Source: Gemmatimonadota bacterium (lineage in GTDB: Bacteria; 4572-55; J002). Taken from it: DNA of 64,000 nucleotides. Both the position numbers and the translations under genes were made by a program. How positions within the stretch are numbered: position 1 is the first letter of the stretch; each line of letters starts with the position of its first letter. The DNA lies in contig RFFQ01000003.1 of the NCBI GenBank assembly GCA_003697105.1, positions 25,939 through 89,938 of the forward strand. Direction: 5' to 3'. The notes below the pieces were generated by a model. That model saw nothing but the letters and a program-made list of their open reading frames with translations. It had not been told where the DNA came from and ran no database searches. Below are positions 1-64,000 of this stretch, one piece after another.

Positions 1-590
1 TAGGCATTAGGGTTTAGAGTAGATTGAAGCCGTGCTTTGATCGGTTCCCACTCAGTAGCTAAGATACGGTAATAGACCGAATCCCGGTAGCGACCATCCG
101 GTAAAATCATGTGATGGTGTAAAATCCCTTCTTGTTTCGCACCAAGCCGCTCAATTGCCCGCCGGGAACGGGTATTGAGTACATCCGTTTTGAATTCGAC
201 CCGGATGCAATTCCAGACCTCAAAGGCATGGGTCAGCATCAACCATTTTGCTTCGGTATTCACGGCGGTGCGTTGAAATCGGGGTGTAATCCAGGTCCAG
301 CCAATTTCGACGCGTCGGTGTTCCGGTGCGATATTACCAAAGCGAGTGGAACCAACAACCGTATTGGTGGCGGTATGCACTGTGACAAAAGGCAACGCAA
401 CGCCTTGTGCTTGTTGGTCCAATGCCGCACTAACATAAGCCACCATATCTTCAGGGGTGGCGACGATACTCGTCATATACTCCCATATTTCAGGGTAATT
501 TGCCGCTTGGAACAGTGCCGGAATATGATCGCGCGTCAGTGGCTCTAACCGGACAAACGGCCCTTCCAAAATAACCGGTTCAATCTTCAT
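1..590 (-). CDS. GNAT family N-acetyltransferase (3' end cut by window edge)
   Basis: The reverse strand from the ATG at 588-590 reads without a stop to base 1, about 196 codons. The protein starts MKIEPVILEGPFVRLEPLT, has the RimL/Acetyltransf_3 layout (R-LEP-L start, VGSTRFGNIAPEHRRVEIGWTW strands, then NxRSRRAIERLGAKQEG near the C-terminus, the acetyl-CoA-binding part). Such enzymes transfer acetyl from acetyl-CoA to amines of small molecules or protein N-termini; the substrate cannot be told. The last bases on this strand (TA at 1-2) could be the start of a stop codon, so the gene is probably almost complete. The final codons lie in a TTAGG-type repeat also found at 31219. Confidence 0.85.
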   Translation of the reverse strand, partial: MKIEPVILEGPFVRLEPLTRDHIPALFQAANYPEIWEYMTSIVATPEDMVAYVSAALDQQAQGVALPFVTVHTATNTVVGSTRFGNIAPEHRRVEIGWTWITPRFQRTAVNTEAKWLMLTHAFEVWNCIRVEFKTDVLNTRSRRAIERLGAKQEGILHHHMILPDGRYRDSVYYRILATEWEPIKARLQSTLNPNA

Positions 591-608
591 AAATAAAACC
601 GAAATCCT

Positions 609-642
609 GCCGCCAGGATGATTTTAGCAACCTCCTGGCGGC
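609..642 (-). terminator. Hairpin after the TRASH-domain gene
   Basis: Perfect 10-bp inverted repeat GCCGCCAGGA (609-618) / TCCTGGCGGC (633-642) with a 14-base loop, 10 bases after the stop of the gene at 652-1359. Only a broken T-run follows on the minus strand (TTTCGGTTTT), so it is a likely but not textbook intrinsic terminator. Confidence 0.55.
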
Positions 643-651
643 ATAGATTAA

Positions 652-1359
652 TTAGTGGTTATGCCCCGAATGGTCTGATTTACTCTTGGTATCATCCATT
701 TTATGGGCTTCATCATGCTTCATACCCTCTTTTTGGGGTGCTTCGGCAAAGATAATACCTTCTGCTTCCAGTTCCGTCATTCGTTCTTCGGTCATTTTGG
801 ATTCACAACTGGCGCAACAAAAATAGACCCGCTTCCCGTTTATATCTTTATACACTTCCTTGTCGATGGGATTTCCCATGATCGGACACACCGATTGCAA
901 ATGTGCCACGGTAATGCCCTTATCCGCCATTTCTTTGGCATATTTATCAAAATTGGCTTCGACATCTTTGTTGCAGTCGGCACAACAGGTGTAAATTCGT
1001 TGCCCATCTTTATCCACATACGAATTTTTATCAATTTCATGCCCGCTTATAGGGCAGGTGGTTTGTAATTTGACCCCGGTGTTGCCTTCTTCCGTACTCG
1101 CCTTTAATTTTTCCATATACTTATCGGGATTTGCTTCAAAGGCTTCTTTACAGTCGGCGCAACAAAAATAGACCTTTTGCCCATTATGCATAACAAACAC
1201 AGAGGGGTCAACCGCTTCACCACCAACGGGGCAAACTTTGTTAGTAACTTCTTCAGCGGGTTTAACGTCAGCTTGTTTTGCCAGAGCAATATCCGCCGAA
1301 AAAAGTGACAGGGAAAACGCGATGATCATCGCGAACAGAAGAAATTGAATTTTACGCAT
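652..1359 (-). CDS. Secreted triple TRASH/YHS-domain metal-binding protein
   Basis: 235 residues from the ATG at 1359, chosen because GGAGG lies 7 bases upstream; a longer frame to 1458 would overlap the tolC-like gene. Residues 1-28 form a signal peptide (hydrophobic, ending ADIALA). Three tandem TRASH-like units follow at about 43-87, 100-145 and 157-195, each with CP(V/I)xGxxID and then YFCCADC or YTCCADC. The tail is rich in His (HDEAHK, DHSGHNH). TRASH domains bind metals through cysteines, and the location suggests periplasmic copper, zinc or similar metal handling. It lies downstream of a TolC-type channel in the same direction. The metal is not determined by the sequence. Confidence 0.8.
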   Translation of the reverse strand: MRKIQFLLFAMIIAFSLSLFSADIALAKQADVKPAEEVTNKVCPVGGEAVDPSVFVMHNGQKVYFCCADCKEAFEANPDKYMEKLKASTEEGNTGVKLQTTCPISGHEIDKNSYVDKDGQRIYTCCADCNKDVEANFDKYAKEMADKGITVAHLQSVCPIMGNPIDKEVYKDINGKRVYFCCASCESKMTEERMTELEAEGIIFAEAPQKEGMKHDEAHKMDDTKSKSDHSGHNH

Positions 1360-1375
1360 GGTAAAATCCTCCTTT

Positions 1376-2614
1376 TTAAGGGGTGTGAGAAAGCGGGCGT
1401 CCCACAATTTTTTCCAATGACGCCCAAGTTTGGTAAAATTTAGAAAGTCTCGTAACATATTGTAATTGGTGTTCTCGCAATGCTTGCTCCGCCGAAATCA
1501 GCGTTAAAAAATCCACCAAATCGGTTTGATAAGCGGCAAGCGCCGCCGAGACCGTTTGCTCCGCTTGGGGTAGAATTTCCGTGCGGTATATCTCGATCTG
1601 CTCTTGAAGTGCGTTCAGTTCCGCCAGTGTGGCGTTAAATTCAGCCGCTAACCGGTCTTGTATCACCTGTAATTCGGCATCCCGTTGCGCTTTTTTCTGG
1701 TGGGCACTACGGATACGAGCCGGTACATCTCCATTCGCCCACGGCAAAAACGGCAGGGTCATGGAGAATCTGCCCATCCACGCATCGTCCATACCATTCA
1801 TACGGGTGTAGCCCCCCATCAACGTAAAATCGGGTTTTGCCTGTAATTCCGCCAGATGAATATCCACATCACTTTTCTTGATCTGCAATTGAGCGGCAAC
1901 CAACAGGGGCTGGGTAGCAATGAGTTTTGGCGTCAGGTAATTGGGCACACGAGGAGATTCCGACGGGACGGTTGTATGCTCCAACGGGGTTTCCACCGGA
2001 CGGTGGAGGAGTTGATTCAATGTTGCCAATGCCGACTGTCGTTGCTGCTCCAACACCAAGCGAGCCGTTTTTAGTGCCGACTGTCGCGTTTGCGCTTGCA
2101 AAACATCCGCTTGTGATGCTTGGTCTGTTACATATTTTGCCGTTGCGACCTCCACAAATTGAGCGGCAAGTTGTTGCTGTTCCGCGTTAATCTCCAATGC
2201 CCGGTCCACTTGGTACAACTGATAATATGCTTGTTGCACCGCCGCCCGGACTTCCACCCGGCGCGCGTCGATCAGTGCATGTTGAACATTCGCCTTTGTT
2301 TCCGACTGCCGGCGCAGAGTCTTCAATTTACCCGGATAAGGAAACATTTGCTGTAACATAAACATTACTTCGCGGGTGTCGCCTACATCTGCCGGATTAA
2401 GTGGCGTCCCCCGAAACTCGATCATAAACATCGGATCGGGGAGTTCCGAGACCGCGCGGGATGTCTCCTGCGTTGCCTGGTACGTCGCTTCTACCGCTTG
2501 AATTTGGGGATTTACAGACAACGCCATCTCAATGAGTTCGTCTACGGATTGTCCATACAGCACAGCGGGCGACATCATACTAATAAACACTATAAAAATC
2601 AATAGATTATTCAT
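1376..2614 (-). CDS. TolC/CusC-family outer membrane efflux protein
   Basis: 412 residues with a signal peptide (ending VLYGQ). It has the two-fold repeated outer membrane efflux protein (OEP) layout: long helices rich in Ala and Gln, with LPDPMFMIEFRGTPLN, a motif typical of the channels paired with heavy-metal RND pumps. It would form the outer membrane exit duct of a tripartite pump. The neighbours (TRASH protein downstream, HYC_CC_PP protein upstream) point to metal efflux. The usual inner membrane pump and adaptor (CusA/CusB type) are not in the window between these genes, where they are often found. Confidence 0.88.
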   Translation of the reverse strand: MNNLLIFIVFISMMSPAVLYGQSVDELIEMALSVNPQIQAVEATYQATQETSRAVSELPDPMFMIEFRGTPLNPADVGDTREVMFMLQQMFPYPGKLKTLRRQSETKANVQHALIDARRVEVRAAVQQAYYQLYQVDRALEINAEQQQLAAQFVEVATAKYVTDQASQADVLQAQTRQSALKTARLVLEQQRQSALATLNQLLHRPVETPLEHTTVPSESPRVPNYLTPKLIATQPLLVAAQLQIKKSDVDIHLAELQAKPDFTLMGGYTRMNGMDDAWMGRFSMTLPFLPWANGDVPARIRSAHQKKAQRDAELQVIQDRLAAEFNATLAELNALQEQIEIYRTEILPQAEQTVSAALAAYQTDLVDFLTLISAEQALREHQLQYVTRLSKFYQTWASLEKIVGRPLSHTP

Positions 2615-2696
2615 GATTCAACCTGTTTTGGAATGAATAGAAATCGAACCGGTTTCAACCAGAATCCGAAAACCAGCCATCAACCAAACGGGTGAA

Positions 2697-3071
2697 TCAA
2701 TTGAGCAGGGGTAAGTTTACAGGGGGAGAAATATTGAGGAGACGGACATCCATCGGAAGTTCCGGTAAAGTGATCTCCGGCAAATCATGGTCCACAAGCG
2801 CCAGTGTGGGGGAAGCAACTCCCATAAATTCAGCGGGAACGTTAAAGACAAACAGGTCTGTTGCCAGAAGATCGATAGCGAGATGGCAACAGGGTACTTT
2901 ATTCCATCCATCCGCGGTGGTGGCTCCGGCACAACAGGATCGAACGGGGTGTCCCCACATCATTTCTGTATCGATTCGCCCGCTCATATCACAGGTATGA
3001 ACGGCAATCGAGACACCCAATAACGGGGTCAAAAAGACAACTAAGATGAAAAGAGTTACCAGTTTACGCAT
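2697..3071 (-). CDS. HYC_CC_PP family small protein
   Basis: 124 residues. An N-terminal hydrophobic segment (MRKLVTLFILVVFLTPLLG) is followed by VHTCDMSG, RSCCAGA and PCCH, the His-x-Cys then Cys-Cys then Cys-Cys arrangement that gives the HYC_CC_PP family its name. The family is of unknown biochemical role and is found in FCB bacteria beside heavy-metal efflux genes, as here. It is the first gene of the metal group. A perfect TATAAT (minus strand, 3106-3111) lies 35 bases upstream of the start but no good -35 box goes with it. Confidence 0.75.
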   Translation of the reverse strand: MRKLVTLFILVVFLTPLLGVSIAVHTCDMSGRIDTEMMWGHPVRSCCAGATTADGWNKVPCCHLAIDLLATDLFVFNVPAEFMGVASPTLALVDHDLPEITLPELPMDVRLLNISPPVNLPLLN

Positions 3072-3194
3072 GAGGACTTACCAACATAACGTGGTTAAGG
3101 CTTGAATTATAAAGCAAGCATACCCTCTTCGGATCACAATTTTATCACGTAGTCATCAAAAGTTGCACAATAGCACGTCTCATTACGGGGGGCA

Positions 3195-4229
3195 TCAGAC
3201 CCATCCCTGACTTTTCAGAGTTTCGCCTTCAGCACTAATCACCAAGCCCTCGCAAGAGGGCATTTGATTGATAAAATGGATACCCTGCTCTGGGGACATC
3301 ACAAAGACGGTTGTAGATAATGCATCGGCTTCCATAACCGAACGTGCCCGCACGGAAACACTGGCATTCAACTGCGGGGATTTCCCGCTCACGGGGTTGA
3401 CAATATGGTGGAATAGCTTCTCTTGATCGTAATAAATTTCATAATTTCCGGAGGTAGCCACCGCACCGTCATTCATGGCGAAAATTGCCGGGTAGTGTCC
3501 TTTTTTGGCGGGGTCTTCCACGGCAACCGTCCACGCATGAGCACCTTCTTTTTTCCCTTGCGTGATAATATCTCCACCCGCATTGATCAAGAAATGTTCA
3601 ACCCCATATCGCCGGAGCACCGCCGCCGCCCGATCCACAATGTAGCCTTTCGCGATGCCATCCAAGGTGATACCCATACCCGGTTTGGCAAACCGAATCC
3701 CCGATATATCCCAGTGAATGTTACGTGCATCCACACGGGTTAAAACGGATTCCAATTCATCCCCGACCAACTGACCTTTTGTGGACTGAAACAGATCGAC
3801 CAGTGGTAGTACCGTGATGTCAAATAAACCGTGGCTGAGCCGGTGATAGCGCAATGATTCCTGTACCAGATTCATCATTTCAGGTGGGGGATGATCCAGC
3901 GAACCCGTCTTGTTCAGGTGAAAAAGAGGGGAATCACTATCATGCCGACTCAAGATGGCACTCAGCCGGTCAATTTCGGCATACGCCTGGCCCATCGCCT
4001 CTTCTGCCCGTTGAGCAGAGGCATCAAAAAGGGTCATGGAGACGAACGTCCCCATCTGGATTCGATTATCGGCAACATGGTACAGTCTGCGGTTAAATTT
4101 AAAGAGACCGGTGGTGGCTTGTAACGTTCCACCAGCCGCCATACCAAGTGTTAAAACCCCGCAGGCTTTGAGGAACGTTCGCCGGTCCCATTGGAGATGT
4201 TGTGGATTACGATTTTCGGTTTCAGTCAT
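3195..4229 (-). CDS. apbE: FAD:protein FMN transferase
   Basis: 344 residues from the ATG at 4229; a longer frame reaches 4361 but would overlap the upstream small gene more. ApbE attaches FMN covalently to a Thr of RnfG and RnfD, which fits its place at the end of the rnf operon. Visible signs: a Tat-type RRTFLKA at about residue 16, then FKFNRRLYHV, MGTFVSMTLF, GLFDITVLPLVDL, TLDGIAKGYIVD (Mg/FAD-binding region), NAGGDI and HHIVNPVSGKSP. The Tat signal suggests the enzyme acts in the periplasm, attached or free. Its start overlaps the preceding cysteine-rich gene by 8 bases, so the two are translationally coupled. Confidence 0.93.
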   Translation of the reverse strand: MTETENRNPQHLQWDRRTFLKACGVLTLGMAAGGTLQATTGLFKFNRRLYHVADNRIQMGTFVSMTLFDASAQRAEEAMGQAYAEIDRLSAILSRHDSDSPLFHLNKTGSLDHPPPEMMNLVQESLRYHRLSHGLFDITVLPLVDLFQSTKGQLVGDELESVLTRVDARNIHWDISGIRFAKPGMGITLDGIAKGYIVDRAAAVLRRYGVEHFLINAGGDIITQGKKEGAHAWTVAVEDPAKKGHYPAIFAMNDGAVATSGNYEIYYDQEKLFHHIVNPVSGKSPQLNASVSVRARSVMEADALSTTVFVMSPEQGIHFINQMPSCEGLVISAEGETLKSQGWV

Positions 4230-4425
4230 GTTGAACCCACTCCATTTTCGAGTTATCAGATACCGTATGGTCACATTTGTTCTTAAAAAAACAACTGAGG
4301 CACTCCTTGCGGAATAGCTCGGTGCAGCCCTTTGAGCCTTTGTGCGCCAGCAATTGAACACCCAACCAACTGATCATCAATAGCGGAATCAGGACTCCCG
4401 CCAAAAGGAAATGGTACAGCATCAA
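4222..4425 (-). CDS. Small cysteine-rich membrane protein, NqrM-like position and layout
   Basis: 67 residues: one membrane helix (about 4-27), then four cysteines in the pattern C-x7-C-x2-C-x4-C (GCTELFRKECLSCFFKNKC). It overlaps rnfA (ATGA) and apbE. NqrM (DUF539), needed to mature the Fe site between NqrD and NqrE of Na+-NQR, has the same size, single helix and four cysteines and also lies beside apbE. RnfA and RnfE are the homologues of NqrD/NqrE. The spacing of the cysteines is not the NqrM one, so this is an analogy from position and layout and not a firm family call. Confidence 0.5.
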   Translation of the reverse strand: MMLYHFLLAGVLIPLLMISWLGVQLLAHKGSKGCTELFRKECLSCFFKNKCDHTVSDNSKMEWVQHD

Positions 4426-5009
4426 CTACCACCCCCTAAGCCGGCAAAGCCCATGAACGCCATGGAAAGAATACCCCCCACCAACAGCACAATGGCAATC
4501 CCTTTGACAATACTCGGTGTATCTGCCAGATCAAGCTCCTCGCGGATACCCGCCATCAGCACCAGCGCCAAGGAAAACCCCGCCCCAGCACCCAGCGCAA
4601 AGAAGATAGACTGAACAAGATTATACTCCCGGCTGGTCTGAAAGAGTGCCAACCCTAAAATAGAACAGTTGGTGGTAATCAGCGGTAAGAAAATCCCTAA
4701 TGCCCGAAAGAGTGCCGGGCTGAATTTTTTGATGAACATTTCCACTAATTGAACAGAGGAGGCAATCACAACGATATACGAAATCAAGCGCAAATAGGGT
4801 GCACCTATCGCTTCCAGCGCAATGTTTATCCCAAAAGCACACAGGGAACTGACCAACATCACAAATGTGACAGCCATGCCCATCCGCGAAGCCGTCTCAA
4901 TCTTACCAGAAACACCCAAAAAGGGGCAAATTCCGAGAAAATAACTCAAAACAAAGTTATTGATCAAGGCGGCACTGATAAAAATAAATCCGGGCGAATC
5001 TACACTCAT
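4422..5009 (-). CDS. rnfA: Rnf complex membrane subunit RnfA
   Basis: 195 residues, six predicted membrane helices, the RnfA/NqrE family. Conserved Cys in NNFVLSYFLGICPFLG (helix 1) and in TTNCSILG (helix 4) match the positions that, with RnfE, hold the intramembrane [2Fe-2S] cluster. Rnf couples electron flow between reduced ferredoxin and NAD to Na+ or H+ transport. It overlaps rnfE by 4 bases (ATGA) and the small cysteine-rich gene likewise. Told apart from RnfE by the FLGV-S motif and the overall similarity of the N-terminus to RnfA. Confidence 0.93.
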   Translation of the reverse strand: MSVDSPGFIFISAALINNFVLSYFLGICPFLGVSGKIETASRMGMAVTFVMLVSSLCAFGINIALEAIGAPYLRLISYIVVIASSVQLVEMFIKKFSPALFRALGIFLPLITTNCSILGLALFQTSREYNLVQSIFFALGAGAGFSLALVLMAGIREELDLADTPSIVKGIAIVLLVGGILSMAFMGFAGLGGGS

Positions 5010-5626
5010 ACCTCACTCCTTTTCACGGATCGTTCCCGTAGCCATGCAAACAACATCAACCAGCCCCCGAGTACAAAAAAAGCGCCGCCGGGCAAGACCA
5101 TAATCACCCACGGTTCAAAATTGGCAGGCATGACCCGGAAACCGGCAAAGGTACCGCTACCGAGGACTTCGCGCACCACACCGAGACTCAACACCGCTAT
5201 GGTAAATCCGAAACCCATCCCCAGCGCATCCAAAATCGATTTGAATACCCCGTTTTTGGAAGCGAAAGCCTCTGCTCGGCCCAGAATGATGCAATTTACC
5301 ACAATCAGCGAAATAAACGCGCCCAACGCTTTATGAACTTCCACACTGATTGCCTGAATGAGGTATTCCACAACGGTCACAAAGGTGGCAATAATCAAAA
5401 TATAGGTAGCAATCCGTACCTGTTTGGGGATCAGCTTACGAATCAAGGAAACCGAGATATTGGACATCACCAGTACAAATGTGGTTGCTAAACCCATTGC
5501 CAGTGCATTAATGACAGAATTTGTCACCGCCAGCACCGGACACATTCCCAGCGCCATCACAAAAACGGGGTTTTCCTTCCAGATACCTTTCAAAAAAACA
5601 TCCATGTTTTGCGGTTCTGCGGTCAT
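5006..5626 (-). CDS. rnfE: Rnf complex membrane subunit RnfE
   Basis: 206 residues, RnfE/NqrD family. N-terminus KGIWKENPVFVMALGMCPVLAVTNS is the family signature, with the first half-site Cys; the second is in LIVVNCIILGRAEAFA. It pairs with RnfA as inverted-topology partners that hold an Fe-S centre in the membrane. It lies between rnfG (9-base gap) and rnfA (4-base overlap) in one operon. Confidence 0.93.
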   Translation of the reverse strand: MTAEPQNMDVFLKGIWKENPVFVMALGMCPVLAVTNSVINALAMGLATTFVLVMSNISVSLIRKLIPKQVRIATYILIIATFVTVVEYLIQAISVEVHKALGAFISLIVVNCIILGRAEAFASKNGVFKSILDALGMGFGFTIAVLSLGVVREVLGSGTFAGFRVMPANFEPWVIMVLPGGAFFVLGGWLMLFAWLRERSVKRSEV

Positions 5627-5635
5627 TTTTACCTC

Positions 5636-6340
5636 TCAATTTGCGGGGAAATCGGCCGTTTTCAACTGATCCAGATGGCGAGCAATGATGGGAATCACTT
5701 TCTCAGTACTGCTTCTGAGAATTTTGGAAACCGCGGTAGAGGAAATGGTCGCTCCCGTAATCGTATCAATCTGCCAAGGTTTATTCTTTTCCCCCGGCTT
5801 GACCCACTCAATAGGGTGAGTAATACGACTCTTATCCGGCGTCAGTGATACATCTAATGCTTCAAAATTCTTCAAAAAATGCGGGTCTTTTTCAATTTTA
5901 TCACCCAGACCGGGGGTTTCCTTACTTTCCAGCACTTTCAACCCGATGATCGCCTCTTTTTCCGGTGAATAGCCATATACTAACCGGATCAACTCCTGAA
6001 AGCCTTGCCCGCTGGCGGCTACAGCGACACCCATCAAGTGATGGTCTTCCCCGTAACAGGCATAAATTTGGGCATTCATTGCCGCTTCACCGGTGACTTC
6101 CACTAAATTGGAATCTTCAATTTTATAGGCGATCTTGTGCGTCGCACCTTTGATCACCTCATTAAAAAGTGCTTTTTCCAGATACACCGCTTTGTTTTTA
6201 TTGATAACCGGTAGGGTGAGCTGGTACGTCAGAACGATTAAAATTCCAGCTAAAAAACCGACCCCACCCATAGCGGCAATCATGTGGAAACTACTTGCCT
6301 GCGGAACTTCTGAAATAGGTTGTGTTTGGATTTCTGCCAT
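5636..6340 (-). CDS. rnfG: Rnf complex FMN-binding subunit RnfG
   Basis: 234 residues: a membrane anchor (about 20-43) and a periplasmic FMN-binding domain. The flavinylation motif is visible as DTITGATISST near residue 195; the second Thr of TGAT-x-[ST] carries FMN through a phosphoester bond added by ApbE. It passes electrons between RnfD and the rest of the complex. ESKETPGLGDKI is the other family signature. It lies 4 bases downstream of the yciI-like gene, with rnfE following. Confidence 0.93.
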   Translation of the reverse strand: MAEIQTQPISEVPQASSFHMIAAMGGVGFLAGILIVLTYQLTLPVINKNKAVYLEKALFNEVIKGATHKIAYKIEDSNLVEVTGEAAMNAQIYACYGEDHHLMGVAVAASGQGFQELIRLVYGYSPEKEAIIGLKVLESKETPGLGDKIEKDPHFLKNFEALDVSLTPDKSRITHPIEWVKPGEKNKPWQIDTITGATISSTAVSKILRSSTEKVIPIIARHLDQLKTADFPAN

Positions 6341-6344
6341 GACC

Positions 6345-6659
6345 TCAACCTACCGTTGTCTGTTTGATCAATGCCACATGATACGGGAACAGTTCACCCG
6401 TCATAATTCCTCGGGTGATTGCGGGGTCTTGGTTCATAAAGGCTTCTGCCGCTTCATCAGTTTCCGCCTCAAAGATCACAATCCCAAACGCATGTTTTGC
6501 CGCATTCAGGGTTCGACCGGCTAAAATTACCGTTCCGGCATCACAATGTGTTTTTAAGTGATTAAAATGATCCGTAATAATTTGATTGTCAGCTTCCGTC
6601 CATGCCGAATCATCATGTAACCGCGGAATCAACGAAAGTTTATACAGATACTGGTTCAT
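6345..6659 (-). CDS. YciI-like (YCII-related) domain protein inserted in the rnf operon
   Basis: 104 residues of YCII-related fold: YLYKLSLIPRL start, HFNHLKTHCDAGTVILAGRTL, FGIVIFEAETDEAAEAFMNQDPA, then a short C-terminal strand. The pattern HxxHL..G...LAGR and the DPA loop are those of the family, small ferredoxin-like alpha/beta proteins with mostly unknown roles. Its start overlaps the rnfD stop (ATGA), and rnfG follows after 4 bases, so it is co-translated with Rnf subunits. A YciI protein is not part of known Rnf complexes; whether it binds the complex is unknown. Confidence 0.75.
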   Translation of the reverse strand: MNQYLYKLSLIPRLHDDSAWTEADNQIITDHFNHLKTHCDAGTVILAGRTLNAAKHAFGIVIFEAETDEAAEAFMNQDPAITRGIMTGELFPYHVALIKQTTVG

Positions 6660-7657
6660 TGGGTCTCCTTCACCGCCCCGTAAATTCGGGGTTGGGTCAA
6701 TCGATTAATGATCGGGGTAGCGGCATTCATCAATAAGATGGAATACATGACGCCTTCCGGCAAACCGCCAAACTCCCGGATGACAATCACCAAAATTCCG
6801 ATTCCGATGCCAAAAATCCAGCAACCGAGCGGTGTTACCGGCGATGTTACCATATCGGTTGCCATAAAGACCGCTCCCAGCACCAATCCTCCCGAAAGCA
6901 GATGAAAGATCGCCGGTGGAAACGCCTCTGGGTTCAGAAGATGCAGTACAGACGCTAAAATAAAAACTGTGGCAAAAATGCTGACCGGAATCCGCCAGTT
7001 AAACAGGTTCCGCACCGCCAGATACAACCCCCCCATCAAAATAACAACGGCGCATGTCTCCCCTAAAGACCCCGCGGTATTGCCAAGAAAGAGTTCCATC
7101 ATACCGGTCGGTTGGTTACCCCACTTCATCATTGCTAGCGGAGTTGCGGCGGTCGTGGCATCAATGCCGGTACTGGTCATAAATGGTAGCGCAAAATTTG
7201 CCCCGCGTACCTCCCAAAAACCACTAAAATTGCCTTGTGGACTCCACGTCGTCAGAGAAACCGGGAAAGCGGCTTGCAGAAAAGCACGCCCGACCAATGC
7301 CGGGTTGAACACATTATAGCCAATGCCACCAAAAATCAACTTTCCCAGCCCAATGGAAGCAACCCCACCGACAAATGCCATCCATAACGGTATCCCCGGG
7401 GGTAAAGTTAATGCCAGTAGAATTCCGGTAATCATGGCACTCCCGTCCCGAATGGTACGTTGGGTAAAAACCCATTCGGTTAAGATCGCTCCAGCCACAC
7501 ATGCCCCGGTCACCAGCAGAGCACTAATTCCAAAATAGTACGTCGCTGCCAACACCACCGGAACAAGGGTAAAGACAACCTGCCACATAATAAACGGAGT
7601 AGAGGTTGCATCCTTCAAAAACGGCGATGTCGAAAGCAATAAAGGTTGTGTTTTCAT
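6656..7657 (-). CDS. rnfD: Rnf complex membrane subunit RnfD
   Basis: 333 residues from the ATG at 7657 (AGGATAAG lies 5 bases upstream; a longer frame begins at 7678). RnfD/NqrB family with about nine helices; start LSTSPFLKDATSTPFIMW, and GIPLWMAFVGGVASIGLGKLIFGGIGYNVFNPALVGRAF is present as a family block (about 115-155). TTAATPLAMM is the place where Thr carries covalent FMN in RnfD/NqrB ([S/T]-x-A-T-P-L). It is separated from rnfC by 70 bases, the only real gap inside the operon. Confidence 0.93.
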   Translation of the reverse strand: MKTQPLLLSTSPFLKDATSTPFIMWQVVFTLVPVVLAATYYFGISALLVTGACVAGAILTEWVFTQRTIRDGSAMITGILLALTLPPGIPLWMAFVGGVASIGLGKLIFGGIGYNVFNPALVGRAFLQAAFPVSLTTWSPQGNFSGFWEVRGANFALPFMTSTGIDATTAATPLAMMKWGNQPTGMMELFLGNTAGSLGETCAVVILMGGLYLAVRNLFNWRIPVSIFATVFILASVLHLLNPEAFPPAIFHLLSGGLVLGAVFMATDMVTSPVTPLGCWIFGIGIGILVIVIREFGGLPEGVMYSILLMNAATPIINRLTQPRIYGAVKETQ

Positions 7658-7727
7658 AAGGCTTATCCTGCATTCCACAAGACGTCATTTATCATTACGT
7701 CATTCATCATTGCCCACTGCCAACTAT

Positions 7728-9077
7728 TCACTGTTTACGGGCTTGTTTTTCCCGGATCATCCCTTTGGCAACCCGGAAGCGTTGCACCAACGGAATATTT
7801 GAAGGACAGACGTACGAGCACGATCCGCACTCCACGCAATCCATCAAGTGATAATTTATCATTTCTTCATACCGTTTGACCCGCGCCAGTTGGCCCAGCC
7901 GGCTGGGGTTAAGGAAAACCGGGCACGCCTCCACACAGCGAGAACAATGGATACACGCATATTCATGGCGCGGACGGATGAGTTCTTCGGTCAGACAGAC
8001 AACCCCAGAGGTACCTTTCATGACCGGCACATCGAGAAACACCTGCGGTGCACCCATCATGGGACCGCCAAACAAAATCTGACGGGTGTCATCGGTGATA
8101 CCACCACAATAAGCGAGCAGATCGCTGAGTTTGGTGCCAATTGGCACGGTCAAATTTGCCGGACGGTGGATACCCGGACCGGTTACGGTCACCACTCGCT
8201 CAATTAAGGGCTGGTTGAAGCGGACGAGATCACCAATCCCAGCCATCGTTCCCACATTATTGACCACAACTTCGGCATCAATCGGCAATTTCCCACTCGG
8301 AACCTCCCGGTTAAGTACCGCCGTAATCAGCATTTTCTCCGCACCTTGGGGATATTTCGTCTGTACCGGCACCACTTCACAGTTTAAATCGGACGGCACG
8401 GTTGCTTGCAGACGTGAAATGGCATCGGGTTTATTGGTCTCCACGCCAATATAGGTTTTTTCCGCACCCAAAATCTTCATACAGACCCGGATACCCAGAT
8501 AAATCGAATCGGTTTGTTCCAGCATCAGCCGGTGATCCGTCGTCAAGAACGGTTCGCACTCTGCCGCATTGACAATAAAAAATTTAGCGGTTTTTCCTTT
8601 AGGAGGGGTCAGTTTCACGTGCGTCGGAAATGCCGCCCCACCTAAGCCGACAAATCCACCGGACTGAATAAACTGAACCAACTCTGGCGGGGACAGATGC
8701 TCCCAATCCAGTTGTTTTTCATTATAAAGCGTTTGGGGTGAGAAGGGGTCCCGCTCAATCACAATCGATTCCACCATCTTGCCGGTGGGATGGTGGCGCA
8801 GTTCAATCCCTTTGATAGTACCCGTCACGGATGCGTGAAGTGGAACGGAAACAAAACCACTTGCCTCCGCAACCGGTTGCCCCCGAAAGACCTTATCCCC
8901 TGCCTTAACAATGGGTTTGGAGGGGGCGCCTAAATGCTGGCTCAGCGGCAAAACATATTCATCCACAAATGGCATCCGCTCAATGGGTAAATCTTTGGTA
9001 AAATCTTTGTATTCAGAGGGATGAATCCCGTGCTTAAACGTTTTCGCCGGATTCAAAAAATGAAGTAGTGCCGTCAT
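7728..9077 (-). CDS. rnfC: Rnf complex NADH-interacting subunit RnfC
   Basis: 449 residues from the ATG at 9077, 3 bases after the stop of the permease gene. RnfC carries FMN and two [4Fe-4S] clusters and faces NAD(H). Visible: HPSEYKDFTKDLPIER N-terminus, a biotinyl-like segment (PIVKAGDKVFRGQPV), GGFVGLGGAAFPTHVKL and NAAECEPFLTTDHRLM (NuoF-like nucleotide and flavin region, about 130-190), SLBB-like part, then CIHCSRCVEACP and CVECGSCSYVCP. Length is normal for the short form of RnfC without the long repeat tail of enterobacteria. Confidence 0.94.
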   Translation of the reverse strand: MTALLHFLNPAKTFKHGIHPSEYKDFTKDLPIERMPFVDEYVLPLSQHLGAPSKPIVKAGDKVFRGQPVAEASGFVSVPLHASVTGTIKGIELRHHPTGKMVESIVIERDPFSPQTLYNEKQLDWEHLSPPELVQFIQSGGFVGLGGAAFPTHVKLTPPKGKTAKFFIVNAAECEPFLTTDHRLMLEQTDSIYLGIRVCMKILGAEKTYIGVETNKPDAISRLQATVPSDLNCEVVPVQTKYPQGAEKMLITAVLNREVPSGKLPIDAEVVVNNVGTMAGIGDLVRFNQPLIERVVTVTGPGIHRPANLTVPIGTKLSDLLAYCGGITDDTRQILFGGPMMGAPQVFLDVPVMKGTSGVVCLTEELIRPRHEYACIHCSRCVEACPVFLNPSRLGQLARVKRYEEMINYHLMDCVECGSCSYVCPSNIPLVQRFRVAKGMIREKQARKQ

Positions 9078-9079
9078 AA

Positions 9080-10870
9080 TCAAAAAAACCAGAAATACGT
9101 GAAAAGAGTAACACCAATGCCGGTCATGACATTCATGGGAACACCAATTTTGAGAAAGTCACGGAAGCAATAACCCCCCGGACCATAAACCATTAAATTC
9201 GTCTGGTAGCCAATCGGTGTAGCAAAACTAGCCGATGCCGCGATGGTCATCGGGATAACCAACAATTTGGGATCAAAACTCAGGGTTTGTGCCGCTTCTA
9301 GGGCAATCGGGAACATGATCGCGGCGGCGGCGTTGTTGGTAATCATCTCTGTGTAAATACTGGTCAGAAAAAAAATCCCAGCAATAACTCCCACCGGACC
9401 AAAAAATGAGACGAGGTCAATCATGTGGGTTGAAATCCATGTTGCTAAACCGGAATTTTCCAATGCCCGCCCGACACCAAAGGCAGACGCTATCGCCAAC
9501 AACACCCCCCAATCCACCGATTTTTGAGCGGTCTCCACACTGATGATGCGCAACGCCACCATCAATACTGCCGTACACGCCGCGGCTAACACCATGGGCA
9601 TGATGCCGGTGGTTGCCACTAAAATCATCAATATCAGCAGTCCAAGCGCCAGATTTCCTTTCCATCTGGGCTTAGAGAAGACCTCCAAACTGGGTGAAAC
9701 CAATAAAAAATCCGGCGAGTGGTACCAGCGGGCATCAAACCCCTTTTTGGACAAAATAAAGAGTGTATCACCCGGGCGAAAAACAATATCCCCCACTTTT
9801 TTGTTAATCCGGTGTCCGCTACGATGAATCGCCAGAATCACGGCATCAAACCGGCTGCGAAAGTTGCTTTCCCGCACAGATTGCCCCACCAGCGAGGAGC
9901 GTTCCGAAATGACCGCCTCATACGTATTCAGTTGGTCGGAGTCAAAATCGGCAAGGTTGAACTCACTATCCCGCACCGCATACAAACCGTGCATTTTTTG
10001 CAGTTCGTAAATCGTCTCCGGCAATCCCGTAAAAAAGAGCCGGTCTTTCTCCAAAATAATCTCATCCGGTGCAACGGGCGCGATAATTTCGCCATCCCGA
10101 ATAATCTGAAATAAAAATAAGCCCTGCAAATGGCGGAGTTTGGCATCATCAACGGTCTGGTTGAGTCCCGGGTAATCTGCCGAGACACTCATTTCTACCA
10201 CAAATTCACGGGTGTGGTCACCCAAATCAACAATGGGGTCTTTCTTTGACGGCAATACAAAATAGCTCACCAATGATAACCCGAACAACAAGATCACGGT
10301 CAGCGGCAAGCTGATTTTGGTGAGTTCAAAGAATGAAAACCCATCCAGCCCATGATCCAGCAACATCCCATGCACCACTAGATTGGTGCTAGTGCCGATC
10401 AACGTACAAGTCCCCCCTAAAATTGCCGCGTACGAAAGCGGAATCAGGAACTTCGATGCCGGTTGGTCCATCCGTTTTGCCCAGTTTTTGACCACCGGAA
10501 TCAACGTTGCCACAATGGGGGTGTTGTTCAGGAACGCCGACAGGGTTGCCACCGGTATCATCAACCGCAGATACCGTAAAACCGTGGGGGTCTGGCGGTC
10601 TCCGAGTAAACCGTAAATGAGTTTATCAAATGAACTGGAGCTTTGCAACGCCGTGCTGACCACAAACAAAAACCCAACCGCCAACATGCCTTTGTTGGCG
10701 AATCCGGCAAATGCCTCATCCACACTAACGACACCCCCAATCGTCAATAAGAGCAGTGCCCCCAAGATCGTAATATCCGGTTTGAACAGCTCGGTTGCCA
10801 GCACAATAGTCATCAACAGCAGGATGAAGGCAGTGTACCAGAGTTCAAAATCCATGTTTTCAAGGAACAT
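9080..10870 (-). CDS. SLC13-family permease with two TrkA-C domains
   Basis: 596 residues: N-terminal membrane half (about 1-200; FLNNTPIVATLIPVV and GTSTNLVVHG), two soluble TrkA-C/RCK_C domains (about 215-290 and 305-385), then a C-terminal membrane half with TNNAAAAIMFPIALE and ATPIGYQTNLMVYGPGGY. This is the SLC13/DASS (ion transporter superfamily) fold with the duplicated helical-hairpin motifs; substrates include dicarboxylates and sulfate, usually with Na+. It sits tightly between the giant PFOR-like gene (5 bases) and rnfC (TGA then ATG 2 bases on), so it is in the Rnf operon. A link between Na+ pumping and solute uptake is an attractive inference. Confidence 0.85.
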   Translation of the reverse strand: MFLENMDFELWYTAFILLLMTIVLATELFKPDITILGALLLLTIGGVVSVDEAFAGFANKGMLAVGFLFVVSTALQSSSSFDKLIYGLLGDRQTPTVLRYLRLMIPVATLSAFLNNTPIVATLIPVVKNWAKRMDQPASKFLIPLSYAAILGGTCTLIGTSTNLVVHGMLLDHGLDGFSFFELTKISLPLTVILLFGLSLVSYFVLPSKKDPIVDLGDHTREFVVEMSVSADYPGLNQTVDDAKLRHLQGLFLFQIIRDGEIIAPVAPDEIILEKDRLFFTGLPETIYELQKMHGLYAVRDSEFNLADFDSDQLNTYEAVISERSSLVGQSVRESNFRSRFDAVILAIHRSGHRINKKVGDIVFRPGDTLFILSKKGFDARWYHSPDFLLVSPSLEVFSKPRWKGNLALGLLILMILVATTGIMPMVLAAACTAVLMVALRIISVETAQKSVDWGVLLAIASAFGVGRALENSGLATWISTHMIDLVSFFGPVGVIAGIFFLTSIYTEMITNNAAAAIMFPIALEAAQTLSFDPKLLVIPMTIAASASFATPIGYQTNLMVYGPGGYCFRDFLKIGVPMNVMTGIGVTLFTYFWFF

Positions 10871-10875
10871 CTAAT

Positions 10876-13800
10876 TTAAGTGTGATCACCATTACCCGCT
10901 AACGTTAGCAGGTACTCCCGGAAACTGGCACGGAAATTCGGGTCGTTGCCCACATACGCCATCAATTTTCGGCGTAGCCGATCCAGATAAATTTGCCCGT
11001 GTTGTTGGTCAAGAGTGGCGAGCTGGGCTTCATAATCCGCAATTAAAGCGGCTTTTTCCTGCTCAAACTGATCGATCATTTCGCGTTTCGCCTGTTCGAT
11101 GATCTGCTCATTTGCCGGGGAATAAATTCCGGCTAATTCCTGCAATAGTCGCCAAAAGCGGTGTCTATCTTCAATTTCTGCAATAAGTTGTGGCGAAAGC
11201 AACGCCCGTAATTTCTCACCATTCTGAGTGGTAAACATCACGTAAGCGGCATAATACGCCCGATCCGCCACCGGAAGTTGTAGATAATCTGCTAGGGGTA
11301 ATTGATTTTGATCCCATTGCTGTTTTGGCAAAAGATTGATTTGCGACCGGAACCGGGCTTCTGTTAGGGCAAAATCGGCGAATGTTAAGCCATTAAACAG
11401 ATCAGACTCCACTGCTGGATTGCCCGCCAGATTCAATACCGGTTGTCCCGGCGGGTACGTAAACACCGGAAACGTCCGGCTTTCCACCGCCAAGCGCCCT
11501 TGAGCAAACACCTGATCCGGAGCAATCCCATGGCTCGCCGGTTCGGGAGTGTAAATATTCAAAACCGCGGGACCGTCCCACAGCACCGCATCCCTCACCC
11601 CTTTGAGCAAATGACCGGGAGTCCCGACACTACTTTGCACCACATAGACTCCGCGGTGCATTAGCGCCAGCAAGCCAAATTCCCGCCGGTACCGCCGTGC
11701 CGCGAAACTCGCGCCGTTAGACTGCCCGCCAGTTGCCGTGAAGCCCTGTGTATCCAGCAGCACTATCTTGACCGGCAGGTGGCTTGCCATCAGGCGGGAA
11801 ACCGCTTCAAATCCGGCTTCACCGAGTGCGCCATCACCCCCGACTACCAGTAGCGGCGGGCACAATTCCCGCTCTGCCGGACTAAAATCTTTGATGCTAA
11901 ACTGCGCAAAAAAGGCATCGTGTTCTGCGGCACGATAAGCATCATCAAGTTCTAACTCCGCCTGCCGGATAACCTTAAACGTCTCCGCCATTTTGCGTTG
12001 AATGCCTGCTAGCAAGCCTTCCGCCACAGCGGCGGCATCACCGTACCCTTGATTCGCCCATGGAAACGGAAACGGATTGTAGGGATACGTGCCCCCCCAA
12101 AAGAGTACACTACCCGTAGCTAACGCCATTGCCAACCGCGCCCGGCCGTCACCGTTAAAACCGGTTTGATACCGTTGCTGAAGGTCGATCAACTGTTGCC
12201 GCAAGTTTGTTAATCGTTCCAGTTGGCGTTTATCCAATTGGGGGAGCGGCGCATCGGTCGCCAACGCCACTAGCGTTTGGGGGTCAATGTGTTTTTGTTC
12301 CAATGCGGCGAGTTTTTTCCCAAACAGGTCAAAGTCATTGATATGGAGGGAATGGGTCATCTTCCCCTGTAATTTCAACTCGATCTGGTTCACCAGATCG
12401 GATAATCTTGCGCGGAACTGTTCGATTCTGGGCTGCATAACGGCTTCAATGGCAGCCGCCACCAGATGAATGGCAATTTTAGACCCACTACCGGGGAAGG
12501 CACCATCCCCACCGATCAGCGAATGGTACACTTTCGGGTTTAACAAGCGGTAACCTTCGGTTTGGAGGTCGTCTTTATCGATCAGCGCTTCAATCTGATC
12601 CGTTGAGGGGGCGGGTAACTGCCGTAAAAAGTCACCCTGCCGTTGTGCCGATTCTAACCGTTCCGCAGTCTGGGCGACCATCTCAATTGCATTTTCGGGG
12701 CAAACCGCCGCACACAAGCCACACATTTTACAGGCTTGCGGGTCCACCGCTATCGTGAGAAGACCTTGCCGAAACGAGGTAAACGGGAAACCGGCAACCT
12801 CACCCCGCAATTGATTGAAATCATGCTGAATCGCTGCTTGTTGGTCCCCTTTCAAGTTCATCAGGGACATCAGCTTGTCGAACGCTTGCTGTAACAGGAC
12901 ATCGACCGTTGCCAACTCGCTGGAATTCGCTTTATCAAGGATTTTCTGAGCTTGCTTTGCCAGATGATCTGCCATGCGTTGAAGTTGAATCATCGACTCG
13001 CCACGTGCCTGACATGCTTTGATCCCCGTTTGAATGATGGAACCAATATGTTGCGCCGTTACGGGTAGCGCCATATCGGGGCAGGTGGTCCAGCAGAGGT
13101 TACAGCCGGTACACCGGCAATGATCAATCTGCGGGAGTTGGGTGCAATACGCACTCATATCACGAAACGCCGCACTGCGTGCCGGAATGACGCCTGCCGC
13201 TACAAACGGGTCGGGCAGCGCCTGATCCGGTTGCGCCGTTTCATAAAAATAACCCACCGAATCCCAAAAACGGGCTAAATCTGGCAGTTTGCCATCGGGT
13301 TGGCTGACCTGCTTCACCGTCCAAGGGGGTGCCGGTTCAAATATGCCCACCCCTTCATGATCGGGCATCGCTTGCCAGTCCAAAGGCTGTACCATTTCTG
13401 CACCGTGGATCATCATCTTGAAATTGAGGTCAATCACCTTTTTGGATTTCCCAAACTGTGCTTCTAATTGGCGGCGATAATGCCCGCGTAGCGGCTCTAA
13501 ATCATCAGCGGAGAAATCCTCACAGACCTTAAAAAACGCCCCGATCAAGGCTTGATTTGCTAACCGGTCATCATACCGCCCATCTGCCGCCATCGATTGT
13601 AAAATGTGCTGGGCATTGATCAGGTAAATACGGGCGTTTAACGCCTTGACCTGCCGCTTGACTTTATCCGGCAGGCGTAACCAAAGTTGGTCGGGAGTCT
13701 GTTCAGATTGTACCAGTAGGATACCGTTTTCCTTGAGATGGGCAAAATTAGCGGCATTATGAAAAAGCGTGGTGTGGGAAAAGAGAATCGCATCCACTTT

Positions 13801-15432
13801 ATCGGACACATGTTTGGGGGTAGTATCCTCATCGGAATGTAAAATCGTGTAAATTGTGGGTTGCATGGACTGGTTGGGACCGTATTCTGGGTAGGTTCGG
13901 ATGTGCCAATTTTTGGCATCCGCCAAGGTTCGTGCCAAGACGGTGCCGGCAAGCGTTCCTCCGGCACCGGCAATGGAATAAAGTTGGAATGCCCGGAAGG
14001 TTTTGGGTTCTTTTTTCAGATGGAGGTCACCGGTCAGGCTGAATCGATCCAAGCCCGGATAATCCCGGTGCATCACCTGCTGTAACGTTTCCAGCATCGG
14101 GAATCGCACACCATCTTGCCGGAAGGTAAGCCCGAGGTAAAATTTGCGTTTTTGCGCCCCTTTGGGAGTCATGTTGCGGAAGGTGGCGACAAGATCACCA
14201 AACTGCGGATTTCGTCCGCCAATACCATATATACCGGTGTAAAACTGGGGTCGATCTTTGAGGTGGCGGTACACCGCATGGTCTGGGTACACCGGATGTT
14301 GCGGTCGGAGACCATTTTCAAGTGCTTTGTCCACCGCGGCGCGAACTTCCCGGAGCAGGGGCAGGTCTTCTGCCAACGGCTGGTCAACCCGTTCCAATAC
14401 GGTGACGGCGGTTTTCCCTTTCAAGAAGTGGGTCAGCAAGTCCCCCGGAAACGGGCGAAACACACTCAGATTGATCACCCCCGCTTTGATATGTTCGTGC
14501 TGGCGCAGGTAATCCGCCGCCGCTTCGGCATCTTCGACCACAGAGCCTTGAGCAATGATCACGTAATCCGCATCCTCAATTTTGTAGCCAGAGGCGCGTT
14601 GGTAGTAGCGGGCAGTTAGTTCGGCAAACTCTGCCATCGCCTGATCCATAAATTGGGCAACATGATCGAAGAAAAACGGTCGTTGGGCGGCAATTGCACG
14701 GAAAAAACTATCTTGATCGTGTACCGTGCCGATTCCCAACGGGCGATCCAGATCGAACCATTCCGGGATACGGCGGCGTTTATCGCCAAAGATCATCTTT
14801 TGGGCTGGGGTGGGTGTTGGAATCAGGTCATGAGCCGTTCCGAGAAATTCGCGCACCAAATCTGCCGGGGGGAGCTGGATCGTTTGGACGGAATGGCTGG
14901 TATAGTAGCTATCCTGAGCCACAATACCGGGGTTAAGCGCCAGTTCCGCCACGCGATGAGCAATCAAGGCAAAATCAACGGCTTCTTGTACATTTTTCGC
15001 AAACATCTGGAAGGCGCCGGTATCTGCCACCGCATGATAATCATCGTGCCCGCCATGTAAGGTATTGGCGTGCTTGGCAATCGCCCGGCAAGTCAGGTTG
15101 ATCACATAACTGAGCCGCTTCCCTACCGCCGCAAAAAGCGACTCGTGCATTTCGGCGAGCGTACTACCGCTGGTAAAGGTGGTGGATCGTAACCCGACCA
15201 GCGAAAAACCCGCCAGCGTACCGGCAACGGAACGCCCACTACCCGCCTCCCGAAAAATAAGTGCCCCTTCCTGTAAGGGAGCGGCTAATTGGGCGGTGTT
15301 CGGCACCGGGAACATCCCGGCGGCATCGCTCGCTAATTTTTCGACCCGAAGGACGGCAGTATGTCCATCCAGCGCGATTTTTTGCCCGTTAAAACGGGGT
15401 TCTTTTTTGGTTTTGGATTTATTAAATAGCAT
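10876..15432 (-). CDS. Giant pyruvate:ferredoxin oxidoreductase-like protein, catalytic site partly lost
   Basis: 1518 residues from the ATG at 15432 (TTG 15 bases earlier is possible); ordinary PFOR is about 1170-1200. Domain order resembles PFOR: alpha domain I (about 15-255; STTFTSGSTL, LTCRAIAKHA), domain II (about 300-420), gamma domain (about 460-680), ferredoxin clusters CRCTGCNLCWTTCP (near 775) and CKMCGLCAAVCP (near 905), TPP-binding domain (about 1110-1320; VGGDGALGE and LLDTQGFTATGGQS, like PFOR VMDTE-NTGGQS), and a coiled-coil tail. Lost: the YPITP motif (here MFPVPN), the E64 region, and the CxxC of the proximal cluster (here GGDGAFPGSGSK). About 110 residues separate the two Fd motifs. 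It is probably an electron-transfer scaffold or altered enzyme feeding Rnf. An off-consensus promoter (TTGAAC at 15471, TATATT at 15446, spacing 19) may drive it. Confidence 0.75.
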   Translation of the reverse strand: MLFNKSKTKKEPRFNGQKIALDGHTAVLRVEKLASDAAGMFPVPNTAQLAAPLQEGALIFREAGSGRSVAGTLAGFSLVGLRSTTFTSGSTLAEMHESLFAAVGKRLSYVINLTCRAIAKHANTLHGGHDDYHAVADTGAFQMFAKNVQEAVDFALIAHRVAELALNPGIVAQDSYYTSHSVQTIQLPPADLVREFLGTAHDLIPTPTPAQKMIFGDKRRRIPEWFDLDRPLGIGTVHDQDSFFRAIAAQRPFFFDHVAQFMDQAMAEFAELTARYYQRASGYKIEDADYVIIAQGSVVEDAEAAADYLRQHEHIKAGVINLSVFRPFPGDLLTHFLKGKTAVTVLERVDQPLAEDLPLLREVRAAVDKALENGLRPQHPVYPDHAVYRHLKDRPQFYTGIYGIGGRNPQFGDLVATFRNMTPKGAQKRKFYLGLTFRQDGVRFPMLETLQQVMHRDYPGLDRFSLTGDLHLKKEPKTFRAFQLYSIAGAGGTLAGTVLARTLADAKNWHIRTYPEYGPNQSMQPTIYTILHSDEDTTPKHVSDKVDAILFSHTTLFHNAANFAHLKENGILLVQSEQTPDQLWLRLPDKVKRQVKALNARIYLINAQHILQSMAADGRYDDRLANQALIGAFFKVCEDFSADDLEPLRGHYRRQLEAQFGKSKKVIDLNFKMMIHGAEMVQPLDWQAMPDHEGVGIFEPAPPWTVKQVSQPDGKLPDLARFWDSVGYFYETAQPDQALPDPFVAAGVIPARSAAFRDMSAYCTQLPQIDHCRCTGCNLCWTTCPDMALPVTAQHIGSIIQTGIKACQARGESMIQLQRMADHLAKQAQKILDKANSSELATVDVLLQQAFDKLMSLMNLKGDQQAAIQHDFNQLRGEVAGFPFTSFRQGLLTIAVDPQACKMCGLCAAVCPENAIEMVAQTAERLESAQRQGDFLRQLPAPSTDQIEALIDKDDLQTEGYRLLNPKVYHSLIGGDGAFPGSGSKIAIHLVAAAIEAVMQPRIEQFRARLSDLVNQIELKLQGKMTHSLHINDFDLFGKKLAALEQKHIDPQTLVALATDAPLPQLDKRQLERLTNLRQQLIDLQQRYQTGFNGDGRARLAMALATGSVLFWGGTYPYNPFPFPWANQGYGDAAAVAEGLLAGIQRKMAETFKVIRQAELELDDAYRAAEHDAFFAQFSIKDFSPAERELCPPLLVVGGDGALGEAGFEAVSRLMASHLPVKIVLLDTQGFTATGGQSNGASFAARRYRREFGLLALMHRGVYVVQSSVGTPGHLLKGVRDAVLWDGPAVLNIYTPEPASHGIAPDQVFAQGRLAVESRTFPVFTYPPGQPVLNLAGNPAVESDLFNGLTFADFALTEARFRSQINLLPKQQWDQNQLPLADYLQLPVADRAYYAAYVMFTTQNGEKLRALLSPQLIAEIEDRHRFWRLLQELAGIYSPANEQIIEQAKREMIDQFEQEKAALIADYEAQLATLDQQHGQIYLDRLRRKLMAYVGNDPNFRASFREYLLTLAGNGDHT

Positions 15433-15653
15433 CGATCCGGTATCCAATATATCTCTAAATATACGAATGAGTTCAAGAATTGGGGCGGTTAAGCCACCTC
15501 ATGGTATGATCATCAAAAAACCTTATGTTTTTAGACTGCTATGGCAACACACCTTCTTATAAGAGTACTCTCGGATGTGTAACTATTTGAGGTTATGGGT
15601 CTTAAAATTCAGGTTTCAGCAGTTGCAATACACAAAAATTTAAATCACCACAT

Positions 15654-15676
15654 CTCTCGGATGTTTCTTCCGAGAG
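15654..15676. repeat. Hairpin repeat, copy 1
   Basis: 23 bases: CTCTCGGA, loop TGTTTCT, TCCGAGAG; followed by TTCTCC. The same 23 bases appear in inverse orientation at 15978-16000, also followed by TTCTCC. A part-copy (ACTCTCGGATGTGT) lies near 15570. Confidence 0.8.
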
Positions 15677-15796
15677 TTCTCCGCACAGGAGAGCCGGCTG
15701 GCCTTCCCCCCGATGTCAGGGGGATTAAGGGGGGGTCAAACATCCTCCCCTCTTGCGGTTCCAACGCGCCTCCGCGCAGGAGAGCCAACACGGTCA

Positions 15797-15829
15797 TGGT
15801 AGAGACGTTGCAGTGCAACGTCTCTACCA
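15797..15829. repeat. 33-base perfect palindrome (MITE/REP-like)
   Basis: TGGTAGAGACGTTGCA (797-812), central G, TGCAACGTCTCTACCA (814-829): 16 paired bases with a one-base centre. The GTAGAGACGTTGCA half recurs between genes in many unrelated bacterial genomes as far as I recall, so this is probably a small non-autonomous repeat and not a local regulatory site. Confidence 0.75.
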
Positions 15830-15977
15830 GTTCCACACCGTCGAACAGGTGAATGCCCTCTAACGATCACGATCAGGTCGAACGCTCCTGCTTTGACCCT
15901 CATTTTTTAAAACCGACACGGTCAAAGACGAATTGTCGCTGTCGCGAGAAACAGAATGAAGCACTACTCTGGCAATA

Positions 15978-16000
15978 CTCTCGGAAGAAACATCCGAGAG
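15978..16000. repeat. Hairpin repeat, copy 2 (inverted loop)
   Basis: CTCTCGGA, loop AGAAACA, TCCGAGAG, then TTCTCC. It is the exact reverse complement of the 23 bases at 15654-15676, so the two copies bracket a 300-base segment as inverted repeats. It ends 6 bases from the attC-like site. Confidence 0.8.
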
Positions 16001-16006
16001 TTCTCC

Positions 16007-16079
16007 TTATAACGACAAAGCTCACCTGCCGCTTTGGTGCGCAGCGGAAAAGCGGTCAGGTGCAGCGCCTTGTTAGCCA
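16007..16079 (-). other. Integron attC-like recombination site
   Basis: On the minus strand the methyltransferase stop codon lies inside GGCTAAC (R'' box, 16079-16073), as in classic gene cassettes. Then come GCT-G-CACCTG-A-CCGCTTT and, after a loop, AAAGCGG-CAGGTG-AGC: the arms pair fully except for two single extra bases (G and A) on one arm, the hallmark of attC hairpins. Between the R box and these arms lie unpaired spacers (AAGGC and TTTGTC side). The site ends at G16013 followed by TTATAA. The expected partner of the R'' box, GTTAGCC, is found at the other end of the gene pair (17833-17839), where a cassette should start. Confidence 0.7.
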
Positions 16080-16990
16080 TTATATGTTGATCCCTTTCCA
16101 AACAGCGTTAATTGTGTCGCTATCGGCGATTTCTTCTCCTCGTATGTAGGCACAAAATTCGTGACAAGCGCCTCAAGCATCGGATTTCTGTTTTTTTCCC
16201 TTGCTCCAACATGGTAAAAGTGATCTTTGGTGAGAACATTGTACCCACTCCAAAACATTGCAATAAACTGGTTTGCTCTAAACTCATTTCCATGCCACGT
16301 GGAGAGAATAAACCGAGCTTCTGTCTCCCCAAGAAGCTTTGCTAGTTGCCGTTCATGTTCCTCGTCCCACCCGTTAAAATAATCCGTATGACGAGCGATA
16401 TATGGAGGGTCGCAATACAGCAGATCGCTAGGCAATGCTTCAGCAATTGTCTCGGAGTAATCCTGGCAACGGAACTCGTAATCACCTAAGACACAAGCGT
16501 CTGCAACCATTTGAACTTGATTGACTATCTTTGTGATATAGGCCTGCGCGAAACGATTTGGCTTTCGACAGAATGGAACATTGAATTCGCCCTTGCGATT
16601 GAAACGAATCATTCCGTTAAAACATGCCCTGTTCAAAAAAAGGAAATCGAGAGGATTACCGTAACGGTTGAATCTTTGTCGAACTGAGTAATAATGCTCT
16701 CCTTCAGAGCGTAGTAATTCTGCGCCTTCTCTCTCGAGAAATTCCCTCGTGATTGCAGCAGTTATCTCACCCTTGGCGACTGCTTGGTAAAAATTGATGA
16801 CGTGTGGGTTTGAGTCTGCTAGCAATGCCTTTCGGGGTCTCACATTGAAGGCCACGACGCCTGACCCCATAAACGGCTCAATCCAGCGACCGTCAAAATC
16901 GGAAGGGATAATAGCTTTTATCCAAGGAACTAATTTCGTCTTGATCCCTTGACACTTTATTGGTGGCACCAGTATTCGCTGACTGCTCAT
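16073..16990 (-). CDS. D12-class adenine-N6 DNA methyltransferase (EcoRV-type modification enzyme)
   Basis: 305 residues, Dam/D12 class. AdoMet motif I is [14 protein letters not shown] (about 36-49), the catalytic motif IV is [17 protein letters not shown] (about 188-204), and [23 protein letters not shown] is the usual D12 core. It methylates adenine N6 in DNA. The partner endonuclease starts 4 bases away (overlap ATGAGC/stop), and its clear likeness to EcoRV implies the target GATATC; M.EcoRV is also a D12 enzyme. The last codon and stop lie in the attC-like site. Confidence 0.9.
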
Positions 16991-17811
16991 GGTTGGTTAT
17001 TCCTTGGGACAATAAGCGACGGATCTCCTCCGCGATATTTCACAAAATCAACAAGTGATGTAATCTTCCGGCTTTTCCCATCCGGGCCTCTGGTGAGGAT
17101 CTTTCCATAATTCATCCAGTAATCGTCAAACCACTCCTCGCCCAGCTTTGAGAACATACCATTACCAGACAGGATATCGTCGATGCGCTGGATGCTTCCG
17201 ATATTGGCTGTATTTCCGGACCCACCTTTGTCGCCAGCGATTCGCCATTTCTCGGCAACGAAAAACTGGATATTTGATATGACGGAGGTGATGGAGTGCA
17301 ATTGCTCAATAGGATACGAACGTGTCTCGTCAATAGAAGCCCCGTCAGAGCGATCATAGATAATACCTAAGCAGAAATGTCCAGAATAGCTTCCGTAAGG
17401 AAACTGTATGTTCTTGGTGCTTGTTCGGTCCTGGAAATATTTGCCATGCGATCCAAGAGTGAATCCGTTGCAAAGCCAAGGCTTATCCGGAAGGCGATAG
17501 GTCGTCTTAAAGTCAACAGCAAACCGCACTGAATCATCTTGTTTGGAGACAAATGATATGTCCGGGTAGTAATTCTGATGCTCAGCGAGAACGAGGGCGA
17601 ATCCATGATCTCCAGCAAAGGCAAGGATTCGAGGGAAGAGGTGGATTTCAAGGATCTTGGAGACAATCTTGGTGTCAGACGAAATCGTATAAACGTTCCG
17701 AAATGTGTCGATGAATCCCTTGACTGTCCACTGACCGTCGTCCGTGCTTACGTGTCCCGTAAGGGTGCCTGCAAGCTCTTTTAGCGCTTTTTCGAATTCT
17801 GCTCTCGTCAT
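16987..17811 (-). CDS. Type II restriction endonuclease, EcoRV family
   Basis: 274 residues from the ATG at 17811 ([13 protein letters not shown] aligns with the EcoRV start MSLRSDLINAL); upstream ATGs at 17841 and 17874 would start outside the cassette. Likeness to EcoRV is strong: [50 protein letters not shown], and [15 protein letters not shown]. The catalytic PD...DxK set (EcoRV D74, D90, K92) is intact. Predicted cut site GATATC; such sites occur in this window, for example 25701, 30200 and 33456, so the methyltransferase must be active. About 30 residues longer than EcoRV. Confidence 0.92.
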
Positions 17812-17901
17812 TGCTTGTGATCTCTTTCTTATGGCTAACATGATGAATATCCTTAGAAAACCACGCAAAAACAATGGCGCACCTTATGTATGGACTCAAA
17901 T

Positions 17902-19128
17902 TTAACAATAAATCCGGATGGTATCGATGATGAACCGGGCAGCATCCATGACTTCTTGGTAATCCGTACCGCGTACAAAAATGTTGCTCTCACCGACATA
18001 GCTGTGTTGCCTCAAAGTGCCCACCGGCGCAATATCTTCTGCCACGATCAAGTGCCCCACGGTCTGGTGGACTTTTTCTAAGCCATAGATTTCCTGAATG
18101 TGTTGCCCACTGCCTTGTGCCCGTAAAAAGCAAATCGCCACATCGTACAACCGGGGTTGGTCGGGACGTAAATCAGTTTGACCGAAAACCATGGTTTTAC
18201 CCCATTCCGCATATAGGTTGATGTCATGCCCATAGTTGTGCAGACCTAAAATGCGGTCACCGGAGGGGCGCGCCGCAATTTCACTGACATAAATATCGCC
18301 GGTTTTCCGATGACGAAACCATTCCATGTGGGTAATAGAGGTATCCAGCCCTAAAGCGTTAATGGTTGCCACGCCGGCTTGGCGCAGGTCGGCGTATTCC
18401 TCGCTGTCGGGGTGATCTTTGGCAAAACTGTAAATCGATTGAATCCACGAGTTATTCATCGCGTGGAGCGGATTCGGTTCATAGTGCGTCATAGAGTAGA
18501 AATGAATCTGACCGTCAATGGTAATGGTATCAAAAGAACCTTCTTCCCCATCAATAAATTGCTCCAACATGACGGGATAGCGAGAAAGTTGCTCTAAATT
18601 ACAATGCGCTTGCAATTCCGCCCAACTGTTGATTAAAAATGTAGAGATAGTACCCGCCCCGCGCACCGGCTTGAGCACCACCGGAAAACCATGCGTTTCT
18701 ACGAAGGCTTCTGCCGCGGAATAAGAGTCAATTTGTTGAAATGCGGTACACCGGATGCCATGTTCTCGCAGGATTTCCTTCATGTAAGCCTTATCGCGAA
18801 ATCGTCGCGCCATTTCGGTGTGCATACCCGGCAGATGGAACTGCTCCCGCAATTGAGAGATCGGCAGTTGAAGTTCCTCCAAGATATTGAGTAGTGCGTG
18901 AATCTCATATTCATCTTGGAGATCGGCAATCGCTTGTTCCAGTTGACGATAATCGAGCGCATTCTGCACCGAATATACCTCATCAAACAGATTCAAACTT
19001 GCCAGATAGTCGGTTCGATCTGCACTGAGTGCAATCAGATTGAGGTCGGGTAACTGCCGGAGCGGATAGATAAAGCGAAGCGTCATTTCGCCAAAATGGG
19101 GTGAATAAAATACGACGTTGCGTCTCAT
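17902..19128 (-). CDS. ATP-grasp domain protein in the kor-rnfB operon
   Basis: 408 residues from the ATG at 19128 (AAGGAGG 6 bases upstream). N-terminal Rossmann-like preATP-grasp part (RRNVVFYSPHFGEMTLRFIYPLR), then ATP-grasp: RDKAYMKEILREHGI, GFPVVLKPVRGAGT, MLEQFIDGEEGSFDT, and EIAARPSGDRILGLHNYGHD with the Mg-binding end. Such enzymes join a carboxylate to an amine or thiol through an acylphosphate (biotin carboxylase and D-Ala-D-Ala ligase relatives). The substrate is not evident. It is last in the operon that starts at korA, so a role in 2-oxoacid metabolism or cofactor/peptide ligation is possible. A GTTAAAT overlaps its stop. Confidence 0.75.
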   Translation of the reverse strand: MRRNVVFYSPHFGEMTLRFIYPLRQLPDLNLIALSADRTDYLASLNLFDEVYSVQNALDYRQLEQAIADLQDEYEIHALLNILEELQLPISQLREQFHLPGMHTEMARRFRDKAYMKEILREHGIRCTAFQQIDSYSAAEAFVETHGFPVVLKPVRGAGTISTFLINSWAELQAHCNLEQLSRYPVMLEQFIDGEEGSFDTITIDGQIHFYSMTHYEPNPLHAMNNSWIQSIYSFAKDHPDSEEYADLRQAGVATINALGLDTSITHMEWFRHRKTGDIYVSEIAARPSGDRILGLHNYGHDINLYAEWGKTMVFGQTDLRPDQPRLYDVAICFLRAQGSGQHIQEIYGLEKVHQTVGHLIVAEDIAPVGTLRQHSYVGESNIFVRGTDYQEVMDAARFIIDTIRIYC

Positions 19129-19138
19129 AGAACCCTCC

Positions 19139-19336
19139 TTACTCCCCCACCGGACGAATGACAATTTCCTCTGACGGCTCTAACCCGATCACTTGTTGCA
19201 CATTGACGGTTTCCAGCGCCTCATCTTTTACCTCAAAGACGATCTGTTGACCCTCCGCCAACCGGATATAAATCGCTTTGGGGTTTTCGATTTCAGTCGG
19301 CTGAAAATCTTGATCGACAATAGTTACGGTAAACAT
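19139..19336 (-). CDS. 65-residue protein of unknown function
   Basis: Starts at ATG 19336 with GGGAGG 9 bases upstream and ends 10 bases before the ATP-grasp start. The sequence MFTVTIVDQDFQPTEIENP... is acidic (many Glu), has no Cys, no membrane segment and alternating hydrophobic residues that suggest a small beta-rich fold. I do not recognise it. Its placement between rnfB and the ATP-grasp gene suggests it could be the peptide or protein partner of either. Confidence 0.65.
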   Translation of the reverse strand: MFTVTIVDQDFQPTEIENPKAIYIRLAEGQQIVFEVKDEALETVNVQQVIGLEPSEEIVIRPVGE

Positions 19337-19357
19337 CGGCACGCACCTCCCTTTAGA

Positions 19358-20221
19358 TTAATGAACGTGTTCCTGTTTTGGCTTGGCAAAATCAGTCTTC
19401 GCCCACAATTCAGGCATTTGCTGACCTTCAATCCAGACGATAGCTTGGGTGGGACAGCGATAGGTCGCAATGGGGGTCTGCAACTCCATTTTAAGCATAT
19501 TCAGCACGGGGATGTTGTTTTCCATGGTGAGCAAGCCTTCCGGCGCATCGGCGACACAGCGCCCGCAAGCGGTACAGGCTACCTGACATTGTGCCAGGGC
19601 TTGGTCACCCTCCAGTTGGGATTTACACTGAACCACCAGACACCGGCTGACCGGATAGAGTTCAAACAGGTCTTTGGGGCAGGCGCGGACACAATCCCCA
19701 CAGGCAGTACATTTCGCCACATCGACAATGGGCAAGCCGGTATCCGACATGCGGATGGCATCAAAGGTACAAGCATCAAAGCAATCCCCCAGCCCCAGAC
19801 AACCATAGGTACATGCTTTGGATCCCCCCGTGACGACCGCCGCCGCCCGGCAAGAGGAATACCCCTCGTAAGTACCGACCTGATACGCGACATCCGCACC
19901 TCCGGCACAGAGCAACCGGGCAACTTTACGCTCGGCTTCACCTGCATCGATTCCCAGATAGGTGGCAATATAAGTTGCCGTTTCGGCACCGCCGACCGGG
20001 CACTGGCTCGGTTTGACTGCCCCCTCTACCACGCTCTCGGCAAAGGCACGGCAGCCGGCAAGCCCGCAAGCGCCGCAATTGGCGCCGGGCAGATAATCTG
20101 CCACCACCTCAATGCGAGGGTCTTCATACACCTTCAATTTGGAGTTGGCAATCACCAACACAATTGCCAGCGCCACACTCAGTCCTGAAATAAATCCAAT
20201 GGCTGTAATCATCCCGCGCAC
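19358..20221 (-). CDS. rnfB: Rnf complex ferredoxin-type subunit RnfB
   Basis: 287 residues: N-terminal membrane helix (about 5-26), then the RnfB four-Cys domain LPGANCGACGLAGCRAFAE with C at PSQCPVGG, a further C-rich region (CAGGADV, SCRAAAVVTGGSKACTYGCLGLGDC), CTACGDCVRACPKDLF, and CTACGRCVADAPEG. RnfB is the entry point for electrons from ferredoxin. In the last motif the fourth Cys of CxxCxxCxxxCP is replaced (VADAPEG), so that cluster needs a ligand from elsewhere or has changed type. Unusually it is 8.5 kb from rnfC and is co-transcribed with OFOR genes: it starts 3 bases after the degenerate PFOR-like gene. Confidence 0.94.
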   Translation of the reverse strand: MRGMITAIGFISGLSVALAIVLVIANSKLKVYEDPRIEVVADYLPGANCGACGLAGCRAFAESVVEGAVKPSQCPVGGAETATYIATYLGIDAGEAERKVARLLCAGGADVAYQVGTYEGYSSCRAAAVVTGGSKACTYGCLGLGDCFDACTFDAIRMSDTGLPIVDVAKCTACGDCVRACPKDLFELYPVSRCLVVQCKSQLEGDQALAQCQVACTACGRCVADAPEGLLTMENNIPVLNMLKMELQTPIATYRCPTQAIVWIEGQQMPELWAKTDFAKPKQEHVH

Positions 20222-20224
20222 CCT

Positions 20225-22534
20225 CTAGTTAAATTTTTCTGCCCGTTTCATCAGGTCTTCTAAGCCTTCTTCATTCGGGTTTTTCGGTTTACCGGGATGG
20301 ATAATATGCACGGGGCAGTTTTCTGCCGCCTCCACCAATTGGCGGAAGGTTCCGGCAGTCGCATCCTTGATAATGGCTTGTTTATTTTCATCATAGGCAA
20401 ACATCTTGTTGTTTTTGTTGATACACTCATTGCATGAGGTACATAGCGGGGTATCAATATACGGTTCATCAAAGGTGATGGCTTCTTCTTCGGGTTCTTC
20501 TTCTGCCGCCGGTTCAGAAGCAGAAGGTGTTTCTTCTGTTTTTGTAGGGGGTTTGGGCGGAGCGGTGGCAGGCGTAGTAACCGGAGCAAACGTCGCCATC
20601 CCGGAACTTTCACTCAAAAGACCGCTGGCGATCTTATCAATAATCACCTTGGTCAGTTCACCCACGTTTTGATCCATTTCCGCTTGATATTTGGCTTCCA
20701 GAGCTTGCAATTCTTGAGCTTTTTCAGCCGCGAGTCGCTCTTTTTCGGCTTCGATTGCCGCGTTGACGTAGGAGTTGTTAATACCGCCCAATTCCTGCAA
20801 CAGGTTCCAGCGAGTCAGGCACAATCGAGTTTTGGCAACCATCTCGCGGCTCACCACTGCCCGAAATAGCGAGCCTTCCGCATCAACTAACAGTAGATAC
20901 GGTACTTTATCCCGGGCTTCCGCACCATCCATCGCCATAAATGTTGAGAGCGGCACCATATTTTCCACCCAATCCGTTTGGGGAACCGGTAAAAAATGGT
21001 TCGCGAACCGGGTATCCATCGCGGCAAAATGGGCATAGGTAAAGTTCATTTCACGGGTATGTTCTTCCTCACCGTCGGTATAAGTAACCTCGGCAAGTGA
21101 CCAGTGCCGTTCCGGTTGGGGGGTGGAAGTAACATCAAAACGGGATGCCCAGGTAGTACCGTGACCGGGATGGTACAAAAAAGCGGGAAATGCACGCGAC
21201 TCAACGGCAACCGCCGCCCGTAAGTACGGACTCAAAAGGGGAATATGAGCCGAGTTACCGACGTAGATACAAAACAGCGCCGGTCCAGCATACGCTAGCC
21301 CATCAGTACCGCCATGAAATAAGCGCTCAATATTGGAATTGGTGGTCTGCCAAACAAACGCAGAGCCTAACGCCGTTGCCATTTGCGCCCAATGATGCGC
21401 TACATCACTCACCCGCAGTAACATTTTGATGCGCTGGTTTGAATCTAAAATATCCAGTAACGCCGCTTGGTCCTCCCCGGTTAAATCATCACTGCTCACA
21501 TCCACCAATACCGGCGGGCAGATATTCAATTCTTCAGGGGTGAGGTCTGTGAGGTCAAAATCTGCAAAAAGGGGATCGAACGTTTCTTCCTTATATTTAT
21601 TTTGGCTTTCTAAGACGCCGATACGATACCACTTAAAAAATTCGACCATAGATTTCATTTGGGTGGCGTAAATCGTTTTGGCAGAGGCAAAATCATGGAC
21701 GAGTAATTCCGCCGGGGGGACATTTCCATAAATTCTTTTCATTTGATTGAGTTTTTCAATGGTAGTCTGGATACGCTCCCGGCGTGTGGCAGGTAAGGTT
21801 GTTTGGATATGCCCTTGCCGGAGAATCTGCGAAAGGGTATTAAAATCGACATCATTTGTGCCCATTGAATCTCGCAAGCGTTCTGGATTTGCTTCCTCCA
21901 TTTTTTCCTCATCGACCCGCAGGATGTCCGTCAATTGGCGGATTAACGCTTCGATTTCTTCCCGCACGGGGCGTCCTTTTTCCCGCCAGTAGAACTGCCA
22001 CACATGCCAGAGCAACTGTGACAGCGTATGCTCATCGCATGAAATAACCTTTCCATCAAGCTGAAGCGCATCCGTAGCGTGTTGAAGTCCGGTCGTGGCG
22101 ATTTCACGCTTGCGAGAATCCGGAATTTGAGCACAGACGTGTTCCACGGCGGCATTCCATAACTCTGAGAGCCTTCCCGAACCGGCTTCTGCGACTTGAG
22201 ATTTAATGTCCGCCTCCACGCGATACAATTGGCGGCGCAAAATTTCGGCTTCATCTCCGGTACCGACAACCTGCGTAACCAGATCATCGATCACCCGCAT
22301 TAAGGAATGCACCACTCCGCCCGCCTGCCCGGTCTCCCCAGGGGCTACCGGTTCATCTAACAGTACCAGCGGGTAATCGTACCGGATGTGGAGTGGGTTG
22401 ATTTGATGGTATTGGGCAATCATCACCGGCATCAGTTGATGCTCGCCCAGTGGGGGGGTCTTACTCCCTTTGCGATAAAACGTTTGCATATCGTGCCAGG
22501 TTATTTTGCCACGTTTTGGATCATGTTCCGGCAT
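20225..22534 (-). CDS. Degenerate PFOR-like protein with C-terminal ferredoxin domain
   Basis: 769 residues. Residues about 300-640 align by eye with the TPP half of the giant protein at 10876-15432: FADFDLTDLTPEELNICPPV / FAQFSIKDFSPAERELCPPL, AVESRAFPAFLYHPG / AVESRTFPVFTYPPG, RWNLLQELGGI / FWRLLQELAGI, then a charged coiled coil. Where the relative has GGDGALGE, this one has DVSSDDLTGE, so TPP-Mg binding is lost. A Pro/Glu-rich linker (about 645-690) leads to a small ferredoxin (CTSCNECINKNNK ... NCPVHIIHPGKP). The N-terminal 300 residues match nothing I know. It lies between korB and rnfB, where the ferredoxin tail could deliver electrons to RnfB. Confidence 0.7.
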   Translation of the reverse strand: MPEHDPKRGKITWHDMQTFYRKGSKTPPLGEHQLMPVMIAQYHQINPLHIRYDYPLVLLDEPVAPGETGQAGGVVHSLMRVIDDLVTQVVGTGDEAEILRRQLYRVEADIKSQVAEAGSGRLSELWNAAVEHVCAQIPDSRKREIATTGLQHATDALQLDGKVISCDEHTLSQLLWHVWQFYWREKGRPVREEIEALIRQLTDILRVDEEKMEEANPERLRDSMGTNDVDFNTLSQILRQGHIQTTLPATRRERIQTTIEKLNQMKRIYGNVPPAELLVHDFASAKTIYATQMKSMVEFFKWYRIGVLESQNKYKEETFDPLFADFDLTDLTPEELNICPPVLVDVSSDDLTGEDQAALLDILDSNQRIKMLLRVSDVAHHWAQMATALGSAFVWQTTNSNIERLFHGGTDGLAYAGPALFCIYVGNSAHIPLLSPYLRAAVAVESRAFPAFLYHPGHGTTWASRFDVTSTPQPERHWSLAEVTYTDGEEEHTREMNFTYAHFAAMDTRFANHFLPVPQTDWVENMVPLSTFMAMDGAEARDKVPYLLLVDAEGSLFRAVVSREMVAKTRLCLTRWNLLQELGGINNSYVNAAIEAEKERLAAEKAQELQALEAKYQAEMDQNVGELTKVIIDKIASGLLSESSGMATFAPVTTPATAPPKPPTKTEETPSASEPAAEEEPEEEAITFDEPYIDTPLCTSCNECINKNNKMFAYDENKQAIIKDATAGTFRQLVEAAENCPVHIIHPGKPKNPNEEGLEDLMKRAEKFN

Positions 22535-22577
22535 TTTTTCCTCATCACAAGAATAGAAAAATGACTAATGCTAAAGG

Positions 22578-23555
22578 TTAGGCGACTTTTTCGGCTTGGG
22601 GCACTACACTAAATTTATCAAATTCAGCTTCCAAATTTTCGCGAAGACGGTCAATGGTCATCACGTGTTTGGGACGCCGTAGTTCACAATATTGACGGAC
22701 TTGGGGGTTATGGTACAACAGACCAATCGGTACATGTTCGCGGTCTTCCGCCAATTCGCGCGCCCGATGAATATTACTTGGATCATGTTCGATTTGCCGT
22801 TTGTAAATTCGCGCCATTGTATCATCAAGGACCATTCCGTTTTCATGGACAAGCATTTCCATCCGGTCTGGGTTGGTGATCATGGGGTCAAAATGGGTGG
22901 GGGCAAATGCGGGGCAACGCTGCAAAATGCGGATAAACGCAAAGCCGGGATGGTGATAGGCTTTTTCGATCAATTGGGCTAACAAACTGGGCATCCATTC
23001 CGCTACTTGTGCCACAAAGGAAACGTTGGTAATCCCCAACGTGACGGTCAGGGGATTCAGGGCTCGCATATACGCCCCCCGGGGTGTCGTGTTGGTCTTG
23101 AACCCTTCCGGGGTCGTTGGCGAGCTTTGTAATTTTGTTAAGCCATAGAGATTGTTATCGTGGACCATTACGACCATGCGCATATTCATCCGTACCGCAT
23201 GAATCCAGTGAGCCGTTCCAATACTGAAGCAGTCGCCATCACCGGTATTGACAAAAATGTGCAAATCCGGGCGACGAATGCGAATGCCTTGAGCAATGGG
23301 AAATGCTCTACCATGCAAGCCATGAAACCCGTAGGTTTTCATATAGTGGGGGAACCGGCTAGAACAGCCAATACCGGAAACAAACACCGTTTTTTCAGGC
23401 GGTAATTGTTCATCTCGGCAGAGCTTTTGGACTGCCGTTAAAATGGCACTATCCCCGCACCCCGGACACCAACGGGGAATATTACTTTGGTAATCTTCCA
23501 TGCGGTAATATTCATGGTCTAATTCCGGTATGCTATCCAATTGGAAACCAAACAT
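22578..23555 (-). CDS. korB: 2-oxoacid:ferredoxin oxidoreductase beta subunit (intact TPP site)
   Basis: 325 residues. Cluster ligands CPGCGD (near 32), SGIGCSS and QRCP are present; the TPP-Mg motif is canonical (NTGDGDCFSIG near 105 and DNNLYGLTK), and SPTTPEGF follows. With the alpha/gamma subunit at 25718 it should oxidise a 2-oxoacid (2-oxoglutarate or a relative) with CoA to acyl-CoA, CO2 and reduced ferredoxin. It has the same length and start as the beta half of the fusion just upstream, so the two arose by tandem duplication. The C-terminal 60 residues, after FRILQRCP, form a tail longer than in minimal KorB. Confidence 0.92.
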   Translation of the reverse strand: MFGFQLDSIPELDHEYYRMEDYQSNIPRWCPGCGDSAILTAVQKLCRDEQLPPEKTVFVSGIGCSSRFPHYMKTYGFHGLHGRAFPIAQGIRIRRPDLHIFVNTGDGDCFSIGTAHWIHAVRMNMRMVVMVHDNNLYGLTKLQSSPTTPEGFKTNTTPRGAYMRALNPLTVTLGITNVSFVAQVAEWMPSLLAQLIEKAYHHPGFAFIRILQRCPAFAPTHFDPMITNPDRMEMLVHENGMVLDDTMARIYKRQIEHDPSNIHRARELAEDREHVPIGLLYHNPQVRQYCELRRPKHVMTIDRLRENLEAEFDKFSVVPQAEKVA

Positions 23556-23571
23556 GACGGTTCTCCTTCCT

Positions 23572-25698
23572 TTATTTCAGATGGTCAATCTGTTCATCAA
23601 TCATTTTACGAATATCTTTTGCTTTGAAAGCCATTCCGGTGGCACTCGACCAACTCTCAATATCGATTAAATATCGTGCCCGCAACAACACTGCCAAACT
23701 GGAAAATCGACGATTTTGAGCATTGATCAGCTCATCTTCTGGATCATCTGAGTAATTCAATTCCACAGCGACAACGCGTTTGAAGCGGGTTAGAATCTCA
23801 CCGATACCACCGGGCAAGGGTTGGATAAATTTAAGATGCAACGCCGAGACCTTCAATCCATCTGCTTGAGCTTGTTTCACGGCGTCAGCAATAGCGGCTT
23901 GGGTACTTCCCCACCCCACGAGGAGGAGGTCACCTTCTGGTTCGCCGGTCACCGGTGGGGTTTTTAGAGTGTGTTGGAATGCCGCCAGTTTCAAACTACG
24001 TGCTCGGAGGCTTTCTGCCACAACTTTGGGTTTAACGGTCATTTCGGAGGCTTGATCGTGGGTCATTGCGGTAACGGTGTGCATTCCGCCCGGTTGACCC
24101 GGCAAAATACGCGGCGATAAACCGGTCTGGGCATCCCACAGGTATGGCTTTTGACCCGTTTCTACCGGACGCAAATCCAGCTTGGTTTCCAACACGGCTT
24201 CACTGACCACCGGTCGAGCAAAGGTCGCTTTGGTTTTTACCAAATCCGCATCGGGAAGAACAATCACCGGCAAGCGGAATTTTTCGGCAATTTGCCGCGC
24301 TTCAATCAGGGTATAGTAACAATCTTCCACAGAGGTCGGTGCGATAACGACACGAGGTGAATCCCCGTTGCCCCCATAGATCGAGAGCATCAAATCGCCC
24401 TGTTCCACTTTGATGGGCATCCCGACACTCGGTCCCGCCCGTTGCACATCCACCACGACCAACGGAATTTCCGCCATGGAGGCAAGGGCAATACCTTCTG
24501 ATTTTAGGAGCATACCCGGGCTGGAGGTAATGGTCGCCGCGCATTTACCGGCATAGGACGCCCCTAGGGCAAATGAACACGCGGCAATCTCATCTTCTGC
24601 CTGATGCAGCACCCCGCCCACATTTTCATAAACACGAGCCAGATATTGCACCGTGCTGGTGGCCGGGCGAATCGGATATACGGCGCATACCTCCATACCA
24701 GACGCCATCAAACCGAGCGCAAGTGCCTCGCTGCCTTTCAGTTCCAGTAACCCGTCTTCGGTTTGAAAGCGATCAAATTCGGCTTCAATACCTTCACGAA
24801 TCCGTTGGGGCGTAAAGGTGTCCTGAGGCGCCATTAAATCTTCGTAGCAGGGCTGGGTTTTATCCTGATACAAAATGCCAATCGGAATAAGGTCGGTACG
24901 GTAGGCAAGTTCAAAAGCTCCGGTTAAATCCCGCGGGTTGTGTTCCTGTTGGTGTTTGAGGATACGTTTTAGGGCGGGGTCGGGATGAATCCCATCCGGA
25001 TGAGTGAGGAGTAACAAGCGATTCGGGTCTGGGTTGAGGTGTTCCTGTGAAAAGCGAGCACAGCGCTGCAAAATGCGGATGAATGAAAACCCTTTATGGT
25101 GGTATGCTTGCCGGATGACGTCATATAAGACTGCCGGCATCCACTCCGCCACTTGCGCGACAAAGGACGGGCGGTTTGATAACGCGATGGCTAACGGGTT
25201 CAGCGGTGGGAGTTTCATCCCGTGCGGGGTGGAATCCGTGACCAAACCGGTGGGTGCTGTCGGAGAGGCTTCGGTTTTAATTTCCCCATAGATATGGTTA
25301 TCATGAATGAGTGCCACCATATCCATGTTGTAGCGCATGGCGTGTATCCAATGTCCGGCACCGATGCTGAACGTATCCATATCTCCCATTGCCACAAAAA
25401 CATGGAGGTCGGGACGGCGAATTTTAATACCTTCCGCAATCGGGAAACCTCGCCCATGCAAGCCGTGAAAACCATAGGTCTTGACATACAGTGGAAATTG
25501 GCTGGCACAGCCGGCACCGGAGACAAACACCACGTTTTCTGGAGCCAGTTGTTCATCCCGCATCACTTTTTGGATTGCCGTGAGTACAGCATGGTCACCA
25601 CAGCCGGGACACCACTTGGGTTTCTGGCGGAGATAATCCTCTAGGCTGTAATAATCCTCATCGACATGGATCATACGATCCAGATTCACTCCAAACAT
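23572..25698 (-). CDS. Fused beta-alpha OFOR paralogue with altered active sites
   Basis: 708 residues: a KorB-like part (1-325) joined to a KorA-like alpha part (about 330-708) without a gamma domain. Fe-S ligands are kept (CPGCGD, SGAGCAS, QRC). The TPP-Mg motif reads AMGDMDTFS, not GDGD, and DNHIYGEIK instead of DNNLYGLTK. In the alpha part YPITP is YPIRPATS and QRGGPSTGLPTK is QRAGPSVGMPIK. So both halves of the active site have changed while the electron-carrying part has not. It is either a structural/electron-relay paralogue or an enzyme for another substrate. It lies between korA and korB in one operon. Confidence 0.85.
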   Translation of the reverse strand: MFGVNLDRMIHVDEDYYSLEDYLRQKPKWCPGCGDHAVLTAIQKVMRDEQLAPENVVFVSGAGCASQFPLYVKTYGFHGLHGRGFPIAEGIKIRRPDLHVFVAMGDMDTFSIGAGHWIHAMRYNMDMVALIHDNHIYGEIKTEASPTAPTGLVTDSTPHGMKLPPLNPLAIALSNRPSFVAQVAEWMPAVLYDVIRQAYHHKGFSFIRILQRCARFSQEHLNPDPNRLLLLTHPDGIHPDPALKRILKHQQEHNPRDLTGAFELAYRTDLIPIGILYQDKTQPCYEDLMAPQDTFTPQRIREGIEAEFDRFQTEDGLLELKGSEALALGLMASGMEVCAVYPIRPATSTVQYLARVYENVGGVLHQAEDEIAACSFALGASYAGKCAATITSSPGMLLKSEGIALASMAEIPLVVVDVQRAGPSVGMPIKVEQGDLMLSIYGGNGDSPRVVIAPTSVEDCYYTLIEARQIAEKFRLPVIVLPDADLVKTKATFARPVVSEAVLETKLDLRPVETGQKPYLWDAQTGLSPRILPGQPGGMHTVTAMTHDQASEMTVKPKVVAESLRARSLKLAAFQHTLKTPPVTGEPEGDLLLVGWGSTQAAIADAVKQAQADGLKVSALHLKFIQPLPGGIGEILTRFKRVVAVELNYSDDPEDELINAQNRRFSSLAVLLRARYLIDIESWSSATGMAFKAKDIRKMIDEQIDHLK

Positions 25699-25717
25699 CA
25701 GATATCCCCTTTTCGTT

Positions 25718-27610
25718 TTAGGGCGTCGCGAAACGCTCCCGGATCATCTGTTCAATATCACCCGGTTTCATGGGTTGGCCATACACATTTGACCACGAAT
25801 CTACATCCACCAGATACCGCGCCCGGAGTAACCACGCTAAATTGGAATAACGACGATTATCGGCGGTAAAAAAATCATCTTTGGGATCAGAATAGTTAAT
25901 TTCCACACAGATAGTCTGTTTGAATTTACGCAGAATATCACCAATTCCCGATGCCATCGGTTGGAGGAACTTGAGGTGCAAGGAGGAGACACTTAACCCA
26001 TCCTTCCGCACCCGCATGACCGCTTCTTCAATAGCGCCTTTGGTGCTTCCCCACCCTAAAATAAGCAGGTCACCGCCTTCCGGATCGCCCATCACTTGCG
26101 GTGTTTTTAATGTTTTTTGGAACGCGGCTAACTTACGGCTCCGCGCTTCACACCCCGCCTGATTGATCCAGTTGTCATACGCCACTTTACTATTTTGATC
26201 ATGCGCCAAACCGGTAACGGTGTGCATTCCATTCGGTCGCCCCGGTATAAAGCGCTCCGACAGACCGGTCACCGGGTCCCAATCATACGGTTTTTTGCCT
26301 TCGGGAACGGGCGATTGGTCGATTGGCGGCGCGACCCAATCTTCATTAAATTTAGGACGAGGGAAGAGTTGCTGACCCGTTGCCAGATTCGCATCAGACA
26401 GCACAATCACCGGCATCCGGAAGGTTTCAGCAATTTTACGTGCTGTAATGATGGAATAAAAGCAGTCTTCAATGGTTGCGGGAGCCATCACAATTTTGGG
26501 AGCATCCCCCGGCTCCCCGAAAATGACCGAGAGCAAATCCCCTTGCTCCACTTTGGTGGGCAAACCGGTACTGGGACCCCCCCGCTGAACATCGACCAGC
26601 ACTAATGGAATTTCTGCCATCACTGCCAAACCAATCAACTCCGTTTTGAGGGCTTTTCCGGGACCGGAAGTAATAGTCACCGCGCACTTGCCTGCATACG
26701 ATGCCCCGATAGCAAACGCACACGCGGCGATCTCATCTTCCGCCTGATGAACAACTCCGCCAACATTCTCAAATACATCGCTCAGATAATGCGAAGCCGA
26801 TGTTGCCGGCGTGATCGGGTACATAGCGCAAACTTCCATCCCCGATGCCATTACCCCCAATCCGATAGCGATATTCCCGTTGACCACAATCTGCGGCTCG
26901 TCAATATGGGCAGAAGGCACATTAAAACAAACATCCAAATTTGCCTCTGCCCAATTATAACCGGCTTCTAAAAGTTGAATATTCGCCTCAATCACCTTTT
27001 GGCTCTTTTTCTGAAAGGTAAATTCAATCTGATCCCGCGCGAGTTGAAGATCGCGTTGGTAAATGCTACACAGCATTCCCAGAACAAACATATTCTTTCC
27101 TTTACGTGGATTTTCGACGATCTTCAAGCACTCTGTTTCCATCGGAATTTCTTTTACCTGATACCCATCCTCTTCCAGTTGGGCAACGGTTTGCGTATAT
27201 AGACGAACCACCTCGGGGTCATGATGGTCGCGCCACATGCTTTCCAATAAGATGATCGCACCGGGTTTCAGATTCCCCGATTGTACTCGCCCCAACAGCA
27301 CTTGCTCGTTAAACGCCACCACTAAATCCGCTTGATCTCCTGCATTAGTAACGCTAAAAGAACCAATACGAATCCGATTCCCACTCGCACCCGCAATACT
27401 GCGTGGCGGCGGCTGAATTTCAGCCGGAATAATCTCAACCGTCCAGATTCCGTTACCCATTTTGGCACAGATCGCCCCAAAAGATTGCGCGGCTTTCTGT
27501 GCCCCTTCCCCGGAGTCACTCACGATCTCAACAATATGTTCAGGCACGTCGACGATATGTTTCCCTGTTCCAGTTGTCTCTCGCGCGGAATCTGTCACAT
27601 TTACAGACAT
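25718..27610 (-). CDS. korA: 2-oxoacid:ferredoxin oxidoreductase, gamma-alpha fusion
   Basis: 630 residues, the common gamma+alpha fused form: gamma domain about 25-200 (GNRIRIGSFSVTNAGDQADL, LKPGAIILLES), alpha domain about 240-630. Active-site blocks are intact: CAMYPITPATSAS, VHQAEDEIAACAFAIGASYAG, TSGPGKALKTE, QRGGPSTGLPTKVEQGDL. It would bind the 2-oxoacid and CoA and share TPP with the beta subunit (22578). It is first in the operon korA, korBA, korB, PFOR-like, rnfB, small gene, ATP-grasp. A promoter candidate lies at 27718-27745, and AAGGGA precedes the ATG. Confidence 0.92.
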   Translation of the reverse strand: MSVNVTDSARETTGTGKHIVDVPEHIVEIVSDSGEGAQKAAQSFGAICAKMGNGIWTVEIIPAEIQPPPRSIAGASGNRIRIGSFSVTNAGDQADLVVAFNEQVLLGRVQSGNLKPGAIILLESMWRDHHDPEVVRLYTQTVAQLEEDGYQVKEIPMETECLKIVENPRKGKNMFVLGMLCSIYQRDLQLARDQIEFTFQKKSQKVIEANIQLLEAGYNWAEANLDVCFNVPSAHIDEPQIVVNGNIAIGLGVMASGMEVCAMYPITPATSASHYLSDVFENVGGVVHQAEDEIAACAFAIGASYAGKCAVTITSGPGKALKTELIGLAVMAEIPLVLVDVQRGGPSTGLPTKVEQGDLLSVIFGEPGDAPKIVMAPATIEDCFYSIITARKIAETFRMPVIVLSDANLATGQQLFPRPKFNEDWVAPPIDQSPVPEGKKPYDWDPVTGLSERFIPGRPNGMHTVTGLAHDQNSKVAYDNWINQAGCEARSRKLAAFQKTLKTPQVMGDPEGGDLLILGWGSTKGAIEEAVMRVRKDGLSVSSLHLKFLQPMASGIGDILRKFKQTICVEINYSDPKDDFFTADNRRYSNLAWLLRARYLVDVDSWSNVYGQPMKPGDIEQMIRERFATP

Positions 27611-27717
27611 AGTTTTAATCCCTTTCGCCCTAAATAAACCTGTTTAAAATTCATAACACTTTAACTTGATGATAAAATCTTACCCAAAATTCAATGAAAG
27701 GAGGTAAGAATTAGGGT

Positions 27718-27745
27718 AATATATACAATTTCAAGCTAATGGCAA
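27718..27745 (-). promoter_or_regulatory. Candidate promoter of the korA operon
   Basis: Minus strand: TTGCCA (27745-27740), 16 bases, TATATT (27723-27718), about 108 bases before the korA ATG. Match to the sigma70 consensus is good at both boxes. Confidence 0.5.
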
Positions 27746-27954
27746 GAGAAAAAAAGAGTAAAGTATCCATTTATGATAGGAAAATCCACAAAACTCAAGC
27801 AATAGCCTCTCCCGATTAACCCGATTTCCAAAAATGTGAGCCGCGGGTGGAACCTTTGTGGCACATCCCGCCCCCTAAAATTAGGGCGGTAACAAAACAG
27901 TTTACTTAAATTAAAAATATAAATAGATACATTCTTAAATTATTCAAATTGGTA

Positions 27955-27983
27955 TTGACATTAACATGGAAATTACCTATTAT
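27955..27983 (+). promoter_or_regulatory. Strong sigma70-type promoter of the hox operon
   Basis: TTGACA (27955-27960), exactly 17 bases, TATTAT (27978-27983), preceded by an A/T-only stretch that resembles an UP element. Predicted start near 27990, giving a leader of about 105 bases before hoxF, whose ATG follows AAGGTGGTG. Confidence 0.75.
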
Positions 27984-28097
27984 ACGAACGTTATAAAGAC
28001 AAATTTATCTATTATTCTTTAATACCTATTTTTATTCCCTGTCGTTTCATAATAAACCCAAATTTATATCGTACTTATATCATAAGGTGGTGATGTT

Positions 28098-29963
28098 ATG
28101 GATACCTTTGTACAGGAGGTTCTCGAAGCCTATCAGCGAGACAAGACTCGGCTGATGGACATTCTGATCGATATTCAGGCACAATTTGGCTACATTCCGC
28201 CAGCGGTGGTCGGTCAAATTGCGGAGGCGCTACAGGTCTCTCGCGTGGATGTCGAACAGACGTTATCATTTTATCACTTTTTTTCTACCACCCCAAGGGG
28301 TGAGTACGCCATTTATCTCAACAACAGCGTTGTTGCCAACATGATGGGGCGAGCAAAGATTGCCAAAACATTCGAGGACGAACTCGGTTGTAAATTTGGC
28401 GAGGTCACCCCGGATGGCAAAGTGGGGCTGTTCGAGACGGCATGTATTGGCATGAGTGATCAGGAGCCAGCGGCACTGATCAATGGTGTGGTTTTCCCAA
28501 ATTTAACCCCGTTTCGGGTACGGGAAATTGTTCGTGACATCAAAGCGGGCAAATCCCCGGAAGAGATGCTGACCGCAAGTTATGGTGACGGACAAAACAG
28601 CTCGCCATTGATCAAAGCGGTTGTTCAAAACCATATCTACAAAAAAGGTCCGGTGCTTTCAGACGATTACCAACCGGGAGAAGCCCTGAAAAAGATTGTC
28701 CAGATGACACCGGAAGCGGTGATTGAGGAGGTGAAAGCCTCCAACCTACGCGGGCGCGGCGGCGCCGGCTTCCCAACGGGATTGAAATGGGAATTTTGCC
28801 GGAAATTCCCCAGCAAGCAGCGGTATATCTTCTGCAATGCAGATGAAGGCGAACCGGGCACTTTCAAGGATCGGGTCATCCTCACGGAACGGGCACAGTT
28901 GCTGTTGGAAGGCATGGCAATTGCCGGATATGCCGTTGGTGCTACCCAAGGCATCCTTTATGTCCGTTACGAATATAAATATTTGCAAAAGCATTTGGAA
29001 GAGATGATCCGTATAGGTCACGAAAAAGGGTATCTGGGTCAAAATATCGGCGGTAAAGAAGGATTCGATTTCGACGTTCGGATTCAGTTTGGTGCCGGTG
29101 CGTATGTCTGCGGTGAGGAATCCGCACTGATTGAATCCGCCGAGGGCAAACGGGGTGAACCGCGGGATCGTCCTCCATTTCCGGTTGAAAAGGGTTATCT
29201 GGATCAGCCAACGGTGGTCAATAATGTGGAAACCCTCTGTTCGGTGGTTAAAATCATTTTGAATGGCGGCAGTTGGTATCGTTCTTTTGGGACAGAAGCC
29301 TCAACCGGTACGAAAGTTCTGAGTGTCTCGGGAGATTGCCGGTATCCCGGCATCTACGAGGTGGAATGGGGCTTTAGCGTGAACGACATTCTCGATATGG
29401 TCGGTGCCGACGTTGAGGACGTCCAAGCCGTACAAGTAGGCGGTCCCTCCGGAGCCTGCATTGGTCCCGATGAATTTGATCGCATTCTGTGCTATGCCGA
29501 TCTGGCCACGGGCGGATCCATGATCATCTTTAACCACCGCCGGGATTTACTCCGCGAGGTGATCCTGAATTTCACCAACTTCTTCATTGAAGAATCCTGC
29601 GGATCGTGCGTGCCGTGCCGGATGCTGAGTGTCATCATGCGCGATAAACTGCTCAAAATTCTAAATGGGCATGGAGTATATCAGGACTTAATCGATTTGG
29701 AAGAATGGGGTAAAATCATGAAGGCGAATCGTTGCGGGTTAGGACAAACCGCTCCCCGACCTATCCTGACCAGCTTGAAGAATTTCCGGCACTTGTACGA
29801 AGAACGGCTTCAGGATAAAGATTTTGACAGTGGTTTTGATCTGGAAGCAGCGATTAAAGATGCCTGTGAAGCCACCCAACGAACCCCCCACCTGCATAAA
29901 CCCGAACGTCAAGAAACCGCTTATGAAAATGAACTTGTCGGTGCGATAGGAGACCTATTATGA
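28098..29963 (+). CDS. hoxF: NAD-reducing hydrogenase diaphorase subunit HoxF (NuoE-NuoF fusion)
   Basis: 621 residues: NuoE-like thioredoxin-fold domain (about 1-160; SFYHFFSTTPRGEY, CIGMSDQEPAALING) and NuoF-like domain (about 180-600) with LRGRGGAGFPTGLKWEF (FMN/NADH site), GAGAYVCGEESALIESAEGKRGEPR, and the [4Fe-4S] motif ESCGSCVPCRML. It transfers electrons between NAD(H) and the hydrogenase module. The NuoE domain keeps few of the four [2Fe-2S] cysteines (only C118 region visible), as in HoxF of soluble hydrogenases. Four-base overlap with hoxU. Confidence 0.93.
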   Translation: MDTFVQEVLEAYQRDKTRLMDILIDIQAQFGYIPPAVVGQIAEALQVSRVDVEQTLSFYHFFSTTPRGEYAIYLNNSVVANMMGRAKIAKTFEDELGCKFGEVTPDGKVGLFETACIGMSDQEPAALINGVVFPNLTPFRVREIVRDIKAGKSPEEMLTASYGDGQNSSPLIKAVVQNHIYKKGPVLSDDYQPGEALKKIVQMTPEAVIEEVKASNLRGRGGAGFPTGLKWEFCRKFPSKQRYIFCNADEGEPGTFKDRVILTERAQLLLEGMAIAGYAVGATQGILYVRYEYKYLQKHLEEMIRIGHEKGYLGQNIGGKEGFDFDVRIQFGAGAYVCGEESALIESAEGKRGEPRDRPPFPVEKGYLDQPTVVNNVETLCSVVKIILNGGSWYRSFGTEASTGTKVLSVSGDCRYPGIYEVEWGFSVNDILDMVGADVEDVQAVQVGGPSGACIGPDEFDRILCYADLATGGSMIIFNHRRDLLREVILNFTNFFIEESCGSCVPCRMLSVIMRDKLLKILNGHGVYQDLIDLEEWGKIMKANRCGLGQTAPRPILTSLKNFRHLYEERLQDKDFDSGFDLEAAIKDACEATQRTPHLHKPERQETAYENELVGAIGDLL

Positions 29964-30658
29964 GCGTAGTTAAATTTATCATCGATGGTGTGGAATGTAT
30001 CGCGGAAAAAGGCGAGTATCTCCTTCAAGCCGCTCGCCAAAATGGAATCTATATCCCTTCACTGTGCCATCTGGAGGGCTACAAACCCCGCGGTTCGTGC
30101 CGCATCTGCAACGTAAAAGTCAATGGACGGCTCATGACCGCCTGCACAACACCGGTCGCCGACGGTATGGACATTGAAAACGATACCCCAGAATTACGAG
30201 ATATCCGTACCGCCATCTTGGAAATTTTATTTGTAGAGGGCAACCATTTCTGCCCCGCGTGTGAACGCAGTGGCAATTGCGAACTACAAGCACAAATTTA
30301 TCGCCACCAAATCATGGCACCCCGTTTCCCCTTCCAATTTCCGGATCGGGATGTGGACGCCTCCCATCCTAATATTTTGAAGGATTACAATCGATGTATC
30401 CTTTGCAAACGGTGTATTCGGGCAATTAAAGATGAAAATGGAAAGAGCTTTTTCGCCTTTAAAAAACGGAGTCACAAAGTGGAGATCAGCATGGATCCAA
30501 CCATGAAAGAGAACCTAACCGAGGAACTCGCCCAACGCGCCATGGAAGTGTGCCCGGTGGGAGCGCTCCTGCGTAAGGAGAAAGGATACGATACCCCCAT
30601 CGGCAAACGTAAATATGACAAACAACCGATTGGCAGCGAGATCGAAACCGCAAAATAA
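29960..30658 (+). CDS. hoxU: Hydrogenase diaphorase electron-transfer subunit HoxU
   Basis: 232 residues, NuoG N-terminal-like. A [2Fe-2S] domain (SLCHLEGYKPRGSCRICNVKV, TACTTPV), the His-Cys cluster (GNHFCPACERSGNCELQ), then CILCKRCIRA and CPVGALL for a [4Fe-4S] cluster; the CPV motif is truncated compared with full two-cluster ferredoxins. HoxU relays electrons from HoxY to HoxF. Length is right for HoxU and too short for NuoG. It overlaps hoxF by ATGA; hoxY follows after 14 bases with AAGGAGA. Confidence 0.92.
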   Translation: MSVVKFIIDGVECIAEKGEYLLQAARQNGIYIPSLCHLEGYKPRGSCRICNVKVNGRLMTACTTPVADGMDIENDTPELRDIRTAILEILFVEGNHFCPACERSGNCELQAQIYRHQIMAPRFPFQFPDRDVDASHPNILKDYNRCILCKRCIRAIKDENGKSFFAFKKRSHKVEISMDPTMKENLTEELAQRAMEVCPVGALLRKEKGYDTPIGKRKYDKQPIGSEIETAK

Positions 30659-30672
30659 AAGGAGATAGAACG

Positions 30673-31221
30673 ATGAGTAAACCTGTGGTTGCCACAACAT
30701 CTCTGGCGGGCTGTTTTGGCTGTCATATGTCGATTTTGGATATTGATGAACGCATCTTAGACCTGATCGAACTGGTTGAATTTGATAAATCTCCCATAAA
30801 TGACATCAAAACATTTAGCCGGGAATGTGATATTGGCTTGATCGAAGGCGGATGTTGCAACAGTGAAAACGTGGAAGTCCTGCGGGATTTCCGCAAACAT
30901 TGTAAAACTCTAATTCTGGTGGGAGAATGCGCCATCATGGGTGGACTGCCAGCACTGCGAAACAACATCCCCATCAAGGAATGTCTGGAAGAAGCATATC
31001 TCAACAGCCCGTCCGTCACTGAGAACGAAGAACGGATTATCCCTAACGATGACGAATTACCGATTATTCTCAATAAAGTATATCCGTGTCAAGAAATCGT
31101 TAAAATCGATTATTATCTGCCCGGTTGTCCACCCCGCGCCGACCTCATCTGGGAAACGCTAGTGGCACTGATTGAAGGCAGAAAACCCAAATTAGACTAT
31201 GAACTCATAAAATATGATTAG
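30673..31221 (+). CDS. hoxY: [NiFe] hydrogenase small subunit HoxY
   Basis: 182 residues. Ligands of the single proximal [4Fe-4S] cluster: CFGCHMS (about 15-21), GECAIMGG, and LPGCPPRAD near the C-terminus; GGCCNSEN is also present. Lack of the C-terminal extra clusters marks it as a group 3d type small subunit. It carries electrons from HoxH to HoxU/HoxF. Its TAG stop is the first three bases of the TTAGG-repeat region that separates it from hoxH. Confidence 0.92.
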   Translation: MSKPVVATTSLAGCFGCHMSILDIDERILDLIELVEFDKSPINDIKTFSRECDIGLIEGGCCNSENVEVLRDFRKHCKTLILVGECAIMGGLPALRNNIPIKECLEEAYLNSPSVTENEERIIPNDDELPIILNKVYPCQEIVKIDYYLPGCPPRADLIWETLVALIEGRKPKLDYELIKYD

Positions 31222-31299
31222 GCATTAGGATTTAGGAATTAGGGATTCAGGATTTAGGACTCAGGATTTAGGGTTTCCTAACTCCTAATCCCTAATTCC
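31219..31299. repeat. TTAGG-type degenerate repeat with 13-bp inverted ends inside the hox operon
   Basis: From the hoxY stop, the bases repeat TTAGG(A/G)TT-like words several times on plus, then the complement on the right. GGAATTAGGGATT (31235-31247) pairs perfectly with AATCCCTAATTCC (31287-31299), giving a long hairpin between hoxY and hoxH. The first bases (TAGGCATTAGG-TTTAG) also occur at 1-17 of the window, again at the 3' end of a gene, so this is a dispersed element. A part-degenerate trace lies at 49350. Confidence 0.7.
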
Positions 31300-31315
31300 G
31301 AATCAGGAGGAAATC

Positions 31316-32761
31316 ATGGGAAAGAAAATTACCATTGAACCCGTTACGAGAGTGGAAGGACACGGCAAAGTGACCATCCATTTGGATGATAACGGGAATG
31401 TTACCGAAACGCGATTGCATATTGTTGAGTTTCGCGGCTTTGAACGATTTGTTCAGGGTCGCCCTTACTGGGAGATGCCGGTACTGGTACAACGTCTGTG
31501 TGGCATTTGCCCGGTAAGCCACCATCTTGCCGCCGCAAAGGCACTCGATGTCATTGTAGGCGCACCCCAATTGAGCGCTGTGGGCGAAAAAATGCGTCGC
31601 TTAATGCACTATGGGCAGATATTTCAGTCCCATGCGTTGCACTTTTTCCATCTTGCCTCCCCAGACCTGCTCTTCGGGATTGGCGGTGATCCGCTCAAGC
31701 GAAATGTCATTGGGGTGGCACTGGAACACAAAGATCTTGCGACAATGGGTGTCCTGATGCGTAAATTTGGTCAGGAAATCATTCAAGTTACCGCGGGTAA
31801 GAAAATCCACGGCACCGGTGCCATTCCGGGGGGGATCAACAAAAATTTATCAATTGAAGAGCGCGATCGCTTTTTAGTCGGCAAGCCGGGTTACAATATC
31901 GACCAAATGATTGAATGGTCGCAGGCGGCGCTCGAATTTTTCAAGAGTTACCACGCCGAACACCGCGCTTTTATTGATCATTTTGCCGAATTTCCGTCCA
32001 GTCACCTGAGCTTGGTGCGAGAAGACGGCGCCCTCGACCTCTATCATGGTGTGTTGCGGGCAGTGGACGCCAACGGCAAGCGCATTCTGGACGATGTGGA
32101 TTATCAGAATTATCTGGATTACATCAGCGAGGAAGTGCGTAGTTGGAGCTATATGAAGTTTCCGTATCTGCGCGAATTTGGCAAAAAGGAAGGTTGGTAT
32201 CGGGTGGGTCCGTTGGCGCGGCTCAACACCTGTGACTTTATCCCGACACCCTTAGCACAGCAGGAATTTGAGACCTTCCGCGCCTATACCCACGGCAAAC
32301 CGAATAACATGTCCATGCACATGCACTGGGCGCGGCTGATCGAGACCCTTCACGCGGCAGAAGTGATGCGCGATTTGCTGAATGATCCCGATCTGCAAAA
32401 TGAGGATCTGGTGGTGAAAGGCAAAAAGACAAACGAAGGTGTCGGCTTGATCGAAGCACCCCGCGGTACACTCTTTCACCATTATAAGATCAATGAAAAT
32501 GATCAAATTGAGATGGCAAATTTGATCGTCTCCACCACCAACAACAATCAACCGATGAATGTTGCCGTGGAACAGGTCGCCAAAGAGATGATTTCCGGGC
32601 AAAAAGAAGTAACCGAAGGCATGCTGAACGCGGTGGAAGTCGCGATTCGGGCATATGACCCGTGCCTCAGTTGTGCGACCCATGCAATGGGTCAGATGCC
32701 ACTGGAAATTTCCCTGTACGACGCCAACGATCAGTTGATCGACCGGAAAATGAGTCATTAA
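31316..32761 (+). CDS. hoxH: [NiFe] hydrogenase large subunit HoxH
   Basis: 481 residues. Nickel-iron ligands are in RLCGICPVSHH (near 60) and DPCLSCATH near the C-terminus; TRVEGHGK and GGDPLKRNVIG also fit. After the final His are about 25 residues (AMGQMPLEIS...), the extension that a maturation protease removes; no hoxW protease gene is in the window. With HoxF, HoxU and HoxY it forms a bidirectional NAD-linked hydrogenase (group 3d): H2 oxidation with NAD reduction or the reverse. AGGAGGAAATC precedes the ATG. Confidence 0.93.
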   Translation: MGKKITIEPVTRVEGHGKVTIHLDDNGNVTETRLHIVEFRGFERFVQGRPYWEMPVLVQRLCGICPVSHHLAAAKALDVIVGAPQLSAVGEKMRRLMHYGQIFQSHALHFFHLASPDLLFGIGGDPLKRNVIGVALEHKDLATMGVLMRKFGQEIIQVTAGKKIHGTGAIPGGINKNLSIEERDRFLVGKPGYNIDQMIEWSQAALEFFKSYHAEHRAFIDHFAEFPSSHLSLVREDGALDLYHGVLRAVDANGKRILDDVDYQNYLDYISEEVRSWSYMKFPYLREFGKKEGWYRVGPLARLNTCDFIPTPLAQQEFETFRAYTHGKPNNMSMHMHWARLIETLHAAEVMRDLLNDPDLQNEDLVVKGKKTNEGVGLIEAPRGTLFHHYKINENDQIEMANLIVSTTNNNQPMNVAVEQVAKEMISGQKEVTEGMLNAVEVAIRAYDPCLSCATHAMGQMPLEISLYDANDQLIDRKMSH

Positions 32762-32855
32762 CCATAATTGGGGGTTCATGTGTGCACGTTCTAAAGAGCG
32801 TCGCCCATGTGAAATCAATTCAACCCTAATTAACTATAAGTAAAAGGAGTACAAA

Positions 32856-33842
32856 ATGGACTTATCCACAACGTACATGGGTTTAAAACTGAAAAACCCG
32901 CTGGTGGTGAGCAGTTCCCCAATTACCGCAAAGATTGAAACCATTTGGGAATGCGCCGATCGTGGCGCGGGAGCAGTTGTCTTAAAATCCCTATTTGAGG
33001 AGCAAATCGTCGCTGAGATTAAGGCGCGGTTGAGTAAGGAAGAGATGTTCTTCTGGTATCCCGAAGCAATGGATCATGTGAGTACCATTTCCCGCGGACA
33101 AGGAGTCAAAAACTATTTGCGGTTGATCGAAAAAGCCAAACAACACACGAATATCCCGATCATTGCCAGTATCAACTGTATCACCCCCAACGAATGGACT
33201 TATATTGCCCGCGAACTCGAAAATTCCGGGGCGGATGGGTTGGAGTTGAATATCGGGAAATTAGCCTCCGATGATCAAGACCCCGGCGCCAAAACGGAGC
33301 GCTACATTGAAATTATTGAAGCCGTAAAAACCGAGGTTAAACTGCCCATTGCCGTCAAGATTGGACCCTACTTCTCCAATCTGACTTACACCGTGAACAA
33401 ACTGTGCCACTCTGGGATTAACGCGGTGGTGTTGTTCAATCGATTTTACCGCCCAGATATCGACATCAACAAGCTCACCTTAATCGAATCCAGCGCATTA
33501 AGCGCCCCAGAGGAACTCTTACAATCCCTGCGCTGGATTGCGCTCCTTTCCAACAAGGTGGAATGTGATCTGGCCGCCTCGACCGGCATCCATGATTATG
33601 ATGGCGTAGTCAAACAACTGCTTGCCGGCGCCAACGCAACGTATCTGTGTACCACGTTACTCAAAAACGGGATCGATTACCTCCAGACGATATTGATCGG
33701 GTTGGAACGCTGGATGGCACAACACAACTTTGAAACCATCAGCGAATTCAAAGGGCTGATCAGCAAGCGCCATAACCTAACCCCAGAATTTGTGCGGGTG
33801 CAATACATGAAAAAATCCACCGAAGAGGTGGCGTTGTACTAA
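32856..33842 (+). CDS. Dihydroorotate dehydrogenase-like TIM-barrel protein
   Basis: 328 residues starting MDLSTTYMGLKLKNPLVVSSSP, the class 1 DHODH start. Barrel and phosphate-binding parts are seen (IPIIASINC, LPIAVKIGPYFSNL, AASTGIHDYDGVVKQLLAGAN). The usual catalytic loop (NxSCPN) reads LELNIGKLASD, without the Cys or Ser base, and the C-terminus (WMAQHNFETISEFKGL) is that of the DHODH-like proteins often found near pyruvate:ferredoxin oxidoreductase or hydrogenase genes. So a flavin enzyme of unknown substrate and not a pyrimidine enzyme. It is 94 bases after hoxH and is followed by a terminator. Confidence 0.8.
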   Translation: MDLSTTYMGLKLKNPLVVSSSPITAKIETIWECADRGAGAVVLKSLFEEQIVAEIKARLSKEEMFFWYPEAMDHVSTISRGQGVKNYLRLIEKAKQHTNIPIIASINCITPNEWTYIARELENSGADGLELNIGKLASDDQDPGAKTERYIEIIEAVKTEVKLPIAVKIGPYFSNLTYTVNKLCHSGINAVVLFNRFYRPDIDINKLTLIESSALSAPEELLQSLRWIALLSNKVECDLAASTGIHDYDGVVKQLLAGANATYLCTTLLKNGIDYLQTILIGLERWMAQHNFETISEFKGLISKRHNLTPEFVRVQYMKKSTEEVALY

Positions 33843-33869
33843 ATTCGCACCCTGTACAGCATAGAAAAA

Positions 33870-33908
33870 CCCCGTTGAGGAGTGAATCTTGCCTCAACGG
33901 GGTTTTTT
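33870..33908 (+). terminator. Bidirectional intrinsic terminator
   Basis: CCCCGTTGAGG (33870-33880), 11-base loop, CCTCAACGGGG (33892-33902), then TTTTTT. Upstream AAAAA gives a T-run on the other strand, so it ends both the hox operon (plus) and the osmC gene (minus). Confidence 0.9.
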
Positions 33909-33918
33909 GTGGTATGGG

Positions 33919-34326
33919 TTACTCGGCTTCGCTAATTTGATAAGAACTGGTGATTGTTGCCGCCTTACCCAACATGGCACTTGCTGAGCAGTAGGCGGTT
34001 TCAGAGAGTTCAATCGCGCGTTCAACAGCTTTTTCACTGATTTCCTTGCCGGTAATGTGATATTCAATGTGAATATCCGTATAAATTTTGGGGTGATTTT
34101 CTGCCCGTTTTCCTGAGACGCTCACCCGGAAATCGGTCACATGCTGCCGTTTTTTCTGCAGGATCGAGATCACATCCATCGCGGTGCATCCGGCTAGCCC
34201 CACCAGCAACATCTCCAGTGGGCGAGCACCGGCACCATCGGGACCATCCAGCACAATCCCGTGCCCAGAACCCGTTTGCGCCAGAAATTGCAACCCTTCC
34301 ATCCATTTGACTTCTACGTTTGACAT
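33919..34326 (-). CDS. OsmC family protein
   Basis: 135 residues from the ATG at 34326 (AGGAG 5 bases upstream; a longer frame starts at 34398). OsmC/Ohr fold proteins reduce organic hydroperoxides or carry thiols with two cysteines: here GLAGCTAMDVISIL (first Cys) and ETAYCSASAMLGKAA (second). GPDGAGARPLEMLLVGLAGC is the YhfA-type block, so closer to the OsmC/YhfA group than to Ohr. Monocistronic between a terminator and an operator-like region. Role in peroxide or sulfur stress fits the sulfide genes further on. Confidence 0.88.
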   Translation of the reverse strand: MSNVEVKWMEGLQFLAQTGSGHGIVLDGPDGAGARPLEMLLVGLAGCTAMDVISILQKKRQHVTDFRVSVSGKRAENHPKIYTDIHIEYHITGKEISEKAVERAIELSETAYCSASAMLGKAATITSSYQISEAE

Positions 34327-34398
34327 AACTCCTCTCCTTGATAGAGTTAAGTAGTGATGATTATCCGTTTGTAATTGGGCATCGATGGATGATGTCAC

Positions 34399-34455
34399 TC
34401 ATCGCCCCAACGATCCCGATCTGCATCTGCTCCAGTAAACCAAAGATGTAGTCAT
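34399..34455 (-). CDS. Possible 18-residue leader peptide before osmC
   Basis: ATG at 34455 follows AGGAGG with 5 bases spacing, the best ribosome-binding site in this region. It encodes MTTSLVYWSRCRSGSLGR then TGA, 72 bases before osmC. The signal is only the good ribosome-binding site, so it may be a regulatory leader or chance. Confidence 0.25.
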   Translation of the reverse strand: MTTSLVYWSRCRSGSLGR

Positions 34456-34467
34456 AATAACCTCCTA

Positions 34468-34509
34468 ATGTAATGAAGTGTGTAGTTATTTTCTTAACTA
34501 TGTAATGAA
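34468..34509 (-). promoter_or_regulatory. Operator-like repeat group upstream of osmC
   Basis: Direct repeats ATGTAATGAA at 34468-34477 and 34500-34509 (32 bases apart) enclose an inverted repeat TAGTTA (34483-34488) / TAACTA (34495-34500). Such a nested arrangement is typical of transcription factor sites; no regulator gene is adjacent. Confidence 0.4.
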
Positions 34510-34582
34510 ATTTACCCAAATGGATTTCATTCTCACCGAGTAAACACGGAAAAATCAACAGAAAAGTCAACCCTAATCAAAT

Positions 34583-34608
34583 AAAAAACCCGGAGAATCT
34601 GACGGGTT
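34583..34608 (-). terminator. Intrinsic terminator of the fadL-like gene
   Basis: Minus strand: AACCCG (34608-34603), 10-base loop, CGGGTT (34592-34587), continuing TTTTT. Lies 30 bases after the stop. Confidence 0.75.
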
Positions 34609-34637
34609 CAATATTCATTCTATGTTGTAGAATCAGA

Positions 34638-36206
34638 TTAAAACCGAAGTGTACCAGACATATGCACGACATCTTCACCGAGTTCATTGGTACAACTATT
34701 GTACTCGTTGGCGATAGTAGAACCATTAGACTCCAGTTCGTTAGCAAAGACCTTTTCGTAAGCCATATCAACTTGAAACATACCGTTGAAATTATATCCC
34801 AAACCAAATGTTAGATGGTTCTCGACGATTGCCGGAAAAATTGGAATCACCGTTTCCGCGGGTACCGGATTTTTGGCATAATTAAACCCGGTGCGCACTG
34901 CCAGATTTGGGGTAGCCCAGAATTCCAGCCCCATAGCAACCACCAGTTGATTATCCCAGTTCATGGGCATTTCCAACGTCATGCTGCCATCTGGTGTACC
35001 CATCATAGTGTTGATATTAGAATTATCTCCGTTGGAAAAGTGCATCACAAATTCTTTCATGGTATCTTCCCAATTGATCCAGTGGACATCGGTGGCGATA
35101 ATCAAGCGATCATTGGGGGCATATGCCACCCCAAAACCAAATTCCTGAGGCCAGGAAAAGTCAATATCAACATCGTACATGGCTTTCATGCCAAGGCTCA
35201 TATCAATCCCCATATCACTTAATTGCTGCATGACACCTTGCTGCGCCATTTGTAATTCCTGTTCGGTCGGATTCATCGGGTCTTGCACCACTCCATCTTG
35301 CGACATTTGCACTAATGCACCCATCACCATCCGTTCGTAGGCATTATTGAATTGAGCAGTCATATCCATGCCAGCTTCCCCGGAAAAATCCAACGTGGAT
35401 TTCATGGTATAGCTGGCGCCCACGCGAAGTTTATCTGTCACTTTGTACTGAATTCCCAGTTTCCCGCCCCAACCGGTGGCGGTAACAGCATCGTCCATAT
35501 CTGCATACGCAGTAACTTCATCAAAGTCTAAACCGCCTTGTTCCATCGGCGCACCAAACATATCACCAAAAGTCATTCCATTTCCGCCGGGCACTTCACC
35601 CAGCATCGCACTCGGTGGCAGGCTGTACGGCATCTACATTTCCATTTGGGCATAGCCAAAATTGAGTGCAAAACCGATAGAAAAATCAGGTGTAAATTGA
35701 TACGCTACCGTCGGAGCAAGCTTCATGTAGCCAATATTAGAGTGGTATTCCTGACCCACATGATCATCCTGTGTGGTTGGATTTCCATCAGACGCACAAA
35801 AGATATCGTGCTTAACATCATTATAGGTTGCCCCCATCCCTCCTTGGGCATAAAAGCCAATACCAAATGCGAACTTGCTATCCGCCTGATTGTAAACATA
35901 GCCAAACGATGGTAGTGGAAAGGTTTCGCTGTCCGCATCAAGATTGTTCAATTCGTTTTCAAAATGAACGGAAGGCATCAACAAACCAAGGCTCAAATCC
36001 AGTTGTTGACCGGTAATGGTGCTAATCCCGGCAGGGTTGGTATTCATCAAATGAGTGTCATTATTCATAGCGAAAGATGCGCCGCCCATCGCTGACATTC
36101 GTGCGCCGTAGCCAATCATATTCATCCCGTTAGTTGCAAAAGCAGTCTGAACCGTGAAAAGTAAGACAATGACAAGAATTGCAACCGATACAACTCGTGA
36201 GTTCAT
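34638..36206 (-). pseudogene. OmpP1/FadL-type outer membrane protein interrupted by an in-frame TAG
   Basis: Two frames, 36206-35634 (190 codons) and 35633-34638 (331 codons), are in the same phase and separated only by one TAG at 35636-35634. Together they give one 522-codon gene of FadL/OmpP1 length. The first part has a signal peptide and NGMNMIGYGARMSAMGGA and MNTNPAGIS, the N-terminal hatch motifs of FadL; the second has beta-barrel repeats (GGKLGIQYKVTDKLRVGASY, FGFGVAYAPNDRL) and a C-terminal LRF. The join reads QMEM-stop-MPYSLPP; CAG to TAG is a single change. Either a fresh nonsense mutation, a sequencing error, or readthrough. FadL proteins import hydrophobic compounds. Confidence 0.8.
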
Positions 36207-36324
36207 TATAAACTCCTCTCTGTAGAGTAAGATATGAATAAATGTGTATGTTACTACTTCGATAAAACGATATAAACGTAATTCAGTTCACTGCTAAGGA
36301 ATAAGAATCAATTAACGTTCCGTA

Positions 36325-36364
36325 TCATTGCAAGCGACCGTATCAGGACAATGCCTCGCAATGA
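36325..36364. repeat. CATTGCGAG-type inverted repeat
   Basis: TCATTGCAAG (36325-36334) and CTCGCAATGA (36355-36364) pair with one mismatch around a 20-base loop. Similar CATTGCGAG/CTCGCAATG repeats are widely scattered between genes in many bacteria. Lies in the 178-base gap upstream of the fadL-like gene. Confidence 0.55.
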
Positions 36365-36384
36365 CCGTTTCTCAACACCTGTTC

Positions 36385-36858
36385 CTAAGTAAAAATAATC
36401 GAAGCCCCTTGAGATTTTTCATAAAATTCGCCGACAGTGATAATATCATCCACTTCATCACAAAAATCGTCCTTTGTCAGGTGGAACATTTCCACTGTTG
36501 CTTTGCAGGCATAGATTTCAGCCCCGGAATCATGGATCATTTCCAAAAATTCACTCACCGGTGGAATATCCAGTTTGTCCATCTCTTTTTTCATCATGGC
36601 GGTTGCCAGTGCCGACATCCCCGGCATCATCCCAATGAGTGTTGGGATATGCAGCGCCGGATTGCCAACGGTGGCAACTTTCAGGTGATCCATCCGTTTC
36701 CGAATGATTGCATCCAGCCCGAAAAAGGTGAAAAACAGATTGGCTTCGATCCCTTCCATCCGGGCACCATTTGCCATAATCAAACCCGGATAGACCCCCT
36801 CTAACGATCCCTTCGACACAATAATTGAGACCTTCTCAATTGCACCATTTTCTGCCAT
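36385..36858 (-). CDS. DsrE/DsrF-like sulfur carrier family protein
   Basis: 157 residues from the ATG at 36858 (GGAGG 8 bases upstream). DsrE2-type features: VSIIVSKGSLEGVYPGLIMANGARMEG, FFTFFGLDAI, hydrophobic stretch PTLIGMMPGMSALATAMM, and the conserved Cys in GAEIYACKATVEMF. Such proteins pass sulfur as a persulfide. Downstream of dsrC with a terminator-like hairpin between. The set DsrE, DsrC-like, DUF1641, sulfide:quinone oxidoreductase suggests that sulfide oxidised at the membrane is passed to protein carriers. Confidence 0.85.
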   Translation of the reverse strand: MAENGAIEKVSIIVSKGSLEGVYPGLIMANGARMEGIEANLFFTFFGLDAIIRKRMDHLKVATVGNPALHIPTLIGMMPGMSALATAMMKKEMDKLDIPPVSEFLEMIHDSGAEIYACKATVEMFHLTKDDFCDEVDDIITVGEFYEKSQGASIIFT

Positions 36859-36884
36859 GGTTGAATCCTCCATTAACGTGGAAA

Positions 36885-36911
36885 ACAAAAACAGACTCCG
36901 CGGAATCTGTT
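36885..36911 (-). terminator. Terminator-like hairpin between dsrC and dsrE
   Basis: Minus strand: ACAGATTCCG/CGGAGTCTGT (36910-36891), a 20-base near-palindrome, followed by TTTTTG. It starts 11 bases after the dsrC-like stop and ends 27 bases before the dsrE ATG, so it can reduce expression of dsrE. Confidence 0.6.
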
Positions 36912-36921
36912 CACTCAAATA

Positions 36922-37239
36922 TTAGACACATCCTTTTGGTTTACCTAAACCAGCCGCTTTAGCCGCTTTTTTCGCCGGACCCTTCGGAAAAAGATCATAC
37001 AACTCTTTTGTAGGAATCCCACCTTGATTTTTAATACGCCGCATGGTCGGAATTTGTCCTTTTTCAAAGAAATCCGAGCGCATAAAATGGATAACCTTCC
37101 AATGTCGTTCGGTCAATTCATCAATACCTTCTTCTTTGGCGAGTTCTGGCGCCATTTCTTCCGTCCAATCTTCTGGATTGACTAAAAATCCATCGGCATC
37201 GACTTCTACGGTTTTACCGGCATACGTTTTAGTAGGCAT
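36922..37239 (-). CDS. DsrC/TusE-like sulfur carrier with one C-terminal Cys
   Basis: 105 residues: TYAGKTVEVDADGFLVNPEDWTEEMA, HWKVIHFMRSDFFEKG, PTMRRIKNQGGIPTKELYDLFPKGPAKKAAKAAGLGKPKGCV. The penultimate Cys (CysA) is present. The second Cys of true DsrC (in GPAKKAC) is Ala here, so this is of the TusE/single-Cys type and cannot form the intramolecular trisulfide used with DsrAB. It is therefore a sulfur relay carrier more than a dissimilatory sulfite reductase partner; no dsrAB is in the window. It starts 12 bases after the DUF1641 gene. Confidence 0.9.
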   Translation of the reverse strand: MPTKTYAGKTVEVDADGFLVNPEDWTEEMAPELAKEEGIDELTERHWKVIHFMRSDFFEKGQIPTMRRIKNQGGIPTKELYDLFPKGPAKKAAKAAGLGKPKGCV

Positions 37240-37251
37240 GGTGTAATCTCC

Positions 37252-37980
37252 TTAATGTGAGTTAGAATGAGTGTTAGAATGAGTTACGTGGGTTGGGTGA
37301 TGATGACCCAGCCCTTTTAATACATGGATTAAAACCGTCAGTCCCCGTTTCACTTCCGGATCGCCCATTTGCTTGAGCAGACCCACGGTGGATATTTTTT
37401 CGTGTTCTACCGTTTCTTCAGCTTCCCGGTAGAGTTCCGCAATGGTATCTGCCGTTTCGATCATATCCGGTTGGGTGTAGTTCCGAATAGTATTAAGGAT
37501 CGAAACAATATTTTGGCGCAATAACCGCACATCTTGTGGTGTAAAGTTTGTTACGATTTCATCGAAAATCTGTACGGATTCTCGCAAGAATTCAAAATAG
37601 CCTTTGCGGTCAAATTCATCGAGGATTTCCAACCACTCGTTGAACATCTGTTTGCTGAGTGGTTTTAAATCTTCAAACAGATCGGCAGCACTTTCCACCT
37701 GATCCAGCATGTGAGTCAGATTACGAGTATTGCGCAGTAACTTTTTACCAAGGAAGATCAAATCCGCCGTATCAAAATACCCGGCAACATCATCAAGTTC
37801 CTCAATAGCCGCATTGAAAGCATCTTTGCCGATCAGGGTCAAATCTGCCTGAAGTTCCTTCAATTCGCGTTTGCGGCGTTGTTCCTGCCGGATGTAATCC
37901 ATAATCACATCCAACTTTTGGTTGATGCCAGCCAACACATCACTTTGGGTTAATTGCTGATCGAATGTGGTCTGTTCCAT
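37252..37980 (-). CDS. DUF1641 protein
   Basis: 242 residues, helical, acidic, with the DUF1641 block FEFLRESVQIFDEIVTNFTPQDVRLLRQN (about 130-158 region, split here by VQIFDEI) and GLLKQMGDPEVKRGLTVLIHVLKGLG. The C-terminus is His-rich (GHHHPTHVTH, SNSH), which may bind metal. DUF1641 proteins occur beside sulfide:quinone oxidoreductase-like and formate dehydrogenase genes; their function is unknown. Here it is coupled to the SQR-like gene (3-base gap) and dsrC. Confidence 0.82.
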   Translation of the reverse strand: MEQTTFDQQLTQSDVLAGINQKLDVIMDYIRQEQRRKRELKELQADLTLIGKDAFNAAIEELDDVAGYFDTADLIFLGKKLLRNTRNLTHMLDQVESAADLFEDLKPLSKQMFNEWLEILDEFDRKGYFEFLRESVQIFDEIVTNFTPQDVRLLRQNIVSILNTIRNYTQPDMIETADTIAELYREAEETVEHEKISTVGLLKQMGDPEVKRGLTVLIHVLKGLGHHHPTHVTHSNTHSNSH

Positions 37981-37983
37981 CGG

Positions 37984-39216
37984 TTACCCCCTTTTCTTGC
38001 CCGCCATGAGCATTTGGGATTCAATCGGGAGTTCTGCCCCTTTCAGAAGAAGATTCCAGTACACCCAACGGAAGGTCATCTTGCCCCAGTGATTCATACG
38101 CGTTTCCTGTAGCAATGAAAACGGACCCACACCCGGCAAGGGGAACTTGCCCGGTAGCGGTTCGACATCATAATTAAAATCAATTAAAATCCCCTTACCG
38201 AATCCAGATTCGATAAAACAGTTGGCATGTCCATCAAAAGCCGGTTTCGGTTCGCGTCCTTCAATCACCCGGAGAAAATTATCAAAGAGGACTTCCGCTT
38301 CAAAGTGGGCAACCGAACCCGCTTTGGAGCTCGGCAAATCGGTCGCATCCCCCAGTACAAAAATATTTTCATATGCTTTCGAGCGCAGGGTATGCTTATC
38401 GGTCGGGATGAAGTTCAGGTCATCGCCTAAGCCGGAATCGCCGATAACCTCCGCGCCCATATTCGTGGGGATCGGCACCAGCAGGTCATAATCAACTTCC
38501 CGGTCATCCCATGAGATAATTTTGTTGGCAGAACTATCAACACGACCTGTGCTGAAATCAGTGGTTAATCGAATATTCTTCTTTTCCAGAAACTGCCCAA
38601 GGTATTTTGCCGCAATGGGCTTGGTAAAAGCACTTTCCAGCGGTGTTACCAACTCGATTTCGACCTTATCCCGTATCCCTTGCTCTGTAAACCACCAATC
38701 GGCAAGAAAAACAAATTCCAATGGTGCAACTGGGCATTTGATCGGCATTTCCACAATGTTGACTACCAGTTTACCACCTTCCCAATGCTTGAGTTTATTA
38801 GCCAGTGCCACCGCACCCTCGACGGTATAAAAGTCAAAAATATTTTCGCGCCAACCCCCGTTGACCATACCTTCGGTCTCTTCCGGGTGAATGTGACTAC
38901 CGGTGGCAATTATCAGATAGTCGTATTCCAGCACCTTCCCATTTGCCAGCTTGACTTTGTTCTCGTCAGGCAAAATGCCTTCAATAGGAGAAATAATGAC
39001 CTCCACACCCGCCGGAAAAAAATCTCGACGCGGCTTGATAACATCCTGTCGGGTATAAATCCCAAACGGAATAAAGAGAAAACCGGGCTGGTAATAGTGC
39101 TGTTCATGCTGATCGACAATGGTGAGGTGCCAATCGTTGGCATCCAGAACAGGTGCCAGTTTGTTAACCATCATGGTACCGGCGGTTCCTCCGCCTAAAA
39201 TCAGTAATTTTTTCAT
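37984..39216 (-). CDS. sqr: Sulfide:quinone oxidoreductase-like FAD enzyme
   Basis: 410 residues. FAD-binding KKLLILGGGTAGTMMVNKL, second motif YDYLIIATGSHIHPEE, and NIFVLGDATDLPSSKAGSVAHFEAE near the C-terminus. Only two Cys fit the redox pair: IKCPVAPLEF (near 160) and HANCFIESG (near 335), matching the two essential Cys of SQR; the third Cys seen in some types is missing. C-terminal residues MTFRWVYWNLLLKGAELP form the amphipathic membrane-attaching part. It would oxidise sulfide to bound polysulfide and reduce quinone. Promoter region with a 10-bp inverted repeat upstream (39227-39266). Confidence 0.85.
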   Translation of the reverse strand: MKKLLILGGGTAGTMMVNKLAPVLDANDWHLTIVDQHEQHYYQPGFLFIPFGIYTRQDVIKPRRDFFPAGVEVIISPIEGILPDENKVKLANGKVLEYDYLIIATGSHIHPEETEGMVNGGWRENIFDFYTVEGAVALANKLKHWEGGKLVVNIVEMPIKCPVAPLEFVFLADWWFTEQGIRDKVEIELVTPLESAFTKPIAAKYLGQFLEKKNIRLTTDFSTGRVDSSANKIISWDDREVDYDLLVPIPTNMGAEVIGDSGLGDDLNFIPTDKHTLRSKAYENIFVLGDATDLPSSKAGSVAHFEAEVLFDNFLRVIEGREPKPAFDGHANCFIESGFGKGILIDFNYDVEPLPGKFPLPGVGPFSLLQETRMNHWGKMTFRWVYWNLLLKGAELPIESQMLMAGKKRG

Positions 39217-39226
39217 GAGACCTTCC

Positions 39227-39266
39227 TTTATAAATAGATAAAAATAATAATATAGTTATTTATAAA
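39227..39266 (-). promoter_or_regulatory. Inverted repeat over the sqr promoter/RBS
   Basis: TTTATAAATA (39227-39236) and TATTTATAAA (39257-39266), a perfect 10-bp inverted repeat 20 bases apart, in the 69-base gap before sqr. The arm nearest the gene touches the AAGGAAGG ribosome-binding site. A TATATT (-10 like) lies between the arms but the -35 box is weak, as expected for activator-dependent promoters. Natural candidate to bind it: the PocR-type regulator encoded just upstream. Confidence 0.5.
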
Positions 39267-39285
39267 CTAAAATGTTAAAAAAAAT

Positions 39286-40056
39286 TTACGTATGCGTTAG
39301 TTTAGCAATTTGCTGAAACCGGTGAATAAACTGAAACCGCTCTTCAGCAATATGGTTAAAGGTTTGGGCAACTTTTTTAAGCCAATCTGCCAGATGGAGG
39401 CATTTTCGCTCTCCTAGTACCGGAATGTTGGAGGAGAATGCTTTCAATTCGGTGGTGTCCAATTGGTGTTGGTCCGCGATCTGCTCCACATGAGTGGTAA
39501 ATAGTTCCGCATCCGGCGCGACATCGTGAAATTGTCCAGCAATCAGCATTGCCACAGGTTTTTGATTCAATTGGATGTGAACCCGCGCATATTTTAATCC
39601 GGCATGGCAGGTCATCAATTCCGGTTCCGTACCGGGTTGCCGGGCAATTTGCTGCCATGCGGCTAAGCACCTTTCGTATCCCGATTTCTTGGACATTATC
39701 CGCCGGCAAAATTCAGAGCAGTTGCTAATCTCAGATAAGGGCGTTCCAGCAAGATCGGTGGTAAGCACCCCAATTTCCGCGATCTCCGCAAATACATCCT
39801 GGATCGGCTTGATGCAATGAAGTGGGATAATTTCAGTGGTTTTAACCGGTGGCGGGGTGCTTTCTCTGGTGGAAGTTCCACGCGCGTTGGGTGCTGCTTG
39901 TCCAGAGATCAATTCCTGTACTTTGCTACGCGGAAAGCGCCACTGATTACCCACTTTCACGCCAACCAATCGCCCATCATTCAGCATTCGGTAGATCGTC
40001 GTCCGGTCCACTTTCAGCAATTCAATAACTTTTTTGGTGGTCAGTAATTCATCCAT
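39286..40056 (-). CDS. Excisionase-type HTH regulator with PocR sensory domain
   Basis: 256 residues. N-terminal HTH_17/MerR-like domain (MDELLTTKKVIELLKVDRTTIYRMLNDGRLVGVKVG is residues 1-36, ending in QWRFPRSKVQELI), a Pro/Thr linker (about 53-75), then a PocR domain (about 80-250) with NCSEFCRRIM, GYERCLAAWQQ, MTCHAGLKYARVHI and VAMLIAGQF. PocR domains bind small hydrocarbon ligands or sense redox through Cys. Placed immediately upstream of and parallel to sqr-dsrC-dsrE, so it probably controls that operon. A TTGACA (-35, 40129-40124) lies upstream. Confidence 0.82.
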   Translation of the reverse strand: MDELLTTKKVIELLKVDRTTIYRMLNDGRLVGVKVGNQWRFPRSKVQELISGQAAPNARGTSTRESTPPPVKTTEIIPLHCIKPIQDVFAEIAEIGVLTTDLAGTPLSEISNCSEFCRRIMSKKSGYERCLAAWQQIARQPGTEPELMTCHAGLKYARVHIQLNQKPVAMLIAGQFHDVAPDAELFTTHVEQIADQHQLDTTELKAFSSNIPVLGERKCLHLADWLKKVAQTFNHIAEERFQFIHRFQQIAKLTHT

Positions 40057-40086
40057 GTGACCCTCTGGTGCAATAGTATACTATAA

Positions 40087-40129
40087 TATGCGATAGCATA
40101 AATTAAATATAAATATATATACTTGTCAA
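40087..40129 (-). promoter_or_regulatory. Promoter and palindrome upstream of the PocR-type regulator
   Basis: Minus strand: TTGACA (40129-40124), then an A/T-only stretch with poor -10 candidates (TTAATT at 17 spacing), then palindrome TATGC-TATC-GCATA (40100-40087) 31 bases before the ATG. The palindrome is a candidate autoregulatory operator. Confidence 0.4.
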
Positions 40130-40151
40130 TATAAAAAGAACATATTTAGGC

Positions 40152-40187
40152 AAAAAAAATACCGCCCGGATGGTTATCCGAACGGTA
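40152..40187 (-). terminator. Intrinsic terminator of the sensor kinase operon
   Basis: Minus strand: 13-bp stem (ATACCGTTCGGAT / ATCCGGGCGGTAT, two G-U pairs as RNA), AACC loop, then eight T. Placed 20 bases after the hybrid kinase stop. Confidence 0.88.
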
Positions 40188-40207
40188 TTCTGGCACGATG
40201 AAGCCAC

Positions 40208-42508
40208 CTAATCCGGCAGTAAGGCTTCAATTTTATCGATTAACTCATTGATATTAAAAGGTTTTACAATAAAGTCCATCGTTAGACTACTTTGGCGTTG
40301 AATCGTTTCCAACACCTCTAGGGGTTGGGCACTGCAAAGGAGAAGCGGCGTATGGGGGCGTTCTCGCTCCAAAAAATCAATGATTTCTCCTCCATCGATA
40401 TCCGGTAGTTGCAAATCTAAGATGATAAGGTCTGGGGATGCCGTTTTGAGGGCTTCGAGTCCACTGCGTCCTTCTTTGAAGAGCGACACCCGAAAAGCGG
40501 ACTCTTCCAGCAAAATTTGAAGGAAGGTAGCAATCTGTTCATCATCTTCAATCAGAATCACATCCCGAGGACGAGAGAGACCGGCACGACTCGCCTCCGT
40601 TGCCTGAACGATAACCGGCAGGGTAAATTGGAAGGTACTCCCCTCTCCGACGATGCTATTCACCGTGATTGTGCCGCCGTGAACCTCCACATATTTTTTG
40701 ACAAGGGGCAATCCTTGCCCGATCCCATCGGAGACATCCAATTCGTCAAAGCGAATTTGGTAAAACGGTTCAAAAATCTGCTTTTGCTCCTGCGGCGGAA
40801 TACCAATTCCTTGATCTTGCACCGAAACGATCACCTGCTTATCCTCCACTCTCGCCATAAAGTGGATGGAAAGCCGTTCAGGGTTCGAGTATTTGACAGC
40901 ATTGGTCAGTAAATTTTCCACCACCTGTTGAATTCGGTTCACGTCCACTTTCAAGGTGATGTGGCGTAACTCTTTCGAAATAGTAGATTCAAACTGGAAA
41001 CAGGTTGTGTGGTAGCGCTCCTGAACCATAAATTCAACCAGTTTACACCCATCGTCACAAATCTCTGAAAACAACTGGTAGGCATTGATGGTCTGGAAGT
41101 GATAATGTTCGGTACCGCTTTCCAATCGCGCGATAGCGAGCAGTTCCTCAATTAACTTTTTCTCTCGATTCGCCGCTTTGAGGATGGCATTCAAAAAATC
41201 CGCCATTTCTGGAGTGACTTCGGGTAAACTGAGCATCAGTTGGGCATAACCAATAATTGGGGTGAGTGGGGTACGGAGTTCATGAGTGACCGCATTCAAA
41301 AAATTGACTTTTGCTTGCCGCAATTTTTTTGCCTCTGTCACATCCCGAAAAACAACAACCCCACCTTTGATATTCCCCCAGCGGTCGCGGATAGGTGCGG
41401 TGTTGGTGGTAATCGGAATTTCTCGTCCCTGCCGGGAGATGAGGGTAGTATAGTCGCGCATACCGGTAATGTTACCATGTTTAATCGCCTCCATCACCGG
41501 ATTTTCAGTCACTTGATGGGTGGTTTCACTGACAATATGAAACACCTCACTGAGTGCGCGTGATGTCGCTTCTGCTTGTGTCCAACCGGTGAGTTCTTCG
41601 GCAATGGCATTTAACATCAGCACATTTCCATCAATATCGGTCGTAATCACCCCATCCCCAATGGAACGCAGTGTGATTGCCAGTAGCTCTTTTTCCTCCG
41701 CGAGTGCCTCTTCAGCACGTTTGCGTTCTGTGATGTCTTCTCCGATGCACTGCAATTCCACGATGTGGTGCGGGTCATCATAGAGGGCTTGATTCATCCA
41801 GCGCAACCAGCGGTCACCTTGCGGGGTTGAAATCGGATGTTCGTAAACTGTGATAGCGTGTTCTCTCTGAAGTTTTTCCAAATGGCTCAGGACACGTTCA
41901 CGTTCTTGACTTGGGATCAAATCGGGCAAATATGCCCCCACCAGAGCGGTATCGGAGTGCCCTAAAAAGGTGGCATAGGCTTTATTGATAAACGTAAGGC
42001 GATACGTTTTTGGGTCCAGGCGGTACAACATAATCGGTAGATTTTCCACAATACCGCGATACCGTTTTTCACTCTTTTTTAGGGCTTCTTCGGCTTGGAT
42101 GAGACGTCGGTCTGTGTACAGATCATGCAGGGTCCGGTTCACCACCGTGGGAAGCAATTGTAAAAAATCACCATCTTTAACAACATAATCCCGTGCTCCC
42201 AGTTTCATCATTTCCACCGCGATCCGCTCATCACCATGACCGGTCATCACGATGAAAGCGGGTTTTAGTTGCTGGGTTTGGAGCAATTCGATCACTTCTT
42301 GACCGGTCATATCGGGTAGTTGGTAATCCACCAGCAACAAGCATTCTCCGGCACATTCCTGTACCACCTTCACAGCTTGTGTTCCATTTTCGGCAATATG
42401 CGCTGTCAGACCTATGTGTTGTAAATTCAGTTGTATCAGGCGTGCCAAGCCGGGGTCATCCTCGATTATCACAACCGGCACACCGTAGCAGGTATCAATT
42501 TCCGGCAT
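40208..42508 (-). CDS. Hybrid sensor histidine kinase, REC-PAS-PAS-HisKA-HATPase-REC
   Basis: 766 residues, no membrane segment. Receiver 1 at about 8-125 (VIIEDDPGLARL, LLVDYQLPDMTG), PAS about 145-268 (ITERKRAEEAL end), PAS about 280-400, HisKA about 405-475 (NAVTHELRTPLTPIIGYAQ; His phosphorylation site), HATPase about 510-625 (NLLTNAVKYS, DQGIGIPPQEQ, GIGQGLPLVKKYV), receiver 2 about 640-766 (VILIEDDEQIA, LIILDLQLPDIDGGE). It is a cytoplasmic phosphorelay hub. Last gene of the TonB receptor-YfiR-kinase-regulator operon, 3 bases after the response regulator. Confidence 0.92.
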   Translation of the reverse strand: MPEIDTCYGVPVVIIEDDPGLARLIQLNLQHIGLTAHIAENGTQAVKVVQECAGECLLLVDYQLPDMTGQEVIELLQTQQLKPAFIVMTGHGDERIAVEMMKLGARDYVVKDGDFLQLLPTVVNRTLHDLYTDRRLIQAEEALKKSEKRYRGIVENLPIMLYRLDPKTYRLTFINKAYATFLGHSDTALVGAYLPDLIPSQERERVLSHLEKLQREHAITVYEHPISTPQGDRWLRWMNQALYDDPHHIVELQCIGEDITERKRAEEALAEEKELLAITLRSIGDGVITTDIDGNVLMLNAIAEELTGWTQAEATSRALSEVFHIVSETTHQVTENPVMEAIKHGNITGMRDYTTLISRQGREIPITTNTAPIRDRWGNIKGGVVVFRDVTEAKKLRQAKVNFLNAVTHELRTPLTPIIGYAQLMLSLPEVTPEMADFLNAILKAANREKKLIEELLAIARLESGTEHYHFQTINAYQLFSEICDDGCKLVEFMVQERYHTTCFQFESTISKELRHITLKVDVNRIQQVVENLLTNAVKYSNPERLSIHFMARVEDKQVIVSVQDQGIGIPPQEQKQIFEPFYQIRFDELDVSDGIGQGLPLVKKYVEVHGGTITVNSIVGEGSTFQFTLPVIVQATEASRAGLSRPRDVILIEDDEQIATFLQILLEESAFRVSLFKEGRSGLEALKTASPDLIILDLQLPDIDGGEIIDFLERERPHTPLLLCSAQPLEVLETIQRQSSLTMDFIVKPFNINELIDKIEALLPD

Positions 42509-42511
42509 ATA

Positions 42512-42970
42512 TCATAACTCCTTGTCTCTTTCACTGTCCAAAACCGACACTTCTACGACTTTCAAATACAAGCCCAATTGCCGAATTGCCTGAATAAAAC
42601 TATCATGCTGAATCGGTTTTTTGATGTAGCTGTTACAACCTAACTGATGGCAAAGGTCAATTTCATCGGGATTATCAGTTGTGGTAATAATGATCACCGG
42701 TAATTTACGTAATTCATCATCCTGTTTGATTTGGCGCAATACCTCAATACCATCAACTTTGGGCATCCGAATATCAAGCAATAGCAGGTAAGGCTTCATT
42801 GGATCACGGAGTTGTTCGGGGTGGCGCCGGAATAGAAAATCCAGCACATCTTGTCCATCCGTAAAGTGAAGGATTGGGTTGGTAATTCCTGCCCGCTTTA
42901 AATTCCAGCGGATCAACGTGGCATGACCCTCGTCATCTTCTGCAATTAAAATGGTCACATCCTGATGCAT
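42512..42970 (-). CDS. Single-domain response regulator (Rcp1-like)
   Basis: 152 residues from the ATG at 42970, which overlaps the kinase stop (TGATG). A CheY-like receiver alone: ILIAEDDEGHATLIRWNLKR (acidic pair), LLLLDIRMPKVDGIEVL (phosphoacceptor Asp), VIIITTTDNPDEIDLCHQLGC and SYIKKPI (Lys). The EDDEGHATLI and long loop FRRHPEQLRDPMKP resemble the Rcp1 type that works with phytochrome-like kinases and PAS kinases. No output domain, so it passes phosphate on or binds a partner. Confidence 0.9.
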   Translation of the reverse strand: MHQDVTILIAEDDEGHATLIRWNLKRAGITNPILHFTDGQDVLDFLFRRHPEQLRDPMKPYLLLLDIRMPKVDGIEVLRQIKQDDELRKLPVIIITTTDNPDEIDLCHQLGCNSYIKKPIQHDSFIQAIRQLGLYLKVVEVSVLDSERDKEL

Positions 42971-44454
42971 CAAACCACTTCCTCATGGGGTACACATGGT
43001 AATTCAATGTAAACGGTTGTTCCCTGACCGGGTTGCGATTCTAACCAAACTCGTCCCTGATGCCGGCTCAAAATTTTACGAACAATAGATAATCCCAAAC
43101 CTTCGCCCGCTGAATCTTTAGGATTTAACCGGTAAAAAATCTCAAATACTTTTGTTTGATGATTGGCGGCAATGCCAATGCCGTTATCCTGCACGGTATA
43201 GATGGCGGTATTACCCGCAACGGTTCCGGAAATATGAATTTTGCCCGGTCGGTGGGGGTCTAAGTATTTGATAGCATTACCGATAATATTGGCAAAGACT
43301 TGATTGATTTGGAGCCGGTCTCCCCAACAGGCCGGGAGATCATCTAGTGTTAGGGTTATACCATGTTCTTTTAACTGAAACTCAAATTCATTGATGACAT
43401 TCGCCACCAATTGATTCATATCCAAGGGTTCTGGGTGTAGCGCTGCCCGTCCGGTGCGGGAAAGGCGGAGTAAACCATTCAGTAAACTATCCATTTTCTC
43501 CCCACTAGTCAAAATAAAGTGCAATGCCTCCGGTATTTCTTGTTGAAATAAGAGGTCCAAGCGCCGGCGTGTAGCAACCGGCATCTCCACCGATTTGAGC
43601 AGGGATTCAATGGATTGGAGCAAAAACTCGAGTTCCTTGCTAAAGCCCTGAATATTGACCAACGGCGAGCGCAAATCGTGCGAGGTTACATAAATCACTT
43701 GCTCCAATTCCTTATTTTTTTCCTGAAGCCGCTGTTCGGCTTTGTCCCGTTCCAACTGGCGTAATTGAATTTGCGCTAGCATGGTGTTAAAACCGTCGTA
43801 AAGCATGCCGATTTCATCTTGCGATACCTTCTGTACGCGGAGGGTGTAATCCTCTTCAGTGGAGATTTTGCCCATAATCTGGGCAAGATTCAGAACGGGT
43901 CGGGAGATAAATTTTTGGAAGATCGACGCCAAACCATAAGAGATTACCAGCAATCCCCCCATGCTGAGGATCATAATCAGGATATGCTCCCGGATTTTAG
44001 CGGCTAAAAATGCTGTGGAGGCTTGTAAATAGATCGTGCCGTAAGTATTCCCTCGAAAGCGAATTGGTTGAAACACATGTAGCGCGTCATCCTGAAAGTA
44101 GCTAATACCTTCTACCGGCAGATGTTCCGGCACCGTGATACCCTCTACCGGGTGATGTGCCGCGAAAAGATGCCCTTCTTCATCATACACATGAGCACTG
44201 CTTAGATACGGAATCGTTTCGATCTTCGCCAAGATATCGGCGACATCCGCCGCATAGGAAAACGTTAAGGGTGCAACACAATACTCACCGATCAACTTCG
44301 CAGTGATGCCAGTCTGATCCACCAAATCAGACCGAAAGGTCCGAATATCATTATAAATCACAAAGAGAAACCCTAGAACGACGGTCATAGACGTTACACT
44401 CAGGGTCATTAAAATCAACTTAGTCCGGATTGAGAGGCGATAGACCAAATGCAT
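42970..44454 (-). CDS. Membrane sensor histidine kinase with CHASE8-like sensor and HAMP
   Basis: 494 residues: helix 1 (about 10-33), periplasmic sensor (34-155; VDQTGITAKLIGEYCVAPLTF is split here at residue 52, typical of CHASE8), helix 2 (157-180), HAMP (180-235; ISRPVLNLAQIMGKIS), HisKA with SHDLRSPLVNIQGFSKEL (His near 267), HATPase (NIIGNAIKYLDP, DNGIGIAANHQT, GEGLGLSIVRKIL). CHASE8 sensors often accompany YfiR, whose gene overlaps this one by one base (TGATG). Likely signal: a periplasmic state reported by YfiR. Confidence 0.9.
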   Translation of the reverse strand: MHLVYRLSIRTKLILMTLSVTSMTVVLGFLFVIYNDIRTFRSDLVDQTGITAKLIGEYCVAPLTFSYAADVADILAKIETIPYLSSAHVYDEEGHLFAAHHPVEGITVPEHLPVEGISYFQDDALHVFQPIRFRGNTYGTIYLQASTAFLAAKIREHILIMILSMGGLLVISYGLASIFQKFISRPVLNLAQIMGKISTEEDYTLRVQKVSQDEIGMLYDGFNTMLAQIQLRQLERDKAEQRLQEKNKELEQVIYVTSHDLRSPLVNIQGFSKELEFLLQSIESLLKSVEMPVATRRRLDLLFQQEIPEALHFILTSGEKMDSLLNGLLRLSRTGRAALHPEPLDMNQLVANVINEFEFQLKEHGITLTLDDLPACWGDRLQINQVFANIIGNAIKYLDPHRPGKIHISGTVAGNTAIYTVQDNGIGIAANHQTKVFEIFYRLNPKDSAGEGLGLSIVRKILSRHQGRVWLESQPGQGTTVYIELPCVPHEEVV

Positions 44455-44993
44455 CAGGGATCCTTTACCGGATTCACAATTTTAGCAGTTTGTAACAGGA
44501 GATAGCTTACGTCCAAACCGGACTTTCTGACAGCGGTTTCGTTAACTTCAAACCGGAGGTGATCCCCTTTCAAAAAAAAATTGATATGCACCCCCTGTTG
44601 AGCATATCCGGGGGTATCCCCTACGGTCAACACGGGCTTATCCGCCACTTGCTGTAGATAATCCGGCAGGCGCTCTTTTTCGGAAGCCGCAATAAACAAT
44701 ACATGAATACCCGTGAGAGAATCTTCAGCGGAAAAATGACGAATTTCAACAGGCCGATGTTGAATGTGACGAGTAGCATACAGTTTTTTAAGCGTGGAAT
44801 CCAAAGGAGTATTCCCTACCACGCCAATGACAAACGGCTGGGTGGTATCACTGGAAAGCGGGGGTGACCATTCAATAAAATGGGTAAATTTTTCCAGAAA
44901 GACGGTTTTTAGGGTGTACTCTTCGATCATGATTTGGGCGTGCCCCGTCACCGGTACGATCCAGAAAATTCCCAACAAAACCCATAAACGCAT
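44454..44993 (-). CDS. YfiR family periplasmic protein
   Basis: 179 residues from the ATG at 44993 (GAGGGGAG upstream; a longer frame reaches 45029). Signal peptide ends at GHA. DUF4154/YfiR features: YTLKTVFLEKFTHFIEWSP, FVIGVVGNTPLDSTLKKL, VLFIAASEKERLP, LTVGDTPGYAQQGVHINFFLKGDHLRFEVNETA as the long conserved block (split: GYAQQGVHINFFL, LRFEVNETA), and LLLQTAKIV. In Pseudomonas, YfiR represses a CHASE8-HAMP enzyme from the periplasm; the neighbour kinase has the same sensor type, so a parallel control is expected. Confidence 0.88.
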   Translation of the reverse strand: MRLWVLLGIFWIVPVTGHAQIMIEEYTLKTVFLEKFTHFIEWSPPLSSDTTQPFVIGVVGNTPLDSTLKKLYATRHIQHRPVEIRHFSAEDSLTGIHVLFIAASEKERLPDYLQQVADKPVLTVGDTPGYAQQGVHINFFLKGDHLRFEVNETAVRKSGLDVSYLLLQTAKIVNPVKDP

Positions 44994-45012
44994 ATCCGTC
45001 ACTCTCCCCTCC

Positions 45013-47262
45013 TCAAAATGTAAAGTCAAGCCCGACTAACCAGCGCAAAGGGTCTTGCGGTGTCAAAATTCCCGGATTTTGAAAATCCTCAGAAGGTTCG
45101 CCATCAGAAACATTATAATATCGTGCATCCAATAAGTTATTGATTTTGAGGAAGATTGACCCCGTTACCAACGGTAAATCGATGATATTCTGATACCGCA
45201 AATGTAGATTCACAAGGGTATAAGGGTCATTGGTATATTCCGGCTGTTTATGGTACGTTTTGGAACGATAAATACCCCGCACAGACCCCATCATCTGGCG
45301 CCACGTTAGATCAACCCCGCCTTTAAGGGTATGTTGAGCCGCATACGGCAAGGGGTTATTTGTTCCGGTGCGTTCCATGGTACCATCGATAAAACTGTAG
45401 GAGAGATAAATTTTGGGCTTGAGAGGTCGCCACGTCGCTAAAATATCGAGATCAATCGATCCCCCATAGATCGTCTGGGTTCCGACGTTCCCCGGGCGCT
45501 CAATCAGGTCAATCACTTTACCTTTGAAAATACCCGGTTCGAGGGTGGCATCACGGACAATGAAGTCGTAAACTTTAGTGAAGTACACATTTGTAGATAC
45601 CGCCACATAGCGAGATAGTGCCCTCTCAATTCCCGCCTCAACGGTACGCAAGTATTCCGGTTTTAAGTCAGGGTTTGGTAAGTGCATAAAGCCGCTCTTG
45701 ACATCCACCACCTCCCCCTCATCATTCAATACCGGGAAAAACGTTCCATAGTGGTAATACGCTTTATAGGGGGAGGGTTCTAAAAACGCCTCACCGTACA
45801 TCAACTTGAAGGTTGTCTGCTTTTGTGGTTTCATGACAACCCCGAGGCGCGGATTCACACTGGCATCATAGCGCGTGCTATAATCATAACGCATCCCCAA
45901 GGTCAACTGAATAGTCGGATTTAGGATAAGTTGCAGTTGCCCATAGACACCATAATTTTGGTAATTCAGGTGGTAATAGTCCTGCATAATCTCCAGACTA
46001 TTGCCCTGATAATCAACTAACCCTTCTGTTCCCAAGTAGGGAATTTCCTGACTATCCGTGGATTGATTGACATCAAATTTATAGGGTAAATCGTTGGTTT
46101 TGGGCAACGCCGTAATATCCTCGCACATCCCTCCCACAATCAGAGATAAATTGGCATGGGGACGGTAGGTCAGTTGTTCCTCCAGCTTGAAGGAACTACT
46201 GCGCCCGTATTCCCATCCCTCTTGATAATTGGTGTAAAGATTGAGCCATTTGGTTTCGGGATGTAAGGTGAACGTACTGGTAGAAATTTCGGTGAGCAAT
46301 TGCCAGGCGTCTGCTGGATCGAGACGGTACCGGGCATAGATGTTCTGGACGGACATCGCATGGACGACATCCTTCCGGTAAATCGAAAATTCCGGCGGGT
46401 TGGAAATGGAAGTGTTGTGGGATTCATAATTGCGGGAAAAACCAATTTCAAACGTATCGTAAGCTAGCCGTCCCTGCACAAAATAGGCGGAAGTGGGCAT
46501 CTCAAAGGGATAAATATCCAGATAGACCGGACCCGTGAAGGATGGCATTTCACCGGTTTGGGAATAGACCTCGTTATAATAACGGAACGCCTCGGGATAG
46601 AGCTGGGGGAAATCCGGCTCATCGGTATCATAAAAATTACCGGAAATACAGTATGACCCTCGTTGATTGGCAAAGGTTCGTCCGTAAATAAACCCGTGAT
46701 CGGTGGTGTTATAGCGGCCAAAACTGCTACTGAGAACACCTCCTTGCCAATCAGACCCATTTTTGGTGATAATATTGATCACCCCGGCAAAGGCATCAAC
46801 CCCATATAGGGCGGAAGCGGGTCCTAAAATGACTTCCACCCGTGCCGCGTTATCCAACGCATAATTGGCACCTATCGCGTGAGGGGTACCGGTGGAGCTA
46901 TTGATCCGAAAACCATCGAGCAAAATGATAAATTTCTCATTGCCGTAAATCCCTCGTAGCGTGTAAACACTATTGAATTCTGATGCCGATTTTTTCTGGA
47001 TTTCAATCCCCGGGATGTCTTCCAGCAGTTCTTCCAGATTCAAGTATCCGCGGGTCTGAATTTGGTCCGCCGTGACAACATAAATGGTTGCCGGTGCTTC
47101 GGAAGCCATTTGAACCAATTTAGATGCTGTAACGACCTTAACATTAAGCAACTCAGAAATCGGTAGCTCAAACAGTTCATCTGGTTTTACCTCCGTCTGT
47201 CCATAGACCCATCCCGACCCAATAAGACAAATACAACAAAGGTAGCCGATGAAATTGCGCAT
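45013..47262 (-). CDS. TonB-dependent receptor
   Basis: 749 residues from the ATG at 47262 (GGGGG 5 bases upstream). Signal peptide ends at VYGQ. Plug domain about 40-165 (VVTASKLVQMASEAPATIYVVTADQI split here; GYLNLEELLEDIPGIEIQ, LRGIYGNEKFIILLDGFRINS, VEVILGPASALYGVDAFAGVINIITK), then a 22-strand barrel ending DPLRWLVGLDFTF. No extra N-terminal signalling domain. First gene of a five-gene run with YfiR, a membrane kinase, a response regulator and a hybrid kinase, so import or its substrate may be coupled to signalling. Ligand unknown. Confidence 0.92.
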   Translation of the reverse strand: MRNFIGYLCCICLIGSGWVYGQTEVKPDELFELPISELLNVKVVTASKLVQMASEAPATIYVVTADQIQTRGYLNLEELLEDIPGIEIQKKSASEFNSVYTLRGIYGNEKFIILLDGFRINSSTGTPHAIGANYALDNAARVEVILGPASALYGVDAFAGVINIITKNGSDWQGGVLSSSFGRYNTTDHGFIYGRTFANQRGSYCISGNFYDTDEPDFPQLYPEAFRYYNEVYSQTGEMPSFTGPVYLDIYPFEMPTSAYFVQGRLAYDTFEIGFSRNYESHNTSISNPPEFSIYRKDVVHAMSVQNIYARYRLDPADAWQLLTEISTSTFTLHPETKWLNLYTNYQEGWEYGRSSSFKLEEQLTYRPHANLSLIVGGMCEDITALPKTNDLPYKFDVNQSTDSQEIPYLGTEGLVDYQGNSLEIMQDYYHLNYQNYGVYGQLQLILNPTIQLTLGMRYDYSTRYDASVNPRLGVVMKPQKQTTFKLMYGEAFLEPSPYKAYYHYGTFFPVLNDEGEVVDVKSGFMHLPNPDLKPEYLRTVEAGIERALSRYVAVSTNVYFTKVYDFIVRDATLEPGIFKGKVIDLIERPGNVGTQTIYGGSIDLDILATWRPLKPKIYLSYSFIDGTMERTGTNNPLPYAAQHTLKGGVDLTWRQMMGSVRGIYRSKTYHKQPEYTNDPYTLVNLHLRYQNIIDLPLVTGSIFLKINNLLDARYYNVSDGEPSEDFQNPGILTPQDPLRWLVGLDFTF

Positions 47263-47286
47263 GGTTTCCCCCAATAAAAAAATAAT

Positions 47287-47318
47287 AAAAAAAAGAACAC
47301 CTGATACTTCAGATGTTC
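47287..47318 (-). terminator. Terminator hairpin in the TonB receptor leader / after rrf2
   Basis: Minus strand: GAACATCTGA (47318-47309), AGTA, TCAGGTGTTC (47304-47295), then eight T. It ends the rrf2 transcript but also lies downstream of the TonB receptor promoter (47321-47350), so transcripts from that promoter must pass it. Confidence 0.85.
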
Positions 47319-47320
47319 CT

Positions 47321-47350
47321 ATTGTACACCAAACCGCGCAATTAGAGCAA
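47321..47350 (-). promoter_or_regulatory. Promoter of the TonB receptor operon
   Basis: Minus strand: TTGCTC (47350-47345), 18 bases, TACAAT (47326-47321). Start predicted near 47314, within the terminator hairpin. Confidence 0.5.
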
Positions 47351-47381
47351 GCTTTTTCCGGAGACAGCCCGCCTTTCTACC

Positions 47382-47831
47382 TTAGCAAGCCCATTGTTTG
47401 CCAGCTACTGGAGATTTGAGGTCTTCGACCTCCACCAACGTCTCCAGATTTGACGTTAGCAGGTATTCACGGATATTTTGCCGAATATCGTTGTAATCCT
47501 GATGCAGAGGACAGGGCTCTTTTTCACTACACCGTCGATCCCCAATGGCGCACGTTTCAAAAAAGGTTTCAAGGTCTTCAAACACATTCATCACTTGAAA
47601 TAAACTGACTTCTTTGGGGTCTTTTGCCAACGAAAACCCACCATTGGGGCCTTTGGTGGATTTTAAAATTTTAGCTTGAACGAGCTGTTGAAGCAACTTG
47701 GAGAGAAAATGCTTCGGAATGCCTTCTTCTTTGGCAATGATTTCCCCCCGGCAGGGAGCTTCATCCTGATGCTTAACCAAATACGAGAGCGCTCGCACAG
47801 CATACTGGGTAGATTTGGAAAAGATTAACAT
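47382..47831 (-). CDS. Rrf2 family transcriptional regulator
   Basis: 149 residues. Winged-helix start MLIFSKSTQYAVRALSYLVKH, GEIIAKEEGIPKHFLSKLLQQLVQAKILKSTKGPNGGFSLAKDP is the HTH and wing (about 30-73), and three Cys in ETCAIGDRRCSEKEPCPLH match the IscR/NsrR-type Fe-S ligand loop. It probably senses Fe-S status, NO or redox. Target genes are not shown; neighbours are the TonB receptor operon and the pil genes. Its own promoter is a full consensus with an ACTA-TAGT repeat next to the -10. Confidence 0.9.
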   Translation of the reverse strand: MLIFSKSTQYAVRALSYLVKHQDEAPCRGEIIAKEEGIPKHFLSKLLQQLVQAKILKSTKGPNGGFSLAKDPKEVSLFQVMNVFEDLETFFETCAIGDRRCSEKEPCPLHQDYNDIRQNIREYLLTSNLETLVEVEDLKSPVAGKQWAC

Positions 47832-47887
47832 ACGCTTTCTTTCTATACTGGACTCAACGAAATAGGCACCACTTAATAAATAGATAT

Positions 47888-47929
47888 ACTAATCTAGTGA
47901 ATTATATACCCGTTTAATTGGAATGTCAA
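47888..47929 (-). promoter_or_regulatory. Consensus promoter of rrf2 with possible operator
   Basis: Minus strand: TTGACA (47929-47924), 17 bases, TATAAT (47906-47901), a perfect sigma70 consensus. Such a promoter is normally held back by a repressor; ACTA-GAT-TAGT (47898-47888) just after the -10 is a candidate autoregulatory site. Confidence 0.8.
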
Positions 47930-47983
47930 GTTAAAATTAACGATAACCACCTCTATTTCTTGAATTTGTTTTATCTTTCCAAC

Positions 47984-48013
47984 AAAAACGGCGAGATTCA
48001 TGCGAATCTCGCC
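47984..48013 (-). terminator. Terminator at the end of the pil operon
   Basis: Minus strand: GGCGAGATTC (48013-48004), GCAT, GAATCTCGCC (47999-47990), then G-TTTTT. 35 bases after the pilC stop. Confidence 0.9.
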
Positions 48014-48048
48014 TGTTTTAGCCCTTGAAAATAACAGTAGCGATGCGG

Positions 48049-49302
48049 TTATTGCACCCCGCGCCGGATCACCATCCCCAGATAAAAGACCGGTAAATAC
48101 ACCACAATGATGATCGAACCGACGACAATCCCGGTAAAAATAATCAGAAGCGGTTCAATCAGCGTGGTCAAGCGGCTCACGGCGGAATCCACCAGTTTTT
48201 CGTAGAATTGCGCCGCTTTAAGAAGCAATGAGTTCATTTCGCCAGTTTCTTCGCCGGTGGAAACCAGTTGCAACAGGGTTGGTGGGAACACATTTGATTT
48301 TTCCAATGATTCGGCAATAGTGTACCCATTACGGACGAGGCTTTGGGCTTGTCCCACACCGAGTTCATAAACCCGATTCCCAACAACATTTCGGAGCAAG
48401 CCTAATCCTTCCACTACCGGGATCCCGGAACCGATCAAAATCCCGAAGGTACGGGCGAACCGGCTAACCACGGCATTTTCGATGATCCCCCCGATGATCG
48501 GGAATCGTAGCTTGAACCGGTCAAATAACAGACTGCCAGTATCCGAAAGGGAAAAGATAAACAGAATTAAAAAGGTCAGGAAGAGGAGCCCCATTGCCAC
48601 CAAAAAGTTATCCGTAACGCCGTGGGACACCGCCAGCAGAATTTGGGTGGGTAGCGGTAAATCGGCGCCAAAACGGATATAAATCCGCTCGAACATGGGC
48701 ACAATTTTCCAGACCAAAATCGTCACCACAAAGATCAAAAAACCGACCACAAACATCGGGTAAAAAAGTGCCGAAAGTACTTTGCGACGGGTATCTTCCG
48801 TACTTTCCAGATAATCTGCCAAATCCTCAAGAATGGTGTGCAAGGTCCCGCTCAACTCTCCGGATTTGACCAGAGCGCAGTAAAGGCTGGAAAATACACC
48901 CGGATGTTTTTGCATGGCTTCGGAGAGTGTCAAGCCGGTTTTAATATCTTTTTCCAACTCTCCCAGTACCCGCTTAAAGCGGCGATTGCGTTCATGCGTG
49001 GCTAAGTTGGAAAGTGCTTTTTCGAGGGTTAATCCCGCGGAAAACATAGTCGCCAACTGCCGGGTGAAGAAGACCAATCGATTTAAAGGGACAGATGTAC
49101 GGAGCTTATAAACCGCCGCTCCAATCCGGTCTGTCAGGCTCTCGCGCGTTCGATAGGCGCTATCGCCGGCACTGGTGATAGAAATAACCGTGTGCCCCTT
49201 CTCATAGAGTTTATTGAGGGCGGCATCCAATGTGTCGGCATTTAAAAGCCCTTCTTCACGAACACCGGATTTATTTTTGACGATATAAGAAAAAGTTGCC
49301 AT
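48049..49302 (-). CDS. pilC: Type IV pilus inner membrane platform protein PilC
   Basis: 417 residues, GspF/PilC family with duplicated T2SSF domains (about 75-195 and 275-395): FTRQLATMFSAGLTLEKAL and FARTFGILIGSGIPVVEGL, three membrane helices near 180-205, 225-245 and 385-410. N-terminus ATFSYIVKNKSGVREEGLLNA is the usual start. It anchors the motor ATPases PilB and PilT. Last gene of the pilus locus, 107 bases from pilB, the gap holding only degenerate TTAGG-like words. Confidence 0.92.
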   Translation of the reverse strand: MATFSYIVKNKSGVREEGLLNADTLDAALNKLYEKGHTVISITSAGDSAYRTRESLTDRIGAAVYKLRTSVPLNRLVFFTRQLATMFSAGLTLEKALSNLATHERNRRFKRVLGELEKDIKTGLTLSEAMQKHPGVFSSLYCALVKSGELSGTLHTILEDLADYLESTEDTRRKVLSALFYPMFVVGFLIFVVTILVWKIVPMFERIYIRFGADLPLPTQILLAVSHGVTDNFLVAMGLLFLTFLILFIFSLSDTGSLLFDRFKLRFPIIGGIIENAVVSRFARTFGILIGSGIPVVEGLGLLRNVVGNRVYELGVGQAQSLVRNGYTIAESLEKSNVFPPTLLQLVSTGEETGEMNSLLLKAAQFYEKLVDSAVSRLTTLIEPLLIIFTGIVVGSIIIVVYLPVFYLGMVIRRGVQ

Positions 49303-49409
49303 GTCCGAATTTTATCGAGTTTAAATTTTGGAATTTAGAGTTATTTTCAATAGGGATTAGGTTTCTCACCGGTGGTACGGGTTTCAAGCCGGGGCAATTT
49401 CTAAACACA

Positions 49410-51128
49410 CTATTCGGCGATAGTCACACGGAGGACTTCTTTGACCGTTGTTTTGCCCTCGAACAACTTCCGTAGTGCATCTTGCCGCAGGGTTTCCATA
49501 CCGAGTTTCAGGGCTTCTTCGCGCACAATTTCTGGGTTGGCACTATCGAACACCAATTTCCGAATCGGGGAGAGCATCTCCAAAATCTCAAAAACAGCGG
49601 TACGTCCATAATAACCGGTGCCCCGGCAATGCGGACATCCCCGCCCCATGAAGACCGTTTTGCCTTCTAGGTCTTTTTCGGTCATTTCCAATCCGATTAA
49701 TTCCTCCGGTGAGGGAGTATATGGCTCTTTGCATTGTTTGCAGATCGTCCGCACCAGACGTTGCGCCATCACCAAGTTGAGTGAAGACGCCACCAAATAA
49801 GGTGGAATCCCAATGTCAAGTAATCGTGTCACCGTGGAAGGGGCGTCGTTGGCGTGGAGCGAGCTAAACACCAAGTGACCCGTCAGGGAGAACTTCACCG
49901 CAATATCGGCGGTCTCCAAATCTCGAATTTCCCCGATAAGAACAATATCCGGGTCTTGACGCAAGATGGAGCGCAAGGCACTACCAAAGGTTAAATCAAT
50001 TTTGGTATTCACTTGCACTTGATGAATACCATCCAGTTGGTACTCAACAGGGTCTTCCACCGTAACAATATTGGTTTCGACGGATTTGATCTCATTGAGT
50101 GAGGAATAGAGGGTGGTACTCTTCCCGGAACCGGTGGGACCGGATAGAATCACCATCCCGTAGGGACGCATAATCCAGCGGCGAAAAATCGACAATTTTT
50201 CCGGATCGAATCCCAAATTGGTCAAATTGAGATTAAAGGAGGTTTTATCCAGCAAGCGGAGCACCACTTTTTCACCCAACACCGTCGGTAAGACCGACAC
50301 CCGGACATCGACCTCGCGATCCGGTAGTTTCAGAGTGAAACGCCCATCCTGCGGCAACCGTCGTTCGGCTAAATTGAGCTTAGAAAGCACCTTAATCCGG
50401 GAAACAATGCCACTGCCGGAGGATTTCGGCGGCGTCATTACCTCCTGCAAGACCCCATCGATCCGGTAACGAACCACCATGTTGTGTTCTGCTTGTTCAA
50501 TATGAATGTCGGTGGCGCGGCTTTTGATCGCTTCCGAGAGAATCAGATTAACCAGTTTTACAATTGGGGCATTATCGACTTCTTTTTGAAGATTTGCCAG
50601 ATCGGTTTCATCGCCTTCTTCAGTCTCGGAAATAAACTCCAGACCGCCGAGCAATTCTTCCACTTCGCCGGATTTCCGCACCGCTTCGTAATGTTTATCA
50701 ATCGCCATTTGGATATGCTTTTTGTGAGCCAATAGCGGATTGATGTTAAATTCCGTCAGCTTACGGATATTATCCACCACGACGATGTCATCGGGGTCGG
50801 TTAAAGCCACGGAAAGGACGTTATCCGAGCGGGCAAATGCCAAGACGGAATTTTCTTTAGCAAAGGGTTCCGGGATAACCCGGACAATTTCGGGGCGGGC
50901 ATCCAACAGCGTATCCAAATCGACACTCTTCATACCCATTTGGAGGCCCAACGCATAATCTAAATCAGCTTTATCGAGGTATTCCATCTCAATCAAGGTT
51001 TCACCAAGCCGTTTACCCCGTGTTTTTTGCTCGTTTAGGGCTTCGTTTAGGCGGTCTTCCACCAACAGACCTTCCTGAACTAAAATCGTTCCAATCATTG
51101 AAAATTCAGGATTATACGTATCACTCAT
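49410..51128 (-). CDS. pilB: Type IV pilus assembly ATPase PilB
   Basis: 572 residues, GspE/PilB family. N-terminal MshEN domain (about 10-150, LVQEGLLVEDRLNEAL), then ATPase: Walker A LSGPTGSGKSTTLYSSL (near 325), ASP box VNTKIDLTFGSALRSILRQDPD region (split; LRSILRQDPDIVLIGEIRD is Walker B), FSSLHANDAPS, and a zinc site CKQCKEPY ... CPHCRGTGYYGR. It powers pilus extension. MshEN domains in several PilB/MshE proteins bind cyclic di-GMP; whether the binding motif is complete here is uncertain. Confidence 0.93.
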   Translation of the reverse strand: MSDTYNPEFSMIGTILVQEGLLVEDRLNEALNEQKTRGKRLGETLIEMEYLDKADLDYALGLQMGMKSVDLDTLLDARPEIVRVIPEPFAKENSVLAFARSDNVLSVALTDPDDIVVVDNIRKLTEFNINPLLAHKKHIQMAIDKHYEAVRKSGEVEELLGGLEFISETEEGDETDLANLQKEVDNAPIVKLVNLILSEAIKSRATDIHIEQAEHNMVVRYRIDGVLQEVMTPPKSSGSGIVSRIKVLSKLNLAERRLPQDGRFTLKLPDREVDVRVSVLPTVLGEKVVLRLLDKTSFNLNLTNLGFDPEKLSIFRRWIMRPYGMVILSGPTGSGKSTTLYSSLNEIKSVETNIVTVEDPVEYQLDGIHQVQVNTKIDLTFGSALRSILRQDPDIVLIGEIRDLETADIAVKFSLTGHLVFSSLHANDAPSTVTRLLDIGIPPYLVASSLNLVMAQRLVRTICKQCKEPYTPSPEELIGLEMTEKDLEGKTVFMGRGCPHCRGTGYYGRTAVFEILEMLSPIRKLVFDSANPEIVREEALKLGMETLRQDALRKLFEGKTTVKEVLRVTIAE

Positions 51129-51170
51129 AATGATTTTATATCCTCATCACGTTTATAAGAAAATCAAGAG

Positions 51171-51213
51171 AAAGAAACCCGTTCTCCCTCTCCAACCGAA
51201 AACGGGTTTCTTT
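51171..51213 (-). terminator. Intrinsic terminator of the Ig-repeat lipoprotein gene
   Basis: AAAGAAACCCGTT (51171-51183) and AACGGGTTTCTTT (51201-51213), perfect 13-bp stem, 17-base loop, between the Ig-repeat gene and pilB. The A/T ends of the stem give T-rich 3' ends on both strands. Confidence 0.8.
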
Positions 51214-51232
51214 AATTCCGTCTGACGCTTTT

Positions 51233-54200
51233 TTAACGCGCTTCCAACACCCGCACTTGAATGGTCTCGCTATCATTGATTTCAGGGTGAAGCGGATCAA
51301 ATTGGAAGGTTTGAATTTCGCACCCATAGGTACCGGGGGTATCAAAATCATCATAACAGACCCGGAAGGTCGTTTGGAAGATACCGGTGGCATCGGTAAT
51401 ACCCGGCGATTCTAAGATGGTACCGCACTCTAGGGTATTCACGGCGACCACAATACCGCCCTGCGGCAATCCAAATTCATCAGTAGCTCGTACAAAAACA
51501 TCCACATCTTCACATTGACCCGGTTCAGATAGGGTCACAAACTGCGACAGCAACTGGACTTCCAAATAGAGAAACTGCGGAATACTAATATCGAAGAACA
51601 TCGGGGTCGTATTGACGACGGAGTCGCAGACCGCTGTTAGAAAGAGAGTTTCAAAAGCAGCATTACTGTTGGCATAGACATAGGTGTACGCAATACCGGG
51701 GTCGGGACCAGCACCCTGCCCGGATTCCCCGATGTCAATCGGCAGAACATTTGACGTCCAGGTGTACGCCGCAATGGTGGCAATGGGTGGGTCAACTGAC
51801 CAGTACACGACGGTGCTATCATCCACCGGATTGGTATAGACATCGCGCACTAAAGCACTACAGACCACGCGGAACACCCCGCCATTTGCCTCCATGTTGA
51901 TGAGGTCAAAACCAATGTCAATTCGATGGGGTGGGCCCGCGGCAATCGTCACATTACGGTACGTTTGCCAATTCTCCATGCCTTCGGCACGAACATCCAG
52001 CCGGATCGTACCCGGATTCGTGCCACTGAAGATGCTCACCCGGGCAATTCCGCCAATATCGGCAATCACAGACGTTTCATTACCGATGCCATCCAGATTT
52101 TCACCGCCATTGGGTCCAAACATGCGGAAATGAACAAGAGCATAGGGGATGGGGTTATTTTCCTGATCCAGGACTAACACTTGCACCACACATTCTTCCT
52201 GCCCGCCGGTATTTACTACTTGAATTCGCGGAGTGCTAAAGTAAACTTCCAGCGCATTGGGCTCCGGCGTCCAAGGGAGGATAGTGATCGGCGCCGTGGT
52301 GGCTTGCAAACGCCCTTCGAGGAAGGATGCCGTAACCTGAACCACAACCGCTTCTTCAATCGGTTCTTCAAACCCATCATGGAAGTTTACAATTGCCCGC
52401 CCTAAGGAATCCGTAACGGCAAAGGATCGGACAATGCCGATATTATCAGTCGTCGAGAAATAGATACGCTGTCCCGGCACCGGCTCATCTAACACGGTGG
52501 TCAAAGTAGCGGTAATTCGGCACGAGTCACCCACACCATCCGCATTTTGAACCGTGCGGTTGGTGGAAACAGTGAGTTGGAAGTAATCTTCCGGCGGCAA
52601 GATGGTAATTCGGACGGAATCTTGAAGACCCAACGAGTCGTTCCCTGCCAACACCCAGACTTCAGCCGGTTCGGTCGGCGGGATGTCAAAGCGTTCTTCA
52701 AAAATCCGGTTCAAAACCCCGTTGGAATTGGTGACCGAGGGGGCTGGACGAATCCCAATCAGACCCGGAAACTCCGCTAAGGAGCGTTCAGCAATGGAGA
52801 CATTGACCGGCACTCCCGCGAGAATGTTCCCGTCGCGGAACATCCGAATCCGGATGATTGAGGAATCCCCAATGCCACCGGCAATTTCGCGCGGAATCGC
52901 TTGTATGGTCATTTCATGAACTGCCGGTGCTAGGGTCACAAAAACGGAGTCCCGCACACCTAAGGTATCATTCTTAGCAATCACAAGGGTTTGCAAGGGG
53001 TGCTGCGGTACTGGATTTAATTCTTCACCCAGAAAATATTCCACAATCCCGTTGAAGTTAGTAGTATTCGGATTCTCTTCTTGCTCAGTAAAGAGATTCA
53101 CCTGACCGGCATAGGTATAATCGGTGGGACGTGCCGGAATGTATAAGTCCACCATGCGCCCGGACAGAGGGCTACCATCCCGGGTAAGATACGCCTGAAT
53201 AAGCGCAGATTCTTCTACCCCCGCTTTGATCCGGGTCGGAATGGCTGAAACATCAATGCTATAGGTTGCCGGTCGGACTTCGAGGGATGAGACCGCATAA
53301 GCGGCATTGCTAAAATTGGCAAAAATTTCGATAGAGAAGGGTTCGGTAATGGCGGACGCATTCAAGACGGGGCGGAAATACGTACGCGCCACACCTACCG
53401 GAATGGTTTCTTCCTCACCACCGGCACTGGTGCGCACATTACCGGGGTATAAACTGCCATAATCGGGTGTATTCAGGCTAAAATTAATCCACTGATTGGG
53501 TACAGCCACCCCATTGGCATCAATTAACGTGGCATCAATGGCAACATTTCCCGCATGTCCCGAATAAATAAAACGCGGATGGCTGAGAACCAAGCGATAA
53601 CCGGTCGGAGGAGGCAATAAGATAATCACCATAGAATCCGCCACCTGTGCATTACCGGCTCGAACTTGAACTGGTAGCGGTTCGGTGGGTGCATTTTGGC
53701 GAGTAAATCGATCCACAAGGTAAACGGAAACTTCACCATTGGAATCGGTTACATAAACCCCTTCATCGGGTCCGGGTCGAAGGGTAACATTGGAGGTATC
53801 CACACCGGACAGCCCAAAATCGATTTCGACGCCCGGGACGGCTCTGTGGTCAATATTGGTTAAAAGGGCTTCGATCCGGATGGAATCTCCAATACCGGTG
53901 TACATGGAATATACTTGTTCATTGGCGGCATTATAGGCTTTCAAATCCGCATAAATCGGCGTGGGCGCATCCTTAGAAAAAATAACATTAAAAAACTGTT
54001 GGACGTTATTATCCGTCTGGATGGTCACCGCAATGTTTCCAAAGATAGGGGTTTGGGTGCTTGGGTCCCGGTTTAGGATAGTTGCTTTGGCAATCCCCTC
54101 GCTATCGGTGATGGGTTGGGTGACAGCAATATCGCCTCGTTCGGCAGAAAAATAGACTTTAACACTATCTAACAAGCTAAGGTCTTGTGCTTTGACCTGT

Positions 54201-54427
54201 ACTTGCAGTTCAACACTGGTAACACCTTGCGTTTGAACCCGATAATTGGTACTGTCCGGACTCAGCAAGGAAATAAAGTACGGAATACGCGGTGTCGGCT
54301 CAACAATCGGGTTTGAAGAGACTTGTTTTTCCGGTTCGCGGGTATCGCAACCCATTAGACCAACGGTCAGGGTCGCCATCACCAGCATCAGGACAATCAA
54401 TAAAAAAGGTCGTTCAAACATATTCAT
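51233..54427 (-). CDS. Large lipoprotein with repeated bacterial Ig-like domains, inside the pil locus
   Basis: 1064 residues from the ATG at 54427 (AGGAGG 10 bases upstream). Lipobox VGLMGCDT gives a lipidated Cys near 27. The rest is a chain of about eight or nine 95-110-residue Big_1/invasin-like units; recurring marks are GVGDS/GIGDS(S/C)RI, LTxxxGxPVPGxxIxF, D-SxG-A and NxTxxxG. Such proteins reach across the outer membrane as adhesins or rods. It lies between pilQ and pilB and reads the same way, so it may be a pilus-associated surface or secretin-associated protein. Not a known core pilus component. Confidence 0.8.
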   Translation of the reverse strand: MNMFERPFLLIVLMLVMATLTVGLMGCDTREPEKQVSSNPIVEPTPRIPYFISLLSPDSTNYRVQTQGVTSVELQVQVKAQDLSLLDSVKVYFSAERGDIAVTQPITDSEGIAKATILNRDPSTQTPIFGNIAVTIQTDNNVQQFFNVIFSKDAPTPIYADLKAYNAANEQVYSMYTGIGDSIRIEALLTNIDHRAVPGVEIDFGLSGVDTSNVTLRPGPDEGVYVTDSNGEVSVYLVDRFTRQNAPTEPLPVQVRAGNAQVADSMVIILLPPPTGYRLVLSHPRFIYSGHAGNVAIDATLIDANGVAVPNQWINFSLNTPDYGSLYPGNVRTSAGGEEETIPVGVARTYFRPVLNASAITEPFSIEIFANFSNAAYAVSSLEVRPATYSIDVSAIPTRIKAGVEESALIQAYLTRDGSPLSGRMVDLYIPARPTDYTYAGQVNLFTEQEENPNTTNFNGIVEYFLGEELNPVPQHPLQTLVIAKNDTLGVRDSVFVTLAPAVHEMTIQAIPREIAGGIGDSSIIRIRMFRDGNILAGVPVNVSIAERSLAEFPGLIGIRPAPSVTNSNGVLNRIFEERFDIPPTEPAEVWVLAGNDSLGLQDSVRITILPPEDYFQLTVSTNRTVQNADGVGDSCRITATLTTVLDEPVPGQRIYFSTTDNIGIVRSFAVTDSLGRAIVNFHDGFEEPIEEAVVVQVTASFLEGRLQATTAPITILPWTPEPNALEVYFSTPRIQVVNTGGQEECVVQVLVLDQENNPIPYALVHFRMFGPNGGENLDGIGNETSVIADIGGIARVSIFSGTNPGTIRLDVRAEGMENWQTYRNVTIAAGPPHRIDIGFDLINMEANGGVFRVVCSALVRDVYTNPVDDSTVVYWSVDPPIATIAAYTWTSNVLPIDIGESGQGAGPDPGIAYTYVYANSNAAFETLFLTAVCDSVVNTTPMFFDISIPQFLYLEVQLLSQFVTLSEPGQCEDVDVFVRATDEFGLPQGGIVVAVNTLECGTILESPGITDATGIFQTTFRVCYDDFDTPGTYGCEIQTFQFDPLHPEINDSETIQVRVLEAR

Positions 54428-54503
54428 AATAGGTCACCCTCCTAACGGTATGGGATGGATGTAGGAAATCTCATTTATGCTCATGATGAAGCATCAATGG
54501 GGA

Positions 54504-55985
54504 TTATTCACCGGTAGATGCGTCTTGCTCCAGCATGATATTTTTTTTCTCTTGCAGATAGTCCATGTGCTGTTGAGTCGCTTTTTCGCGCATCTCATCT
54601 CGCATATCAATCATCGGGAAGTCCTCATGGACATCACCGTTGACCAGTTTACCATTTTTCAGGATATGGGGGGTGATTTCAATCAGCAGTTCGGTGCGTT
54701 TGGTTTCCATGCTGTTATACCGGAACCAATTACCGATCAAGGGCAAGTTACTGAAAAATGGGAGGCGATATTCCGTATTCACGTCTTCAGAACCGAGGAA
54801 ACCGCCGAGCACGACACGTTCACCATCTTTAACGATGACCGTAGTGGAGGCTTTACGCACTTTTGTACGAGGCAATTCGCCGTTGATAAGTTCCACCACA
54901 GAGCTTACTTCGGGGGTGACTTCCAAGGTGATGAAGCCATCGGCATTGACAATGGGCTTGATTTCAAGTTTCGTACCCACGTTTTCCCGTTCAATAGAAA
55001 AGCCGGTACCTCCACCGACCACAACGTTGGAGACGGTATATGGAATCGTTTCCCCAATGTGCAAGTTTGCTTGGCGGTTGTTCATGGTGGTCAAACGGGT
55101 ATCCGCCACGATTTCCGCCACGTTGTTTTTGAGCATAAAATCGAGGGTGACATCAAAGGCGGTCAATTGCCGGCTGAAATGGCCGATATTGCTCAAGCCA
55201 TCCAGAGGTTGGTAGCCTTGTTGGTCTGGCAGGATTTCAAAGTCACCCAATTCTTCAAACCGGCTTTCGCCAGCTTGGCCCAGCGTATAAATCCCTTCAG
55301 CCTCGGAATAACCGTTTTCAACCAAGATCGTGGTTAATTTGGTCAATTTTGACCAATCAATACCCATTTCGCGGGCATAGTTGGTCTCAACTTCAATAAT
55401 ACGGGTTTCCAACATAATTTGGAAGGAGGGTTTATCGATCTGATCGATAATATGGCGAATTTCTTCAATGGTTTTGGGATTGGTATTGATCAGCAACGCA
55501 TTCCCCATCGGCAGGGTTTGCACATTATCGGTCAGGTCTGCCAGCAGGTCTTTGACTTCTTCCACATTGGCGTGCTGCAGTTCGATCAAATAGGGTTTTA
55601 AGCCGACTTCATCATCTTTGGTCAGGGTCTCGGTGGAGGCAATCAGAAAGGAATTTCCGACAATTTCATAGGATAGACCGGAGGCGCGCACCACCAGATT
55701 GATGGCTTGTTCAATCGGGACATCTTGCAGGCGGATGGATAATTTTTGAGCTTTATCGACTCCGGGACCCGTGACGATATTAAAACCGCTCTGTTCTGCC
55801 AGAATGGCTAAGACGCTGGGCAGGTAGGCTTCATCGGCATCCAGAGAGACCGGTGTATTTAAGTTAGCGGCAGAAGCGCCGGCGCCGCCCTGTGCAAAAC
55901 CCACGAGCGGATAGCAAAGCATGAAAGAAACCAATAGAAACGGAAGAGGTTTTATCAACAGACGAAAATTAGCAATTGGGTTCAT
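54504..55985 (-). CDS. pilQ: Type IV pilus secretin PilQ
   Basis: 493 residues. Signal peptide ends at VGFAQ. STN-like domain (about 45-110; VSLDADEAYLPSVLAILAEQ and RLQDVPIEQAINLVVRASGLSYE are its two ends), one secretin N domain (about 125-190; LLINTNPKTIEEIRHIIDQID), secretin core (about 250-455) with VPxE-type EVTPEVSSV, VVLGGFLGSEDV and TELLIEITPHIL. It forms the outer membrane pore for the pilus. Shorter than proteobacterial PilQ because AMIN domains are missing. Confidence 0.92.
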   Translation of the reverse strand: MNPIANFRLLIKPLPFLLVSFMLCYPLVGFAQGGAGASAANLNTPVSLDADEAYLPSVLAILAEQSGFNIVTGPGVDKAQKLSIRLQDVPIEQAINLVVRASGLSYEIVGNSFLIASTETLTKDDEVGLKPYLIELQHANVEEVKDLLADLTDNVQTLPMGNALLINTNPKTIEEIRHIIDQIDKPSFQIMLETRIIEVETNYAREMGIDWSKLTKLTTILVENGYSEAEGIYTLGQAGESRFEELGDFEILPDQQGYQPLDGLSNIGHFSRQLTAFDVTLDFMLKNNVAEIVADTRLTTMNNRQANLHIGETIPYTVSNVVVGGGTGFSIERENVGTKLEIKPIVNADGFITLEVTPEVSSVVELINGELPRTKVRKASTTVIVKDGERVVLGGFLGSEDVNTEYRLPFFSNLPLIGNWFRYNSMETKRTELLIEITPHILKNGKLVNGDVHEDFPMIDMRDEMREKATQQHMDYLQEKKNIMLEQDASTGE

Positions 55986-55991
55986 TATGGC

Positions 55992-56549
55992 TTACCTTTC
56001 TTCGGTACGGGATTGTTGAACGGCACGTCGGGAAAGTAGCACAAGTTCTCGACCGTTGGGTTGTTGCAGGATTACCCGCTCCCGCTCGATCCGGAGAACT
56101 TTGCGACCTTCGATCTCGTCACCTTCTTTGACAATATAACTATTACCTTTATAGCGAATCACAGCCGTGCGCTCCGAGGAGGCAACAACCGTCGCATTGA
56201 GGGAGAACCCCTCCACCGCATTCAGTTGTTCTAAGCGCTTGCGTTCCTCTTCTCGCCGCCGTTCTTCTTCTTTTTTTGCCAGCGCCGGCGGGATGAACGT
56301 AATTACACGGGTCATCTGCAACGGATTGACTTGGGTCTTAAACTCTAAGGAATAGCGCTCGACCAAATCCGCTTCCAACTGCGAGACGATCCGTTCCAAG
56401 TCACTATCCAACCGTTGTGTTGCGGTGTCGGGTTCAATATGGCGAATTTGTTGGGCATTGCGGTGCAAATGGTACACGGAATACAACGCCAGCATTAGCA
56501 ATAATATCGCAAACAACGTAAAAATGTCTTTGGCTAGGTCTGACTTCAT
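55992..56549 (-). CDS. pilP: PilP-like inner membrane/periplasmic linker protein
   Basis: 185 residues: membrane helix (about 8-27), coiled linker (EERRREEERKRLEQL), and a C-terminal beta domain (SLNATVVASSERTAVIRYKGNSYIVKEGDEI then LRIERERVILQ are the GspC/PilP homology-region strands). It links PilNO to the secretin. The call rests on this domain and on its place between pilO (4-base overlap) and pilQ (6 bases). Confidence 0.75.
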   Translation of the reverse strand: MKSDLAKDIFTLFAILLLMLALYSVYHLHRNAQQIRHIEPDTATQRLDSDLERIVSQLEADLVERYSLEFKTQVNPLQMTRVITFIPPALAKKEEERRREEERKRLEQLNAVEGFSLNATVVASSERTAVIRYKGNSYIVKEGDEIEGRKVLRIERERVILQQPNGRELVLLSRRAVQQSRTEER

Positions 56550-57118
56550 AAGCTCTGATCTTCTTTCACAAGGGTCAAAGTACTGATGGTCAATTTCATT
56601 TCGTAGGTATCCAATTCGCGGTCTTTGCGGGGGGAGATAAAATCATAAGGGCTGTTTAACACATCAAATTTCTGGATGTTTGTCAGCCGTTCGGAACGTT
56701 CTAGCTCCGCCACAAAGTTTCCGAATTGCTTGTAATTACAGAGAATGTGAAGATCATGGGTGGTGCGGTAAAAGCGGTCGCTGGCAGTTTGTCGGGTGGA
56801 TTGGTTTGGTTCTACCGCAATCAAGGTAATGTTGTACTTATCCAGTACCGGCGTGAGGTATTTGAGGAAGTCTAGCGAGCGTTCCTTTACCAGCGAATCG
56901 CTCTGAGACATTGCCAAATTTCCTTCAATTAGCCGCGCCACTTCTTTCACTTCACGATTCAAAATCCGGGCACCGATCAGTTGTTCCTCTTGTTTTTGGA
57001 TTTCGTAATCCACATTACGAATTTCCCGTAGTTTGGCGTTGTACAGAACAAACGTGTAATAGAGAATCGCGGCGCCAATCAACACAAAAATCAAGGTAAA
57101 AACGGTGTATTTAGACAT
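56546..57118 (-). CDS. pilO: PilO-like pilus alignment protein
   Basis: About 190 residues from the ATG at 57118; an upstream in-frame TTG at 57130 overlaps pilN and is the alternative start. One N-terminal helix (YTVFTLIFVLIGAAILYYTF), coiled coil (about 28-70), then a ferredoxin-like fold domain (LDFLKYLTPVLDKYNITLIA, FGNFVAELERSERLTNIQ). It pairs with PilN in the periplasm. Sequence conservation in this family is low, so the call depends partly on gene order pilMNOPQ. Confidence 0.82.
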   Translation of the reverse strand: MSKYTVFTLIFVLIGAAILYYTFVLYNAKLREIRNVDYEIQKQEEQLIGARILNREVKEVARLIEGNLAMSQSDSLVKERSLDFLKYLTPVLDKYNITLIAVEPNQSTRQTASDRFYRTTHDLHILCNYKQFGNFVAELERSERLTNIQKFDVLNSPYDFISPRKDRELDTYEMKLTISTLTLVKEDQSL

Positions 57119-57122
57119 AAGC

Positions 57123-57758
57123 TTACTCAACTACCATCATTTGAGGCTCGGAAGAAGAGGCACTTGCCTCCGGTGAACGTACTTTACACACCAATCCAAA
57201 TTCGAGCACACGCTGTTCGCCGACATTGATGTGCTTGGAGAAATCAAAATCCACATCCAGAAAATCCGCCGACAAGGTGGAATCGGCCCGGATCGAGTCA
57301 ATCAATGCCAAGACAAAATCCAACTCCTTTTGGTCTTTGCGGACTTCAGTCAAGCCTTCCAATTGGAAGAGGTTGCGGTCTTGATCGTAAGACATTTTGG
57401 TATAAACCGCTTTCGCCGGAATCACCTCTGCGAGTGCCGCCAATTTTGGCGTCCAGAGCAATCGATTTTGCTCGAGTGCGGCGAGGACGCGGACATCTTC
57501 TTCAGATACATAGCGCGGACTTTTTTGTAACTGGCTCAGTTCCGCGTTGATATCCGCCAGTCGTTGCCGGCGTTCTGCCAATTTAGCGTTGATGTCCTCG
57601 TGATAGCGGTAGCCCCAGGCGAGAATCGCGCCCAACACCATAAAATACAGTAGCATCCAGACCCAGAAGAATCGCTTCCGGCGAGCTTCTTCCCGGCTTT
57701 CTAGTGCGACTTTGTTGAGATTGATTCTAAAACCAATCGTGGTTGAAAGTTCCGTCAT
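57123..57758 (-). CDS. pilN: PilN-like pilus assembly protein
   Basis: 211 residues from the ATG at 57758. The short cytoplasmic N-terminus GFRINLNKVAL corresponds to the INLLP-type PilM-binding motif; then a helix (about 30-52), coiled coil (55-100) and a periplasmic domain. The C-terminal tail SPEASASSSEPQ is low-complexity. Follows pilM after 102 bases that contain a terminator-like hairpin. Confidence 0.85.
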   Translation of the reverse strand: MTELSTTIGFRINLNKVALESREEARRKRFFWVWMLLYFMVLGAILAWGYRYHEDINAKLAERRQRLADINAELSQLQKSPRYVSEEDVRVLAALEQNRLLWTPKLAALAEVIPAKAVYTKMSYDQDRNLFQLEGLTEVRKDQKELDFVLALIDSIRADSTLSADFLDVDFDFSKHINVGEQRVLEFGLVCKVRSPEASASSSEPQMMVVE

Positions 57759-57780
57759 GGTTGCATCCACATTAAAAGTT

Positions 57781-57851
57781 CAAAAAATGAGGTTCCCCGG
57801 TGGTATGCGAAGACACACACCTCCGACAGGTTTCGCACCCACTGAGGAACC
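57781..57851 (-). terminator. Terminator-like hairpin between pilM and pilN
   Basis: Minus strand: GGTTCC (57851-57846) pairs with GGAACC (57796-57791), with GTGG/CCAC and TGCGAA/TTCGCA inner stems, followed by TCATTTTTT. Full passage is needed for pilNOPQ unless another promoter exists, so it probably sets the ratio of PilM to PilN. Confidence 0.65.
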
Positions 57852-57860
57852 AAAACAGAC

Positions 57861-58952
57861 TTATTCGCCGAATCGCAGTGCTAACCCAACCGCTTGCGCG
57901 ATTTGTGGTTCTTCACTGACACCCATGTTCCCCGGTAAGTTCATATATTCCAATGGGTTATAAACTGATACAGGTAAATGGAGTTGCCCCGAGAGAAACG
58001 CATCCATGCTGTGAATTTTCGCCGAACCGCCGGTCAGCAGCACCCGGGAAAAATCATTGCGACCCGATTCCTTGAAGTAGTAGCGCAAGGAGCGCCGGAC
58101 TTCGTCCACCAACATCTCTTGGGTCTGCTTTTCCGCCAAACTAATTGACGGACGGCTCATTTTGACCGAGGTCACCGGGTCATTATCATCAATATCGGCT
58201 TGCGGGAAAATCCCTTTGTCATATTTGATCTGCTCACCGACGCCAAAATCCACATCATACTCACGCATCAGATCATGGGTAAAGTGATTTCCACCGTAGG
58301 GAATATCGCGGGTAAAAAATAAGCCTTTACGGTGGTAAATCGCTAAGACAGACCGGGTCGCTCCGATATTTAGGATGACCACAATTTCATCATCATTGAC
58401 GGCATTGAGCAGGACATAGGAATTGACCAGCGCCAAGCTATCCACATCGATTACCGGAGCGGTCTCTTTGATACCGATTTGTTGCAATAACGCGGCATGT
58501 TTGGTGTATGCTTTGCGGGTCGTCACCACCAACAAGACATCAATTTTGCCTTGGTCTTTATCTTCACCTAAAATTTGGTAATCAAGGATGATTTCACTAC
58601 TACCAACGGGCAGGTGTTTGCGGGCTTCAAAACGCAGGGAGGATTCAAGTTCGTCTTCCGTGAGTGAAACCGTTTTAATTTGCTTGACACTAACGGCTTC
58701 ACCCCCAATGGAGGTGTAAATTTGTTTCAAGCGTTTGGGATCAATTTTGAGTCGCTTGAACACATCGGAGAGCGCCGAAACGTATTCGACGGTATTATCT
58801 TTTTCGGCATCATACTCTTTGCCTTCGGGGAAAATTTCTTGGATAGCATAATTGACCAACTTAACTTGATCATGTTTGCGTTCCAACTGTACGAGTTTGA
58901 TACTGTGGGTTCCAATATCCAAACCAACGGCAGTTTTTTTATTTCCAAGCAT
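57861..58952 (-). CDS. pilM: Type IV pilus assembly ATPase-like protein PilM
   Basis: 363 residues, FtsA/actin-like fold. KTAVGLDIGTHSIKLVQLER (phosphate 1), LNIGATRSVLAIYHRKGLFFTRDIPYGGNHFT (phosphate 2 and next block, split between LAIYH and RKGLFF), VLLTGGSAKIHSMDAFL (adenosine), and AQAVGLALRF at the end. Cytoplasmic partner of PilN; connects to the motor. Confidence 0.93.
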   Translation of the reverse strand: MLGNKKTAVGLDIGTHSIKLVQLERKHDQVKLVNYAIQEIFPEGKEYDAEKDNTVEYVSALSDVFKRLKIDPKRLKQIYTSIGGEAVSVKQIKTVSLTEDELESSLRFEARKHLPVGSSEIILDYQILGEDKDQGKIDVLLVVTTRKAYTKHAALLQQIGIKETAPVIDVDSLALVNSYVLLNAVNDDEIVVILNIGATRSVLAIYHRKGLFFTRDIPYGGNHFTHDLMREYDVDFGVGEQIKYDKGIFPQADIDDNDPVTSVKMSRPSISLAEKQTQEMLVDEVRRSLRYYFKESGRNDFSRVLLTGGSAKIHSMDAFLSGQLHLPVSVYNPLEYMNLPGNMGVSEEPQIAQAVGLALRFGE

Positions 58953-59005
58953 TCGACTATTGTTGTGCCTTTCTTTCGTAAGCTCAAAGGGTTAGGTGAG
59001 AGAAA

Positions 59006-59034
59006 ACCGGAACCACCGGACGGGCAGTTCCGGT
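59006..59034 (-). terminator. Terminator after the minor pilin genes
   Basis: ACCGGAAC (59006-59013) / GTTCCGGT (59027-59034), 13-base loop, followed on the minus strand by TTTTC. Lies 13 bases after the stop of the gene at 59047. Confidence 0.65.
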
Positions 59035-59046
59035 CAATCGATACGA

Positions 59047-60666
59047 TTAATCATTCACACCGGTCATTTCCCGCCAATTATAGCGAACATAAGATTTACC
59101 ACCATTTGCGTATTCAACTTCGATATAATCCGGTGGGGATTGGGTATAAAAGCGTTCATCATAGTGATAATCTTTATCGTGAAACCCGCCATGATTGCCG
59201 AAATTATTACAACCGGCATCCGAATAGGTACGGTGGACATACCCGCGATACCGTTGCGCAATGGCACCCCAAAATGTTAAGACGGTCCCCTCATGGGGTA
59301 GCTCATGCATCCACGGTTCATTAGATGACAACCGGGCGGCGTCCGTTTCTAACCCACACATATGTTGTACCGTAAACGCACCCCGGTCTTCTGGGTAAAC
59401 ACCATCACCCAGTGCCGCAATGGCGGCATTCAGTACCAAGCCCCACTCCTGACCCCGAAACCGAAACTGACGATTTGCCGCACTATTGGCAATGATCACC
59501 CGCTTTTCAGAGATAATCCCCAGATAATTTTTACTATTTTCCGGGGGTTTACCCAACATCCCACGTATAAAATTGAGGGTATCGGAATCAGCATAGTAAA
59601 GATGATCGCTGATGTAAATATTACCACTGGCACCCACACTTAAATTGCCTTTAAATACCCCTTTTAGTTCGACCACGCCATCAATAAACCAAGACCCTCC
59701 TTCGGGCCACTGGGGAATGCTAACACCGGTAAATAACGTATCGACAATCCGGTCAGCATGAGGACCGCCCGGTTGTCCCGCCCAGTCCACATGGTAGGAG
59801 AGAGGATTCCCCGGTTGGCGAAAGCGGTGGCGAGTCACTTTTGCTCGCCCGCTCCGTTTAAACTCAATGCGTACGGCAACTTCTTCTTCTTCTTGTGTTT
59901 CAGGGTTCCACCAGTGGGTTGAGAAGCGACGAATCGCATTGTTTCGCACATTTTCCGCATTGTGGGGATACACAATTGGTGGGACACCAAGTTCATACCC
60001 GCCCAGAAAGACTTCTTCGGGGTCTTCAGGACCTCCGCCCAGCGGATGCGTCCATGTGATATCTTCACTGGCACTTTGCACAAAATCCCGGAAAATCGGT
60101 GTTCGGGGTTGGGGCGAACTGCGAGTTGCCAGTGCCAGTTGGTCGTTGGTATATACTTTACCGGTAATATCATCACCATACCGGAAAGTGACCAGATCAA
60201 AATTATCCGGCTCGCGTTCGCTATCCGTAAAGTAAAAGTATTGAGCCAATGTCTCTTGGAGGTAATTGGCAATAGCGGTACGCGAGGTATTATCCGGTAA
60301 TTTACGACCGCGATCATCTGCTAAAACGGCATAGGAGGAAAAGCTGGGCATGCCATTTTCATACGTGGGGGTCATTCCGATAAACCCAATCACTTCTTCA
60401 CGCCGCCCATGCAAACTTTTGCGTGTCATTTTGTGTTCGGGGACTTTCCGGTGGGATAGATTACCGGAAGTTTCATTCATGACATCCTGAATGTTATTTG
60501 CCTGCTCCAACATGACTAACTGTTGCACCCGGTCGATCTCGATATCGACAACGTGCATGTGATACGCCGCCATTGCCAGATATCCGGCACTAATAAGCCC
60601 ACCAACCAGCAACAATGCCATAACCAACACAATGCTAAAACCATGTTCCGATGGGACATTCCGCAT
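59047..60666 (-). CDS. PilX-like minor pilin / pilus assembly protein with large C-terminal domain
   Basis: 539 residues from the ATG at 60666, set by a perfect ribosome-binding site. N-terminus MRNVPSEHGFSIVLVMALLLVGGLISAGYLAM resembles PilX-type proteins (G then F-S-I-V-L, without the usual Glu at +5). The large remainder has beta-helix-like features (DGVVELKGVFKGNLSVGASGNIYISDHLYY is the core block, about 310-340, split at KGNLS) seen in DUF4900-type proteins. No recognised enzyme motif. It probably caps or primes the pilus or displays a binding domain. Confidence 0.6.
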   Translation of the reverse strand: MRNVPSEHGFSIVLVMALLLVGGLISAGYLAMAAYHMHVVDIEIDRVQQLVMLEQANNIQDVMNETSGNLSHRKVPEHKMTRKSLHGRREEVIGFIGMTPTYENGMPSFSSYAVLADDRGRKLPDNTSRTAIANYLQETLAQYFYFTDSEREPDNFDLVTFRYGDDITGKVYTNDQLALATRSSPQPRTPIFRDFVQSASEDITWTHPLGGGPEDPEEVFLGGYELGVPPIVYPHNAENVRNNAIRRFSTHWWNPETQEEEEVAVRIEFKRSGRAKVTRHRFRQPGNPLSYHVDWAGQPGGPHADRIVDTLFTGVSIPQWPEGGSWFIDGVVELKGVFKGNLSVGASGNIYISDHLYYADSDTLNFIRGMLGKPPENSKNYLGIISEKRVIIANSAANRQFRFRGQEWGLVLNAAIAALGDGVYPEDRGAFTVQHMCGLETDAARLSSNEPWMHELPHEGTVLTFWGAIAQRYRGYVHRTYSDAGCNNFGNHGGFHDKDYHYDERFYTQSPPDYIEVEYANGGKSYVRYNWREMTGVND

Positions 60667-60671
60667 GAAGC

Positions 60672-60685
60672 GGATCACCTCCTTA
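60672..60685 (-). promoter_or_regulatory. Full-length Shine-Dalgarno site overlapping a stop codon
   Basis: Minus strand TAAGGAGGTGATCC, complementary over all 14 bases to the 3' end of bacterial 16S rRNA. Its TAA is the stop codon of the upstream minor pilin gene. It lies 5 bases before the ATG at 60666 and decides this start over the GTG inside it. Confidence 0.85.
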
Positions 60686-61471
60686 AAATGAGTTACCGTG
60701 TTCCGCGATAACTTGATGTGTCGTGTTTTGTAGATGAACTAACTGCTCAAACTCTTGGATATCCAAAACGTCACCATTGCGGTCAGTCACTTGGATAGCA
60801 TAGCGCATCAGCAGATAATTTCGGGGACTTTCACCGTGTTTTCTCTTAAAATCAAAGCCATTGGGGAGTTTTTCGAGCTGATTTCCGGGGATAAACTCAC
60901 AGTTGATGACGGAAATATTGGAAGGTAATGCTTGCGGGATTAACCGGCGGGCTTGGTGTCGTTTTTCATCCTGAGCTAACTCTCGCCCTAAATCATCCTT
61001 CCAACCGGGATAGGTGATGTAAATCGCCCGTTGGGCTTTATCGTTTCGCGAATCCCGGTCTCGATTGCTAATTTTACCCCATTTGATCTCCACTTGCCAT
61101 TCCGAACCGGCTTTAATACGCCGGTCACGGGTGATTTCTGAGCCGTATAGGGTCAGTTTTGCGTTTTTCTTACCTTGATAACTTTCAATTTTATAGTCTT
61201 GCGCCGTATTGATCCCCTTGCGATAGGCTTCGTAGCCGCCTCGCCGGCTCGTGGAGGCAATACCATCCGCAATCCAGTTCATCATCAAGGAAAGATTCAT
61301 CTGAAGATCAATGATGCCGGAGGTTTCGTCATAATCTGCTTCGGCAAAGTTGACCGTCTGCAACAAACTCCAAGAAACAACAGACATAATACTGATGATT
61401 GTTAAGACGGTTCCCACCTCATAAAGGGTCAACCCGCGTTGATGTTTCAACCGCATAAAAGACATGGACAT
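60683..61471 (-). CDS. PilW-like prepilin
   Basis: 262 residues from the ATG at 61471 (AGGAGG 4 bases upstream; a longer frame reaches 61555). Prepilin signal: LKHQRG then LTLYEVGTVLTIISIMSVV, with the cleavage Gly and Glu at +5. The rest is a globular domain with RGGYEAYRKGINTAQDY and many charged residues. The three minor pilins in a row (V-, W-, X-like) follow the common order of priming pilins downstream of a motor gene. Confidence 0.75.
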   Translation of the reverse strand: MSMSFMRLKHQRGLTLYEVGTVLTIISIMSVVSWSLLQTVNFAEADYDETSGIIDLQMNLSLMMNWIADGIASTSRRGGYEAYRKGINTAQDYKIESYQGKKNAKLTLYGSEITRDRRIKAGSEWQVEIKWGKISNRDRDSRNDKAQRAIYITYPGWKDDLGRELAQDEKRHQARRLIPQALPSNISVINCEFIPGNQLEKLPNGFDFKRKHGESPRNYLLMRYAIQVTDRNGDVLDIQEFEQLVHLQNTTHQVIAEHGNSF

Positions 61472-61481
61472 AAACCTCCTG

Positions 61482-61943
61482 CTAGTTTGCCCGAAACCAA
61501 ACATCATTGGATAATCGAACCGCGTTATCTTCCGTTTTGCGGATACGACCATCACCGTTACTATCCCACCAAACGATCACATCGAGTTCCCGGCGGGCAA
61601 CACTGGGACCGTATGTCGTTTCACTTTTCATATCCCCGACAACCCACTCAACTTCAGCCGTAACTCGGGTGGAACCGTCACTGAAGACATCCAAGGGGTA
61701 TTCATAGGAACGCCAATTTCGGACATTGTTCGGATTGGCTTTGACATATTCCGAGAGCATAATCAAGTCAGACCGTGCTTTCCGGAGCGCTTTTAGCCGT
61801 AATTCTTGTTGCTGGACGATCTCTTGCCCATACACAAACGCCAGATAAAAGGCAACCACACCAATCGTCATAATTAAAATCGCTGTTACCAACTCAATGA
61901 GGGTAAAGCCGCAAGATTGGCGCTGAAACAGACGAGATCGCAT
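61482..61943 (-). CDS. PilV-like prepilin
   Basis: 153 residues from the ATG at 61943. Prepilin signal CG-FTLIELVTAILIMTIGVV with Glu at +5. Ends with an acidic EF-hand-like loop, WWDSNGDGRIRKTEDNA, which may bind Ca2+ (DSNGDGRI); calcium loops occur in pilus tip proteins and pseudopilins. It overlaps no gene; pilT ends 25 bases upstream of its ATG. Confidence 0.8.
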   Translation of the reverse strand: MRSRLFQRQSCGFTLIELVTAILIMTIGVVAFYLAFVYGQEIVQQQELRLKALRKARSDLIMLSEYVKANPNNVRNWRSYEYPLDVFSDGSTRVTAEVEWVVGDMKSETTYGPSVARRELDVIVWWDSNGDGRIRKTEDNAVRLSNDVWFRAN

Positions 61944-61968
61944 CGTAAAGTCTCCCGGAGTCCTCGGA

Positions 61969-63015
61969 TTAGCGCATGAACCATTCTGGGTCATCCGCTA
62001 CTTTTGCCGCATCGGCTTTGTTAATCTTACCTTCCACAACCAAGCGACGCAGATCGTCATCCAGAGTCTGCATACCAACATGGCTACTGGATTGAATCAC
62101 CGACGGAATTTCATAAATTTTATTTTCCCGGATTAGGTTCCGCACGGCCGGCGTGGCGATCATCACCTCTGCACCGACAACCCGCCCTTTACCATCTTTG
62201 GTGGGCAGCAATTTCTGGTTGATCACACCTTCCAGTGATTCCGACAACATGGATCGAATTTGCGGTTGTTGCTCACTGGGAAAGATATCGATAATCCGGT
62301 TGATCGTTTTAGGAGCACCACTGGTATGTACCGTGGAAAGCACCAAGTGACCGGTTTCGGAGGCGGTCAAGGCCAATTGCACCGTTTCCCGGTCTCGCAT
62401 TTCCCCTACGAGAATCACATCGGGGTCTTCACGCAACGCCGCCCGTAACGCATTGGCAAAGGAATGCGTTGTTGCCCCTAATTCCCGCTGATTGATTAGT
62501 GAATTTTTACTGCTGTGGAAAAACTCTACCGGGTCTTCGATGGTGATGATATGGCATTGCCGGTTCTCATTGATATGATTGATCATTGTTGCGAGGGTGG
62601 TTGTTTTCCCACTTCCGGTGGGTCCGGTCAACAAGACTAACCCGCGGTCTTTTAGAGCTAAGTCTCGCAAGACAAGCGGAATGCCGAGTTCTTCAAACCC
62701 TTTAATTTCCTCTGGGATCGTACGAAAAACCGCGCCAATCCCCAAAATCTGGTGAAACACATTGACCCGAAACCGGGCGACATTGGGCAAGGCATAGGAA
62801 AAGTCAATCTCAAAATCCCGTTCCAGTTTCTCCTTTTGATCCCCTTTCAGGATTTCGTAGATCATATCTTTTAATTTACCATTTTCCAAATTCACCGGCA
62901 GATTGAGCTTGCGCATGGTACCATTGATCCGCACCATTGGTGTGGATCCCGTACTCAAGTGCAAATCGGAGGCACCAGATTCTTTGGAAAAGGCTAAAAG
63001 CTCATCAATATGCAT
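61969..63015 (-). CDS. pilT: Type IV pilus retraction ATPase PilT
   Basis: 348 residues. MHIDELLAFSKESGASDLHLSTGSTPMVRINGTM start (split at residue 20: GASDLHLS is the PilT mark), Walker A LTGPTGSGKTTTLATMI (near 130), ALREDPDVILVGEMRDRETV (Walker B region), LVLSTVHTSGAPKTI, and the C-terminal MLSESLEGVINQKLLPT. It depolymerises pili, giving twitching and DNA uptake. Its presence marks the locus as type IVa pilus and not only type II secretion. 25 bases after pilA. Confidence 0.94.
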   Translation of the reverse strand: MHIDELLAFSKESGASDLHLSTGSTPMVRINGTMRKLNLPVNLENGKLKDMIYEILKGDQKEKLERDFEIDFSYALPNVARFRVNVFHQILGIGAVFRTIPEEIKGFEELGIPLVLRDLALKDRGLVLLTGPTGSGKTTTLATMINHINENRQCHIITIEDPVEFFHSSKNSLINQRELGATTHSFANALRAALREDPDVILVGEMRDRETVQLALTASETGHLVLSTVHTSGAPKTINRIIDIFPSEQQPQIRSMLSESLEGVINQKLLPTKDGKGRVVGAEVMIATPAVRNLIRENKIYEIPSVIQSSSHVGMQTLDDDLRRLVVEGKINKADAAKVADDPEWFMR

Positions 63016-63039
63016 AATAACTACCCTTCAATCAAAGAG

Positions 63040-63474
63040 TTACTGCTGTGTGTCATCGCCATGCCCATAACCGGAGAACTTCGCCGTTTCCACATCAAAC
63101 CGGACGGTGCGACCCGCGCCACCGGGCATATTAGCGGTACTGGTAGCTTGAATCGACGTTAGATTATCCCCACCGCCGACGATGCTAAACTGCCAATTAT
63201 CCAAAGTCGCTTGTTCGAGGGTTAACCCCGCATTCCGCAAATCATTCAGGCTAGCCGTATAGGAGCCATAACGCTGATAATAAACTTGATTTGCCCGCCA
63301 AATTGCCGAAATAGCAGTTTCAGCTTCAGCCGCCCGCGCACCTTCAACATATTGCAGATACAGGGGCACCGCAATCGCCGCCAAAATGGCTACAATAATC
63401 ACCACAATCAAAATTTCGACCAGCGTAAAACCAGACCGCTGTTGCCGATTAAAGCTATTACAAATGTTGCTCAT
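63040..63474 (-). CDS. pilA: Major type IV pilin PilA
   Basis: 144 residues from the ATG at 63474 (GAAGGAG 8 bases upstream; a longer frame reaches 63546). Prepilin signal QQRSG then FTLVEILIVVIIVAILAAIAVP (Glu +5), then a short globular domain (YYQRYGSYTASLNDLRNAGL). No Cys pair in the mature part, so no classic disulfide D-loop. First gene of the locus and behind a strong promoter, as expected for the major subunit. Confidence 0.92.
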   Translation of the reverse strand: MSNICNSFNRQQRSGFTLVEILIVVIIVAILAAIAVPLYLQYVEGARAAEAETAISAIWRANQVYYQRYGSYTASLNDLRNAGLTLEQATLDNWQFSIVGGGDNLTSIQATSTANMPGGAGRTVRFDVETAKFSGYGHGDDTQQ

Positions 63475-63531
63475 GTGAGAATACTCCTTCAACAAAAATA
63501 GATTGGAATTGAAACGTTGGAAAAAAGATAT

Positions 63532-63584
63532 AAAAAAAACCCACATCTCCTAAATAAAACCGGTTTATTTAGACGTTGGGTTTT
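63532..63584 (-). terminator. Terminator-like hairpin in the pilA 5' leader
   Basis: Minus strand: AAAACCCA (63584-63577) pairs with TGGGTTTT (63543-63536), inner stem TAAATAAA (63571-63564) / TTTATTTA (63558-63551), then eight T (63539-63532). It lies between the promoter (63643-63671) and the pilA ATG, 58 bases before the latter. Confidence 0.65.
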
Positions 63585-63642
63585 CGGGAAATGGATTGCA
63601 GCAGTTGGGAAAAAGCAGTAGGGGAATCGCTAATGTGGAAAG

Positions 63643-63671
63643 AAGATAGCATAAATCCGAAAAGGTGTCAA
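63643..63671 (-). promoter_or_regulatory. Strong sigma70-type promoter of pilA
   Basis: Minus strand: TTGACA (63671-63666), exactly 17 bases, TATCTT (63648-63643). Predicted start near 63636, leader about 160 bases. Many other pilA genes use sigma54; no GG-N10-GC element was seen here. Confidence 0.75.
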
Positions 63672-64000
63672 GAAAAAAATCAGAAGGGGATCCAATAGCA
63701 CCTGTTTTAATTTCAGCAAATTACGTTCGCTATAAAATATATCGTGTTCTAAAACCCAACACCCTTCTAACTAATGTGTTGAAAAATAGTTAGTAAGAAT
63801 TCAGGTGCCAAAGCGGAAGGCAAACCTCCCCCGGCATTAATGTGCATTAAATTATCGTGTTTTAAATCCCTAAGATGTGTCTTATCACCTAAGTACACGT
63901 CAAAAGTGTAATAACTCTTTTGAATTCAATGGGTTTCAGATGTATATAGGCAATGATTGATTGTAATTCATCAAGCCCGTATCGAAACAAACTGATTTCA
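63672..64000. other. Gene-free end of the window
   Basis: 329 AT-rich bases upstream of the pilA promoter with no coding frame, tRNA or clear terminator. A GC-rich patch near 63813-63838 (GGTGCCAAAGCGGAAGGCAA) has the look of a structured RNA fragment but fits no riboswitch consensus I can check by eye. Confidence 0.5.

Follow-up and report, generated by a model that had tools for sequence, protein, structure and literature searches.

The window, a stretch of 64,000 nt, encodes all six Rnf subunits B, C, D, G, E and A together with five OFOR-type genes, which all share the minus strand (Table 1). The gene calls thus bear out the gene content given in an earlier note on this DNA, which left unmentioned the restriction-modification pair and the ATP-grasp and YCII genes.

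Table 1. Features of the OFOR-Rnf cluster in the window (G001, the one further species of this class among the genomes examined)
Feature	Coordinates	Strand	Assignment
KorGA	25718..27610	-	Pfam POR and POR_N; TIGR03710 above cut-off; nearest solved structure 6n2n, Magnetococcus OGOR, E 3e-80
KorBA	23572..25698	-	Beta-alpha fusion paralogue; altered active site, FeS cysteines kept
KorB	22578..23555	-	Beta subunit with TPP and [4Fe-4S]; no catalytic motif lost
P769	20225..22534	-	Fer4_13 above cut-off; BLASTP to PFOR1523 E 1e-28; PFOR fold Z 19.2
RnfB	19358..20221	-	FeS and Fer4 domains; TIGR01944 above cut-off; RnfB 7zc6 E 2e-57
ATP-grasp protein	17902..19164	-	Interrupted stretch; not a conserved member; absent in G001
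EcoRV-like endonuclease	16987..17874	-	Insertion that does not belong to the system; absent in G001
D12 methyltransferase	16073..16990	-	Partner of the EcoRV-like endonuclease; insertion, not part of the system; absent in G001
PFOR1523	10876..15447	-	PFOR homologue; C-terminal 1124-aa model, PFOR Z 27.6
SLC13/CitMHS-type transporter	9080..10870	-	Has TrkA_C domains; sits between PFOR and rnfC; not conserved in the cluster
RnfC	7728..9083	-	TIGR01945, 538 bits; RnfC tree
RnfD	6656..7678	-	TIGR01946
YCII gene	6345..6659	-	Between rnfD and rnfG
RnfG	5636..6340	-	FMN_bind; TIGR01947 E 3e-25, under its cut-off
RnfE	5006..5626	-	PF02508
RnfA	4422..5009	-	PF02508
ApbE-like flavin transferase	3195..4361	-	PF02424

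The genes for an ATP-grasp protein, an EcoRV-like endonuclease and a D12 methyltransferase split the cluster between rnfB and PFOR, and this restriction-modification insertion makes co-transcription of the two halves doubtful. The PFOR has 1523 residues from its mechanical start, the 1518 residues given earlier reflecting a later start. RnfB has an N-terminal hydrophobic segment, as read from the sequence, followed by an FeS domain and ferredoxin-type cysteine motifs. The ApbE-like flavin transferase is expected to flavinylate RnfD and RnfG. No SLC13 transporter was found at the PFOR/rnfC position in the other loci read. A Hox-type [NiFe] hydrogenase, which could supply NADH, adjoins the cluster in the window genome.

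An intact Kor enzyme and a putative tethered ferredoxin

KorGA is the fused gamma-alpha subunit of a 2-oxoacid:ferredoxin oxidoreductase, with intact PITP and GGPSTG motifs that are invariant over 64 loci, and the key residues of the CxxC, GxGC, GDGD and RC motifs of KorB are invariant in 72 loci. Together they carry the PITP threonine, the GDG...N TPP motif and the four beta-cluster cysteines, so that, judged by its motifs, KorGA-KorB is a catalytically intact enzyme. Its substrate is probably 2-oxoglutarate. The paralogue KorBA (708 residues) retains the FeS cysteines and has lost the GDGD and PITP of a catalytic OFOR, with GDMD and PIRP in their places and GEIK for GLTK. A beta-alpha fusion of G001, on another contig, shares 48% identity with KorBA and has GDGD intact and PITP changed to PIDP.

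The AF2 model of P769 (pLDDT 87) predicts a folded region (residues 1-641), a disordered linker (residues ~644-687) and a ferredoxin-like tail (residues ~690-769), modelled with confidence, that has a CxxCxxC...C set. In 88 family members, on average 80% of the 45 residues preceding the tail are P, A, E, S, T, D, G or Q, and the four cluster cysteines of the tail are invariant in 51 sequences. Pfam gave no OFOR match in P769, only the Fer4_13 tail (26.9 bits against a cut-off of 24.5), and no canonical GDG-cluster A, NTGGQ or GGDG motif of a catalytic OFOR was found in the P769 of the window. A scan of genome contigs with P769 alone found no relative; for the tail searches a subset alignment was used, the wider alignment being too weakly conserved. 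Because P769 resembles the PFOR C-terminus (BLASTP E 1e-28) and, in its predicted structure, the PFOR fold (Z 19.2), it can be placed as a PFOR relative. On its sequence and model, P769 is a catalytically dead PFOR half, similar to domain VI, to which a predicted disordered linker joins a ferredoxin with one cluster. It was already described in the earlier note as PFOR-like with a ferredoxin tail and 3 bases ahead of rnfB, and both the tail and the 3-bp gap were confirmed.

The KorGA-KorB-P769 set is also found without Rnf, adjoining NfnAB-like genes, and 50 loci with this set have no Rnf genes. Rnf was rejected as an obligate partner of P769, as one genome (G010) encodes KorGA-KorB-P769 but lacks any Rnf/Nqr gene. 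P769 thus looks like an adaptor that serves KorAB in general, not like a component of Rnf. RnfC-like genes upstream of korGA were likewise rejected as Rnf parts, one being PduS-like beside a PduT shell gene (L085) and another NuoF (L130).

PFOR1523 keeps three of the ten diagnostic active-site residues, the residues tested including the cluster A cysteines, T31 and N996, and all eight cysteines of the two ferredoxin-type [4Fe-4S] motifs of domain V. The model of its C-terminal part (pLDDT 78) matches the PFOR fold over 677 residues. An active PFOR was rejected, as the proximal cluster A and the substrate residues are lost. The same pattern is seen across 18 degenerate PFORs, in which 90% of the ferredoxin cysteines are kept, compared to 6% of the cluster-A cysteines, 27% of the TPP/substrate residues and 46% of the other invariant columns; 16 of them keep 8/8 ferredoxin cysteines. 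By contrast, the PFOR of G001 has merely 2/8 and that of L069 none, and there the PFOR cannot be a wire. The earlier idea that degenerate OFOR paralogues may act as wires is therefore supported in that clusters are kept where the catalytic centre is lost, and fails for these two PFORs.

In one branch, which includes Gemmatirosa and Persicobacter, the Rnf-embedded PFOR is catalytically intact and bears a ferredoxin tail itself, and thus the degenerate scaffold looks like the derived state. The tail is present in 9 of 10 intact Rnf-linked PFORs and absent from 19 of 21 degenerate ones, whose clusters have P769 instead (Fisher p 2.5e-5, kinship ignored). The PFOR tree places catalytic loss essentially in one clade plus L051, and repeated independent loss was not found, the independent-pairs test giving no significant pairs. 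With about one ancient loss and one more, the correlation of tail and activity rests on few independent events and is not strong independent evidence.

A recurrent gene order and a separate Rnf branch

About 40 loci, spread over many phyla, show the order korGA-korB-P769-rnfB-PFOR-rnfCDGEA or a permutation of it. Over the loci read, KorGA directly precedes KorB 70 times, KorB precedes P769 75 times, P769 precedes RnfB 31 times, RnfB precedes PFOR 37 times and PFOR precedes RnfC 26 times, all as immediate neighbours. In G001, the nearest relative, KorB-P769-RnfB-PFOR-RnfC-D-G-E-A are contiguous. Chance proximity of OFOR and Rnf genes was rejected, since the arrangement is so recurrent and none of 30 ordinary rnfC loci has an OFOR gene within ~1.5 kb. 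The search for the same gene order, as proposed earlier, found the large proteins beside rnf across many phyla, where their absence would have told against the idea, and it widened the picture from a single-lineage peculiarity to a widespread arrangement. Moreover, the RnfC tree separates 27 OFOR-linked from 33 ordinary RnfC (SH-aLRT 100). Judged by tree and linkage, the OFOR-linked Rnf is a separate, widespread Rnf subfamily.

A haem-copper oxidase is encoded by 14 of 15 sampled carriers, compared to 4 of 60 ordinary Rnf carriers (phylogeny ignored). Because almost every carrier has such an oxidase, the benefit may lie in keeping low-potential electrons off free, oxygen-reactive ferredoxin. 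OGDH E1 scores above cut-off in the window genome and 10 other carriers, and a role of OFOR-Rnf as OGDH replacement was therefore rejected.

A proposed 2-oxoacid-to-pump machine and its alternatives

Several interleaved OFORs that have lost the catalytic centre and kept the FeS clusters suggest one 2-oxoacid-to-pump machine with a tethered path. We consider it probable that this Rnf subfamily is fed by tethered OFOR modules and assembled jointly with its electron donor, a reading supported by the conserved linkage, the kept and lost sites, the predicted folds and linker, and the separate Rnf branch. The intact KorGA-KorB would oxidise the 2-oxoacid and pass electrons to the ferredoxin tail of P769, which might swing on its flexible linker from the KorB cluster to the following acceptor and back. 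PFOR1523 would serve as the docking body, its two [4Fe-4S] clusters relaying electrons towards RnfB. Rnf would then hand them on to NAD+ while pumping ions, or the whole path might operate in the opposite direction; both the docking and the order and direction of carriers we infer. As the ferredoxin is a domain tethered by a predicted linker, free diffusion is in principle not needed, in line with what the earlier note had supposed.

Ferredoxin metabolism links Kor and Rnf anyway, and P769 is also found away from Rnf. The cluster could thus be an ordinary functional operon in which KorAB reduces free ferredoxin that diffuses to RnfB, with P769 and PFOR merely raising local ferredoxin or regulating, and no stable complex. 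We regard this as unlikely, for many phyla retain PFOR between rnfB and rnfC, the ferredoxin is predicted to be covalently tethered, and the dead enzymes of 800-1600 residues keep just the electron-transfer cysteines. Less likely still, Rnf might spend the ion gradient to drive NADH electrons onto the tethered ferredoxin, with KorAB acting as a carboxylase in CO2 fixation or anaplerosis. It is established biochemistry that both KorAB-type enzymes and Rnf can run either way, the OGDH E1 of the window genome means that an oxidative route already exists, and the neighbouring hydrogenase could be a source of NADH; however, the branch with intact PFOR extends to Gemmatirosa and Persicobacter, which are not known as autotrophs. 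Very improbable is a third reading, in which the degenerate P769, PFOR and KorBA no longer have a function and are what is left, in decay, of an earlier PFOR-Rnf system. The degenerate PFORs do sit on very long branches, with 24-38% identity to the nearest intact homologue, and some copies are shortened or stripped of clusters (L069, L016). Nevertheless, long open frames persist in about 20 divergent genomes, the ferredoxin cysteines are complete in nearly all copies, the predictions are well folded and the order is conserved.

Taking the tethered OFOR-Rnf machine further, we tentatively suggest, at somewhat less than even confidence, a new class of respiratory ion pump. It would be a membrane-bound 2-oxoacid:NAD+ oxidoreductase, in which pyruvate or 2-oxoglutarate oxidation is wired via tethered FeS domains, recycled from dead enzymes, straight into Rnf, and it would open low-potential 2-oxoacid chemistry to oxygen-respiring bacteria without exposed free reduced ferredoxin. 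If so, Rnf is not just a pump fed by diffusible ferredoxin, and one entire subfamily supplies the enzymes for its own fuel. Such a machine would also show plainly how enzymes can give up catalysis and become scaffolds for electron transfer, the active site lost and the clusters kept, and would help explain the persistence of Rnf and oxygen-sensitive OFORs in oxidase-bearing bacteria. Named strains carry Rnf-PFOR clusters, which opens the model to testing; among them are Persicobacter psychrovividus NBRC 101262 (L144) and Gemmatirosa kalamazoonensis KBS708 (L143), each with the intact type of PFOR.

Comparison with known systems

A search of the open-access literature found no description of OFOR-Rnf clusters or P769-type Kor partners, and within that literature the arrangement is apparently undescribed. 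The parts seen of a 2025 review of RNF/NQR make no mention of OFOR subunits (PMC12174285). The window shares with the known Rnf complex (RnfABCDGE, ferredoxin:NAD+ oxidoreductase) all six subunits, the FeS domains of RnfB and the 51K/SLBB/ferredoxin domains of RnfC, as well as the gene order B-CDGEA reported for Bacteroidetes/Chlorobi (PMC3534657). It differs in the PFOR homologue between rnfB and rnfC, the attached KorGA-KorB-P769 and the separate branch of RnfC. In the rTCA clusters of tubeworm symbionts, Kor and Rnf genes also lie in the same wider clusters (korABCD, flxABCD-hdrABC and rnfABCDGE), and electrons are proposed to be delivered directly to OGOR; the partner proposed there is Hdr-Flx, the OGOR is a four-subunit enzyme, and the sections seen do not mention a PFOR between rnfB and rnfC (PMC6315080).

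The OGOR of Magnetococcus marinus (6n2n) resembles KorGA/KorB in its fused gamma-alpha and beta subunits with intact motifs, whereas in the window KorB is followed by P769, and across the loci the partner genes are those of Rnf or NfnAB. PFOR (6cin, 1b0p) shares fold and domain order with PFOR1523, and the Rnf-linked copies of one branch are intact; PFOR1523 is longer and lacks cluster A and key substrate residues, and relatives elsewhere have an extra C-terminal ferredoxin tail. OFORs with a built-in pyridine-nucleotide reductase include the phenylglyoxylate:NAD+ oxidoreductase PadEFGHI and the 2-oxoglutarate:NADP+ oxidoreductase of Azoarcus evansii. Though soluble and without an ion pump, these enzymes likewise wire a 2-oxoacid oxidase to its own acceptor module, comparable to the NfnAB-KorGA-KorB-P769 loci.

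Organization of the locus and its Kor proteins

The 24-kb cluster on the minus strand runs in the order of KorGA, KorBA, KorB, P769 and RnfB, followed by an ATP-grasp gene, an EcoRV-like restriction-modification pair, a PFOR homologue (PFOR1523, 1523 residues) and an SLC13 transporter, and then by RnfC, RnfD, a YCII gene, RnfG, RnfE, RnfA and ApbE; ORF starts are uncertain because the ORFs were called mechanically. The earlier note named the genes correctly and was right that 3 bp separate P769 from rnfB, but it overlooked the interruption by the ATP-grasp and restriction-modification genes. The endonuclease matches PF09233 (E 8e-117) and EcoRV structures (E 3e-37). No further Rnf/Nqr PF02508 genes are present elsewhere in the genome (4.18 Mb, 97% complete).

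All catalytic motifs are present in KorGA and KorB, the closest solved structure being Magnetococcus OGOR. In KorBA, GDGD is changed to GDMD and PITP to PIRP, and the FeS cysteines are retained; G001 has a β-α fusion as well. The predicted structure of P769 consists of a PFOR domain-VI-like body, a disordered linker and a ferredoxin; the modelled body resembles the PFOR fold with a Z-score of 19.2 over 245 residues, a single-chain prediction that is uninformative on protein-protein contacts. In two loci (L043 and L044), P769 is a full-length PFOR-like protein.

Features of the window and of compared loci
Feature	Location	Remark
EcoRV-like endonuclease and D12 methyltransferase	16073-17874	interrupt the OFOR-Rnf cluster
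YCII-domain gene	6345-6659	between rnfD and rnfG; 4-bp overlap with adjoining rnf gene; window only
SLC13/TrkA_C transporter	9080-10870	between PFOR and rnfC; 4-bp overlap with adjoining rnf gene; window only
Hox-like NAD-linked [NiFe] hydrogenase (51K/2Fe-2S protein, two small ORFs, NiFe large subunit) and dihydroorotate dehydrogenase-like gene	28098-33842	divergent from korGA
G001 PFOR	L016:7083-11723	
PduS-like RnfC homologue and PduT-like microcompartment shell gene	L085:1377-3285	directly upstream of Calditrichales cluster
NfnA/NfnB-like genes	L141:3413-4918	upstream of KorGA-KorB-P769
NfnA/NfnB-like genes	L108:11830-12753	upstream of KorGA-KorB-P769
NfnA/NfnB-like genes	L017:3601-6233	upstream of KorGA-KorB-P769

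Degeneration of the PFOR homologues

Single-chain modelling suggests that PFOR1523 retains the PFOR fold (Z-score 27.6 over 677 residues); its sequence keeps three of ten active-site residues and all eight ferredoxin cysteines. Across 18 non-duplicate degenerate PFORs, retention is 90% for ferredoxin cysteines, 6% for cluster-A cysteines, 27% for TPP/substrate residues and 46% for other invariant columns, which, judged from sequence, is the profile expected of an enzyme turned electron relay. The exceptions in ferredoxin cysteines are G001 (2/8) and L069 (0/8); the G001 PFOR, despite 51% identity to the window copy, is perhaps on its way from electron wire to a scaffold alone.

The ferredoxin tail is present on nine of ten intact Rnf-linked PFORs and absent from 19 of 21 degenerate ones, where it sits on P769 of the same cluster. 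Three intact-PFOR clusters possess a short, tailless P769 remnant between korB and rnfB. One clade of the tree holds 20 of the 21 degenerate PFORs, indicating what is in essence a single transition that then spread widely.

Distribution and physiology of the carriers

In G001, the sole other species of the class among the genomes searched, KorB-P769-RnfB-PFOR-RnfC-D-G-E-A is uninterrupted, lacking the restriction-modification pair, with 39-86% identity to the window proteins. Among 386 sampled genomes, 36 have P769/PFOR-like matches, and 15 of the 167 with RnfC above cut-off have such genes beside rnf. A ferredoxin-tail scan revealed at least 479 relatives, and the best 80 loci include Rnf-linked clusters in Calditrichota, KSB1, Bacteroidota, Gammaproteobacteria, Myxococcales, Latescibacterota, Gemmatimonadota, Polarisedimenticolaceae and others (names as in the sequence records, mostly metagenome-assembled genomes). 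In addition, Rnf-PFOR clusters occur on plasmids from Gemmatirosa kalamazoonensis and Persicobacter psychrovividus. Of the two Rnf-PFOR loci in one genome (G208), L046 and L047, one includes Kor-P769 and the other a tailed PFOR that is intact. At 30 ordinary rnfC loci, no OFOR gene lies closer than about 1.5 kb; in a quick tree, with ordinary RnfC picked mostly by best family score, 27 OFOR-linked RnfC separate from 33 ordinary ones (SH-aLRT 100).

Haem-copper oxidase occurs in 14/15 OFOR-Rnf carriers versus 4/60 ordinary carriers above cut-off, the latter being strong RnfC matches in handle order with two passed over (Fisher p 8e-11, or 1e-9 when the carriers are grouped into families; phylogeny otherwise ignored). 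Tethering might shield low-potential electrons from oxygen. OGDH E1 was also found in 11 of 16 genomes searched.

Where Rnf genes are lacking (50 loci), KorGA-KorB-P769 mostly follows NfnA-like (34/50) and NfnB-like (36/50) genes; thus, P769 seems to be an adaptor passing KorAB electrons to various acceptor modules. Many of the loci with Nfn-like genes belong to Beta- and Alphaproteobacteria, where Propionivibrio dicarboxylicus, for example, has KorGA-KorB-P769.

Proposed electron route

Considering the parts and their conservation, we propose that electrons would most likely pass from 2-oxoacid via KorGA-KorB, the P769 tail ferredoxin, the PFOR clusters and RnfB through Rnf to NAD+, accompanied by ion pumping, or that the whole route would be reversed. 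As known PFOR structures are dimers and P769 can be full-length PFOR-like, P769 and PFOR may form a heterodimer.

No description of an OFOR subunit in Rnf was found in the portions of the open-access literature consulted. Within the same portions, the nearest published idea is the direct electron delivery to OGOR by Hdr-Flx, proposed for tubeworm symbionts (PMC6315080).
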